From NCBI GenBank assembly GCA_021847945.1, contig JAJZNG010000107.1, positions 1 to 42,441 of the forward strand: 42,441 nucleotides of DNA, given 5' to 3'. Shown here piece after piece: positions 1 through 42,441 of the stretch. This stretch comes from Actinomycetes bacterium. GTDB lineage: Bacteria; Actinomycetota; Acidimicrobiia; Acidimicrobiales; Palsa-688. The translations under genes and the position numbers were made by a program. The notes beneath the pieces were generated by a model. That model had not been told where the DNA came from. It searched no databases and worked only from the letters and a program-made list of their open reading frames with translations. Positions within the stretch are counted from its first letter, which is position 1; the number at the start of each line of letters is the position of its first letter.

Positions 1-349
1 AATCCTCGTTGATCAAAGTGGCGTTCGTCTGGATCGTGTGCGACACCTTCTGCCCCGGCCGGCGGTAACGCTTGGCGGCTTCGACGACCTGCTTGAAGAA
101 CGTAAGTCCCATGAGCGTCGGCTCGCCACCCTGCCATGCGAGCGTCACGTCTCGGGCTGTTTGGGATTCCAAGAGTTGCCGGACGTAGTTCTCCATCAGT
201 TGGAGGCTCATCCGGAAACGATCCCCCGGGTAAAGCGTCTCTTTGGAGAGGTAGTAGCAGTACGAACAGTCCAAGTTGCAAATTGCCCCGGTAGGTTTCG
301 CCATGATGTGGAAAGCGCCGGGTGCTTCCGGCGGGCGAGGCGCTGGCAT
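1..349 (-). CDS. Anaerobic-type sulfatase-maturating enzyme (anSME), N-terminal part, cut by window edge
   Basis: Radical SAM enzyme that oxidises the active-site cysteine of sulfatases to formylglycine in the cytoplasm. About 116 residues are visible. They hold HIMAKPTGAICNLDCSYCYY with the SAM cluster cysteines CxxxCxxC (C24, C28, C31), then WQGGEPTLMG and QTNATLINED, all hallmarks of anSMEs. I chose the ATG at 349; in-frame GTG codons lie further upstream, so the start is uncertain. The frame runs off the window after NED. The C-terminal two thirds of an anSME sit at the other end of the window (41532-42441), also on the minus strand and starting two residues further on, so the two may be one gene on a circular molecule. 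It is divergent from rhaB. All four sulfatases in the window carry the Cys-type motif this enzyme acts on. Confidence 0.9.
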   Translation of the reverse strand, partial: MPAPRPPEAPGAFHIMAKPTGAICNLDCSYCYYLSKETLYPGDRFRMSLQLMENYVRQLLESQTARDVTLAWQGGEPTLMGLTFFKQVVEAAKRYRRPGQKVSHTIQTNATLINED

Positions 350-764
350 CGCAGGAGAGCCGGCCCCGCCCGGGTAGGCCGATTTCGTCGTAGCCCGAAG
401 CACCACCGGAGTGCCTGAGCTCCGCGCGGCGGGCGCGGTGCCAGACGGGCAGCCGTTTTTCACATCCACCCTCGACAATGTAGCGCCCGCAAGACCGCCC
501 AGGTGCCAGCCGAAGTCGGGGAGCAAGGCCAGAAAACACCCGGTGATAGGTAGAGATCGCCGGCGGTGTTTGACTCGGGGGTTTTCCTAACGTATAGTTG
601 AAGCGATTCAACGTCATCTAGTTTCCCCCTGCGTGGGGCTTGTCATCGGGGTGGGTCGGCTTTGGAGTTGAGGGGAGTGCAATCTTGCAATCCAGCCGTC
701 TAGTCGACGCCTTCAGCCGAGGACGCATAACAGGTCGTGTCCCGGCGTCCGCCCGAGAAGTTAA
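350..764. other. Intergenic region between anSME and rhaB
   Basis: A 415-base divergent region. The only clear elements are the rhaB promoter and the LacI-type operator at 570-611. The part nearest the anSME (350-560) is GC-rich; I see no convincing gene, RNA or terminator in it. Part of it may be coding if the anSME starts at one of the upstream in-frame GTG codons. The single operator could serve both divergent genes. Confidence 0.5.
570..611 (+). promoter_or_regulatory. rhaB promoter with LacI-type operator
   Basis: A -35 box TTGACT (570-575) and a -10 box TATAGT (593-598) are separated by 17 bases. Directly after the -10 lies TTGAAGCGATTCAA (598-611), an inverted repeat centred on CG that matches the locus-wide operator TTGAAACGTTTCAA at 12 of 14 positions. 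A repressor bound here would cover the transcription start. Confidence 0.7.
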
Positions 765-2258
765 ATGACTGCTCCGTGGTGGGCTGCGGTGGACATGGGC
801 GCGTCCAGTGTTCGAGTTCTAGCAGCATCGTGGAGCGGAGATCGGATCGAGGTCAGTGAGGTGGGGCGTTTCGCCAACCGGCCAGTCGCTTTGCCTGACG
901 GACTCCACTGGGACATAACAGGACTTTGGAACGGAGTGCTCCGACTGCTGAAGGGTGAATCAGCTCGGCGGGGGGCGCCTTTGAGCATAGGAGTTGATGG
1001 TTGGGCGGTGGACTACGCCCTCCTCGACGGCGATGGTTGCCTGCTGGGACTGCCTTACCATTACCGTGACCTGCGAACCCGGGGCCGGGTGGCCGAACTG
1101 GACGGCATCGTCGGCCTCGATAACGCCTTCTCAAGGACAGGTGTACGAGCGTTGGAGCTCAACACCCTCTGCCAGCTCCTCGCAGAGCGTGACCGAGCAG
1201 CGTACAACGCAGCCAGCTGCCTGCTGCTTCTTCCAGACCTGATCTGCTTTTTCCTTACCGGCGCTCGGATCGCCGAGCGCACCAATGCCACGACGACGGG
1301 ATACTTCAGTCGAGACGGTCGCTGGGACGATGAGCTTCTCGATCTGTGTGGCCTTCGCCATGACTGGTTTCCCGAGGTCGTCGAACCAGGCTTCTCACTA
1401 GGAGCCCTGCGGCCGGCTCTCCGCCGGGAACTGGGCTTCGACGAGCCAGTTCAGGTTATGACCGTGGCCAGCCACGACACGGCTTCGGCGGTGGCAGCAG
1501 TGCCGGCCGTGTCGGGAACGCCAGCTTACGCTGTTGCCGGCACGTGGTCTCTTGTCGGCTTGGAGCTCGCGCGACCTGTACTGTCCGAAGAGGCCCGACT
1601 GGCCGGTTTCACGAACGAAGGCGGCGTGGACGGGACGGTGCGTTTCTTGCAGAACGTGATGGGATTCTGGTTGTCCCAGGAGTGCGAACGCTGGTGGGGT
1701 CACCGATGTCCGCAGCCCGACTTGTCAACTGCAAAAGACTGCTGGGCTGCGGTCTTCAATCCCGACACCCCCGGCTTGGGGGATCGGGCGGATGACATGC
1801 CCGGGCGGATACGCAACGCCATCACGGAAGCGGGCGGCATAGCTCCGTCCGATGAGGCCGGGCTGACCTTGTCCGTCCTTGCTAGCCTCGCTGCTACTTA
1901 CGCTGTCGTGCTGCGACAAGCCGAAGAGCTCTCGGGTGTGACCTCCGAGACTTTTCACCTGGTCGGCGGGGGCAGCGCAAGTTCAGTCCTCGCGCAGCTG
2001 ACAGCAGATGCTGTCGGCCGGGAGGTGGTTACGGGACCCGTGGAAGCCTCCGGGGTCGGCAACCTGCTTATCCAGCGGCGCAGCACAGGAGAACTGGCCG
2101 AACGTGGTGGTCTAAGGGCCGTAGTCGCCCGTTCGCAGCGTTTGCGACGTTACGAACCCCGTTCCGACGGGCGCCAACGAGCCATGGGAGCAGTAGAGAT
2201 CATCGGGCGCTTACGCGGAGTTACCTCAGGTGGCGCGACGGCAGGCTCGCTACAGTGA
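765..2258 (+). CDS. rhaB: Rhamnulokinase
   Basis: FGGY-family sugar kinase expected to phosphorylate L-rhamnulose to L-rhamnulose 1-phosphate in the cytoplasm. The 497-residue length is close to known RhaB proteins (about 490). Visible motifs: N-terminal nucleotide-binding VDMGASSVRVLA; the rhamnulokinase-type stretch GVDGWAVDYALLDGDG, then GLPYHYRDLRTRGR and LELNTLCQL; and a C-terminal phosphate-binding loop FHLVGGGSAS. The ATG start has a weak upstream purine stretch (GAGAAG). It lies downstream of a strong promoter with an operator and is followed by the sugar importer, which has its own promoter. With RhaM, RhaI and RhaEW elsewhere in the window it completes the phosphorylating rhamnose pathway. 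Confidence 0.93.
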   Translation: MTAPWWAAVDMGASSVRVLAASWSGDRIEVSEVGRFANRPVALPDGLHWDITGLWNGVLRLLKGESARRGAPLSIGVDGWAVDYALLDGDGCLLGLPYHYRDLRTRGRVAELDGIVGLDNAFSRTGVRALELNTLCQLLAERDRAAYNAASCLLLLPDLICFFLTGARIAERTNATTTGYFSRDGRWDDELLDLCGLRHDWFPEVVEPGFSLGALRPALRRELGFDEPVQVMTVASHDTASAVAAVPAVSGTPAYAVAGTWSLVGLELARPVLSEEARLAGFTNEGGVDGTVRFLQNVMGFWLSQECERWWGHRCPQPDLSTAKDCWAAVFNPDTPGLGDRADDMPGRIRNAITEAGGIAPSDEAGLTLSVLASLAATYAVVLRQAEELSGVTSETFHLVGGGSASSVLAQLTADAVGREVVTGPVEASGVGNLLIQRRSTGELAERGGLRAVVARSQRLRRYEPRSDGRQRAMGAVEIIGRLRGVTSGGATAGSLQ

Positions 2259-2348
2259 TATTCGGGCGGAGCCCGGGCGGCCTGACCATGGATTGCCCGG
2301 TGGTGGTGGCCCTTGGCTGGGCGTCGTGGCACAGGCCTCAAAAGTCCC

Positions 2349-2393
2349 TTGACAATCCGGGTGCGCGTTGATACCATCACTAAAACGTTTTAA
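2349..2393 (+). promoter_or_regulatory. Promoter and LacI-type operator of the sugar importer operon
   Basis: A perfect -35 box TTGACA (2349-2354) is followed after 17 bases by TACCAT (2372-2377). Two bases on is CTAAAACGTTTTAA (2380-2393), which contains the perfect 12-base palindrome TAAAACGTTTTA and matches the locus operator consensus at 11 of 14 positions. Transcription should start inside the operator. Confidence 0.72.
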
Positions 2394-2651
2394 TCGCTCA
2401 TCAGGGAGGGTCTGAGCCATGGCGCTTAAAGAGGAATATTGCCATTTTCCGAACTAGCCCATTAAGGCTCAGCAGTGGGCCAGGCAACTCCGATGGCGTT
2501 TCAGGGTTGGACCGCTAAAGGTCAGAACCGTGGAGGTAGTGCCCTACGGTCGTCACGGGGCCCGAGTAGTGCCCAGGAAGGCGACCTCCGGTACTACAAG
2601 AAGCGGAGGTAGGAACGGCAGAGGAAGATCAAGGCATGAAAGGAGTGAGAG
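2394..2651 (+). other. Long 5' leader of the importer operon with minicistron and alternative hairpins
   Basis: About 260 bases separate the promoter from the first permease. At 2419-2457 there is a 12-codon reading frame (MALKEEYCHFPN) preceded by a GGGAGGG Shine-Dalgarno-like run. Further on, ACCTCCG (2584-2590) can pair with CGGAGGT (2604-2610), while its ACCTCC part can instead pair with the earlier GGAGGT (2532-2537), giving mutually exclusive hairpins. The true permease ribosome binding site AAAGGAG lies just after this. Whether the leader regulates anything is inference. Confidence 0.35.
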
Positions 2652-3638
2652 TTGGTCAAATCAGATCTGACCTACCCCGACCAGCGGGTAGTCACTGATC
2701 AAACAAAAGCCAATCTCCAACCCCGAAGGAAGAGACGAACTCATCGCCACACGTGGCTCCTGTACGTCGTGCTTCTACCTGTCTTCGGGCTTCTAGCCCT
2801 GACCAACTACTACCCTGCGTTCAGCGGCATCTACCATTCCTTCTTCCACTGGCAGCCTGGATATAGCTCTCCGTTCGCCGGGCTGAGCCACCTGAAGGAC
2901 ATGCTCGCAGACAGTCTGTGGTGGCAGTCCTTCGTCCACATCGGCGAGATCTTCGTATGGGGCGTCACCCTAGGTTGGATCTTCCCGCTTCTCGCTGCCG
3001 AACTGATAATCACTCTCACCAGTAGACGCCTCCAGTTCATCTTCCGGACGCTACTGATAATACCGTTCGCGTTTCCGCTCGTTGTCAGACTGCTGATTTG
3101 GGATTTCCTCTACGACCCTAACAACGGTTTAATCAACAAGGTGTTACACGATGTTGGTCTCGGCTTTCTTGCACAGAACTGGCTAGGCAACCCGCACACC
3201 GCTCTACTGTCGCTGCTGTTCATCAACTTCCCGTGGATCGCGTCGCTGCCTTTCCTCATCTTCCTGGCGGGTCTTCAAAACATTCCCGCTGCGATCTTTG
3301 AAGCCGCTGCACTTGACGGAGCAGGACGGATACGGCGATTCTGGTCGATTGATCTTCCCATCCTCGGACGGCAGTTCAAACTGCTCTTCGTCCTAGCCAT
3401 CATCGAAGTTCTGCAGTATGGAGTAGCGTCCCAGATACTTACCGGAGGTGGACCGAACTACGCCACTAATGTCCCTGTCCTCGAGGCAATCAACGCTGCT
3501 TTCAACGAAGACAGGTGGGGATATGGAGCTACCTTGGGCAGCGTTCTCTTCTTACTTATTCTCCTCCTAAGCGCTATCACATTGAGCGTACGCCGGCGAA
3601 AGCCCAATGAGAAGGATCTAGCAAGTGCAGTCAACTAA
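2652..3638 (+). CDS. CUT1-type sugar ABC importer permease 1 (MalF/UgpA-like)
   Basis: Integral membrane subunit of a carbohydrate ABC importer, 328 residues. A basic, hydrophilic N-terminus of about 35 residues precedes six predicted hydrophobic segments. The cytoplasmic EAA loop that docks to the ATPase is visible as EAAALDGAGRIRRFWSIDLP. The TTG start is supported by AAAGGAG six bases upstream and by a following sequence rich in charged residues. It overlaps the start of permease 2 by 14 bases. The substrate is inferred from context: rhamnose- and xylose-containing, sulfated oligosaccharides. The transporter genes look less GC-rich than the sulfatase genes. Confidence 0.9.
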   Translation: MVKSDLTYPDQRVVTDQTKANLQPRRKRRTHRHTWLLYVVLLPVFGLLALTNYYPAFSGIYHSFFHWQPGYSSPFAGLSHLKDMLADSLWWQSFVHIGEIFVWGVTLGWIFPLLAAELIITLTSRRLQFIFRTLLIIPFAFPLVVRLLIWDFLYDPNNGLINKVLHDVGLGFLAQNWLGNPHTALLSLLFINFPWIASLPFLIFLAGLQNIPAAIFEAAALDGAGRIRRFWSIDLPILGRQFKLLFVLAIIEVLQYGVASQILTGGGPNYATNVPVLEAINAAFNEDRWGYGATLGSVLFLLILLLSAITLSVRRRKPNEKDLASAVN

Positions 3639-4476
3639 ACTTCTAGGTAGGCCCCGCAAGAACAGGCGTCGGCGTACACAGATTATCGTCGCATCCATAT
3701 TAAGCCTGTTGGCATTTATAGGACTCTTCCCGTACCTGTTCATGCTCGTCACGTCACTTAAGACTAACCCTCAGTTTTATCATTCGTACCTGTATCCAGT
3801 TCTCCCGTTTCACTTCGGCAACTACGTAGCGGCTTGGAATGAACTCGAGCCCTACTTTGTTACATCCGCTGTCGTTGCGATTTCGACGATTGTGGGGTCG
3901 ATCATACTGGGATCGGGAGCGGCCTTCGTGTTCGCCCGGTTTGACTTCTTCGGACGGACCTTCTTGTTTGTACTGATCGCCATCCTGCTAGCCGTCCCAA
4001 GTGTCACCACGCTGATACCCCTGTTCCTGTTCATGAGGGATCTCGGTCTTCTCAACACCCGGCTGGTTTTAATCCTGCCCTACATCGCGGGTTCCACGAT
4101 CCTCACCGTTGTGATCATGAGAACTTTCGTGGAGCAGCTACCCGCGGAGCTCTTCGAGGCTAGCCAGCTCGACGGGGCCGGAGGATTCCGCATGTACTGG
4201 AACATGATGCTTCCCCTTTCCTTACCGATCATCGGAACTGTGACGCTGCTGTCGATCGTCGGTGTCTGGAACGATTATTTCTGGCCCTTGCTCACAATCA
4301 CCCAAAATAATCTGCGCACGGTTCCCGTAGGTCTTACATACTTTCAGGGACAGAACTCCACCGCTTACGGGCCGCTCTTTGCGGGTTATACGATTGCGAG
4401 CGTCCCTCTGCTTGTCTTCTTTACGCTGCTATCCAAGTGGTTGTTAACAGGCATCGAGGGAGGGTTGCCCACGTAG
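3625..4476 (+). CDS. CUT1-type sugar ABC importer permease 2 (MalG/UgpE-like)
   Basis: Second membrane subunit of the importer, 283 residues. It begins with a short basic tail (GRPRKNRRRR) followed by six hydrophobic segments. The ATPase-docking EAA loop reads EASQLDGAGGFRMYWNMMLP, typical of MalG-like proteins. The GTG start lies 14 bases before the stop of permease 1, so the two are probably translationally coupled. The binding protein follows after 131 bases. No gene for the nucleotide-binding subunit is present here or elsewhere in the window, as is common for actinobacterial CUT1 systems that share a general MsiK/UgpC-type ATPase. Confidence 0.9.
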   Translation: MQSTKLLGRPRKNRRRRTQIIVASILSLLAFIGLFPYLFMLVTSLKTNPQFYHSYLYPVLPFHFGNYVAAWNELEPYFVTSAVVAISTIVGSIILGSGAAFVFARFDFFGRTFLFVLIAILLAVPSVTTLIPLFLFMRDLGLLNTRLVLILPYIAGSTILTVVIMRTFVEQLPAELFEASQLDGAGGFRMYWNMMLPLSLPIIGTVTLLSIVGVWNDYFWPLLTITQNNLRTVPVGLTYFQGQNSTAYGPLFAGYTIASVPLLVFFTLLSKWLLTGIEGGLPT

Positions 4477-4607
4477 GTTAGTTATTTTGTGACCTGCGGC
4501 CTTATAGGTCCGAAGGACGTCGTGGCAGGGGGTTGAGGGATATAGCGGAATCCAGGTTGTCGATAGTTGTCCCGTGTTAGTAAAGCAATTTTAAGAAAGG
4601 ACGAAAT

Positions 4608-6104
4608 ATGCCGAAGTCAGAAAAGGATCGTCGGACCAGTACCACGACAGCGCTCAAGATTCTCGGGGGGGGCTTGGCGTTGGCGGTCACGGCATCTGCC
4701 TGCACCTCTAGTTCCACCAAGAGCAGTCAGGCGTCGTCAGGTGCGACGACCGCTCCGTCGGTGACGATCACGATCGCCGGACCTAACCAGTTCAATAATG
4801 ACACAAACACATTTGGGAACGCATGGAACTCACTCGTCGCGTCGTTCGAGCAGGTCAACCCCTCGATACATGTCAACACGGAGGTTTTGCCCCTTGCCAC
4901 GTTCAATCAGACTGAGTCGACGGAGTTAGCTGCCGGTACGGCGCCGGCGTTGGTGTTCGATCAGGCGACGTACAAGCCGTACATGGTGACGAACTTGGAC
5001 TCGTATCTCAATCAGCCGGATCCCTACGTCCCGGGAAATAAGAAGTGGATTGACGTGTTTAACCCGGAGTACTTCGGGTTCAACGTTGTCGGTGCGGTCA
5101 ACGCGCAAGGTCACATAAACGTGATCCCGTTCAACGAGGTAGCGGTTGGTCTGTTCTACAACAAGACGGCCTTCGCGAAAGCTGGGATCACCGCGCCGAT
5201 AACGACGTGGACTCAGTTCGCCAGTGACGCTGCGAAACTGTCCGCGGCGGGGTACACGCCGCTGTCCATGCAGTCAGGCTCGCTCGGCGTCGGCTGGATC
5301 CTGGACACCATCTGGAATATGCTGGCCCAGCAGTACTTCTCCGCTTGGAACCTTTACACCCCCACGGGGGCGTCTGGGACGAGTCCGCAGCTGACCACTG
5401 AGGATGTCACCCGTGCTATCACGACTGGGGCGTTGAACACGAACCTGCCGGCGGTAGCTGAAACGTTGCGTCTGACCAAGCAGATGCTATCGCAGTGGTC
5501 GACTCCCAACTGGTCGGGCGTAGCCGATACCGGCGGCGGATCAGTGGTCGCGTTGCAGAACTTCTACACCGGCAAGGCCGCCATAGCGTGGGGTAGCGAC
5601 TACGCGAAGGGTTCTTTGAAGGGTGCCAGCTTCCAATACGGCACGATGCCTTTCCCCACGGTGACCAGCGCGACGACCTCGGTGTCGCAGAACTTCCCGG
5701 CCGAGTTCGGAATCTCCGGTACGGGCGGAACGACTTATATGATCCCGTCGACGACCAAGGGAGCCCAGCTGGCCGCGGCAATCAAATTCCTGCAGTTCGT
5801 TACCGCTCCGAAGTACAACCAGCCTTGGATCGAAGCAACCGGGGCCCTGCCGATAGTGCAAGGGGTTGCGGTACCTTCGAGCGATGCTGGTCTTTTGGCA
5901 GGGTCGTGGGGTAAACCACGCACGATGGGGCCTTTCCCCGGTGGAGCAGGAGCCAACAACAACGAGGTGGTTACCGAGGGTTACCTGCTCGGCGACAAGA
6001 GCATGAGCTCCGAGCTCAGCTTCCTTGAAAGCCAGTGGAAGTCCTATGCGCAACTGCAGATTTCTACCAACGGTTGGCAGAACCTTTCGTGGGCGAAGGG
6101 CTGA
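4608..6104 (+). CDS. Extracellular sugar-binding lipoprotein of the ABC importer
   Basis: Family 1 solute-binding protein of 498 residues that would capture the oligosaccharide outside the membrane and deliver it to the two permeases. The N-terminus has a basic stretch, a hydrophobic segment (LGGGLALAVTASAC) and a lipobox-like cysteine (C32), followed by a Ser/Thr/Ala-rich linker typical of actinobacterial lipoproteins. The mature part has the expected features, for example SFEQVNPSIHVNTEVLP near the start and IPFNEVAVGLFYNKTAF in the middle. The ATG is preceded by AGAAAGGA. A strong hairpin terminator follows. It is the only clearly exported protein among the degradation genes of this window apart from the permeases. 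Confidence 0.9.
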   Translation: MPKSEKDRRTSTTTALKILGGGLALAVTASACTSSSTKSSQASSGATTAPSVTITIAGPNQFNNDTNTFGNAWNSLVASFEQVNPSIHVNTEVLPLATFNQTESTELAAGTAPALVFDQATYKPYMVTNLDSYLNQPDPYVPGNKKWIDVFNPEYFGFNVVGAVNAQGHINVIPFNEVAVGLFYNKTAFAKAGITAPITTWTQFASDAAKLSAAGYTPLSMQSGSLGVGWILDTIWNMLAQQYFSAWNLYTPTGASGTSPQLTTEDVTRAITTGALNTNLPAVAETLRLTKQMLSQWSTPNWSGVADTGGGSVVALQNFYTGKAAIAWGSDYAKGSLKGASFQYGTMPFPTVTSATTSVSQNFPAEFGISGTGGTTYMIPSTTKGAQLAAAIKFLQFVTAPKYNQPWIEATGALPIVQGVAVPSSDAGLLAGSWGKPRTMGPFPGGAGANNNEVVTEGYLLGDKSMSSELSFLESQWKSYAQLQISTNGWQNLSWAKG

Positions 6105-6144
6105 TCGAAGGTGCTTTTGACCGGCCAGGACGCCTAGCCTCGTC

Positions 6145-6184
6145 GAAGGTCCCGCCGCCCGTGGATACGATCGGCGGGACCTTC
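6145..6184 (+). terminator. Hairpin terminator after the importer operon
   Basis: A perfect 13-base inverted repeat (6145-6157 paired with 6172-6184, GAAGGTCCCGCCG against its complement) encloses a 14-base loop. No long T run follows, which is usual for GC-rich genomes. It lies 40 bases after the binding-protein stop and ends 35 bases before the GH43 gene, so it may reduce rather than abolish read-through. Confidence 0.75.
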
Positions 6185-6219
6185 CGGGCTACTTTGCTGG
6201 TCACGATCAGGGTAGCGTG

Positions 6220-7545
6220 ATGGCGGACGTAGCCGGAGGCGGGGGAAACCCGATCATCCCCAAGCGTGGTGTCAACGATCCGCACATCCACGTGTTCGGC
6301 GACAAGGCATACGTGTATGCCTCCCACGATGCCTCCCCGCAAAACGAGGGTTTCGTGATGAGAGACTGGCATGTGTGGTCCTCCCGTGACCTCGTGCACT
6401 GGACGCACTGCTCCACCTTGCATCCGGCAGATACATTCCTCGGAGATAGACCGAACTTCGTGTCCGCCTGGGCTACTGACGCCGCGGAGAAAGATGGACG
6501 GTACTACTGGTATTTCTCGGACGGTGACCGCCAGATCGGTGTCGTAACCGGCGAGAGTGCCTGTGGCCCCTGGAGCGACCCTCTCGGTCGGCCTCTTATA
6601 GCCGCTGGAACCACGCCAACCATGGCCTACGATCCGGCGGTGTTCGCCCAGGGCGACGAGCGTTACCTTGTGTTCGGCTGTTGGAACTATCACATCGCAA
6701 AACTTGGCGATGACATGATCTCGCTCGCCGAAGAACCCCGCGAACTGGTCATCCGTAATGCGGAGGGACCTTATACTTTCGCAGCCGACTCGCCGCTCGC
6801 CGGCAAGCTCACCGACGACAAAGCCTTCCTTCACAAAAGGGGCAATGTGTACTACCTGTCGTGGGGCGTCTACTACGCAACGTCGCGCGATCTGTACGGA
6901 CCCTACGATTACCGGGGCGTGATCGTAGGGGAGACCAGCTTCCCGACGGGATTGGACACTCCAACCTGGCCTTTAGGCCCTCGTCAGGGCAGGCACGGGT
7001 CGTTTTTCGACTGGCACGGACAAAGTTACTTTGCGTTCTGCGACATCTCTCAGACGGGCAACCGATACTTCAGAGACACGTTCGTGAGCTACGTTCACTA
7101 CCGGCGGGACGGTACGATCGCTCCTATACGAGTCGACCGGATCGGTGTCGGCAACTACGACGCAGCATCAGGTCCCATCGACGCCGCTGACTTCTTCGCG
7201 CTTCAGAACGCGGACAAGCAGGAGAGGGATGGGTTTCCTGATCGATTCGTCGTCGTCCCCTCAGGAACACGTGAGGCCAGGGCGTGTTATCCCCACGTCA
7301 GGGGCCTGGCGCACTGCACGGAGGTGGCGTTGGCTGTCGTTGCTGAGGGCGGCAGCGAAGGGGAGATAGAAGTTCTCGGAGGAGACGAGTGCCGGTTGCT
7401 AGGAAGACGGCAAGTGAGCTTCGATGCTGACGGTACCGAACAGGTGACTTTCGAAATCGGCCCGCTGGGAAGCGAGGAGACGATCACTATCTCGTGGCGC
7501 TGTTCGCGCGGACGCTTGATGTTAGAGCGCTTCTGGTTCCGCTGA
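6220..7545 (+). CDS. Glycoside hydrolase family 43-type enzyme (cytoplasmic)
   Basis: Five-bladed beta-propeller glycosidase, 441 residues from the ATG at 6220 (GTG at 6217 is also possible). GH43 features visible: NPIIPKRGVNDPHIHVFGD with the probable base D20; SSRDLVHW; MAYDPAVFAQGDERYLVFG with the second aspartate D138; and DDKAFLHKRGNVYYLSWG, the region where most GH43 enzymes carry the acid Glu. Here that position reads Asp-Asp (199-200), while an EGP triplet occurs earlier at 182-184, so the general acid is unclear. Residues after about 330 form an extra, probably beta-rich domain. There is no signal peptide, so it should act on imported oligosaccharides, perhaps as a beta-xylosidase or arabinofuranosidase. 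It converges on the exporter genes with only 20 bases between. Confidence 0.8.
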   Translation: MADVAGGGGNPIIPKRGVNDPHIHVFGDKAYVYASHDASPQNEGFVMRDWHVWSSRDLVHWTHCSTLHPADTFLGDRPNFVSAWATDAAEKDGRYYWYFSDGDRQIGVVTGESACGPWSDPLGRPLIAAGTTPTMAYDPAVFAQGDERYLVFGCWNYHIAKLGDDMISLAEEPRELVIRNAEGPYTFAADSPLAGKLTDDKAFLHKRGNVYYLSWGVYYATSRDLYGPYDYRGVIVGETSFPTGLDTPTWPLGPRQGRHGSFFDWHGQSYFAFCDISQTGNRYFRDTFVSYVHYRRDGTIAPIRVDRIGVGNYDAASGPIDAADFFALQNADKQERDGFPDRFVVVPSGTREARACYPHVRGLAHCTEVALAVVAEGGSEGEIEVLGGDECRLLGRRQVSFDADGTEQVTFEIGPLGSEETITISWRCSRGRLMLERFWFR

Positions 7546-7565
7546 GCGGTCCTCGCCGTTCGGCG

Positions 7566-9572
7566 TCAGCTGGAGCCGCACTGCTCGATGGCCGTCGTCG
7601 TCGATGAGCCGTCGACAGTTTCTGCCTGCAGAGGGATCGATGGGTCATCCACTTTTCCTTGGACGTCGGCCTGCCAAGTAGCGAACATCTCGGCGTATCT
7701 GCCACCGGTTTCGATCAGTTCAAAATGACTGCCGGACTCGACCACCCGACCGTCGTCGATGACCACGATCCGATCCGCTCGCATTGCGGTGCTGAGACGG
7801 TGTGCGATCAGGATCGCTGTCCGGCCTTTTAGCAGCGCATCTAGTGCGGCCTCGACCTTGGTCTCGGACTGCAAGTCGAGGTTTGAGGTTGCCTCGTCTA
7901 GGACCAGCACTCGGGGAGCCGCCATGAACGCTCGGGCCAGGGCGAGAAGTTGCCTTTCGCCTGACGAAAGCGACTGGCCTCGTTCGTGAACTTCTGTATC
8001 GAGTCCTTCGGGTAGGCGTTCGACGACATCGGCGAGCCCTACTGCACGTAATGCTTCCCAGACTTCGTTGTCGGTTGCGTCAGGTCGACCGAAGGTGAGG
8101 TTGCGCCGGACCGTTCCGGCAAACAGGAACGGCTCTTGGGGGACCACCCCGATCTGACTGCGAAGCGAGAAGAGCGTCACTTCACGTAGGTCGTGACCGT
8201 CGATTAGGACGCTCCCGCTGGTCGGATCGTAGAAGCGGGTGACTAGCTTCGCCGCCGTTGACTTGCCAGCGCCGGTCGGCCCTACGAAAGCGACCGTTTC
8301 GCCGGGGGAGATGACCAGATTGACGTCGTTGAGGACCGTTTCAGTCGGCCCGTAGCCGAAGCCCACCATCTCGAAAGTGATCTTCCCGGCGGCAGGCGGT
8401 AGATCGACGGCGTCGGCGCTTTCTTGGACGGTGGGTTCGAGCTCTAGGAGTGTACGGAGCTTGCGGATCGATGCGTGGCCCTGCTGGAAGACCGTGTACT
8501 GCTGGGCGAGCAGCTGTATAGGGCCGGTGAAGCGGTTCAGGTACAAGAAAAATGCTGCGAGCGCCCCGATGCTCAGCGTTCCGTGGATGACCATGCTGCC
8601 GCCGAACGCCAGGAGTGCAGCCTGGGCCAGATATCCGAGCAGTTGGCTGCCGGGCCCGTAGATGGCGTTTATCTCAGCGGTACGATCATACGCTTCGCGG
8701 TAGTCGCCTAGAACGTTGCGGTGGTGGACGCGATTGCGGGCTTGGCGGTTGTGCGAGACAACAACCCGCATTCCCTGCAAGTTCTCGGACAAGTCCGCGA
8801 GGACCGCCGCTATTCCGTCGCGCACCTTGGCGTAGGCTCGGATCGACGCTGCCTGGAACCAGATCGACCCGAGCGCCAAAATCGGGACGACGATGAGCAC
8901 GGTGATCGCTGCGAGCTCGACGTTGATAAGAAACAGGACGACAGCGATCACCACCATGGTCAGGCCCTGCACGACGAGCTGGGCCAGGCCGTCCTGGAGA
9001 AGTTGCTGGAGGTTCTCGACGTCGCTGGTCATCCTGCTCATCACCACCCCACCCTTTTCGGAGGTGTAGAAGTCGAGCCCGAGGCGCTGGAGGTGAGTGA
9101 AGATTCTCACCCTAAGGTCATACATCACCTGAGCAGCCAACCGTCCCGTGACACGCACCATCGCCCACTGCGTAACTGCGCTCAGCGCAGTTACTGCAAG
9201 GTAGACGCCAGCGACGACTTCAACCACAGCCAAGTCCGGGTGGACCATACCGTGATTGATGGCGTAGCTGATCAGTTCAGGCCCGACCTGGCTGGCGACG
9301 CTCAACACGACCACCAAGACGACAGCGTCGACGACGAGATGCCAGTGACGGCCGAGCAGACCCCGCAACGTCAACTGGCGGCGCTCCTGCAGGGAGACGT
9401 GGTGAGTGAAGCGGACGTCGGGATAGTCGTGCGCTGGTTCGCCTGCGAGCAGACGGTTGACGCCGGCCTGCATTTCCGACGGCACCCCCGAGAATGGCAG
9501 CCCCCCGCCAGGGTTCGACGCCGCACCACCACCACCACCACCAGCCCAGCCCCCGCCAAAGCCCATCGACAT
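7566..9572 (-). CDS. ABC exporter half-transporter B (canonical ATPase site subunit)
   Basis: Fused membrane and ATPase subunit of a type IV (MsbA-like) ABC exporter, 668 residues. It has a glycine-rich N-terminal extension encoded by a GGT run, six hydrophobic segments, then Walker A VGPTGAGKST, a variant signature LSSGERQLLALAR, Walker B VLVLDEATSNLD with the catalytic Glu, and the switch AHRLST. Its ATG overlaps the stop of the upstream partner as TGATG, so the two are translationally coupled. The non-canonical signature here together with the missing Glu in the partner is the pattern of heterodimeric exporters with one degenerate site. The cargo is unknown. Its placement inside the sugar locus is unexplained. 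Confidence 0.88.
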   Translation of the reverse strand: MSMGFGGGWAGGGGGGAASNPGGGLPFSGVPSEMQAGVNRLLAGEPAHDYPDVRFTHHVSLQERRQLTLRGLLGRHWHLVVDAVVLVVVLSVASQVGPELISYAINHGMVHPDLAVVEVVAGVYLAVTALSAVTQWAMVRVTGRLAAQVMYDLRVRIFTHLQRLGLDFYTSEKGGVVMSRMTSDVENLQQLLQDGLAQLVVQGLTMVVIAVVLFLINVELAAITVLIVVPILALGSIWFQAASIRAYAKVRDGIAAVLADLSENLQGMRVVVSHNRQARNRVHHRNVLGDYREAYDRTAEINAIYGPGSQLLGYLAQAALLAFGGSMVIHGTLSIGALAAFFLYLNRFTGPIQLLAQQYTVFQQGHASIRKLRTLLELEPTVQESADAVDLPPAAGKITFEMVGFGYGPTETVLNDVNLVISPGETVAFVGPTGAGKSTAAKLVTRFYDPTSGSVLIDGHDLREVTLFSLRSQIGVVPQEPFLFAGTVRRNLTFGRPDATDNEVWEALRAVGLADVVERLPEGLDTEVHERGQSLSSGERQLLALARAFMAAPRVLVLDEATSNLDLQSETKVEAALDALLKGRTAILIAHRLSTAMRADRIVVIDDGRVVESGSHFELIETGGRYAEMFATWQADVQGKVDDPSIPLQAETVDGSSTTTAIEQCGSS
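9525..9543. repeat. Short ACC/GGT triplet run
   Basis: About six tandem ACC units on the plus strand, read as GGT glycine codons near the start of the exporter gene on the minus strand (GGWAGGGGGG). Slippage by whole triplets would change the length of the glycine tract without breaking the frame. Confidence 0.6.
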
Positions 9573-11470
9573 CAGCGATTCACAACCTCAGAGGTCGAAG
9601 AGTCGTCTTGGGCAAGCACCTCTGAGTACAAGGGCACGTCTCTGAGCAACTCGACGTGCGTTCCTTGCGCGACTACCCTCCCGCCGTCTATCAGGACCAC
9701 CCGGTCGGCAAGGCTGATCGTCGACAGGCGATGTGCGATGATCAGTGTCGTCCGTCCGGTCATCAGCTTTCGTAGACTGCGGTGGATTTCCTTCTCCACC
9801 TGGACGTCGATCGCGCTGGTCGAGTCGTCGAGGATAAGGATACGAGGGTTGACAAGCAGTGTCCGGGCGATCGCTATGCGCTGGCGCTGACCGCCCGAAA
9901 GGGTGTAACCGCGCTCGCCGACGACCGTGTCGTAGCCTGACGACAGCTCTCGGATGAACTCGTCCGCGCCAGCGGCCCGGGCGGCAGCCTCTACATCGGC
10001 GAAGTCGGCGTCAGGGCGACCGTAGGCGATGTTGTCTCGGATCGACACCGAAAAAAGGAACGGCTCGTCGGCAACAATCCCAACCGTCGCCCGCAGGCTG
10101 GTGAGGGTAACGTCGCGCACGTCGTGGCCGTCGACTCGGACGACTCCCGCGGTCACGTCGTAAAAGCGGTCGATGAGGCGGCCGACGGTAGTCTTGCCCG
10201 CTCCAGTGCGGCCAACGAGCGCAACCGTGTCCCCCGGTTCTAACCGTAAGTCGAAGCTATCTAGGACCGAAGGTCCCCCGTCGGTGTAGGAGAAGCTGAC
10301 CGACTCGAAGGTGACCTCGCCGCGGCAATCGACAAGTTCAACCGCTCCTGGCCGGTCGACGATGCCCGGCGGCTCGTCGAGGATCTCATAGACGCGCTGC
10401 GCTGACGCGGAAGCCCGCTGGCCGAGCATTATCAGCATGCCGAGCATCTGGAACGGAGCCTGCAACATGACGATCCAGAAACTGAAAGTGACTATCGTAC
10501 CGACCTGCAGTTCCTGGCCGATCACGAGGTAGCCGCCTAGGAGCAGCACGAAGGCCATACCCAGCTGGCCAAGATTCTGCACCAGGGGCGTGAAGGCAGC
10601 CCGGATGTCAGCGTCTTTGACGTAAGTCCAGCGCAGCCGTGTGGCGGCGCGCGCCAACTCGCCTAGTTGGCGATCCTCGGCGGCGAATGACTTGACCACA
10701 CGGACGCCGTTGACGTTCTCGTCGACGATCGTCGCAACGTCAGCCAAGCGAGCCTGGATAAGCCACGAGACCGGGAACAGTTCGTGGCGCATCTTGACGC
10801 TGGCGAAATAGATAAGCGGCATAGCGCACATCGCTACTAGGGCGAGTCGCACGTTGATCGACAGCATGTATGTGAATGCCACCACTGCCACCAGGCATTG
10901 CACCAGGATCGCCGGAGCGAAAGTCAGATACGTCTGAGTCGAACGGATGTCGGAGTTCGCACGCGATATCAGCTGACCGCTTTGCACCCGATCGTAGAAG
11001 GAGAACGACATTTCTGTCAGATGCTCGTAAATCAGGTAACGCAGGTCGAACTCGATACGGTAGGCCGTCGACAGCAAGAAGCGGCGGGAGACATACCCGC
11101 ACAAGCCCGCAAGGGCACCGAGGGCGACGACGATCCACACGTAATGCGCAAGCAGAATCGAGTAATGACCTAACACGAGACCACTTGACCTCGTGCGGCG
11201 AGCCGCTACGGCCGGCACGAGAGCCTTGTCGATGGCGTCGGAGCCGAGTAACTGTGGTATCTCGACTTGTAGCACTAGACCGACGAACGAAGCGCTCAGA
11301 GACGCAACGAACATCCAACGGTGAGCCGCTACGATCGGCAGAGCCCGACGCAACCAACTCTTACCCTTATCCGGGTCGATCCGACGCCTTGGCGTTGAGA
11401 ACCGGGCTACCCCAAGGACTGGGAGCCTAGTCTTTTCTCCTAGCGGCATTTCTTTAGCAAAACTTACCAT
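9572..11470 (-). CDS. ABC exporter half-transporter A (degenerate ATPase site subunit)
   Basis: Membrane-ATPase fusion, 632 residues from the ATG at 11470 (in-frame alternatives at 11536 and 11449; none has a strong ribosome binding site). Six hydrophobic segments are followed by Walker A VGRTGAGKTT, the canonical signature LSGGQRQRIAIAR, Walker B RILILDDSTSAID in which the catalytic Glu is replaced by Asp, and AHRLST. This fits the degenerate half of a heterodimer with the 7566-9572 gene. It lies about 170 bases after the stop of rhaEW on the same strand, so it could be read from the rhaEW promoter. I saw no operator or strong terminator between them, only a weak 5-base-pair hairpin. Confidence 0.87.
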   Translation of the reverse strand: MVSFAKEMPLGEKTRLPVLGVARFSTPRRRIDPDKGKSWLRRALPIVAAHRWMFVASLSASFVGLVLQVEIPQLLGSDAIDKALVPAVAARRTRSSGLVLGHYSILLAHYVWIVVALGALAGLCGYVSRRFLLSTAYRIEFDLRYLIYEHLTEMSFSFYDRVQSGQLISRANSDIRSTQTYLTFAPAILVQCLVAVVAFTYMLSINVRLALVAMCAMPLIYFASVKMRHELFPVSWLIQARLADVATIVDENVNGVRVVKSFAAEDRQLGELARAATRLRWTYVKDADIRAAFTPLVQNLGQLGMAFVLLLGGYLVIGQELQVGTIVTFSFWIVMLQAPFQMLGMLIMLGQRASASAQRVYEILDEPPGIVDRPGAVELVDCRGEVTFESVSFSYTDGGPSVLDSFDLRLEPGDTVALVGRTGAGKTTVGRLIDRFYDVTAGVVRVDGHDVRDVTLTSLRATVGIVADEPFLFSVSIRDNIAYGRPDADFADVEAAARAAGADEFIRELSSGYDTVVGERGYTLSGGQRQRIAIARTLLVNPRILILDDSTSAIDVQVEKEIHRSLRKLMTGRTTLIIAHRLSTISLADRVVLIDGGRVVAQGTHVELLRDVPLYSEVLAQDDSSTSEVVNR

Positions 11471-11643
11471 ATCGCCTGTGAGGCCGACGGCGGATACCTG
11501 CGCTTCGCGCAGGATCGGTCTCCAAAGGGCAACCACCTGGTCCTATGCGATCCGAGCCGTGCGTATCACGCCCAGCGGTGCCGGACTCTCGGTCCGAGGC
11601 CAGCAGACCCGCAGGGGAAGGCACCGCGACCGGGGCAGCCGTC

Positions 11644-13683
11644 TCAGCGCAAGAACGCTGCTGCGACTCCGGCGTCGACGGGTATGTGAAGCCCGGTAGT
11701 GTGGGAGAGGTTTCCGCTCGCGAGGACGAACACGGCGTTGGCGACATGCTCGGGAAGGACCTCTTGTCCTAACAGGGTGCGTTTCGCATAAAAAGCTCCG
11801 AGCTGCTCCTCGGGGACTCCGTAGACGGCCGCTCTTTGAGCTCCCCATCCGCTAGCGAAGATCCCCGATCCCCGCACGACTCCGTCTGGATTGACCCCGT
11901 TGACTCGTATCCCCCGATCTCCGAGCTCGGCGGCCAGTAGGCGAACTTGGTGCGCCTGGTCCGCCTTGGTCGATCCGTAGGCAATGTTGTTCGGGCCGGC
12001 GAAGACTGAGTTCTTCGACACTATGTAGATGATGTCGCCGCCCATGCCCTGATCGAACATTACCCTGGCCGTCTCGCGCGATACCAGGAAAGAGCCTTTT
12101 GCCATCACGTCGTGCTGGCGGTCCCAGTCCTCGGATGTCGTTTCGAGGAGCCCTTTAGAGATCGAAAGCCCAGCGTTGTTGACGACCAGGTCGACGCCGC
12201 CAAAAGCTAGCACCGCTTCTTGAACGGCAGCCGCTACGGCGTCCTCGTCGGATACGTCGCCAGCGACGCCGACGGCCACGTCGGGCGAGCCGATACCTCT
12301 GGCGGCCCCACCAGCCGAATCGAGGTCAAGGTCGGCGAGGACGACGCACGCCCCCTCGGCTGCCAAGCGCTTTGCTGTGGCCAGCCCGATCCCCGATGCG
12401 GCCCCAGTGACGAAGGCGATCCGCGTCGCAAGAGGTTTCGGTTCGGGCATTCGACGGAGCTTGTCTTCCTCAAGCTGCCAGTATTCGATCCGGAACTTCT
12501 CCGACTCTGGGATCGGCGTGTAGGTCGACACCGATTCGGCCCCGCGCATCACGTTGATAGCGTTCACGTAGAACTCGCCAGCTACTCTGGCGGTCTGTTT
12601 GTTAGCCCCGAAGCTGAACATCCCGACCCCAGGTACAAGCACCACCGCCGGGTCGGCGCCGCGCATGGCAGGCGAATCGACCGTCGCGTAGCGCTCGTAG
12701 TACTCACGGTACTCGTCCCTGTACGCGGCGTGCAGCTCGGAGAGGCGTGCCTTCACGTCTTGTATGGGGGCTGTGGCCGGCAAATCGACGACCATGGGAC
12801 GAACTTTGGTGCGCAGGAAGTGGTCAGGACACGACGTACCCTTCGCTGCGAGCTCCGGCATGCGACCTCGCGACACGAAGTCGAGTACCACGTCGCTGTC
12901 GTTGTAGTGCCCGACCTGACGGCGGTCCGTGCTCGCCATGCCGCGAAGAAGCGGGAACAGTGCGGCCGCTCTTTGCTTTCGCTCGGCGTTCGGGAGTGGC
13001 TCCCATCCGTCGACCACGGCACCAAAAGGATCTGGGCGTCCGTGAGAGGCTAAGTATTCGGTAGCCTCGCGGATGATCCGAAGGGAGTTGGCTTCGCACT
13101 CTTCGGAGGTAGCGCCCCAAGCTGTTATCCCGTGCCCACCCAAAATAACGCCGATCGCCTCCGGATGATCACGCTGGATAGCAGCGATGTCCATACCGAG
13201 CTGGAAACCTGGACGGCGCCAAGGCACCCACACGACACGGTCGCCGAAGCAGTCTTTGGCGAGTCTCTCCCCGTCGGCAGCGGTCGCCAGGGCAATCCCC
13301 GCGTCGGGGTGAAGGTGGTCTACGTGATCGCAGGGGATCAGGCCGTGCATCGCAGTATCTATCGAAGGGGCTGCTCCGCCCTTGCCGTGTAAGCAGAAGT
13401 CGAACGCGCCTACCATCTCGTCTTCGCGCTCGACCCCAGGGTACACGTCCACGAGAGCCCGAAGCCGGTCCAGGCGTAGTACGCACAAGCCGCTAGGCGA
13501 CAGGGTTCCCAAGTCACCCCCGGAACCTTTCACCCACATCAGCTCTACGGGCTGACGGGTAACCGGATCCTCGTCGATCCCCTTAGCCGAGGCGTTGCCG
13601 CCGGCGTAGTTGGTGTTACGCGGGTCCGCACCGAGGCGATGGGATCGCTCGAGCAGTTGGTTGACGACAGAATCAGAAGCCAA
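11644..13683 (-). CDS. rhaEW: Bifunctional rhamnulose-1-phosphate aldolase / L-lactaldehyde dehydrogenase
   Basis: Cleaves L-rhamnulose 1-phosphate to DHAP and L-lactaldehyde and oxidises the latter to L-lactate. The class II aldolase domain covers residues 1 to about 400 (NTNYAGGNASAKG, WVKGSGGDLG, DTAMHGLIPCDHVDHLHPDA with metal-binding histidines, ILGGHGITAWG). A short-chain dehydrogenase follows from about 418 (FVTGAASGIGLATAKRLA, VVNNAGLS, catalytic YGSTK). The length of 679 residues suits known RhaEW proteins (about 690). The frame is open upstream to 13887, but the TTG at 13683 is preferred. It has GAGG five bases before it, and the extension would run through the promoter and operator at 13770-13812. 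L-lactate would then be used by the Lut genes in this window. Confidence 0.94.
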   Translation of the reverse strand: MASDSVVNQLLERSHRLGADPRNTNYAGGNASAKGIDEDPVTRQPVELMWVKGSGGDLGTLSPSGLCVLRLDRLRALVDVYPGVEREDEMVGAFDFCLHGKGGAAPSIDTAMHGLIPCDHVDHLHPDAGIALATAADGERLAKDCFGDRVVWVPWRRPGFQLGMDIAAIQRDHPEAIGVILGGHGITAWGATSEECEANSLRIIREATEYLASHGRPDPFGAVVDGWEPLPNAERKQRAAALFPLLRGMASTDRRQVGHYNDSDVVLDFVSRGRMPELAAKGTSCPDHFLRTKVRPMVVDLPATAPIQDVKARLSELHAAYRDEYREYYERYATVDSPAMRGADPAVVLVPGVGMFSFGANKQTARVAGEFYVNAINVMRGAESVSTYTPIPESEKFRIEYWQLEEDKLRRMPEPKPLATRIAFVTGAASGIGLATAKRLAAEGACVVLADLDLDSAGGAARGIGSPDVAVGVAGDVSDEDAVAAAVQEAVLAFGGVDLVVNNAGLSISKGLLETTSEDWDRQHDVMAKGSFLVSRETARVMFDQGMGGDIIYIVSKNSVFAGPNNIAYGSTKADQAHQVRLLAAELGDRGIRVNGVNPDGVVRGSGIFASGWGAQRAAVYGVPEEQLGAFYAKRTLLGQEVLPEHVANAVFVLASGNLSHTTGLHIPVDAGVAAAFLR

Positions 13684-13769
13684 GGTAACCTCGCACGCAG
13701 ACGCTAACGAACCGCCGGGTAAGTCAGGCAGACGTCGGGAACCCGACCAAACCTTCGTATCGGACGGAC

Positions 13770-13812
13770 TTGAATCGTTTAAAGTATATGCCTCGGAGGC
13801 ACGGTGATGCAA
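13770..13812 (-). promoter_or_regulatory. rhaEW promoter and LacI-type operator in the rhaEW-rhaM divergent region
   Basis: Read on the minus strand: -35 TTGCAT (13807-13812), 18-base spacer, -10 TATACT (13783-13788), then the operator TTGAATCGTTTAAA as seen on the plus strand (13770-13783), 12 of 14 matches to the consensus. It lies between the rhaEW TTG start and the rhaM GTG start, so one operator could control both directions. Confidence 0.68.
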
Positions 13813-13867
13813 GCGGTTAGGGTCGTGCAGACATCTCACGAGACGGTCGAAAATGGGAGGATTGCCA

Positions 13868-14185
13868 GTGTCGAGGATATGTTTCACGCTCCGGATTCGA
13901 CCGGAGAAGGTAGACGAGTACCGCCGGCGCCACGCCGAAGTATGGCCGGAAATGCGTGAGGCTCTGCGCTCGGCCGGGTGGCGGAATTACTCCCTCTTTC
14001 TTGCCGGCCCGGGCACGGTCATAGGCTACGTCGAGTGCGACGACTTCCAAGAAGCCCTCGCCGCCATGGCCGCCACAGAGGTAAATGCCCGGTGGCAGAA
14101 CGAGATGGCCCCACTGTTCGACCTTCAAGGCGGCCGCCCTGACGAAGCTATGGTTCCACTTGAGGAGCTATTTCACTTGGACTGA
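13868..14185 (+). CDS. rhaM: L-rhamnose mutarotase
   Basis: Small cytoplasmic enzyme that interconverts the alpha and beta anomers of L-rhamnose, speeding supply to the isomerase. The sequence RICFTLRIRPEKVDEYRRRH, then HAEVWPEM, GWRNYSLFL and IGYVECDDF is the full RhaM signature. The in-frame ATG at 13853 is not preferred, because GTG at 13868 has GGGAGG seven bases upstream and gives 105 residues, matching the family's usual 104. The isomerase gene follows after 125 bases with its own promoter. Confidence 0.93.
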   Translation: MSRICFTLRIRPEKVDEYRRRHAEVWPEMREALRSAGWRNYSLFLAGPGTVIGYVECDDFQEALAAMAATEVNARWQNEMAPLFDLQGGRPDEAMVPLEELFHLD

Positions 14186-14238
14186 CCCGGCCCCGTATTT
14201 TAGGGTTAGCGAGTTTGAACTGGGCCAGATTTTTGTGC

Positions 14239-14287
14239 TTGACAGGGTTGTGCTTGCTGTGTAACGTCTGTCCTTGAAAAGTTTCAA
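14239..14287 (+). promoter_or_regulatory. rhaI promoter and LacI-type operator
   Basis: A perfect -35 TTGACA (14239-14244), 17-base spacer and a weaker -10 TAACGT (14262-14267). Six bases on is TTGAAAAGTTTCAA (14274-14287), the best operator in the window (13 of 14; perfect six-base arms, with AG instead of CG at the centre). Confidence 0.72.
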
Positions 14288-14310
14288 TCTGCAGAGTTGG
14301 GGAAGGACAC

Positions 14311-15495
14311 ATGAAGGAGACTGCCGCAGCGTCCGGTGTTCTACGCGCCAAGGAGGTACTTCGTCGCCAGTCGATCGAGACCCCGTCGTGGGCGTACGGG
14401 AATTCGGGGACGCGGTTCAAGGTGTTCGCCCAGGACGGAGTCCCCCGCGACGCCTTCGAGAAGCTCGACGACGCATCCCAAGTCCACCGCCTGACCGGGG
14501 TCGCGCCGTCGGTTGCGTTGCACATTCCCTGGGATCGAGTAGACGATTACTCGAAGCTGGCGAAGCACGCGGCTGACGTGGGGGTGAGGATTGGCACTAT
14601 CAACGCGAACCTGTTCCAGGATCCCGACTACAAGCTCGGTAGTCTCACCCATCCGGACCGCAGAGTCAGAGCTAAGGCGCTCGACCACCTTTTCGAGTGC
14701 GTGGAGATCATGGGCTTGACAGGGTCGAAGGACCTGAAGCTGTGGTTCGCGGACGGCACCAACTATCCCGGTCAGGACAGCTTCCGGGCCCGTCAGGACC
14801 GTCTAGGGGAAGGGTTGGCCCAAGTGTATGAGCGTTTGGCCGACGACCAGCGGATGCTGCTCGAGTACAAGCTGTTCGAACCGGCGTTCTATCACACCGA
14901 TGTCCCTGACTGGGGCACGGCCCTGCTGCACTGCATGGCCGTAGGGGAGCGGGCCATGGTGGTGGTGGACACCGGCCACCACGCGCCGGGGACCAACATC
15001 GAGTTTCTAGTGGCCGGGTTGTTGAGAGCGGGACGGCTCGGCGCCTTCGACTTCAACAGCCGTTTCTACGCTGACGACGACCTGATGGTTGGCGCGGCTG
15101 ACCCGTTCCAGCTGTTCAGGATCATGACCGAGGTGGTCGCGGCGGGGGGTTTGGACGAGTCCTCACCTGTGGTGTTCATGCTAGATCAGTGCCACAACAT
15201 CGAGCCGAAGATCCCCGCCGAGATCCGCTCCGTGATGAACGTCCAAGAGGCCACAGCGAAAGCGTTGCTGGTCGACCAGGCGGCTCTGAGCGCAGCCCAG
15301 CTGAGCGGAGACGTTCTAGGCGCTCACGCAGTCGTTATGGACGCCTTCAACACCGACGTGAGACCAATGTTGGCCGACTTGCGTGTCGAAATGGGCCTAG
15401 ACCCGGACCCGATGTCCGCCTATGCCCGGTCAGGCTGGGCCGAGCAGATCGTTGTTCAGCGGGCCGGGGGACAACAAGCCGGTTGGGGAGCCTAG
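14311..15495 (+). CDS. rhaI: L-rhamnose isomerase, RhaI type
   Basis: TIM-barrel isomerase converting L-rhamnose to L-rhamnulose, 394 residues. It belongs to the RhaI (Pseudomonas stutzeri-like, actinobacterial) type rather than E. coli RhaA. Conserved blocks: VALHIPWDRVDDY, FQDPDYKLGSLTHPD, LWFADGTNYPGQDSF, LLEYKLFEPAFYHTDVPDWG, VVDTGHHAPGTNIEFLV, FDFNSRFYADDDL and DQCHNIEPKIP, which carry the metal-binding Glu, Asp and His residues. The ATG at 14311 has GGGGAAGG just upstream. The stop is 12 bases before a GH43 xylosidase gene, so the two probably form an operon under the strongest operator of the locus. Confidence 0.94.
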   Translation: MKETAAASGVLRAKEVLRRQSIETPSWAYGNSGTRFKVFAQDGVPRDAFEKLDDASQVHRLTGVAPSVALHIPWDRVDDYSKLAKHAADVGVRIGTINANLFQDPDYKLGSLTHPDRRVRAKALDHLFECVEIMGLTGSKDLKLWFADGTNYPGQDSFRARQDRLGEGLAQVYERLADDQRMLLEYKLFEPAFYHTDVPDWGTALLHCMAVGERAMVVVDTGHHAPGTNIEFLVAGLLRAGRLGAFDFNSRFYADDDLMVGAADPFQLFRIMTEVVAAGGLDESSPVVFMLDQCHNIEPKIPAEIRSVMNVQEATAKALLVDQAALSAAQLSGDVLGAHAVVMDAFNTDVRPMLADLRVEMGLDPDPMSAYARSGWAEQIVVQRAGGQQAGWGA

Positions 15496-15507
15496 CTCAG
15501 GCCGGGC

Positions 15508-17163
15508 GTGGGCTACCGAAATCCGGTGCTGCGCGGGGTCAACGCCGACCCGAGCGTATGCAGGCGAGCCGGAGACTACTACCTCGCCACCAGCTCGATG
15601 GACCTCGAACCCGGACTTCCGGTCTACCAAAGTCGTGACCTGGTGAACTGGCGGCTCGTCGGGCACGCCCTGGCGGGTGAACCGGGCTGTCTGCAACGTC
15701 CTCGCATGATCTTCGCGCCGACGATACGCCACCACGGTGGCCACTTCTACCTTGTCAGCACTGATGTGGCTGGGGGGGGAAACTTCCTTCTTCGTGCTGG
15801 CGAGCCCGAAGGGCCGTGGGAGGGTCCGTTCCCGATCGACGCCGACTCGTTCGACCCGAGCATCTGCTTCACCTCCGACGGACGCTGCTTTTACACGCGG
15901 CGCGGACGGATCGCCGACAAGGACATCGTCCAAGCCGAGATCGACCCTTCCAACGGTCGGCTCGTCACGCCGCTGAGGTCGATTGCAACAGGTTTCGTCT
16001 CCGACGACGCAGAAGGCCCGCACCTCTACGAGATCGGAGGCGTCTACTTCTTGGTGCTAGCCGAGGGTGGTTCGCGTGCCTTGCACATGGTGACCGTCGG
16101 CCGCTCGGACAGCCCGTGGGGTCCTTTCGAGCCGTGCCCCTGGAACCCGATCGTCGCTCAGCACCACGCGTGGTGGGACGAGCTGCTCGGCGCCGGTCAC
16201 GGCGAGTTGGTCGAAGCTCACGACGGGTCGTGGTGGATCACCTTCCTAGCGACGCGTCATCCCAGCTACGAGGCCCTCTCCCACCTCGGCCGGGAGACCT
16301 TTCTCGCGCCGGTCTCCTGGAGAGACGGATGGCCGTGGGTGGATCCCGAAGCGACCCGCAGACTGGATGTGCGCACGGCGACGTTACCCCTGGTTCCCCA
16401 GCCGCCGGTTGACCGTCGCGACGACTTCGACGCAGCGACTCTGAAAGGGTGCTGGGTTACCGTCGCGTCCCATGCGACGCCGCTGGAAAGTGAGGCGGAC
16501 ACCTCGCAGACACGGCAGCGCCCAGGAGGGGCGGCTGGCGTTGACGCAGGGAAGTGGTGGAGCCTCCAAGAGCGTCGCGGTCATCTCCGCCTACTGCCCG
16601 GGTCCGCCCCACGCGATCCCTTCCCGGCGGTGGCGGCTGAGCTGGAGATCGAGCCGTCTTCCGCTGGGCGACCGAGCGCTGACCGGCGTCAGGCCTTGCT
16701 GGTGCGCCGCCAGGAGGACCTTACTTGCGCGGCCGTAGCAGCGCTCGACGCGGACCCAGCGGACGGTGAGGAGGCCGGTCTGTGCGTCTTCCAGACGGCC
16801 AGCTATCGCTACGACATCGTGGTCGCCCGTCGCTTAGGGAGGCGTGTCGCATTCCTGCGCCGTAGAGTTTTGGACCTGCTAGCCGAGAACCGACCCGTAG
16901 ACCTGCCACCAGGGGTGGTGCGCCTACGCGTCGATGCCGACCCTGACCGTTACCGTTTTTCGGTCACCGACGACAGCGGAGCCAGCCACCTCCTCGGGTC
17001 TGGAGCGACGCGACTCATCTCTTCCGAGCTGGCAGGAGCCTGGAGCGGAGCGCTGATCGGGGTGTGGGCAGCCGCGCCGGCGGGTTCGTCTATGGTGGCC
17101 GACGTCGACTGGTTCGACTACGAAGGGGAAGACGAGCCAAGCTGTGTCGACGGTAAAGTTTGA
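15508..17163 (+). CDS. GH43 beta-xylosidase-like enzyme with C-terminal beta-sandwich
   Basis: Glycosidase of 551 residues, probably removing xylose from the non-reducing end of imported oligosaccharides. The start GYRNPVLRGVNADPSV is that of GH43 xylosidases (base D14). YQSRDLVNWRLVGHAL, SFDPSICF (D116) and DDAEGPHLYEIGGVYFLV (probable acid E169) complete the catalytic set. After residue 300 a second domain resembles the C-terminal beta-sandwich common in beta-xylosidases of this family. No signal peptide is present. The GTG start is 12 bases after the rhaI stop. Its stop abuts the xylB stop on the other strand with no spacer (TGATCA). Confidence 0.88.
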   Translation: MGYRNPVLRGVNADPSVCRRAGDYYLATSSMDLEPGLPVYQSRDLVNWRLVGHALAGEPGCLQRPRMIFAPTIRHHGGHFYLVSTDVAGGGNFLLRAGEPEGPWEGPFPIDADSFDPSICFTSDGRCFYTRRGRIADKDIVQAEIDPSNGRLVTPLRSIATGFVSDDAEGPHLYEIGGVYFLVLAEGGSRALHMVTVGRSDSPWGPFEPCPWNPIVAQHHAWWDELLGAGHGELVEAHDGSWWITFLATRHPSYEALSHLGRETFLAPVSWRDGWPWVDPEATRRLDVRTATLPLVPQPPVDRRDDFDAATLKGCWVTVASHATPLESEADTSQTRQRPGGAAGVDAGKWWSLQERRGHLRLLPGSAPRDPFPAVAAELEIEPSSAGRPSADRRQALLVRRQEDLTCAAVAALDADPADGEEAGLCVFQTASYRYDIVVARRLGRRVAFLRRRVLDLLAENRPVDLPPGVVRLRVDADPDRYRFSVTDDSGASHLLGSGATRLISSELAGAWSGALIGVWAAAPAGSSMVADVDWFDYEGEDEPSCVDGKV

Positions 17164-18579
17164 TCAGCGACTCGCCACCATGTCTCGGACCGCAGCGTAA
17201 CGCCGGCGAACGCCTGCCTGGTTAATGGCGCTGTAAGCCTTCCCAGGCGGCTCTGGCCATGCCGGGGGCGCTTTTTCGCCTGAGAGAACCCAGGACGCCT
17301 GGCGGGCAGCCCCGTCAGCTACGTACTCGCCGGGTTCGGGCACGACGACCGGCAGACCGAATACGCTAGGCGCGATCCGCCTCAGGGCCTCGGAGTTGGC
17401 CCCGCCGCCCACGAGAAGAACCCTTCGAGGCTTCACGCCATGCAGACAGAGCTGGTCAACGCCGTCGGCCAGACCGCACAGCAGGCCCTCAAACGCCGCT
17501 CGGGCCAGGTTGGCCTGGGTCGAATTGGAACCGTCGAGGCCGTGTACGGCAGCAGTGGCGTTCGGACGGTTCGGTGTCCGCTCGCCCTCGAAATACGGTA
17601 CGACGACCACCCCACCCGCTCCCGGCTCGGCTTGGAGGGCGAGGGGGGAGAGGTCCGCCGGCGTGACACCAACCAACCGGGCCGTAGCCTCCAGCACCCC
17701 GACACCGTTGAGGGTGCAGCACAGGGGCAGGAAACCGCCGGTCGCGTCGGCAAAGCCGGCCACCGCGCCGCTCGGGTCGGCTGTCGGCGTCGGACTGTAG
17801 GAGCTGACCACCCCGGACGTGCCTACCGAGACGACAACGTCACCGGGTTTCGCGTCGACCCCTAGGGCGGCGGCAGCGTTGTCTCCCGCCCCAGGGCCGA
17901 CCAGCACCCCGGCGGGTGTCACACCAGCCGCCTCGTGAGGGCCGACTATCTCGGGAAGGCGAACCCGCCGTCCGAAAGCCAGCTCTACCAGGTCGTGTCT
18001 CCAAGTGCCGCTGCTCGGCGACCAGTAAGCTGTGCCGCTCGAGTCGCTTCGGTCGGTGACCAAGCGGTGCTCGCGTCCAAGGAGACGCCACGTGAGCCAG
18101 TCGTGGGGGAGACAGACGGTGTCGGTGCGTGCAGCGTTGCCGGGCTCGTTTGCTGCCATCCAGCGCAGCTTGGTCACGGTAAACGAGGCGACCGGCACCG
18201 ATCCGGTCGCCTCTGCCCAAGCAGTCGGACCGCCGGGGAGTTCGCTGAGCAGTTCCTCCGCAGCGCCGGCGGAACGGGTGTCGTTCCAAAGCAGGGCGTC
18301 TCGCAATACGTCCCCCTGCTCGTCGAGGCAGATCATGCCGTGCTGCTGGGCGGCTACCGATATCGCCGCCACGTCGTCGAGCCCGCCAGCGGCTCGGAGC
18401 GCCTCGCCGAGGGCCGTCCACCAGTGCTCTGGGTCAACACTGGTTCCCGGGGGGTGCGCTGCGCGACCTGACCGTACGAGGCGTCCGCTGCCAGCTTCGC
18501 GTATAACCACCTTGCAGGACCGCGTCGAAGAGTCGACGCCGGCAACGAGGGCTCGCTGCAGCCGGCGCCTCCCGGCCAC
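17164..18579 (-). CDS. xylB: Xylulokinase
   Basis: FGGY kinase phosphorylating D-xylulose to D-xylulose 5-phosphate, entry to the pentose phosphate pathway. Motifs: N-terminal [78 protein letters not shown] and the C-terminal [20 protein letters not shown]. The frame is open upstream into xylA, but the homology begins right after the GTG at 18579, which lies 13 bases past the xylA stop and gives 471 residues. The ribosome binding site is poor, so translation may depend on coupling to xylA. Confidence 0.92.
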
Positions 18580-18592
18580 GGAGCCAAATGTG

Positions 18593-19774
18593 TCAGCGGG
18601 CGCCGAGGAGATGCTCGACCGCCAGTTGGTGGAGCCTGACGAACCCGTAGCCGCGCCGCCCGGCCGTGTCAGGGTCGTAGTCCTCCCAGCTCTTGAGATC
18701 CCGGCGGAGATCAAACAGCGTCTCCCCGGGGTCCAGGGTGGGTTCGCTCAAGGCTGTGACCCCCGAGCAGGCGAGGGCCTCGGCTACTTGGGGATCGGCC
18801 CTGTAGGCCTCTGAGCGTTCACGCAGAAGCAGGTAAGTGCGCATATTTGCCGCGGCTGAATCCCACACCCCTTCGAAGTCTTCGGTGCGCGACGGCTTGT
18901 AATCGAAGTGCCGAGGTCCGCTGTAGGAGGGACCTCCCCCCGGGCCTCCGTGCTCGAGAAGGTCCACTAGGAAGAAAGCGTTCAGCAGGTCGCCGTGCCC
19001 GAACACCAAGTCCTGATCGAACTTGATGCTGCGCTGGCCGTTAAGGTCGAGATGGAAAAGCTTCCCGGTCCACAGCGCTTGTGCCACGCCGTGGACGTAG
19101 TTGAGCCCGGCCATCTGCTCGTGGCCGACCTCCGGGTTCACCCCCACCATGTCGGCATGGTCGAGAGTGGCGATGAAGGCCAAGGCGTGCCCGACGGTCG
19201 GCAGGAGGATGTCACCTCGGGGCTCGTTAGGCTTCGGCTCGATAGCAAAACGCAGCGAGTACCCGCTGGTGACCACGTAATCGGCGAGAGCGTCGATCGC
19301 TTCCCGGTAGCGGTCCAAGGCTGCGGCGATGTCCTTGGCACCCTCGTACTCCGAGCCCTCCCGGCCTCCCCAGAACACGTAGGTGGACGCCCCGAGCTCA
19401 GCGGCGAGGTCAAGGTTGCGCATCACCTTGCGCAGGGCGAAACGGCGCACGCCCCGGTCGTTGCTCGTGAAGCCTCCGTCCTTGAACACCGGATGGGTGA
19501 AAAGGTTGGTGGTCATCATGGGCACGACCATGCCGGTCGCCTCAAGCGCTTTACGGAAACGGCTGACCGCGAAATCGCGTTCGCCTGCTGAAGCCCGGAA
19601 GTCGACCAGGTCATCGTCGTGGAAGGTCACTCCCCACGCGCCGAGCTCTGACAGCTTCTCCACCGCCACGACCGGGTCGAGGGGAGGACGGGTCGGATCC
19701 CCGAAAGTGTCCCTCGCCTGCCAGCCGACCGTCCAGAGCCCGAAACTGAACCGATCTTCACGAGTGGGAGTCAT
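18593..19774 (-). CDS. xylA: Xylose isomerase (actinomycete type)
   Basis: Converts D-xylose to D-xylulose; a TIM-barrel metal enzyme of 393 residues, like Streptomyces XylA (about 388). Conserved blocks: [32 protein letters not shown] (catalytic His), [77 protein letters not shown] and [11 protein letters not shown]. The ATG at 19774 is preferred because the homology starts directly after it; an in-frame GTG at 19783 is possible. xylB follows on the same strand. An operator-like site lies at 19900-19913 upstream. Confidence 0.95.
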
Positions 19775-19899
19775 CTCCACCACCTGGCTTCCGTATCGTC
19801 GCGTCCCAAAACCGGGCCGCTCACCTACTGGTAGATACTAACGACATCTCAACAGGCGGGCAATACGAACCGTCCGGCGAGGGGTAACAAGACGACGCC

Positions 19900-19913
19900 A
19901 TGAACCGATTCAG
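19900..19913 (-). promoter_or_regulatory. LacI-type operator upstream of xylAB
   Basis: ATGAACCGATTCAG, an inverted repeat TGAA-N4-TTCA centred on CG. It matches 10 of 14 positions of the locus consensus and lies about 125 bases upstream of the xylA start. Confidence 0.5.
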
Positions 19914-19984
19914 GTCCTCGTTCTTAACCCGCCCGGTCTGAATTTGACCAAGCCGGCAGGTGACAACAAACCCCTCAGCCTGAT

Positions 19985-19998
19985 TTGGAACCTTTCAG
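19985..19998 (+). promoter_or_regulatory. LacI-type operator upstream of the sulfatase pair
   Basis: TTGGAACCTTTCAG, 11 of 14 matches to the consensus, about 107 bases before the first sulfatase start. Confidence 0.5.
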
Positions 19999-20105
19999 AT
20001 TTGTGTGGCATGCTCTGATATGGCGAAGCTCAGTTGTCGTGTGCTTGCCAAGGGGAGGGTGATGGCACGGTCACCTGAGATCCGACAGAGCATGGAGGTA
20101 GTTTC

Positions 20106-21551
20106 GTGACCAAGAAGCCCAACCTGGTCTTCATCATGTCGGACCAGCAGTCTCACGACATGGTCGGGGCATACGGTCTCAGCTCGGTCAGGACCCCGAA
20201 CATTGACGCTCTGGCTAGAGACGGAATTCTTTTCAATCATGCCATCTCGAACGCGCCGGTGTGCACGCCGGCGCGCAGCATGCTCATCTCCGGCCAGCAC
20301 CCTTGGTGGAACAACTGCATCGACAACGACCGGCGTCTGCTCACCGACAACGGGCCGTCAATCGCTCAAGTGCTCGGTGCTGTCGGCTACCGCAACGCCT
20401 ACGTCGGGAAGTGGCACCTCTACGGCGGGGACAGAGACCGGCCGGTGCCCCCCGGGCCCGACCGGCACGGATTCGACGACCTGTTCCTGTCCAACAACTG
20501 TCACGTCAACTACGACCCTCAGAACTCCTACTTCTGGGATGGCGACCGCAAAGAGCTCTTCGGCAAGTGGGAGGCCGAAGGCCAGACCGATCAGGCTGTC
20601 GAGTACCTGCGAGGGGTTAACCCCGAAAACCCGTTCTCGCTGTTCGTCTCCTACCACCCTCCCCACAACCATTCGGGAGGCGACGCCGAGCGGTACTCTA
20701 CTTTCGACGCGCCCGAGGAGTTCAAAAGCCTCTACGACCCGTCCGAGATCGACTTGAGGCCGACGATCCCCGACAACGAGCGCAAACGCCTCATGGTCCA
20801 GGGCTATCTGGCGATGTGCAGCGAAGTCGACTACCACGTCGGGCGGATCGTCGCCGCGTTGCGGGAGAAGGGACTCTACGACGACACGCTGATCGTCTAT
20901 ACCAGCGACCACGGTGAAACGTTCGGTGCCCTAAGCAACCACTGGCACAAAAGCAGCCCCGAAGACATGTCGATTAGAATACCTTTGGTCGTCAAGCTGC
21001 CGAACAGTGTCAACGCAGGCACCCGCAGCGATCTTCTGGTCGGCTCCTTGGACATGATGCCGACCCTTCTCAGCCTTCTAGGCGCCACGCCCCCGAAGGA
21101 ATGCCACGGCATCGACCTCGCAGCCGCGGTGTTAGCCCGACGCGACGACGCCGTCGAGTCGGTTCCGCTTTTCTTCTACTCCATCCCGTGGAGGGGTGTC
21201 TACACCCGGGAGTGGACCTACTCGGTGGAGAACATCGACCGCCGGCCGGGCGTGCTGGGACACCCGGCCTCCGACGTCGGTCGGACAGTGCTGCTACGAC
21301 GGTTCGACACTCTCTACGACCACGAAGACGACCCCCACCAGTTGTTCAACCTTTACGGCTACAAGGGCCGCAAAGGAACGCTTCGCTACCAAGATGTGGG
21401 CGAGGAGATGCACCGGCTCACCGTGGGCTGGCTCGAAAAGTTCGATGACCCTTTCCCCGACCAGGTCGAAACCGCACGCGCCCTTGGAGCTCGCGAGGTG
21501 AGGCCGGTGGACGTGCTCAACCGCCGGCAGCGCCACGCTGAGGGACCCTGA
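20106..21551 (+). CDS. Sulfatase 1 (type I, Cys-type formylglycine motif)
   Basis: Alkaline-phosphatase-fold sulfatase of 481 residues hydrolysing sulfate esters, presumably on sugar residues. The N-terminal metal site reads NLVFIMSDQQSHD. The modification motif is C53-T-P-A-R, which must be oxidised to formylglycine by a maturase such as the anSME in this window. YVGKWHLYG and YTSDHGETFG supply further metal and sulfate ligands. The GTG start has GGAGG seven bases upstream. There is no signal peptide: the protein begins MTKKPNLVF, directly at the catalytic fold. Sulfatase 2 follows after 42 bases. The exact S1 subfamily and substrate position cannot be told by eye. Confidence 0.92.
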   Translation: MTKKPNLVFIMSDQQSHDMVGAYGLSSVRTPNIDALARDGILFNHAISNAPVCTPARSMLISGQHPWWNNCIDNDRRLLTDNGPSIAQVLGAVGYRNAYVGKWHLYGGDRDRPVPPGPDRHGFDDLFLSNNCHVNYDPQNSYFWDGDRKELFGKWEAEGQTDQAVEYLRGVNPENPFSLFVSYHPPHNHSGGDAERYSTFDAPEEFKSLYDPSEIDLRPTIPDNERKRLMVQGYLAMCSEVDYHVGRIVAALREKGLYDDTLIVYTSDHGETFGALSNHWHKSSPEDMSIRIPLVVKLPNSVNAGTRSDLLVGSLDMMPTLLSLLGATPPKECHGIDLAAAVLARRDDAVESVPLFFYSIPWRGVYTREWTYSVENIDRRPGVLGHPASDVGRTVLLRRFDTLYDHEDDPHQLFNLYGYKGRKGTLRYQDVGEEMHRLTVGWLEKFDDPFPDQVETARALGAREVRPVDVLNRRQRHAEGP

Positions 21552-21593
21552 GATGAAGTCGGCGGGATCAGTCCGAAAGCCGGGTGTGGGAAA

Positions 21594-23042
21594 GTGACGC
21601 CGAACGTGGTGTGGATCCAGTCGGACGAGCACCGACCTGACTCACTCGGCTGCTACGGGTCGAGCTGGGCGAAGACCCCGAATCTGGACGCTCTCGCGAA
21701 GCGAGGGACGCTGTTCACTACCGCCGTGTGCCAGTCGCCGGTTTGCGTGCCCAGCCGGGCGTCGCAGCTCACGGCACGCTACCCCCAGGAGATCAACACC
21801 CTCCACAACGACGTCTGCGAAGAGGCCATGAGGATCGCCGGCGACGTCGACTTTGACATCCTGCCGCCGGGGACGGTCACCTTCCCGGAGTGGCTGGCGT
21901 CGCGAGGAGGGTTCCAGACGGTGACGTTCGGCAAAAGTCACATACCTCCCTGGCGTCCCTGGCAGGCCGAGCGTCTCGTGGTCAACGACGAGCGTTACGC
22001 TGGCTACTACAGCCTCAACGAATCCTTCGACGAAGAAGAACACCATGTGGTCAAACGTCCAGGCGGTGCGTCGATCATCCTCGCAGGCACCTACCCGGGC
22101 GGATTGGACAACCCGAGTCGGGCTATAACCGACGAGGCCATCGACTGGCTCGCGCACGGACGCGACCGCCGCCGTCCGTTCCTGCTGCGGGTCAGTCACA
22201 ACTGGCCGCATACACCCGTTCTGCCACCTGCTCCGTTCGACCAGCTCTACGACCCAGCGGACCTCCCCGTGCGAACTTTCGACGAGCAGGCTTACAAGAC
22301 GAGGTCTTCGTGGGACCGCCACATGGCCGACGCGCACCGCGTCTGGGAGCTAGACGACCGTCAGCTACGCCAGGTGTGGAAGGACTACATGGGCCTGTGC
22401 GCGTACGTCGACGACGAGGTAGGACGGCTCCTAGCAGCGTTGGAGGATCAGCGCCTCGGCGACAGCACGGTCGTGTTGTTCTCCTCTGATCACGGCAAGT
22501 CACTGGGAGAGTGGGGCGCGACGGAAAAGGGATTCTTCGACTCCGAGGTCTGGCGGGTGCCGTTCATATGGTCCTGGCCAGGGGTTATCCCTCAAGGCGA
22601 GACGCGAAGCGAGCCTTGCGAGCTGATCGACACCGGCCGTACCCTGACGGGACTGCTCGGTTTGGATTCGCCGGCAAACTGGCGGGGCCGAGATCTTTTC
22701 GCGTCAGTCGATGATAGGGGAGAGGCCTTCGGGCAGATCGGGTGGCCGTCCGCCGACGTACCTCGCGGTCCCCGCCGACGCGACGATCACTGGAACTGTC
22801 TTCGCGTCGCAATTCGAACCGAGCGCTACCGGATGGACGAGACCTGGATGGCCGCAGGCAGGCGCGTTCCGTTCGAACTAGGCGACGGCAATCTATTTGA
22901 CCTCGTCGTGGATCCCCAGGAGAGGTGCAACTTGTGGGGCTCCCCTGACAAGGCGGCCGTGGTGGCTGAGCTCCGGGAGCGTATCGAGCGGTGGTGGTGC
23001 ACCCTCGACCGTCCCGCCCGGACCTTCGGCGCCCAAAGGTGA
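21594..23042 (+). CDS. Sulfatase 2 (type I, Cys-type)
   Basis: Sulfatase of 482 residues. Motifs: NVVWIQSDEHRPDSLGCYG (metal site), C51-V-P-S-R (site of formylglycine formation), TFGKSHIPPW and LFSSDHGKSLGEWG (metal ligands). It differs clearly from sulfatase 1 and so probably attacks a different sulfate position or residue. The GTG start follows sulfatase 1 by 42 bases, suggesting one transcript. No signal peptide is visible. It is followed by the GH78 operon with its own promoter. Confidence 0.92.
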   Translation: MTPNVVWIQSDEHRPDSLGCYGSSWAKTPNLDALAKRGTLFTTAVCQSPVCVPSRASQLTARYPQEINTLHNDVCEEAMRIAGDVDFDILPPGTVTFPEWLASRGGFQTVTFGKSHIPPWRPWQAERLVVNDERYAGYYSLNESFDEEEHHVVKRPGGASIILAGTYPGGLDNPSRAITDEAIDWLAHGRDRRRPFLLRVSHNWPHTPVLPPAPFDQLYDPADLPVRTFDEQAYKTRSSWDRHMADAHRVWELDDRQLRQVWKDYMGLCAYVDDEVGRLLAALEDQRLGDSTVVLFSSDHGKSLGEWGATEKGFFDSEVWRVPFIWSWPGVIPQGETRSEPCELIDTGRTLTGLLGLDSPANWRGRDLFASVDDRGEAFGQIGWPSADVPRGPRRRDDHWNCLRVAIRTERYRMDETWMAAGRRVPFELGDGNLFDLVVDPQERCNLWGSPDKAAVVAELRERIERWWCTLDRPARTFGAQR

Positions 23043-23095
23043 CTGCCGGGGCGAACCGAGGCTCTGAGTGCTAGTAGCCGGCACCGTTGGGCTGG

Positions 23096-23148
23096 TTGAC
23101 ACGCCCTGACCGTTCCCATATGCTGGAACGTGATTTAAAACGGTTCAG
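23096..23148 (+). promoter_or_regulatory. Promoter and LacI-type operator of the GH78-sulfatase operon
   Basis: A perfect -35 TTGACA (23096-23101), 17 bases, -10 TATGCT (23119-23124). Ten bases on lies TTAAAACGGTTCAG (23135-23148), 11 of 14 matches to the locus operator. Confidence 0.72.
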
Positions 23149-23278
23149 TTAGCTTTCCTGCTTCCTGAGCTTGGAGGACGTCTCCTACAGGGACCTCGCG
23201 TGGAGGTGGATGCAGGTGGCCGGGAGCGACCGCAGCGGGTCGGGCTTACCAATCGAGTTCGGGGAAAGAGAACGTGAC

Positions 23279-26200
23279 ATGACGACACCAGAGGAACAAG
23301 CCGAGGAGTTGGTGGCCCAAAAGCTCGAAGCCGACCGACAGGCCAACGCCTTGTCAGTGGAGCTGACCGGCCCGTCGTTCGGATGGCAGCCCCTGGGGCG
23401 AGGCCAGGACCACAACCAACAGTCCTACAGGATCGAGGTCATTTCAGCCTCAGGGGCGGCGAGCGGCCAGCTGGTCTGGGACAGCGGGTGGGTTGACGGA
23501 ACGGAATGTGCCGACCTTGCCTACGGCGGTCCGCTCCTCGAGGCCGGCTCTGCGTACACGTGGAGGGTCAGGCTCCGCAACGACCGCTTCGTGGAGGGCC
23601 CTTGGAGCAACTGGTCGACTTTCGAAACGGGTTTGGGAGACACAGCATCCTGGGAGGCGCAGTGGATCACCGCGAGCGACGAACCGGTAGGTGGCCGGCT
23701 TCCTGACCTAGACGTAGTCCGGCGCGACGTTGGCCCTGGGAGAGTCCCCAGCTGGATATGGGGTGAGGACCAAAGTGGCGGTGCGGCACTGCGAACGACC
23801 TTCTGGGTGCGGCCGGGAGCGCGTTCGAGTCGTGCAGAGCTCGTTTGCCTAAGCCGGCGGCCGCTCAAATGTTGGGTTAACGGTCACGAGTGCGATCCGG
23901 TCGGACCGGTCACGGCACCTTTGTTCCCCGGGTTCAACGTGCTTGCCATCGCCGCCGAACCTGGCCCTGAGCCCGCAGGGGTCCTGGCATCGTTGGAGGT
24001 GTCCGCGGATCTTCTCCCGGGCACCGGCACCTGCACGGACGGCTCGTGGAAGGTCATGCCGCCGCCAGGTGAAGCGTCCGGCGGTCCGAGCGTCGAACCT
24101 CACGAAGCCCCGCCTTGGTCCTGGTCCGGCTTCGACGACGCGGATTGGGCGCCGGCGACGGTGTTGGGTCTGCACGGAGACGCCCCGTGGGGGCGAGCAG
24201 AGTTGTCGTACCGGCCGGCCCTGGCCCTACGCCAGGCCTTCAAACTGGGGTTCAAGCCGGCCAGGGCACGACTCTACGCGGCGTCGCTAGGGGACCACCG
24301 CCTGTGGATCAACGGCCGCCCGGTCTCGGACAGAGTTATGGTTCCGGGCTGGCGCGATTTCCGCCACCACCTGCCCTACCAGGTCTACGACGTCACTGAA
24401 GCCGTCGAAGCCGGCGACAACGTGCTCGCAGGTGCGCTCGCCGACGGCTGGTGGGCGGGCACCATCGCATGGTTCGGCCGCAGCTTCTACGGGGCCGGGC
24501 GAGCTCTTCGCGCAACTTTGGTAGTCGAGGGAGCCGACGGGGAGACCTTGACAGTACACACAGACCCGTCCTGGCGGGCAGGCCGCTGCGGCATCCAGTA
24601 CGCCGACCCTATCCACGGGGAGTGCTTCGACGCTTCTTGTGAACCACAAGGCTGGAAGGTTGACGCCACAGCTCCTCCACGCTTCACCCCTGCTGCCGTG
24701 GTCGGATACCCCACGCCGCCGCTTGTAAGAGAGGTCGCTCCGCCGGTCGTACCGGGGCAGACCCTCAAAGCGGTGGCCGTGCGACGTTGCGGAACCGCCG
24801 CTTGGATAGCGGACTTCGGCCAGGTCGTCTCGGGGAAGGTGCGGATGAAAGTTCGCGCCAGGCCCGGTTCCCGGGTGGTTGTGACCCACGCAGAAGCTGT
24901 CAGCGCGGACGGGGCGCTTTGGAGGGACGGGCTTCGAACGGCACGGGCCACCGACGAGTACATCTGCGCTGGAGAAGGCCGTTGGGAGCACGTAGAGCCG
25001 ACGTTCAGCGTGCACGGGTTCCGGTACGCGCAGGTGAACCTGACCGACAGCGAAGGCGACCTCGACTCGGAGTCGCTCGAAGCCGTCGCGTACTGGGCTG
25101 ACATGGAGCAAACCGGCAGCTTCTCGTGCAGCGACGAGCGGCTGAACCGTCTTCAGTCCAACATCGTCTGGTCCCTTCGGGACAACTTCCTTGCGATACC
25201 CACCGACTGTCCTCAGCGCGACGAGCGGCTCGGCTGGACAGCGGACATCCAGGTCTTCGCGCCGACCGCTGCGTTCAACTACGACGTCAGGAACTTCCTC
25301 GAGAGCTGGCTTGAAGACCTGCGCCTCGGACAGACGGCCGACGGGGCGATACCCCACTTTGCTCCGGTGGTCACGGACCCGGCGCATCTCGTCGCTGGAC
25401 GCGACTCGTGGAAGCTGCGAGGGGAGGAACCGGGGGAGCGTTCCACAGACGAGGCCGGCGCCGCAGGGTGGGGCGACGCGATCGTCTTCGTGCCGCTCGC
25501 GTTGATCGAAGCTTACGGGGACCGCCGGGTCGGAGTTGAGTGCCTCGACGCTATCGACGCTTGGCTCGGGTATCTCGACACCGAACGAGGCGGGTGGAAA
25601 CCCAGGGGCGGTTTCGGCGACTGGCTTGCAGCCGAGCCGACTCCAACACCGCTCGTAGTCCACGCCTACTGGGCGATCGCTGCCACAGCGTCCGCTGCCC
25701 TCGCCGCCGAGCTGGGAGATCAACATCGAGCAGTCAAGTTCCAGGGGATGGCCGAACGGGCGAGGAGGGTGTTCCGGGAACGGTGGCTTGACGACGCCGG
25801 CAACTTGAACCCAGCAACCCAGACAGCGTGCGTTCTCGCGCTGCGCACCGGCGCGCTCGACGCGGCGGAAGAGGCCCGCGCTCGGGCCGCTTTGGTGTCA
25901 GACGTCAGGTCGAAAGGCCACCTGACGACGGGATTTCTCGGGACACCCTGGTTGCTCGAGGAGCTGGCCCGCTCTGGGGCTACGAAAGAAGCGATGGACC
26001 TACTGCTTCGGGAGGAGTGGCCGTCGTGGCTTTACCCTGTTGTCAGCGGTGACGCCACGACCATGTGGGAGCGTTGGGATTCCTGGCACCACGAGCGCGG
26101 CTTCGGCGACCCGGGGATGACATCGTTTAACCATTACGCCTACGGTGCTGTCGGCGCGTTCCTCTATCAACGGGTCCTCGGTATAGCCCCCTCCCGCGCT

Positions 26201-26482
26201 GGCTACAGCGAAGTGACAGTCCAGCCGGTGCCGGCTGCCACGCTGTCATGGGCCAAAGGAGAGGTCGTCACCCCCCGCGGCCCGGTGAAACTGTCCTGGT
26301 CGTTGGATGAAGCTCGGCGTAGCTTCGACGTGCTCCTCGAACTACCACCCACGTGCCGCGCGACGGTCGTTCTCCCCCGGTCAGGTAGCCTCACGCTCGA
26401 AGGGGAGGACGCCGGCAAGATAGGCGCTGGTGAAAGCCGCTCCGTCGGCTCCGGGCAACACCACATCGTGGTCGCCTGGTGA
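23279..26482 (+). CDS. GH78 alpha-L-rhamnosidase
   Basis: Large inverting rhamnosidase, 1067 residues from the ATG at 23279. A TTG at 23171 is in frame but adds 36 residues with no family resemblance. N-terminal beta-sandwich domains (from LTGPSFGWQPLG) include the rhamnosidase N-domain (RLYAASLGDHRLWINGRPVSD). The concanavalin-like and (alpha/alpha)6 catalytic region has HGFRYAQV, TDCPQRDERLGWTADIQVF with the expected general acid near E649, FGDWLA, TTMWERWDSW and SFNHYAYGAVGAFLY. There is no signal peptide, so it is expected to release L-rhamnose from desulfated oligosaccharides inside the cell. It heads an operon with two sulfatases and an aldolase. Confidence 0.94.
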   Translation: MTTPEEQAEELVAQKLEADRQANALSVELTGPSFGWQPLGRGQDHNQQSYRIEVISASGAASGQLVWDSGWVDGTECADLAYGGPLLEAGSAYTWRVRLRNDRFVEGPWSNWSTFETGLGDTASWEAQWITASDEPVGGRLPDLDVVRRDVGPGRVPSWIWGEDQSGGAALRTTFWVRPGARSSRAELVCLSRRPLKCWVNGHECDPVGPVTAPLFPGFNVLAIAAEPGPEPAGVLASLEVSADLLPGTGTCTDGSWKVMPPPGEASGGPSVEPHEAPPWSWSGFDDADWAPATVLGLHGDAPWGRAELSYRPALALRQAFKLGFKPARARLYAASLGDHRLWINGRPVSDRVMVPGWRDFRHHLPYQVYDVTEAVEAGDNVLAGALADGWWAGTIAWFGRSFYGAGRALRATLVVEGADGETLTVHTDPSWRAGRCGIQYADPIHGECFDASCEPQGWKVDATAPPRFTPAAVVGYPTPPLVREVAPPVVPGQTLKAVAVRRCGTAAWIADFGQVVSGKVRMKVRARPGSRVVVTHAEAVSADGALWRDGLRTARATDEYICAGEGRWEHVEPTFSVHGFRYAQVNLTDSEGDLDSESLEAVAYWADMEQTGSFSCSDERLNRLQSNIVWSLRDNFLAIPTDCPQRDERLGWTADIQVFAPTAAFNYDVRNFLESWLEDLRLGQTADGAIPHFAPVVTDPAHLVAGRDSWKLRGEEPGERSTDEAGAAGWGDAIVFVPLALIEAYGDRRVGVECLDAIDAWLGYLDTERGGWKPRGGFGDWLAAEPTPTPLVVHAYWAIAATASAALAAELGDQHRAVKFQGMAERARRVFRERWLDDAGNLNPATQTACVLALRTGALDAAEEARARAALVSDVRSKGHLTTGFLGTPWLLEELARSGATKEAMDLLLREEWPSWLYPVVSGDATTMWERWDSWHHERGFGDPGMTSFNHYAYGAVGAFLYQRVLGIAPSRAGYSEVTVQPVPAATLSWAKGEVVTPRGPVKLSWSLDEARRSFDVLLELPPTCRATVVLPRSGSLTLEGEDAGKIGAGESRSVGSGQHHIVVAW

Positions 26483-26540
26483 GCTGGTCAGGTGGCGACG
26501 AACCGACCCGGTGCCGGGCGCCATTGACAGGAGGACGCCG

Positions 26541-27959
26541 TTGACACCAGACGACGGGTCCCAACCGAACGTACTTCTCATCGTCGCGGACCAGCACCGC
26601 TACGATTGCGTCGGGGCCGCCGGCGGCTACCCCGTCCAGACCCCGAACCTGGACGCTCTGGCCTCTGCCGGCACCTTCTACACCTCGGCTTTCACCCCGA
26701 TCCCACTGTGCGTACCCGCCCGTCAAGCGCTTCTGACCGGAGCGCGCCCAGAGAGCTTCGGAGCGCTTTGGAACTACGACCTAGGCCCGCTCGTGACTGC
26801 GCTAGCTCCCGACGCTTACAGCTGGCCCCGCGAACTGCAGCGCAAAGGGTACCGCACCCACTACCTCGGAAAGTGGCATGTCAACCCCGACCACGGCCCG
26901 ACCGACTTTGGCTACGACAGCTACGTCAGCCTTCAAGACTACGAAGACTGGAGACGCGCTGAGTACCCAGCGGAGCGAGTGTCGGACGGCTGGTTCGGGG
27001 CGGTCGACCCCATTCCCGTCGAGGCCAGCCGCACGCACTGGTTCGCCCGGCAGGCGTCGAGCTTCTTGGAGGAAGCCGGGCGCACCGGTCGTCCGTGGCA
27101 TCTGCGAGTTGACTTCGTCGAACCTCATCTGCCGTGCACGCCTTGCGCCCAGTTCGCCGAGCGCTACCCACCGCAGCTGATACCACCATGGCCTTCAGTA
27201 GCCGACCCGCTCGCCGGGAAGCCGTACATCCAACGCCAGCAGCGGGTCACTTGGGGTGTCCAAGACTTCACGTGGCAAGACTGGGCCCCAGTCGTCGCCC
27301 GCTACTACGCAGTTATAAGCCAACTCGACGACGCCGTCGGGCGGATACTTGCGTCCCTAGCGAGCACCGGCCAGCAAGACAGGACTGTCGTCGTGTACAC
27401 CTCCGATCACGGCGACATGTGCGGCGCTCACGGCATGATCGACAAGCACTACGTGATGTACGACGACGTCGTGCGGGTCCCGCTGATCATCCGCTGGCCC
27501 GGCCGTTCCCCAGCCCCTGCGCGTACGGACGACTTCGTCGTGAACGCGCTGGACTTGCCGGCGACCATAGCGACCCTGGCAGGTGTGTCAACGCCACCGT
27601 CGGGCCATGGGAAGATCCTCGGCTTCGACTCCTCGGGCGCACTGCAAAGCCCCATCTCACCCCCCCGGAAGCACGTGGTGGCCACCTATAACGGCCAGCA
27701 GTTCGGCCTTTACAGCCAGCGGATGATCCGCACGCGCGACTGGAAGTACATTTGGAACGCCACCGACGTCGACGAGCTCTACGATCTGAGAAGCGATCCC
27801 GCAGAAATGGTCAACCTGATCGAGGATCCCTCCAAGAGGGAACTGCTCGGCGAGCTTCGCTCGGCGCTGCACGCCGAACTCGTCGAGCATGGTGACCGTC
27901 TAGTAGATAACGCCTGGCTTCGCCACCAGCTCCTCGCCGGGGCGAAACTAGACCGATAG
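26541..27959 (+). CDS. Sulfatase 3 (type I, Cys-type)
   Basis: Sulfatase of 472 residues. Start: TTG at 26541 with a perfect AGGAGG six bases upstream. The frame is open back to 26430 inside the GH78 gene, but nothing there is conserved. Motifs: NVLLIVADQHRYDCVG (metal site), C57-V-P-A-R (formylglycine site), YLGKWHVNPDHGP and VYTSDHGDMCGAHG. It lies 58 bases after the GH78 stop in the same operon. No signal peptide is visible, so it should act in the cytoplasm. Confidence 0.92.
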   Translation: MTPDDGSQPNVLLIVADQHRYDCVGAAGGYPVQTPNLDALASAGTFYTSAFTPIPLCVPARQALLTGARPESFGALWNYDLGPLVTALAPDAYSWPRELQRKGYRTHYLGKWHVNPDHGPTDFGYDSYVSLQDYEDWRRAEYPAERVSDGWFGAVDPIPVEASRTHWFARQASSFLEEAGRTGRPWHLRVDFVEPHLPCTPCAQFAERYPPQLIPPWPSVADPLAGKPYIQRQQRVTWGVQDFTWQDWAPVVARYYAVISQLDDAVGRILASLASTGQQDRTVVVYTSDHGDMCGAHGMIDKHYVMYDDVVRVPLIIRWPGRSPAPARTDDFVVNALDLPATIATLAGVSTPPSGHGKILGFDSSGALQSPISPPRKHVVATYNGQQFGLYSQRMIRTRDWKYIWNATDVDELYDLRSDPAEMVNLIEDPSKRELLGELRSALHAELVEHGDRLVDNAWLRHQLLAGAKLDR

Positions 27960-28053
27960 GGCCGGCTCGGTTGGATCCCAGGGTGCAAGCCGGCCAAAGC
28001 GGCGGCGTAGCGTAATGCAAGGCGGAAACCATGTCTTTTGAAAGGTGGACACG

Positions 28054-29598
28054 ATGACGTTTGATCGCAAGGAAACTCCGAACGTGTTGTTCATCATGAC
28101 CGACCAGCAACGCTTCGACGCGATCCACGCCTTGGGCAACCAGATCATCTCGACACCGAACATCGATCGCCTCGTAGCACGGGGAGTGGCGTTCACGAAC
28201 GCGTATTCGACGTGCCCCGTCTGCGTTCCGGCGCGCTACACGCTGCGAAGCGGGTGCGAACCCCACAGGACCGGCGTGTACTCCAACGAGTCCGGACCGC
28301 AGGTTCACGCATCGGTGAGAGACGCCTGCGGACCGTTCCTGGCGGAGGTAATGGCGCAAAGGGGTTACCGGACTTTCGGTGTCGGCAAGTTCCACACCAT
28401 ACCTTGGGACGCGAAAGTCGGCTACGAGATCGAGGAGCGCTCAGAGGAGCTGTATGACTCTCCCCGCCAGCGCGCCGAGGACAGCTACGCCGCGTTCATA
28501 GCCAGGGAGCATCCCGAGTACGCCTTCATCGAGAACCTGATGGGCGAGCGCACGGAGATGTACTACGTACCTCAGATGAGCCCGCTGCCCGCATCGCTCG
28601 GGGTGGAGGCATGGGCAGCGGACCGCACGTGCGCTCTTCTCGCAGATCCCGATCCAAGACCGTTCTTCGGTTTCGTGTCTTTTATCGGTCCGCACCCGCC
28701 GTTTGCGCCGCCGATCCCTTTCAACCGTTTATACGACCCCGATGACATGCCCCTGCCGGTGCTTGGCGACATTGACATCGACCACCAAGACGAGCAGATC
28801 CCTTGGATGAACTACGCGGTCTACGCGGAGGATGTCAGCCCTGCACTTGCGAGAGTTCTCAAGGCCCGTTACTACGGCGAGATAACCTACATCGACAGCT
28901 GCATCGGTCGGGTGCTGGACGCGCTCGACGAGAGGACGGACCGCGACGACACGGTAGTCTGCTTCTTCGCTGATCACGGAGATCACCTGGGCGACCACCA
29001 TGCGTGGCAGAAGGAGAGCTTCTTCGAAGCCTCGTGTCGAGTGCCGCTGATAGTGAGCTGGCCCGGACGGTTGCCCGGCGGGACTTACTCGGACCAACTG
29101 GCGTGCCTCACCGACCTTTTCGGCGTAGCGACAGCCGCATCAGGGACGGCGCTTTACCGCGACGGACACGACATACTGGGGGTGCTGGAGGGGGCCTGCG
29201 GGCAGCGCTCGACCCTGCAGGGCCTCTACGGCACGCCGGGGTCACCTCGCTTCAAGGTGATGCTGCGCTCCGAGAGATGGAAGTACGTCTACATCGCCAA
29301 CGGCGGCTACGAACAGGTTTTTGACCTTTCAACCGACCCGCACGAGCTGACCGAGCTGCACGAGGCCATGCCTGATGTCACGGCGCATCTTCGAGATCAG
29401 GCGGTCCGCTTCGTCGGAAGCGTCGGCCTGTCGGTGGCGCTCGGCGACGGCGGGTCAGCCCTGCGGGCGTATCCAGCGCAGCGCCGGCCTTTCCAACGAA
29501 TACACCAGTTCGACTCGTCCCGGGGCATCGAACGCTTCGGGGTTGGATCGCCGGCCGGCAGCGGCGGCGCACAGGAGAAGAAAGGCAAGCGCATATGA
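28054..29598 (+). CDS. Sulfatase 4 (type I, Cys-type)
   Basis: Sulfatase of 514 residues from the ATG at 28054, which has GAAAGG upstream (a GTG at 28045 is also in frame). Motifs: NVLFIMTDQQRFDAIHALG, C57-V-P-A-R (formylglycine site), TFGVGKFHTIPWD and CFFADHGDHLGDHHAWQKES. The C-terminus carries a basic, low-complexity tail (about 40 residues). The stop overlaps the start of the aldolase gene as ATGA. No signal peptide is visible. It is the fourth distinct sulfatase in the locus, consistent with a substrate sulfated at several positions. Confidence 0.92.
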   Translation: MTFDRKETPNVLFIMTDQQRFDAIHALGNQIISTPNIDRLVARGVAFTNAYSTCPVCVPARYTLRSGCEPHRTGVYSNESGPQVHASVRDACGPFLAEVMAQRGYRTFGVGKFHTIPWDAKVGYEIEERSEELYDSPRQRAEDSYAAFIAREHPEYAFIENLMGERTEMYYVPQMSPLPASLGVEAWAADRTCALLADPDPRPFFGFVSFIGPHPPFAPPIPFNRLYDPDDMPLPVLGDIDIDHQDEQIPWMNYAVYAEDVSPALARVLKARYYGEITYIDSCIGRVLDALDERTDRDDTVVCFFADHGDHLGDHHAWQKESFFEASCRVPLIVSWPGRLPGGTYSDQLACLTDLFGVATAASGTALYRDGHDILGVLEGACGQRSTLQGLYGTPGSPRFKVMLRSERWKYVYIANGGYEQVFDLSTDPHELTELHEAMPDVTAHLRDQAVRFVGSVGLSVALGDGGSALRAYPAQRRPFQRIHQFDSSRGIERFGVGSPAGSGGAQEKKGKRI

Positions 29599-30410
29599 CA
29601 GTACCAGAGCGAGGCGGGCGGGTGCGCACCGAGCCGCTGTTTCGCGGCGTCGGCGTTGCTCTCGTCACCCTGTTCGACGCTGACGGCGGGCTCGACGCGA
29701 AGGCGTCCGCCGAGCACGCCGCGCGCTTAGTCCAGCTCGGAGTCGCAGCGGTGCTTGTCGCAGGGACGACAGGCGAGCCTGCGTCCCTCGAACCGGCCGA
29801 GCGGACAACGCTTATAAGAGCGGTAAGACAAGAACTGCCTGAAGGCTGCGGGATCCCGATCATCGCCGGAACCGGCGGGCCTTCGGTCCGCCAAGCCGTG
29901 TCGTACACCGCCGCAGCGTGCGACGAGGGGGCCGACGCTGTGCTGGTGCTCTCGCCGCCAGGTGTGGACGACGTCCGCCCGTACTATGAGGCAGTAGCTG
30001 AGGCCGCCGCCGGCGTCGCTGTTCTCGCCTACCACTATCCCGGCGCGTCAGCGCCGGGGATATCGTTAGGGCAACTCGCGGAGTTACCCGTTGTCGGTTG
30101 CAAAGACTCAAGCGGCGACACCGCCAGGTTCCACCAGGAGCTCGCGCATTTCGACGGCTGGCTTTACACCGGTTCGCCGGTTCTCACCCTGCTAGCAGGG
30201 GCGATGGGTGCGCCCGGCGTCATCCTCGCGCTCGCGAACTTGGAACCCGAGCGCTGCGTTACAGCCTTCGGCGGTGACGTCGAAGCTCAGATGGCGGTAG
30301 TGCAGTCCCACCTGGAAACGATCTCCGAGTTCCCTGCGACCCTCAAGGAGCGTGTAGCTTCCCGCTTCGGCACCTCGCCGGTAGTGAGGATCGGACGAAA
30401 CGGCCGTTAG
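29595..30410 (+). CDS. DHDPS/NAL-family aldolase, candidate 2-keto-3-deoxy-sugar-acid aldolase
   Basis: Class I (Schiff-base) TIM-barrel lyase of 271 residues. The family signatures are VAGTTGEPASL (57-67), the catalytic tyrosine in YHYPG (Y148) and the Schiff-base lysine in GCKDSSGD (K170). Family members split 2-keto-3-deoxy acids to pyruvate and an aldehyde. Here the rhamnonate-dehydratase-like enolase at 38651-39784 would supply 2-keto-3-deoxy-L-rhamnonate, giving pyruvate and L-lactaldehyde. That role is inference. The start overlaps the stop of sulfatase 4 (ATGA), so it is translationally coupled to a desulfation operon. The best-supported alternative is an aldolase for another deoxy-sugar acid. 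Confidence 0.85.
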   Translation: MTVPERGGRVRTEPLFRGVGVALVTLFDADGGLDAKASAEHAARLVQLGVAAVLVAGTTGEPASLEPAERTTLIRAVRQELPEGCGIPIIAGTGGPSVRQAVSYTAAACDEGADAVLVLSPPGVDDVRPYYEAVAEAAAGVAVLAYHYPGASAPGISLGQLAELPVVGCKDSSGDTARFHQELAHFDGWLYTGSPVLTLLAGAMGAPGVILALANLEPERCVTAFGGDVEAQMAVVQSHLETISEFPATLKERVASRFGTSPVVRIGRNGR

Positions 30411-30437
30411 CCACCGGTTTGGGTGACCAATAAAGCG

Positions 30438-32569
30438 TCAGGTCTGCTCCAGCACTATCACGTCGAGGCGTCGAGGGCCGTGAACGCCCTCGACGCGTCG
30501 CAGTTCGATGTCGCTCGTAGCTGACGGTCCCGACACCCAGGTGAGCGGCCGGGTGAAGTCGAGCGCTGCTACGGCGTCCGGGACGGAGGCAACGACCTGG
30601 CTGGTGTCGACCACGCAGAGGTGGTGGTCTGGCAGTAGAGTAGCCGCCCGACGCCCCTGGGCCGGGCCGCCGTCGAGGATCACGGTACCGGTCTCGGCGA
30701 TAGCAACACGGCAGCCGGTGATCACGGCCCTGCAGGCGTCAAGTTCGCCGGCCGGGAGGTCGGCTCGGTCCGCGAGGATCTCTATCCCCGCCGGAAGCCA
30801 ACGCTCGTCGATGTCGGCCGGAACGAGAACGGCCGGTCCTGCTGGGGAAGGACTGGAACCGGCAGGCAGGTCCGGCGGGTTGGCGAGGAGGTCCCCGAGA
30901 AGCACGGCGAGGTCCCCGGGTTTGCAGCGGTGCACGCGAGCGCGGTAATCGGCGACACGCTCGACGAACAGGTCGACCATGCCGGCATGCGCTGCGGGCT
31001 GGTGACCCGTTTTGGGGGCGTCCGTGGCGGTCGTGGCGTCGGGGGGCTCAGCAGGAATCTTCCGTTCCAGTCGCATCGAAGCGGATGTGGCAGCACCGGT
31101 TTGGGTGCGGGCCCACCAGGCCCTGAACGACTCGGCGGGTGGAAGAGGCGCGTCGCGTGTAGCCGTCCAGGCTCCGAGAGGGCCTGGGGCGAAGCGCAGA
31201 CTTCCGGGCGAGTCGCCTGAGGCGCCTGTAGCAGCGCGGGCGGCCAGCTTGGCAGCGATAAGCAGGCGGGAGGCCACAGACCCGGATCGCTGGGCTCGCG
31301 CCAGGCGTTCGGGGTCGGAGAAAACCCAGGCGAGTAGGCGCATGGCGGTCGCCTCGCTCCCGGGCCAGGGCACAGAGCGCCGTGCGCGTTTCGATTCGAC
31401 GGTGCGCCGGCGGAGCTCTATCAGCACGGCGGGGATGTCGATTTGGACAGGGCACACCTCTAGGCACGCCCCGCACAGGCTGGAGGCGAAAGGCAGGGAA
31501 TCCGTGTCCGCCCCGGGGTCGAGGAGGGGAGTGAGCACAGCTCCTATCGGCCCCGGGTACACCGAACCGTAAGCGTGGCCCCCGGTGCGCTCGTAAACGG
31601 GGCAGACGTTGAGGCAGGCCGAGCAGCGGATGCAGGCGAGGGTTTGACGGCCGACCGGGTCATTGCGGATCTCTTCCCGTCCGTTGTCCAGCAGGATCAG
31701 ATGGAAGTTCTTCGGTCCGTCGCCGGGAGTCACCCCGCTCCAAGTCGACGTGTAAGGGTTCATCCGTTCGCCCGTCGAGCTGCGGGGCAGCAGCTGCATG
31801 AAAGGGCCGAGGTCGGACACGCTAGCCAGGACCTTCTCCACGCCGACGACGGTGATCAACGTCTCGGGAAGAGTGACGCACATCCGGCCGTTGCCCTCTG
31901 ATTCGACGACGCCAACCGTACCGGTCTCTGCGATGGCAAAGTTGGCGCCGGACACGGCGACTTGGGCTTCTAGGAATCGCCGGCGCAGGTAAAGCCGGGA
32001 AGCCTCCGCCAGGGAGGTCGGGTCAGAAGCCAGGTCAGGGCGGACTCCCGGCATGCGGGAGCGGAAGATGGCGCCGATCTCCTGGCGGTTGCGGTGGATA
32101 GCCGGCACCAGGATGTGCGATGGCCGGTCTTCGCCCAGCTGGACGATCAACTCCGCCAGGTCAGTCTCTACAGCCTCGATGCCGGCGTCGGCCAGCGCCT
32201 CGTTGAGGCCGATCTCTTGGGTGGCCATCGACTTGACCTTCACTACTTGTTTGGCACCCGCTTGCTTTGCGATTCGGGCGACGATGGCGTTGGCTGCGTC
32301 TCCGTTCGGCGCCCGGTGAACGTGACCGCCGCGGCGGGTGACCTCCGCTTCCAAACGGTTTAGAAGTTCGGGCAGGTTGGCGAGCGCCTCGTCTTTAGCC
32401 CGACGCGCTTGGCTGCGAAGGTCCTGCCAGTCGGGGACTTCGGCGACGCGGCTCGCTTCGTTCGGATGGTTGCCGTCGCCTGGCGCAGGTTGCGGCGCAG
32501 CTGAGCGTCGCTCAGAGCGTCGTGCGCCTCGGATGGAAACGCCCGAGCGTCGGGCCAGCGGCCTTTCAC
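30438..32569 (-). CDS. L-lactate utilisation LutB-LutC fusion, with an apparent frameshift
   Basis: Iron-sulfur subunit and LUD-domain subunit of the L-lactate oxidising complex fused in one chain. LutB part: AETGTVGVVESEGNGR, CIRCSACLNVCPVY and CGACLEVCPV (two 4Fe-4S clusters). The C-terminal LutC/LUD part: AIAETGTVILDGG, HHLCVVDTSQVVASV, GPSATSDIELRRVEGVHGPR. The natural start is probably GTG at 32569, overlapping the lutA stop (GTGA). Its frame gives the conserved N-terminus ALSDAQLRRNLRQATATIRTKR, then loses the frame near 32450. The main frame resumes with RVAEVPDWQDL. One extra base at the GG of 32450-32451 would restore a standard LutB. This is either a real inactivating indel or a sequencing error. 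It feeds on lactate from RhaEW. Confidence 0.88.
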
Positions 32570-33315
32570 CGGGTCCCCGGTCCGGTCGATGCGAGGATCT
32601 CGGCCAAGTGCACGGTCCGGATCCCGTAGTGCTGGCGTGCCATGGAACCCCCCAGGTGCATGAGGCACGATGTGTCGGTAGCGGTGAGAACCTCGGCTCC
32701 GCTGGCTTTTACCGCGGCAACCTTGTCGGCGGCCATGGCTGCTGAGGTCTCGGCGTTCTTGATCGAGAAGGTACCCCCGAAGCCGCAGCACTGCTCTGAG
32801 CGTTCGATGTCCACTAGCTCAAGGTCTGTCACCGCCCGCAGGAGGCGCAGGGGACGGTCGCCTATCTGCAGCAGCCGCAAGGAGTGGCAGGTTGGATGGT
32901 AAGCGACCCGGTGGGGGTAGCAGGATCCCACGTCGGCGGTTCCGACCACGTCGAGCAGGGCCTCCGACAAGTCGACCACCCGGGGGGCGAGGTCAGCGAC
33001 GGCGGTCGCAAGGCGGGCGGACTCCGCACCGGGGGCTGCCTCCGCCAAGTGAGGGTAGTGGTGTCGCACGGTCGCCGCGCACGATGCGGACGGCGCGACT
33101 ACTAGGTCGTAGTCGGAGAAGGCTTCTACGAAACGGCGCAACATTGCGAGGGCTTCGCTCCGATAGCCGGAGTTGAGATGCATCTGACCGCAGCAGGTTT
33201 GCGCGATTGGGAACTCGACGTCCAGTCCTACCCGGCGCAGGACTTCAACTGTCGCTCGACCAACCTCTGGGAACAGGGTGTCGTTGAGGCAGGTGACGAA
33301 CAGGGCGACTCGCAT
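32566..33315 (-). CDS. lutA: L-lactate utilisation protein LutA (CCG-domain subunit)
   Basis: Subunit of the LutABC L-lactate dehydrogenase complex, 249 residues. The two cysteine-rich CCG motifs, AQTCCGQMHLNSGY and SEQCCGFGGTF, mark the family, along with VALFVTCLNDTLFPEVG at the start. ATG start. Its stop overlaps the probable lutB start by four bases (GTGA). An operator and promoter lie directly upstream at 33379-33407. Lut genes next to rhamnose genes make sense because RhaEW yields L-lactate. Confidence 0.92.
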   Translation of the reverse strand: MRVALFVTCLNDTLFPEVGRATVEVLRRVGLDVEFPIAQTCCGQMHLNSGYRSEALAMLRRFVEAFSDYDLVVAPSASCAATVRHHYPHLAEAAPGAESARLATAVADLAPRVVDLSEALLDVVGTADVGSCYPHRVAYHPTCHSLRLLQIGDRPLRLLRAVTDLELVDIERSEQCCGFGGTFSIKNAETSAAMAADKVAAVKASGAEVLTATDTSCLMHLGGSMARQHYGIRTVHLAEILASTGPGTR

Positions 33316-33378
33316 GGATACGCCTAACTCTAGGGAGACTCACGATAGCTTCGGGGATGGACACCCCCACCACGCCAC

Positions 33379-33407
33379 AGTCTAAGACCCACAGTGAAAC
33401 GTTGCAA
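33379..33407 (-). promoter_or_regulatory. lutA promoter overlapped by LacI-type operator
   Basis: On the minus strand: -35 TTGCAA (33402-33407), 17-base spacer, -10 TAGACT (33379-33384). The operator GTGAAACGTTGCAA (plus-strand view, 33394-33407; 12 of 14 matches) covers the -35. It sits in the gap between lacI and lutA, nine bases past the lacI stop. Confidence 0.65.
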
Positions 33408-33415
33408 TAGTGGGT

Positions 33416-34537
33416 TCAGGCTCCCGTGCGGCTCACACCGGTCCGCCGAGACCTCGACGTGCCATTCGTTGAGACCGAATCGGGCTTCGCTGAAGCGGTG
33501 CGGTCTGAGGCCGGGGCGCTCGACGAGCGCACGACGAGTTCCGGGTCGAAGCGTACCTCGCGGTGGGTGTGGGTGGCATCGGAGACTTCCTCCAGCAGCA
33601 GTCGGGCGGCGCTGGCACCAAGCTCGTACTTAGGCTGGCGTACCGAGGTCAGCGACGGCGAAAGCATGGCTGCGAAGTCGATGTCGTCGTAGCCGACGAC
33701 CGAGATGTCGTCGGGCACCCGCACCCCCGCCTCCCTGAGTCCGCGCAGCACCCCCATCGCTGCCATGTCGTTGGCGCAGACGACGCCGGTCGGAGCCGGC
33801 GAACCAGCGAGCACGCGAGCGACTGCACCCTGGCCGCCGGCGGCACTCAAGGCGGCGACAGGAACGTCGAGGATCGCGGTGTCGGGGTCGAAGCCGGCTC
33901 GCCGAGCGGCGCGACGCACCCCGCGTCGCCGGTCAGCGCACTGGCGGATCTCGGTCGGTCCGTTAACCATGGCTATCCTACGATGGCCCTGGCTGAACAG
34001 ATGCGCCGCGGCCAGCTCGCCACCCCGCACGTCGTCAACAGCGACCGAGCAGAAGCCTCCCCCTGGACCGTGTCGGTCGAGGAGAATGACCCTGGTACCG
34101 TGTTCCTGCAACCGCACCAGGTGACCCAGGTCCTTATCCGCGGGGGTGATTATGACTCCTAGCACCCTCTGCTCTTCGACCAGGCGGAGGCAGCGCTTCT
34201 CCCGCTCGGCCGAGGCGTCGCTCGAAGAGACGATGACCACGTAGCCGTTGTCATTGGTCACGTCCTCGATTCCGCGGATGGCCTCGGTGAAAAAGCTGTT
34301 GGACACGTCGTGGACTACCACGCTCACCGAACGGCTGTTACCCATGCGCAGCTGGTGGGCTGCCGTGTTACGCACGAAGCCGAGCTCGTCCATGACGGCC
34401 CGGACCCGGGCACGAGTCGCCGGAGCGACCATCTCAGGGCGGTTGAGCACGTTGGAGACAGTGCCCAGCGACACCTGAGCCCGTTCGGCTACGTTGCGGA
34501 TGGTGAGGCGGCGGGGCCCTGCGGCGGTCACGTCCAC
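33416..34537 (-). CDS. LacI-family transcriptional regulator
   Basis: Repressor-type protein of 373 residues. The N-terminal helix-turn-helix and hinge span residues 11 to about 62 (LTIRNVAERAQVSLGTVSNVLNRPEMV, then AAHQLRMG). A periplasmic-binding-protein-like sugar sensor domain follows (VHDVSNSFFTEAIRGIED, VICANDMAAMG-like VVCANDMAAMGVLRGL, ISVVGYDDIDFAAMLSPSLTSVRQP). A Ser/Arg-rich tail of about 30 residues ends it. It is the only regulator in the window and therefore the best candidate to bind the LacI-type palindromes found throughout the locus. The effector is likely rhamnose, a rhamnose-pathway intermediate or an oligosaccharide (inference). The GTG start has no clear ribosome binding site. 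Confidence 0.92.
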   Translation of the reverse strand: MDVTAAGPRRLTIRNVAERAQVSLGTVSNVLNRPEMVAPATRARVRAVMDELGFVRNTAAHQLRMGNSRSVSVVVHDVSNSFFTEAIRGIEDVTNDNGYVVIVSSSDASAEREKRCLRLVEEQRVLGVIITPADKDLGHLVRLQEHGTRVILLDRHGPGGGFCSVAVDDVRGGELAAAHLFSQGHRRIAMVNGPTEIRQCADRRRGVRRAARRAGFDPDTAILDVPVAALSAAGGQGAVARVLAGSPAPTGVVCANDMAAMGVLRGLREAGVRVPDDISVVGYDDIDFAAMLSPSLTSVRQPKYELGASAARLLLEEVSDATHTHREVRFDPELVVRSSSAPASDRTASAKPDSVSTNGTSRSRRTGVSRTGA

Positions 34538-34671
34538 CAGTTTGCCACGCGGCTAGACAGCGCAGGGCTTTTATGACGAGGTGCTGCGGTGCCACTCTGG
34601 ATCAACGAAGTTGGCCGGGCGAACTTAGTGATGGCACACTTCGATGAAGCGTTCATAGGTAGCCGCTTATG

Positions 34672-35607
34672 CTAGTCCAGGGATAACCAACTAACTTCGT
34701 CGGCGGATAGCTTGATATCAAGCGAGTCGAGGCATTCGTTGAGATGCTCGATGGTGCCCGGGCCGACGACGGGGTAAACATTTATCGGTTGTGCCAGCAG
34801 CCATGCCAACGCTATCTGGGATGCCGAGCAAGCGCGTCGCTCGCCTATCACCTGGGAGCGCTTGTACCTCTCGAAGTTCGCCTCGGTAGCGAAGGCGTTA
34901 GCTGAGCCGTCAGCTTCTACTTTTGCGTACATTGGTTGTGAGAAGAATCCGTGAGCGAGAGACGACCAAGCAAGAACAGGCATCTGATTGACCCTGTACC
35001 ATTCCTTCGCGTCTCTGGCACCGCCAAGCGTGACGACTCCGGGTAACGTTGGTCTATCAGGTATCGCTAGCGAATACTGGGGGCTGCTGAGCGAGATGCG
35101 CGGCAGACCTTTGCGATCGGCGTAGACGTTCGCAGCCTCTATTCTCTCGTATGACCAGTTTGATACCCCGATTGCTTTAGCACGCCCGGAGACGACGTGC
35201 GTTGAAAGCATTTCAAGCATCTCGTCAGGTGGTATTCGCTCGTCGTCGCGGTGTAGCATGTACACGTCTACACAACCTTGCCGTAGGCGCTCGAGGCTGG
35301 AAGTCAGATCGGACTCGACAGCTTCTGGGTTCAGCCTTGGAGTCCAGTCTGGCAGGCTTGGATGCCCACCTTTAGTTGTGACTACTACGGTATCGACGCA
35401 GCCGCGATCCTCCAACCATCGCCCGATATATGCCTCGCTCAAACCGCCCGCGTAGACGCTCGCAGTATCTATTACCGTGCCCCCTCTTTCGGTAAAAGTG
35501 TCCAGCAGTCCGAACACCCGGTCCGAGTCATCGGATTTCACATTTCCAAGGCCTAGAACAATCCTTGAAACCGGCTTACTCACGTTTGCGATTTGTCCGT
35601 AGATCAC
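34672..35607 (-). CDS. Aldo/keto reductase
   Basis: NADPH-dependent oxidoreductase of 311 residues with a TIM barrel. The catalytic tetrad is visible: Asp and Tyr in IDTASVYAGG, Lys in VVTTKGGHPS and His in YMLHRDD. SGRAKAIGVSNW and VYPVVGPGTIEHL complete the pattern. The GTG at 35607 has CAGGAG nine bases upstream. Possible roles in this context are reduction of L-lactaldehyde or oxidation/reduction of a sugar or keto-sugar; the sequence does not decide. It sits between the regulator and the lactonase-like gene on the same strand. Its base composition looks more AT-rich than that of the neighbouring lut genes. Confidence 0.85.
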   Translation of the reverse strand: MIYGQIANVSKPVSRIVLGLGNVKSDDSDRVFGLLDTFTERGGTVIDTASVYAGGLSEAYIGRWLEDRGCVDTVVVTTKGGHPSLPDWTPRLNPEAVESDLTSSLERLRQGCVDVYMLHRDDERIPPDEMLEMLSTHVVSGRAKAIGVSNWSYERIEAANVYADRKGLPRISLSSPQYSLAIPDRPTLPGVVTLGGARDAKEWYRVNQMPVLAWSSLAHGFFSQPMYAKVEADGSANAFATEANFERYKRSQVIGERRACSASQIALAWLLAQPINVYPVVGPGTIEHLNECLDSLDIKLSADEVSWLSLD

Positions 35608-35743
35608 CGTTTCTCGCTCCTGGTAAGCGTTGTTTTATGCTCGTTTATGGTCCAGTCGAAACTTTGATGAGGCGTTATTCGGTTGGTGATTAGCTGTTGC
35701 CCTGTTCGCCTCACGGCATGGAAGACACTACCGACGAGGGAGG

Positions 35744-36595
35744 TCAGGCGGGTGGGTGTGTGTCGGCGAGGATGGCGGCGAGGGTACCGCCGAGGATGGC
35801 CTCGCGGTCCGCTGAACCGAGGAAGCTAGCGTGGGTCCGGAGCACTTCCAGGCTTTGGCGGTAGGTGCAGTAGCGGCGAGAGGCGGGAAAGTCCGACCCC
35901 CAGCACAATCTCGCTGGCCCATACGCCTCGAACAGCACCCGGAACACGGCGAGGGCGTCCGACCAGGGGTGGTCCCAGCTAGTAGAGGACACATAGTGGT
36001 ACCCAGACGCCTTGAGGACGATATTCGGGACCGCAGCCGACGCCAGGATCTCTGCGAGGTCGGCGCCGTCGGGTCGCGCACCGGGGGCCGGCAATCCGAG
36101 GTGGTGGCACAGCACCGTCAAGTCCGGATGACGCCCGGCCAGTGTCCGAAGGTCCGCCTGCCAGCACGGTGCAACCGAGAGGCTTAAGACGACTCCGAGG
36201 GTTTCGGCAGTTGCGAAGAACGAGTCCGCTTCGGGACTCCGCAGCCAGCCGTCGTTGGTCGACCCCAGATAGTGGGTGATGCCGGCGGGCCTGTATGCGT
36301 CGTAGAGCTGGCGGAGCCTGCCGGGGGCTCCGGCGGTGTGGTAGGTAGGGCTCCACGAGGAGTCGACGTCGACGAAGTGACGCACCCGTGTCGGGTAGCG
36401 AGCGGCGATGGCAGCTCCGTAGTCGTTGTTGTCGGGATTGCCGGTGATCTCCGCTGAGATGAGCACTGCGAACTCGACGTCGTGGCAGTCCATTTCGTAG
36501 AGGAGCTGCTCCACCCGACCGCGACTGTCCTCGTCGGGCGGCAGTGGTGGGTAGGGCCAGCGCCTCCAAGCGTGGCAATGACTATCGGCGATCAT
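35744..36595 (-). CDS. Amidohydrolase-2 family protein, candidate sugar-acid lactonase
   Basis: Metal-dependent TIM-barrel hydrolase of 283 residues. It starts at MIADSHCHAWRRW (metal-binding HxH) and contains LCHHLGLP, LKASGYHYVS and CWGSDFPASRR, the pattern of the COG3618 group that includes L-fuconolactonase and L-rhamnonolactonase. Opening the lactone would link a rhamnose dehydrogenase to the rhamnonate dehydratase in the next operon. The frame is open to 36775, but the ATG at 36595 is chosen. It has GAGG six bases upstream, begins exactly at the conserved N-terminus, and leaves the operator at 36620 outside the gene. The lactonase role is inferred. Confidence 0.82.
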   Translation of the reverse strand: MIADSHCHAWRRWPYPPLPPDEDSRGRVEQLLYEMDCHDVEFAVLISAEITGNPDNNDYGAAIAARYPTRVRHFVDVDSSWSPTYHTAGAPGRLRQLYDAYRPAGITHYLGSTNDGWLRSPEADSFFATAETLGVVLSLSVAPCWQADLRTLAGRHPDLTVLCHHLGLPAPGARPDGADLAEILASAAVPNIVLKASGYHYVSSTSWDHPWSDALAVFRVLFEAYGPARLCWGSDFPASRRYCTYRQSLEVLRTHASFLGSADREAILGGTLAAILADTHPPA

Positions 36596-36619
36596 CTTGG
36601 ACCTCAAACGGCCACCGTC

Positions 36620-36634
36620 GTGAAACGTTATAAT
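36620..36634. promoter_or_regulatory. LacI-type operator and -10 box between the lactonase and thuA operons
   Basis: GTGAAACGTTATAA (36620-36633), 11 of 14 matches to the consensus and centred on CG. On the plus strand it overlaps a perfect -10 hexamer TATAAT (36629-36634) facing thuA. No good -35 is visible. It lies 25 bases upstream of the lactonase start and 140 upstream of thuA. Confidence 0.55.
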
Positions 36635-36773
36635 GCATGTTCGGAGTTTAGGCTCCGGCTGGACTTGTGCTAGGCCCAGCCGTGTGGCTCGTTGCGGGAG
36701 TGGTGGGCTGCATTGAAGGCAACCTGTCGATGACCTCTGAGGGGGACAAGAGCATGAACCAGACGACCGCGAC

Positions 36774-37439
36774 ATGAACGGGAATGCCAGACGAGCCCTT
36801 GTAGTCTACGGTGGGTGGGAAGGCCACGAACCGGCCGCGGCGGCAGGGCTAGTTGCCGACTGGCTGGCAGCGGACGGGTTCGTCGTGGAGCGTTCGGACT
36901 CCTTGGAGTGCTACCTCGACAGCGCTTTGATGCAGGTGACCGACCTCGTGGTGCAGTGCTGGACCATGGGGGACATCACCCCTGCCCAGTTCGCCGGGCT
37001 GCGCGACGCGATCCGATCCGGGACCGGGCTGGGAGGTTGGCACGGAGGCCTCTGCGACGCGTTCCGCGACGTCCCTGAGTACCACTTTATGACCGGCGGG
37101 CAGTGGGTAGCCCACCCCGGGGGCTCGCAACGCGAATACGCCGTCGACTTTGCGCCTACGAGCGACGATCCGATCATCGCCGGGTTGGCGGGCTTTCATG
37201 TCTGCTCGGAGCAGTATTACCTGCACGTCGACCCGCGGATCGAGGTTCTAGCCACCACTACCTTTTCTGCCACCCCGGACGCCCCGTGGGTCGACGGGTG
37301 CGTGATGCCCGTCGTCTGGAAGCACCGATACGGTCTAGGGCGGGTCTTTTACACTTCGATCGGGCACCGGGCAGTTGACTTAAGCGTCCCCGAGGTCAGC
37401 CTCCTCCTGCGTCGGGGGTTAACGTGGGCGAGCCGGTGA
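36774..37439 (+). CDS. ThuA-domain protein (trehalose-utilisation-like)
   Basis: Class I glutamine-amidotransferase-like fold of 221 residues, found with sugar oxidoreductases of the Gfo/Idh type. Conserved pieces: ALVVYGGWEGHEPA, GTGLGGWHGGLCDAFR, SEQYYLHVDPRIEVL and MPVVWKHRYGLGRVFYTSIGH. Its biochemical role is not settled for the family; ThuA-ThuB pairs are linked to oxidised sugars. The ATG overlaps the stop (ATGA) of a seven-codon reading frame at 36754-36777 (MNQTTAT) that has the better ribosome binding site (GAGGGGG), which may couple translation. The Gfo/Idh gene overlaps its end. Confidence 0.88.
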   Translation: MNGNARRALVVYGGWEGHEPAAAAGLVADWLAADGFVVERSDSLECYLDSALMQVTDLVVQCWTMGDITPAQFAGLRDAIRSGTGLGGWHGGLCDAFRDVPEYHFMTGGQWVAHPGGSQREYAVDFAPTSDDPIIAGLAGFHVCSEQYYLHVDPRIEVLATTTFSATPDAPWVDGCVMPVVWKHRYGLGRVFYTSIGHRAVDLSVPEVSLLLRRGLTWASR

Positions 37440-38524
37440 CACCCCTGCGGGTGGGGATCATAGGGTGCGGTGCTATAAGCGGCCGCTACCTGTCAGCGTC
37501 CTACGACGCCTACCAGGTGGTCGCGTGCGCCGACTTGGACATGGCACGTGCCGAGTCGGTCGCGGCCTCGCACGGCGTGAAAGCCCTTCCCGTCGCTGAG
37601 CTACTCGAAGACCCAGCGATCGACGTGGTCTGCAACCTCACCAACCCTGGCGCTCACGGCGAAGTCACCCAGGCGGTTCTAAACGCCGGCCGGCACGTCT
37701 ATCAAGAAAAGCCGCTGGCTCTCGATCGCCAATCTGGCGCAGCGAACCTCGAAGCCGCCAGCCGCAACGGACGTCTGCTCGGCTCGGCGCCCGACACGTT
37801 TCTCGGGGCCGGCTTGCAGCTTTGTCGACATCTGATCGACGACGGCGTCATCGGCGAGCCCATAGCTGGCTCCGCCTCCATGCTGTGTCACGGCCACGAG
37901 TCGTGGCACCCCGATCCAGCCTTTTACTATCGCAAAGGCGGAGGTCCGCTCCTCGACATGGGACCGTACTATCTGACGGCTTTGGTCGCTCTCCTCGGAC
38001 CGGTAGCGGCCGTGAGCGCGATCGCCCGCACGACGTTTCCCGAGAGGGTGGTGTCGAGCGCTCCCCGGGCCGGGGAGCGGATCGCAGTCGAGGTACCCAC
38101 GCATGTCGGAGCGCTCGTCGAGTTGGTGTCCGGTGCGATTTTCAGCCTGGTCACCAGCTTCGACGTCTGGCATCCCCGTAGTTCGATGTTCGAGATTTAC
38201 GGCACGGAAGGCTCCCTTTCAGTGCCCGACCCCAACACTTTCGCGGGACCGGTGCGCGTCTTCACCCCTGGCAGCCAGTGGAGTGAACACCCCACGGGCG
38301 ATCTGCCCGTTCAGCAGCGTGGGGTGGGTATGGCGGACCTGGCCGCAGCGGCGACGTCGGGCAGGCCGCTGAGAGCTAGCGGCGCTCTTGCCTACCACGT
38401 GCTGGACGTGATGCTCGGCGTCATCGAAGCGGTCGAGACGGGCCGCCGGGTGGAGATCAACAGCAGGGTCGACCGGCCTTCGCCTTTGCCGGTCGGGCTA
38501 AGGCCGGGGGAGATGGATCCGTGA
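37436..38524 (+). CDS. Gfo/Idh/MocA-family sugar oxidoreductase
   Basis: NAD(P)-dependent oxidoreductase of about 362 residues. The Rossmann motif GIIGCGAISG is at the N-terminus. CNLTNPGAHGEVTQAVLNAG, the EKPLALD motif with its catalytic lysine and the YYRKGGGPLLDMGPYYLTAL segment (catalytic Asp-x-x-x-His-type region, with Tyr in the usual His place) follow. It could oxidise a free sugar such as L-rhamnose to the lactone, or act on a keto-sugar with ThuA. The GTG at 37436 overlaps the thuA stop (GTGA); GTG at 37424 is also in frame. The rhamnonate-dehydratase-like gene follows after 126 bases. Confidence 0.87.
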   Translation: MTPLRVGIIGCGAISGRYLSASYDAYQVVACADLDMARAESVAASHGVKALPVAELLEDPAIDVVCNLTNPGAHGEVTQAVLNAGRHVYQEKPLALDRQSGAANLEAASRNGRLLGSAPDTFLGAGLQLCRHLIDDGVIGEPIAGSASMLCHGHESWHPDPAFYYRKGGGPLLDMGPYYLTALVALLGPVAAVSAIARTTFPERVVSSAPRAGERIAVEVPTHVGALVELVSGAIFSLVTSFDVWHPRSSMFEIYGTEGSLSVPDPNTFAGPVRVFTPGSQWSEHPTGDLPVQQRGVGMADLAAAATSGRPLRASGALAYHVLDVMLGVIEAVETGRRVEINSRVDRPSPLPVGLRPGEMDP

Positions 38525-38574
38525 CCTGCAGTGGTGACAGGACCCTGTGCGATCACCTGACGCCGGACGAGTGC

Positions 38575-38590
38575 TTGGGAACAGTCCCAA
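38575..38590. repeat. Small perfect inverted repeat
   Basis: TTGGGA and TCCCAA separated by four bases (38575-38590) in the gap between the Gfo/Idh and enolase genes. It could be a small RNA hairpin or a binding site. It does not match the LacI-type operator. Confidence 0.3.
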
Positions 38591-38650
38591 CGCGAAGACA
38601 AAGCTGACGGCCCGGGACGCTCCCGGTGCCGGCCTAGAAAGGATGCTCGA

Positions 38651-39784
38651 ATGCGAATTACGAAGGTCACCGCCACCACGTTCCGGCCTGCGGACACACG
38701 ACGATCGCCTTCTTGGCTGTCGGAGAGCCGGATAGCGAACCCCATGTCGATCTACCCTGCCTACGCGGCGCGGCGATCGTCGTGGACCGCCGGGTTCCCA
38801 GCCACTCTTGTGCGCGTCAGCACTGACGACGGCCTGGAGGGAATCGGGACGGCGATCGGCGGCCGGGCTTCAGCTGACATAATAAACGGCCACTTTGGGA
38901 GCCTTCTCCAAGGTCAAGACCCGATGGACATCGAGCGTCTCTGGGACCAAATGTGGAGAGCTTCGCTGCCATACGGCAGGCGCGGTCTACCCGTCATGGC
39001 CATTTCAGGCGTCGACGAGGCGCTTTGGGATCTGCTCGGAAAGGCGGCCGGAGAACCCGTCTACCGGCTCCTCGGCGGTTCCTGCAGAGATGACCTACCC
39101 GTCTATCAGACGACCAACGACCCTGCCGACTGGGCCGAACTGGACGGGGTCGGCGTGAAGCTGGCCATGCCGCACGGCCCTGCTGACGGGCGCCCCGGGA
39201 TGCTCGCCAACGTAGCCTTAATCCGCGCTTGCCGCGAAGCGATAGGCCCTGAACGGGATGTGATGCTCGACTGCTACATGGCGTGGGACGTTGAGTACAC
39301 GCGCCGGATGGTGCACCTGGTCGAAGAACTGGGTGTCCGTTGGGTCGAGGAGCCCCTACCCCCCGACGACTACCACGGCTACGAGCGACTTTCGCGTCTC
39401 GACTCACCGGTTGCGATCGCCACCGGTGAGCACGAGTACAGCCGCTGGGGTTTCACAACCTTGATAGGAACAGGTGGGGTCACGGTTCTCCAGCCTGACG
39501 TAGGTTGGGTGGGAGGGATCAGCGAAGCCCGTCGCATCTGCCAGCTGGCCTCGTGCTACCACCTTATGGTCGTTCCTCACGCCGGCGCGCTCCAAGCCGC
39601 CGCCCTGCACCTGATGCGCAGCCAGGTCAACACGCCGCTGGCGGAATGGGTGCGCACCTGGGATCGGGCCACCGGCCGGCCCGCCCCGGCTCTCGAAGGA
39701 CTGCCCGAGCCGGTTTCGGGGCGTATCGCCCCCAGCGAAGAGCCAGGCCTCGGCATTCGGATCGGTGCGGTTGTCGAAGACTGA
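38651..39784 (+). CDS. Enolase-superfamily dehydratase, L-rhamnonate dehydratase-like
   Basis: Sugar-acid dehydratase of 377 residues expected to convert L-rhamnonate to 2-keto-3-deoxy-L-rhamnonate. It shows the RhmD pattern: SIYPAYAARRSSW, MWRASLPYGRRGLPVMAISGVDEALWDLLGK, KLAMPHGPADG, MLDCYMAWD (metal ligand D207), WVEEPLPPDDYHGY (E233 or E234), ATGEHEYSRWGF (E260), QPDVGWVGGISEA and VVPHAG (H310). Most RhmD proteins read QPDVGWCGG, so one position differs. The ATG has GAAAGG upstream. In combination with the lactonase-like gene and the aldolase at 29595 it makes up a non-phosphorylating rhamnose route. L-fuconate, D-xylonate or another acid is a less likely substrate. Confidence 0.85.
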   Translation: MRITKVTATTFRPADTRRSPSWLSESRIANPMSIYPAYAARRSSWTAGFPATLVRVSTDDGLEGIGTAIGGRASADIINGHFGSLLQGQDPMDIERLWDQMWRASLPYGRRGLPVMAISGVDEALWDLLGKAAGEPVYRLLGGSCRDDLPVYQTTNDPADWAELDGVGVKLAMPHGPADGRPGMLANVALIRACREAIGPERDVMLDCYMAWDVEYTRRMVHLVEELGVRWVEEPLPPDDYHGYERLSRLDSPVAIATGEHEYSRWGFTTLIGTGGVTVLQPDVGWVGGISEARRICQLASCYHLMVVPHAGALQAAALHLMRSQVNTPLAEWVRTWDRATGRPAPALEGLPEPVSGRIAPSEEPGLGIRIGAVVED

Positions 39785-39865
39785 GATCCGCAGCCGGCCG
39801 TCCCTCGGGAAGGTCCGGCACACCTGCGGAGAGTGTGAATAAATATGCGTAGTGTTCAATAAGCA

Positions 39866-39879
39866 CTAAGACGGTTCGA
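39866..39879 (+). promoter_or_regulatory. Weak LacI-type operator upstream of the MDR dehydrogenase
   Basis: CTAAGACGGTTCGA, only 9 of 14 matches to the consensus but centred on CG and placed 14 bases before the start codon, close to the CAGGAG ribosome binding site. Confidence 0.3.
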
Positions 39880-39893
39880 ACAGGAGTTAAGCG

Positions 39894-40946
39894 ATGGTCA
39901 AAGTTACGAGCTCTGCAAAACAAACCTCACGTGGAGAGCCCGAACAGGCTCCGACGCGTGGCGTGGAGTTCCCACAGCCCTACGTCATAGAATTCACCGA
40001 GACGACGACCGGTCTGTCGGATCTTGCTGACCACGAGGTTGTCGTAGCTGCGCGCTACAGCGTTCTAAGCCCGGGAACGGAACTTGCTAGGTACCGGGGT
40101 GAAACGTTTGGTTCGCGTAACCACGGAGGGTTCCCTTTTCGTCCTGGCTATGCGATGGCCGGCGTCGTGCTGCGCGCCGGTAGCGAAGCCGGCGTCGAGG
40201 AAGGAACGGAGGTCCTCTCCTACACCCCACATCAGTCCGTTTACCGTTTCGACCGGCGCAAGGTGATCTGTGTCGACATCCCGCGTGGTCTTCCACTCGG
40301 CGTCGCCCCGTTCGGACGGTTGGCCCAGGTGGGTGCCGTGGCCCTCCAGGTGTCAGCGGCCAAGCCAGACGATGTCGTAGTAGTCGTCGGGCTTGGGCCG
40401 ATCGGAAATCTTGCTGCTCAGCTCGCCGCCGCCAGCGGTTACCGCGTCGTTGGAATCGAGAAGTCGGACTACAGGCGCCGTGTAGCTCGCGCATGCGGCC
40501 TGCAGCGGGTGGTGGATCCCTCGGCGGCCCGGGCCGAGCTCGATAGCCTCGGAGGGGCAAGGCTTGTCCTGGAATGCTCCGGCAGCACCGCAGCCCTGCT
40601 CCTAGCGACGGACCTCTGCACGTCTTACGGCGAGATTCTTACTGTCGGAGCCCCTTGGAAGACCGAAGCGGATGTCACGGCGAGCGCGATAGTTGGACGG
40701 ATCTTCGAGAAGTACCTTACCTTGCGTAGCGGCTGGGAGTGGCAGCTACCAAGATACGACGATCGCACCGGTCGTTCAGTGGAAGCCAGCCTTGAGTGGG
40801 TCCTCCGCAAGATAGAAGACGGTTCGATAGTGACCGGCCCACTCGTGAGCGGAACGCTGAAGCCGGAGGATGCTGCAAGGGGGTATCAACTTCTAGATGC
40901 AAGCCCAGAGGAGAATTTTACGTTCCTCTTGAACTGGGGTGAGTGA
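39894..40946 (+). CDS. Medium-chain dehydrogenase/reductase without catalytic zinc
   Basis: MDR-superfamily oxidoreductase of 350 residues. The nucleotide-binding motif is VVVVGLGPIGNLAAQLAAASG. In place of the usual zinc-binding Cys near the N-terminus it has YSVLSPGTELARYRG, the SPGTE variant seen in MDR proteins from sugar-degradation clusters, so it is probably not a zinc alcohol dehydrogenase. PGYAMAGVV and VGAPWKTEADVTASAIVGR are also typical of that variant. ATG start with CAGGAG nine bases upstream. Possible roles are oxidation of a sugar, a sugar alcohol or a rhamnose-derived intermediate. Stands alone, downstream of the ThuA-Gfo-enolase operon. Confidence 0.85.
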   Translation: MVKVTSSAKQTSRGEPEQAPTRGVEFPQPYVIEFTETTTGLSDLADHEVVVAARYSVLSPGTELARYRGETFGSRNHGGFPFRPGYAMAGVVLRAGSEAGVEEGTEVLSYTPHQSVYRFDRRKVICVDIPRGLPLGVAPFGRLAQVGAVALQVSAAKPDDVVVVVGLGPIGNLAAQLAAASGYRVVGIEKSDYRRRVARACGLQRVVDPSAARAELDSLGGARLVLECSGSTAALLLATDLCTSYGEILTVGAPWKTEADVTASAIVGRIFEKYLTLRSGWEWQLPRYDDRTGRSVEASLEWVLRKIEDGSIVTGPLVSGTLKPEDAARGYQLLDASPEENFTFLLNWGE

Positions 40947-41081
40947 TCTAGGAGCGTTCTGAGCTGATAGGGGACCGGGGCGAAGCTAGGCGTTGTAGCG
41001 CAGGTGCACTTCGTCTGCGTGGCATGTTGTCCAGGGTAGGGTATGGGGGCAAATCCCTTTAGAGACTAGGAGCGTCTGATA

Positions 41082-41498
41082 ATGGTGTTGGTAGCTCGTG
41101 CGTTGACCTTCGTTGACTCTTTTCGTGCGCCGGTGGCGGTGAGCGCGCATTGTGATCTGCCGTGCGGTGTGTATGACCCTGCTCAGGCTCGCATCGAGGC
41201 GGAGTCAGTGAAGGCTTGTATGGAAAAGTTCAATGCTTCTGATGACAACGTGTTCAAGACGCGTGCTGTTTTGATCAAGGAGGAGCGGGCCGAGCTGGTC
41301 AAGCATCATCTTTGGGTGTTGTGGACGGATTATTTCAAGGCGAACCACTTGGAGGCGCACCCGGGGTTGCATGATCTGTTCTGGAAGGCGACGAAGTCTG
41401 CGGGTGAGTCCAAGAAGACCAACGACACGGCTGTGGCCGACGAGTTGCTGGCTCACATAGCGGAGATCGACAAGATCTTCTGGGAGACCAAGAAGTAG
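41082..41498 (+). CDS. sodN: Nickel superoxide dismutase precursor
   Basis: Removes superoxide in the cytoplasm. The protein has 138 residues. The Ni-hook HCDLPCGVYDPAQARIEAES begins at residue 23: the new N-terminal His, Cys2 and Cys6 of the mature enzyme bind nickel. A 22-residue leader must be removed by a SodX-type peptidase. RAELVKHHLWVLWTDYFK and IDKIFWETKK complete the family pattern. The ATG has AGGAG upstream. The partner peptidase gene sodX, usually adjacent, is not in the window. It converges on the anSME gene with a shared terminator. It has no evident metabolic link to the sugar genes, though oxygen-sensitive radical SAM and iron-sulfur enzymes lie close by. Confidence 0.95.
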   Translation: MVLVARALTFVDSFRAPVAVSAHCDLPCGVYDPAQARIEAESVKACMEKFNASDDNVFKTRAVLIKEERAELVKHHLWVLWTDYFKANHLEAHPGLHDLFWKATKSAGESKKTNDTAVADELLAHIAEIDKIFWETKK

Positions 41499-41509
41499 AC
41501 AACCCCCAA

Positions 41510-41546
41510 GGGCGTTCCCGCCGGCCTGGGTTCAGCGGGAACGCCC
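41510..41546. terminator. Bidirectional hairpin terminator between sodN and anSME
   Basis: A perfect 12-base stem (41510-41521 with 41535-41546, GGGCGTTCCCGC and its complement) and a 13-base loop, starting 11 bases after the sodN stop. The stop codon of the anSME gene on the minus strand falls in the loop (41532-41534), so one arm is also coding. Confidence 0.75.
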
Positions 41547-42441
41547 ATGGCACCACTTGGTCTTCATGTTGCTTCCGCAGGGGCACGGGCTGTTGCGGGG
41601 CGCTTGGGCGAACACTGCCATGACGTCGGCGGCGGGTCGTCGTGCGTGCAAAAGGCCGGACATGAGACGCATAGGGCCGTCGACGTGGTGGAAGAAGCGC
41701 TTGTAGCCTGCGCAGAGGTAGTTGAGTCCGGGTTCCCCGTCTGGGGTTTCGATAAAACGGTTCTTGGGGCATTCCCCATGGCATGCGAACAGCACGTCGC
41801 AACTTCGACAGTAACCCGGGAGGGTGTCCCTCTTGGCCTCTCCGAAGCTGCGCTGGCGCTCCGAGGCAACAAGATCGAGAAGGTGCGTCTGGTTTATGTT
41901 GCCTAGCAGGTGCTGCGGGTCGACGAAGTGATCGCAGGAGTAGACGTCCCCGTTGTGCTCCAAGGCCAAAGCGTCACCGCAAGTCTCCGCGAACACGCAC
42001 AGGCCGGAGGGAACACCAACCCATGCGGCTAGCGCCGCGTCGAAGGTCTGGACGAACACCGATCCGACGTCGCGTACCAACCACTCGTCGAAGATTGCAC
42101 TCAGAAATGTCCCCCAGCCTTCGGCTGGTACCGACCGGTCACTGACAACGCTTTGTTCGGTCTCAGAGTTGCAAACCTCGACTATCGGTATCAACTGTAT
42201 GAATTTGGCCCCGCAGTCATCGCGGAGGTAGCGGTACACCTCGAGCGGATGATCGACGTTGGCTGCGTGAACCGAACACAAGATGTTGTATTCGACGTCA
42301 TGCCGGCGCAGGTAGCGAAGGCCCGCGACCACTCTGGAGGAGGTCTTTCGCCCGTGCTTGTCGACCCGGTAGGCGTCGTGTAGTTCAGGGGGACCGTCAA
42401 CGCTGACGCCGACCAGGCACTTCTCCTCGGCTAGAAACTCG
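41532..42441 (-). CDS. Anaerobic-type sulfatase-maturating enzyme (anSME), C-terminal part, cut by window edge
   Basis: About 302 residues are visible. They begin EFLAEEKCLVGVSVDGPPEL, which in anSMEs follows directly after QTNGTLL-DxxW, and include DHPLEVYRYLRDDCGAKFIQLIPIVE. The SPASM domain follows, with the auxiliary-cluster cysteines in FAETCGDALALEHNGDVYSCDHF and YCRSCDVLFACHGECPKNRF. The last residues, NSPCPCGSNMKTKWCHG, form a SEC-C-like zinc motif. Reading starts with the second base of the window end (42440). Together with the N-terminal piece at 1-349 and two missing residues it would make an anSME of about 420 residues. It would activate the four sulfatases. Confidence 0.92.
   Translation of the reverse strand, partial: EFLAEEKCLVGVSVDGPPELHDAYRVDKHGRKTSSRVVAGLRYLRRHDVEYNILCSVHAANVDHPLEVYRYLRDDCGAKFIQLIPIVEVCNSETEQSVVSDRSVPAEGWGTFLSAIFDEWLVRDVGSVFVQTFDAALAAWVGVPSGLCVFAETCGDALALEHNGDVYSCDHFVDPQHLLGNINQTHLLDLVASERQRSFGEAKRDTLPGYCRSCDVLFACHGECPKNRFIETPDGEPGLNYLCAGYKRFFHHVDGPMRLMSGLLHARRPAADVMAVFAQAPRNSPCPCGSNMKTKWCHGRSR

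Follow-up and report, generated by a model that had tools for sequence, protein, structure and literature searches.

The window, the whole stretch of 42,441 bp analysed here, probably carries an enlarged form of the actinobacterial LacI-type RhaR regulon, directed at sulfated rhamno- and xylo-oligosaccharides and located on a contig whose two ends are adjacent. It constitutes an entire contig (C38) of a 3.0 Mb assembly in 243 contigs. There is good support for a dedicated, co-regulated actinobacterial system that acts on sulfated rhamnose/xylose oligosaccharides and includes an ABC importer, and its genes look to be held together by a LacI-type rhamnose regulon.

Sulfatases, maturase, glycosidases and importer

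Pfam and NCBIfam scans identify four sulfatases (PF00884) on the plus strand, at 20106–21551 (S1), 21594–23042 (S2), 26430–27959 (S3, with its true start near 26559) and 28045–29598 (S4), and in each the formylglycine position is occupied by cysteine, in the motifs CTPAR, CVPSR, CVPAR, and CVPAR respectively. No signal peptide was seen in the S1–S2 pair (20106–23042). The PDB matches of S1–S4 are spread across many sulfate esters and give no decisive subfamily. In a search of 397 genomes of the order with S2, matches above the strict limit were found only in the window's own genome (G000), in FK5.bin99 (G002, the bin of a congeneric species), and in G216, whose homologue is 59% identical.

The radical-SAM sulfatase maturase (anSME) is encoded on the minus strand in two parts, an N-terminal part (1–526, PF04055; probable start near 415) which leaves the left end of the contig, and a C-terminal SPASM part (41532–42441; PF13186 and anaerobic sulfatase maturase models) which enters from the right end. 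The maturase gene reported in the first-pass annotation is thus present, but not intact.

An alpha-L-rhamnosidase of family GH78 (23171–26482, plus strand; PF17389, 321 bits; PDB 3w5m, 526 bits) lies between the two sulfatase pairs, the second of which spans 26430–29598. Two GH43 enzymes are also encoded on the plus strand, one at 6217–7545 (PF04616) for which the nearest solved structures are beta-xylosidases (PDB 8hcj), and one at 15508–17163 with a C2 domain and of the beta-xylosidase/arabinofuranosidase type (PF04616, PF17851; PDB 5z5d). All of the hydrolases look cytoplasmic. A CUT1-type importer (2652–6104, plus strand) comprises two permeases (PF00528 in each) and a sugar-binding lipoprotein (PF01547, with a readable lipobox), and the importer operon contains no ATPase gene. 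No tRNA or Rfam RNA was found in the window.

Rhamnose, xylose and lactate pathways

The rhamnose route consists of the mutarotase RhaM (13853–14185, plus strand; PF05336, 104 bits), the isomerase RhaI (14311–15495, plus; TIGR02635, 632 bits, cut-off 531), a rhamnulokinase-like FGGY kinase, RhaB (765–2258, plus; PF00370/PF02782; TIGR02627, 338 bits, under the cut-off), and the rhamnulose-1-phosphate aldolase/lactaldehyde dehydrogenase RhaEW (11644–13887, minus, true start about 13674; TIGR02632, 1009 bits, cut-off 568). Xylulokinase (XylB, just under the TIGR01312 cut-off) and xylose isomerase (XylA, over that of TIGR02631) are encoded at 17164–19783 on the minus strand, as are LutA and a fused LutB+LutC for L-lactate oxidation (30438–33315; PF02589 twice, TIGR00273, PF02754). 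The scans therefore bear out the earlier inventory of four Cys-type sulfatases, GH78, two GH43 enzymes, CUT1 importer, complete RhaM–RhaI–RhaB–RhaEW set, XylA, XylB and lactate oxidation.

Several further genes could form an oxidative rhamnose branch. These encode a DHDPS-family class I aldolase (29595–30410, plus; PF00701, with the lysine of GCKDSSGD), a candidate for 2-keto-3-deoxy-rhamnonate aldolase; an aldo/keto reductase and an Amidohydro_2 protein (34672–36775, minus, true start near 36595; PF00248, PF04909), the latter a candidate rhamnono-lactonase; and ThuA, a GFO/IDH/MocA oxidoreductase, an L-rhamnonate dehydratase-like enolase (RhmD, which like RhaB and XylB scores under its NCBIfam cut-off), and a Zn-dependent dehydrogenase (36774–40946, plus). 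Adjoining these, the chromosomal Ni-SOD gene recurs together with its flanks (40988–41519, gene 41082–41498, plus; TIGR02753); this second copy matches the ends of contigs C225 and C111 at 95% and 99%, and has no sodX beside it. The RhmD, lactonase-like, aldolase and ThuA–GFO genes had been overlooked in the first-pass annotation, as had the extra Ni-SOD, the split in anSME and the LacI operators.

A LacI-family regulator and its predicted operators

A LacI-family regulator (33416–34537, minus; PF00356), the proposed RhaR, is 51–56% identical to LacI proteins encoded next to GH78 in Nonomuraea and Actinopolymorpha. Predicted LacI-type operators are positioned upstream of the catabolic operons, including those of the sulfatases and anSME. 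One, TTGAAGCGATTCAA, lies at 598–611 between the divergent anSME (minus) and RhaB (plus) genes, and another upstream of the importer operon (2380–2393). Sites between RhaEW (minus) and RhaM (plus) (13770–13783) and upstream of RhaI (14274–14287) both have related sites in G002, and one at 19900–19913 is common to XylA (minus) and sulfatase S1 (plus). The GH78 operator (23135–23148) recurs as the same site in G002 contig C60, that upstream of LutA (33394–33407) as a variant in contig C134, and that between the amidohydrolase (minus) and ThuA (plus) genes (36620–36633) is identical in contig C202. The motif matches the window 11 times where 1.4 matches are expected, and eight of these fall in the non-coding 7.6% of the window (0.13 expected; binomial 1.4e-7), with the motif built from three of the eight sites, so that five are independent. 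Similar sites are found beside the LacI–GH78–importer cassettes of Nonomuraea, Microtetraspora, and Actinopolymorpha, as well as in the G002 pieces.

Relationship to known systems

Rodionova et al. (2013, PMC3870299) describe a LacI-type RhaR in Actinomycetales whose regulon takes in RhaEW-type catabolism, an ABC importer, rhamnosidases and genes for lactate dehydrogenase. The window has the same core parts, with a LacI gene among the rhamnose genes, shared palindromic sites, RhaEW, RhaI, a kinase, an ABC importer, an alpha-rhamnosidase, and lactate oxidation genes. Unlike in that regulon, its operators also front the four sulfatases, anSME, XylAB, the two GH43 enzymes, ThuA–GFO, and RhmD, and PMC3870299 nowhere uses the word sulfatase. 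The sulfatases, anSME, the xylose genes and the oxidative rhamnose branch are additions to this known core. The GH78–LacI–CUT1 cassettes of Nonomuraea and Microtetraspora share homologues (LacI 51–53%, GH78 39–41%, importer 46–60% identical) and similar operators, whereas within the flanks examined they have no match to the sulfatases, anSME, GH43 enzymes or XylAB; with Actinopolymorpha included, the GH78 identities are 39–43%.

On a 126-kb ulvan CAZyme plasmid, Alteromonas sp. 76-1 likewise carries a gene set directed at a sulfated rhamnose/xylose glycan, with GH78, GH43, sulfatases and enzymes that process the monomers. That plasmid also encodes PL24/PL25 lyases and GH88/GH105 and has partition genes, all absent from C38, and it is extrachromosomal, whereas the observation for C38 is one of end adjacency alone (PMC6431674). 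In the part of the description of Verrucomicrobiota sulfated methyl pentose loci considered here (PMC8857213), sulfatases adjoin GH78/GH106, and rhaM, rhaB, and isomerase genes occur in the same genomes; these loci differ in phylum and in having microcompartments and sugar symporters, and no LacI-RhaR/RhaEW/CUT1 arrangement is seen in that part.

Substrate and proposed pathway

The earlier proposal of a dedicated locus for ulvan or rhamnan sulfate has in its favour the co-location of sulfatases, GH78, GH43 and both sugar pathways, including the grouping of family S1 sulfatases with GH78 and xylosidase-type GH43 that is a feature of ulvan loci, and the occurrence of sulfated rhamnose and xylose in ulvan (PMC6431674). 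However, the Pfam and NCBIfam scans detect no polysaccharide lyase, GH105/GH88, uronate route or secreted depolymerase among the contig proteins, and ulvan lyase families PL24, PL25, PL28 and PL40 are absent from the window proteins; neither that substrate nor the term near-complete is well supported. The congener FK5.bin99 may also come from an inland mine site rather than the sea, a guess from its name (FK stands for Fankou in PMC7779479, a link by name only; a literature search did not find the habitat of this MAG). We consider the ulvan or rhamnan-sulfate reading improbable, while the dedicated, co-regulated character of the locus stands. A reading in which unrelated carbohydrate genes are only loosely grouped, and the sulfatases act on another substrate, would accord with the six further sulfatases encoded elsewhere in G000, and with the S2 relative in G216, which adjoins GH120 and enolases and not GH78; with a single operator motif at sulfatase, anSME, rhamnose, and xylose promoters, we regard it as very unlikely. 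Since the contig has no lyase, GH105/GH88 or secreted depolymerase and its hydrolases look cytoplasmic, the substrate would instead be imported sulfated rhamno/xylo-oligosaccharides.

In the favoured regulon model, oligosaccharides would enter through the CUT1 importer, presumably with the help of a shared ATPase. Once they are in the cytoplasm, the four Cys-sulfatases, activated by anSME, would strip the sulfate, and GH78 and the GH43 enzymes would release free rhamnose and xylose. Rhamnose would be converted by RhaM, RhaI, RhaB, and RhaEW to DHAP and lactate, with the lactate oxidised by LutABC, probably in parallel with an oxidative branch (dehydrogenase, lactonase, RhmD, aldolase), and xylose would be processed by XylAB. 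Until a rhamnose intermediate builds up, the LacI protein is predicted to act at TTRAANCGNTTYAA operators and keep the catabolic operons repressed.

Contig ends and possible exchange

Comparison of the junction indicates that exactly 4 bp of anSME are missing between the ends of C38. The split gene is the only anSME gene of the genome, with the only N-terminal anSME match, and the other contigs of the bin contain neither a second anSME nor matching ends; C38 has no end overlap. In G216 the genes for RhmD, Zn-dependent dehydrogenase, both permeases and the binding protein are contiguous, in the order found across the C38 join. This order and the split of the sole anSME show that the two contig ends adjoin in the actual genome. 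The simplest form of C38 would be a circle of about 42.4 kb, the other possibilities being a tandem unit or a single misjoin inside the contig. The contig proteins include none for replication, partition, mobilisation, transfer, integrase or transposase functions, which leaves room for a circle, a tandem unit and an assembly error alike. Only three scattered, single-mismatch DnaA box matches are present, GC skew has no clear origin/terminus shape, and tetranucleotide usage of C38 pieces is genome-like. A search of a plasmid collection found no more than distant relatives of the sulfatases and GH78, with identities of about 30–39% at best, and a search of viral contigs with GH78 gave no match.

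Pieces of G002 are 96–99% identical to C38, compared with 79–88% for sampled chromosomal DNA, and since they are in the bin of a different species the catabolic package itself may move between bacteria; alternatively, the G002 contigs could belong to a strain of the window's species and have been placed in the wrong bin, and the record title of one of them gives a coverage of only about 2x. A chromosomal catabolic island is quite conceivable, if somewhat short of an even chance, with the circle an assembly effect of a tandem duplication, or of one misjoin inside the contig together with a break in anSME. It would fit the lack of mobility and maintenance genes in a sequence nearly all of metabolic genes, the native-looking anSME (76–79% nucleotide identity to the congener orthologue) and Ni-SOD (95–99% to the genome's own chromosomal copy), and the position of the related G216 genes within a 147-kb contig. 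Against it, the ends of C38 are common to no other contig of the bin, and G002 contigs confirm the joins over 9686–18330, 20437–27220, 29518–34233, and 36340–39940, so that few places are left for a misjoin. The intact anSME orthologue is on G002 contig C17, and as its neighbourhood has no long match in G000, it does not indicate a chromosomal place for C38. That C38 is a real circular exchangeable element of about 42.4 kb, practically only a sulfated-glycan regulon, in which no gene for replication, partition or transfer can be recognised, moving between actinobacterial species with the genome's only detected sulfatase maturase, is a tentative and rather unlikely proposition; if true, the sulfatases encoded outside C38 might rely on its maturase as well.

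The eight operators offer a direct test of the regulon model, as a single purified repressor should bind all eight DNA sites. Sulfated-rhamnose catabolism has mostly been described in marine Bacteroidota and Verrucomicrobiota, and the window would place it in a non-model actinobacterial lineage, with a strategy that would be to import first and desulfate inside, under a single repressor, and with a suggestion that such a package can be exchanged as a unit.

Gene content and predicted degradation route

The window is the complete contig C38 (42,441 bp) of a 3.0 Mb assembly of 243 contigs that is 90.5% complete, and the gene list of the first-pass annotation was confirmed by family-profile matches and sequence inspection. 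The genes comprise four Cys-type S1 sulfatases and an anSME for desulfation, one GH78 and two GH43 glycosidases, a CUT1 sugar importer, and monomer pathways represented by RhaM, RhaI, RhaB and RhaEW, by XylA and XylB, and by the Lut genes. RhaEW, RhaI, XylA and Ni-SOD score above their NCBIfam cut-offs, and RhaB and XylB below them. Absent from the earlier list were a DHDPS-family aldolase, an Amidohydro_2 protein that is a candidate lactonase, ThuA-GFO, an aldo/keto reductase, a Zn dehydrogenase and an L-rhamnonate-dehydratase-like enolase, which among solved structures is closest to rhamnonate dehydratases. Together these could constitute an oxidative rhamnose route alongside the phosphorylating one. 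The ThuA-GFO pair (36774–38524), which may provide a redox route to glycoside cleavage, has 50–56% identical counterparts in the examined flanks of Actinopolymorpha GH78 loci (L085, L086 and L099). Glycan degradation probably takes place in the cytoplasm, because the sulfatases and glycosidases start directly in their domains and a lipoprotein signal is present only on the sugar-binding protein.

Predicted operators and a proposed rhamnose regulon

An operator pattern, TTRAANCGNTTYAA, was derived from three CG-centred palindromes that are conspicuous in the intergenic DNA, and matches to it are treated as predicted LacI-type repressor sites. With up to two mismatches permitted there are 11 matches in the window versus 1.4 expected, a number not reached in any of 100 shuffles. 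Intergenic DNA makes up 7.6% of the sequence and contains eight of the 11 (binomial, 1.4e-7), compared with 0.13 expected in shuffled non-coding DNA; five operator sites played no part in deriving the pattern. The predicted operators precede anSME/RhaB, the importer, RhaEW/RhaM, RhaI, XylA and the first sulfatase gene (XylA/S1), GH78, LutA, and amidohydrolase/ThuA and, with co-transcription predicted from gene order, would cover every catabolic operon. No operator match was found before the Ni-SOD gene, nor before a heterodimeric ABC exporter pair (7566–11536) that lies within the locus. In matching pieces of a congener (G002, record FK5.bin99) the operator sites are kept or are present as close variants, and similar sites occur at LacI-GH78 loci of Nonomuraea, Microtetraspora and Actinopolymorpha.

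Actinomycetales have a LacI-type RhaR regulon with an ABC importer and rhamnosidases, and lactate dehydrogenase genes join it in some of the genomes with RhaEW (Rodionova et al., PMC3870299). The C38 system appears to be alike in its working, but would add a layer of desulfation and xylose use. It is regarded as an apparently new version of the rhamnose regulon known from actinobacteria.

Candidate substrates

Rhamnosides are suggested as part of the substrate by GH78, by an importer of the rhamnose type and by the rhamnose operators; xylose is suggested by XylAB and GH43 behind the same operators, and sulfate esters by the sulfatases with anSME. The locus had been read as dedicated to ulvan or rhamnan sulfate, a reading that is supported in part, and the occurrence together of rhamnose, xylose and sulfate-ester genes agrees with that proposal. 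Ulvan is one candidate among others: in contrast to the Alteromonas ulvan plasmid (PMC6431674), the contig has no lyases, GH105/GH88 or uronate genes. Sulfated methyl pentoses from other sources, like those proposed for Verrucomicrobiota in diatom blooms (PMC8857213), would fit the contig equally well. In Pelagicoccus sp. SDUM812005 (Verrucomicrobiota; L098), GH78 has several sulfatases close by.

Probable adjacency of the contig ends

The anSME gene is split between the two contig ends, with the N-terminal part at the left end and the C-terminal part at the right end, both on the same strand. The sole real match to each part in the source genome is on C38, and no other contig of that genome was found to share either end. 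Comparison with intact relatives indicates that two codons separate the parts; of each the contig contributes a single base, T from the first and C from the second, which leaves a gap of four bases and an undisturbed reading frame. In G216, a genome from another family of the order, the genes RhmD-ZnADH-perm1-perm2-SBP (the last three being the CUT1 permeases and sugar-binding protein) are contiguous on one strand, an order that C38 reproduces only when its two ends are brought together, Ni-SOD, anSME and RhaB then lying in between. Because the split gene and the independent gene order of G216 both call for this junction, there is a high probability that the ends are adjacent in the real genome. 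Such an adjacency could arise from a circle, from a tandem unit or from a single misjoin within the contig. C38 was found to carry no genes for replication, partition, transfer or integration.

The related locus of G216 is chromosomal (C49:67048–89703; L136–L138) and has RhmD, Zn dehydrogenases and the same importer, together with a sulfatase of the type of the window's second (S2; 59%), a GH120 protein, enolases and an IclR regulator, and is perhaps a sulfated-xyloside system.

The chromosomal Ni-SOD gene and its flanks recur at positions 40988–41519 of C38, a single-gene duplication onto the contig with related pieces at positions 1–266 of C225 and 1–110 of C111 in the source genome. The chromosomal gene is adjoined by a sodX-like peptidase gene, which was not copied to C38 and remains on C225.

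Similarity to a congener

Four contigs of G002 match C38 end to end at 96.4–99.2% nucleotide identity, compared with 79–88% between the two genomes over the chromosomal DNA sampled and 76–79% for their anSME genes. Over the matching pieces, 188 codons differ synonymously and 105 non-synonymously, with no premature stops. The similarity looks like recent transfer, although contigs misbinned into G002 from a strain of the window's own species would look the same; for one contig the record title gives a coverage of 2.05x. No copy of C38 was found in G001, the third genome of the genus. In G002 the intact anSME gene is on contig C17 (L036), where further sulfatases, several in number, and a sugar-kinase-like ORF are its neighbours; this different sulfatase cluster has no extended match in the source genome. 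The FK of FK5.bin99 may, as a guess from the name, denote the Fankou mine, for which FK is used in PMC7779479.

The interest of C38 lies in its apparent self-closure and its similarity across species, which outweigh its gene list.

Follow-up and report, generated by a model that had tools for sequence, protein, structure and literature searches.

Organization of the sulfatase locus

The window, i.e. the whole stretch of DNA that was analysed (42,441 nucleotides), is a contig of an Actinomycetes bacterium, and all the ORFs of the first-pass annotation were confirmed at the positions given there. On its forward strand, it carries four sulfatase genes, S1 (20106–21551), S2 (21594–23042), S3 (26430–27959) and S4 (28045–29598), together with the gene of a GH78 alpha-L-rhamnosidase (23171–26482) and two GH43 genes (6217–7545 and 15508–17163, the latter encoding a GH43_C2 domain). 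The four sulfatases match PF00884 (E 4.9e-53 to 1.4e-42; 146–181 bits for a cut-off of 25) and all harbor, along with the metal-binding and catalytic motifs (D[QE], GK.H and DHG), the formylglycine motif C.P[SA]R, which reads CTPAR in S1, CVPSR in S2 and CVPAR in S3 and S4. Profile and motifs thus point to type I (formylglycine) sulfatases, whose activity is predicted. S3 resembles 6hr5, named as an alpha-L-rhamnosidase/sulfatase. The GH78 protein (1103 aa) includes five domains, and its true start may be an ATG located 35 codons downstream of the chosen one.

Upstream on the same strand, two permeases of an ABC sugar importer (2652–3638, PF00528; 3625–4476, assigned from sequence and position) precede a solute-binding lipoprotein (4608–6104; PF01547, lipobox TASAC) that shows weak similarity to UgpB. 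No importer-type ATPase was recognised within the window, which is why it is placed elsewhere in the model proposed below. Two sets of catabolic genes are found in the same region. The first one concerns L-rhamnose: a rhamnulokinase-like FGGY kinase (765–2258, forward; score under the family cut-off), a bifunctional rhamnulose-1-phosphate aldolase/dehydrogenase (11644–13887, reverse; over the cut-off of TIGR02632) and an L-rhamnose isomerase (14311–15495, forward; over the cut-off of TIGR02635). The second one, on the reverse strand, encodes a xylulokinase (17164–18714; just under the family cut-off) and a xylose isomerase (18593–19783; over the cut-off of TIGR02631). A limited search identified no depolymerase able to release an oligosaccharide. 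The window also encodes an ABC exporter pair (7566–11536) and, on the reverse strand, the two parts of an anaerobic sulfatase maturase (anSME): the N-terminal part (1–310) runs off the contig and the C-terminal part (41532–42440) enters from its other end.

Absence of leaders on the sulfatases and glycosidases

The first-pass annotation had proposed that the four sulfatases, the GH78 and the two GH43 enzymes all lack a signal peptide. To look for leaders, hydropathy was scanned in 11-residue segments from every candidate start, with positive controls, each frame being translated from the stop codon immediately upstream. The in-frame open stretches upstream of the chosen starts are only 9, 14, 2 and 1 aa long for the sulfatases, 6 aa for GH78, and 32 and 4 aa for the GH43 enzymes, and none of them contains a hydrophobic segment. 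Barring a sequencing frameshift, no choice of start would therefore add a Sec, Tat or lipoprotein leader to any of the seven enzymes. The best hydropathy ahead of the catalytic domain does not exceed -0.23 in the sulfatases and ranges from 0.23 to 0.61 over residues 1–45 of the GH78 and GH43 enzymes, versus 1.98 for the importer lipoprotein and 1.5–2.5 for other binding proteins. Nor does any of the seven enzymes show a Tat motif. The proposal stands, including for the upstream in-frame starts.

The annotation had further stated that each enzyme begins within a few residues of its first conserved motif or domain. This holds for S1, S2 and S4 (2–11 residues before the first catalytic strand) and for the GH43 enzymes, but neither for S3, which has a hydrophilic N-terminal extension of 44 residues, nor for GH78, in which about 50 residues precede the first domain. 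A tblastn match had suggested that the S3 extension is conserved in Paenibacillus; in Paenibacillus, though, the frame ahead of the annotated start bears no convincing resemblance to it and is soon closed by a stop. Likewise, the lipoprotein had been described as the only exported component. It does carry the sole classical leader among the soluble proteins, but the N-terminus of a Ni-superoxide dismutase is also leader-like (hydropathy 2.24). This protein (41082–41498), whose gene adjoins that of anSME, has a hydrophobic N-terminal stretch ahead of its HCDLPCG metal hook, which we take to be a processed propeptide.

In a set of 73 distinct N-termini of sulfatases, drawn from this genome and related ones, 10 carry obvious leaders (scores 2.8–3.25), with basic residues ahead of the hydrophobic stretch; one scores 1.61 and is not leader-like, and 62 are below 1.5. 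All 10 sulfatases of this genome are leaderless, and seven of its sugar-binding proteins have clear lipoprotein leaders. As the scan does pick up leaders, in clade sulfatases as well as in this genome's binding proteins, their absence in the window is real and genome-wide. With these same-genome and clade controls, the sequences strongly support the cytoplasmic location predicted for the sulfatases, GH78 and GH43 enzymes and, with it, the cytoplasmic desulfation and rhamnosidase steps that had been put forward.

The genes begin with GTG or TTG and come from a draft MAG, so that leaders might have been lost through wrong starts or assembly frameshifts. This is extremely improbable: the upstream frames close within 1–32 codons in all seven enzymes, an identical error would be needed in ten sulfatases, and the region 20437–27220 is found at 99.2% identity in a second MAG, where the N-termini of S2 and S3 are equally leaderless. 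The sulfatases could also be exported without a recognisable leader, for instance by a non-classical route, via the ABC exporter pair of the window or by hitchhiking with a Tat partner, given that hydropathy scans are blind to non-classical export. It is very unlikely, since the exporter pair matches general lipid, drug and peptide exporters, the ordinary leaders found on 10 of the 73 sulfatases indicate that the standard route is available to the clade, and importer-linked leaderless sulfatases occur in unrelated phyla (see below).

Association of leaderless sulfatases with inner-membrane importers

In this genome, sulfatase genes are linked to importer genes on three contigs, C235, C200 and C38. 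The first one encodes consecutively a binding protein, two permeases (assigned by sequence and position only) and a sulfatase, and the second one a binding protein and a sulfatase. Sugar-binding proteins are found on 3 of the 6 sulfatase contigs, although only 8 of the 243 contigs encode one; the hypergeometric probability of this overlap is 4.5e-4 when contig size is not weighted, and about 0.002–0.016 if the binding-protein contigs make up 5–10% of the sequence. Another contig carries a uronide cluster that includes GH88/105-type and KduI genes and has its own importer; its GH88/105-type enzyme is leaderless. In this cluster, a 960-aa ORF without any Pfam match (L129 (G000:C4), 3190–6072) lies between the KduI and GH88/105-type genes, near the importer, and possibly encodes an undescribed uronide-acting enzyme.

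The N-termini of sulfatases from named plasmid records were also compared. All 11 sulfatases encoded beside ABC, TTT or PTS importers are leaderless: eight beside binding-protein ABC importers (Deinococcus, 1; Paenibacillus, 3; Shinella, 3; Microvirga, 1), two beside a tripartite tricarboxylate transporter (Alisedimentitalea) and one beside a PTS (Enterococcus). By contrast, all five from outer-membrane-uptake bacteria bear a leader: two from Pseudoalteromonas and one each from Vibrio, Flammeovirga and Bacteroides, the leader of the last one being visible only upstream of the annotated start. For Flammeovirga, the stretch read showed no TonB or SusCD gene, and in Vibrio a porin and a PTS lie near the sulfatase locus; these two were therefore assigned according to their host type and not to an adjacent receptor. 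The 11:0 versus 0:5 split (Fisher 2.3e-4) comes from a small, hand-picked and phylogenetically non-independent panel that was classed after the fact. Shinella, Microvirga and Alisedimentitalea are Gram-negative and yet their sulfatases are leaderless, which argues for an effect of the uptake route and not of the envelope type. The lack of leaders is thus genuine and would reflect the uptake route, not a wrong choice of start codons.

The first-pass annotation had suggested that this arrangement is unusual, by contrast with well-studied systems in which sulfatases are usually periplasmic or secreted. This view is not supported, as those are outer-membrane (SusCD/TonB) systems, whereas the importer-linked sulfatases of the panel are leaderless. 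Leaderless sulfatases would rather appear to be the usual arrangement beside an inner-membrane importer, the window being a further case of a known kind in which import comes first and desulfation is cytoplasmic. The suggestion that still-sulfated oligosaccharides have to be imported first gains support from the linkage on C235, C200 and C38, from that seen in Deinococcus, Paenibacillus, Shinella and Microvirga, and from experiments on Streptobacillus (PMC5430744).

Alternatively, the importer might take only unsulfated rhamno- or xylo-oligosaccharides, and the cytoplasmic sulfatases might serve another purpose, such as the scavenging of sulfur from small sulfate esters or the turnover of internal sulfated metabolites. 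S1–S4 are distantly related to choline sulfatases, and choline-sulfatase-like enzymes are known in the cytoplasm. However, all four score far under the choline-sulfatase cut-off, they flank GH78 in one gene run beside the rhamnose and xylose catabolism genes, and the pairing of importer and sulfatase recurs in the genome and across phyla, so that import of unsulfated sugars only is rather unlikely. The presence of anSME does not discriminate between locations of the sulfatases, as this maturase also acts on exported ones.

A model for the use of sulfated oligosaccharides

A pathway that starts with the import of a sulfated rhamnose/xylose oligosaccharide is thus probably encoded by the locus and can be viewed as follows. 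The lipoprotein 4608–6104 would capture the still-sulfated oligosaccharide outside the membrane, and the two permeases would import it, presumably powered by an ATPase encoded elsewhere. The anSME encoded by the same contig would mature the four Cys-type sulfatases to their formylglycine form. In the cytoplasm, these would remove the sulfate esters, and GH78 and the GH43 enzymes would release L-rhamnose and probably xylose. L-rhamnose would then enter metabolism via RhaA, RhaB and RhaD, and xylose via XylA and XylB. We infer here the enzyme activities, the order of the steps and the presence of sulfate on the molecule when it is imported; the genes, their motifs, the lack of leaders and the linkage to importers are observed.

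These data suggest that sulfatase export tracks the type of sugar uptake system and not the family to which the enzyme belongs. In metagenomes, leaderless sulfatases could therefore serve as markers of sulfated-oligosaccharide import. These data also suggest that the lineage may scavenge oligosaccharides released by others instead of degrading polymers itself.

Contig structure and possible transfer

A single anSME gene is split over both contig ends (1–310 and 41532–42441), in the same orientation, which indicates that the contig probably is a circle or belongs to a tandem array. With 308.3 and 131.6 bits, neither part reaches the TIGR03942 cut-off of 349.45, the gene being cut by the contig ends, and four bases are missing at the join by comparison with the intact gene of another genome (G002, taken to be MAG FK5.bin99). 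No replication gene was recognised among the contig proteins examined. The match at 99.2% identity to window positions 20437–27220 is a 6784-base contig of MAG FK5.bin99 (Actinomycetes bacterium, JAJZAM010000124.1), which has 2x coverage according to its title. The anSME genes of this genome and of G002 share only 76–79% DNA identity, so that the near-identity of the sulfatase/GH78 region would result either from a recent transfer or from the misbinning of a low-coverage contig. A genuine circular and mobile catabolic element of 42 kb, transferring a complete pathway of import and desulfation along with its maturase between actinomycete species, is a doubtful reading of this contig.

The best match of S4 in the plasmid collection is found in Halocatena marina (L134, 20001–21476; 56% identity). 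Of the 296 genomes of the class, only its own one has a match to S4 at E 1e-60. Such a distribution makes a cross-domain transfer of S4 possible.

Comparison with known systems

Literature searches on cytoplasmic sulfatases yielded almost nothing on bacteria. Ulvan utilisation loci of marine Bacteroidota and gammaproteobacteria combine, like the window, sulfatases with rhamnosidase- and xylosidase-type enzymes. These loci are outer-membrane systems with exported sulfatases, leaders being seen in the Pseudoalteromonas sulfatases of the panel. The window does not combine exported sulfatases with outer-membrane uptake. Its assignment to this group was considered and not adopted; no ulvan lyase was recognised among the window proteins scanned.

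The closest architecture found is an uncharacterised plasmid cluster of Microvirga ossetica (NZ_CP016620.1), where genes for an alpha-L-rhamnosidase, two permeases, a binding protein, a leaderless sulfatase and a LacI regulator adjoin; unlike the window, it encodes a single sulfatase and also galactosidases. The Halocatena marina plasmid that encodes the relative of S4 (itself leaderless) is an uncharacterised archaeal locus. For haloarchaeal GAG loci, import of sulfated chondroitin disaccharides followed by desulfation inside the cell was proposed (2026, PMC13260240), i.e. the same route as proposed for the window, but in archaea and for a glycosaminoglycan substrate.

The GAG cluster of Streptobacillus moniliformis (Smon0120–0127) resembles the window in having a binding-protein ABC importer, a predicted-cytoplasmic sulfatase and a glycosidase acting inside the cell. 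According to Oiki et al. (2017, PMC5430744), basic residues enable its binding protein to accept sulfated disaccharides, and sulfatase activity toward a sulfated chondroitin disaccharide was not detected outside the cells. Unlike the window, this cluster takes up glycosaminoglycan, encodes a GH88 instead of GH78 and GH43 enzymes, and has one sulfatase discussed versus four. A comparison of the 4608–6104 protein with the PDB, up to E 5, detected no sequence similarity to Smon0123, whose structure is solved. Within Actinomycetota, Bifidobacterium breve is described as possessing intracellular sulfatases and as feeding on sulfated sugars freed by others (PMC7326374), and its ats clusters group anSME, transporter and regulator genes (PMC9239261). 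The ats clusters of strain UCC2003 are like the window in encoding intracellular sulfatases with anSME and a transporter, but they are devoted to sulfated monosaccharides (GlcNAc-6-S) from mucin and not to rhamnose/xylose oligosaccharides. Import first, then cytoplasmic desulfation, is thus an already known strategy, for which Streptobacillus and B. breve provide the precedents.
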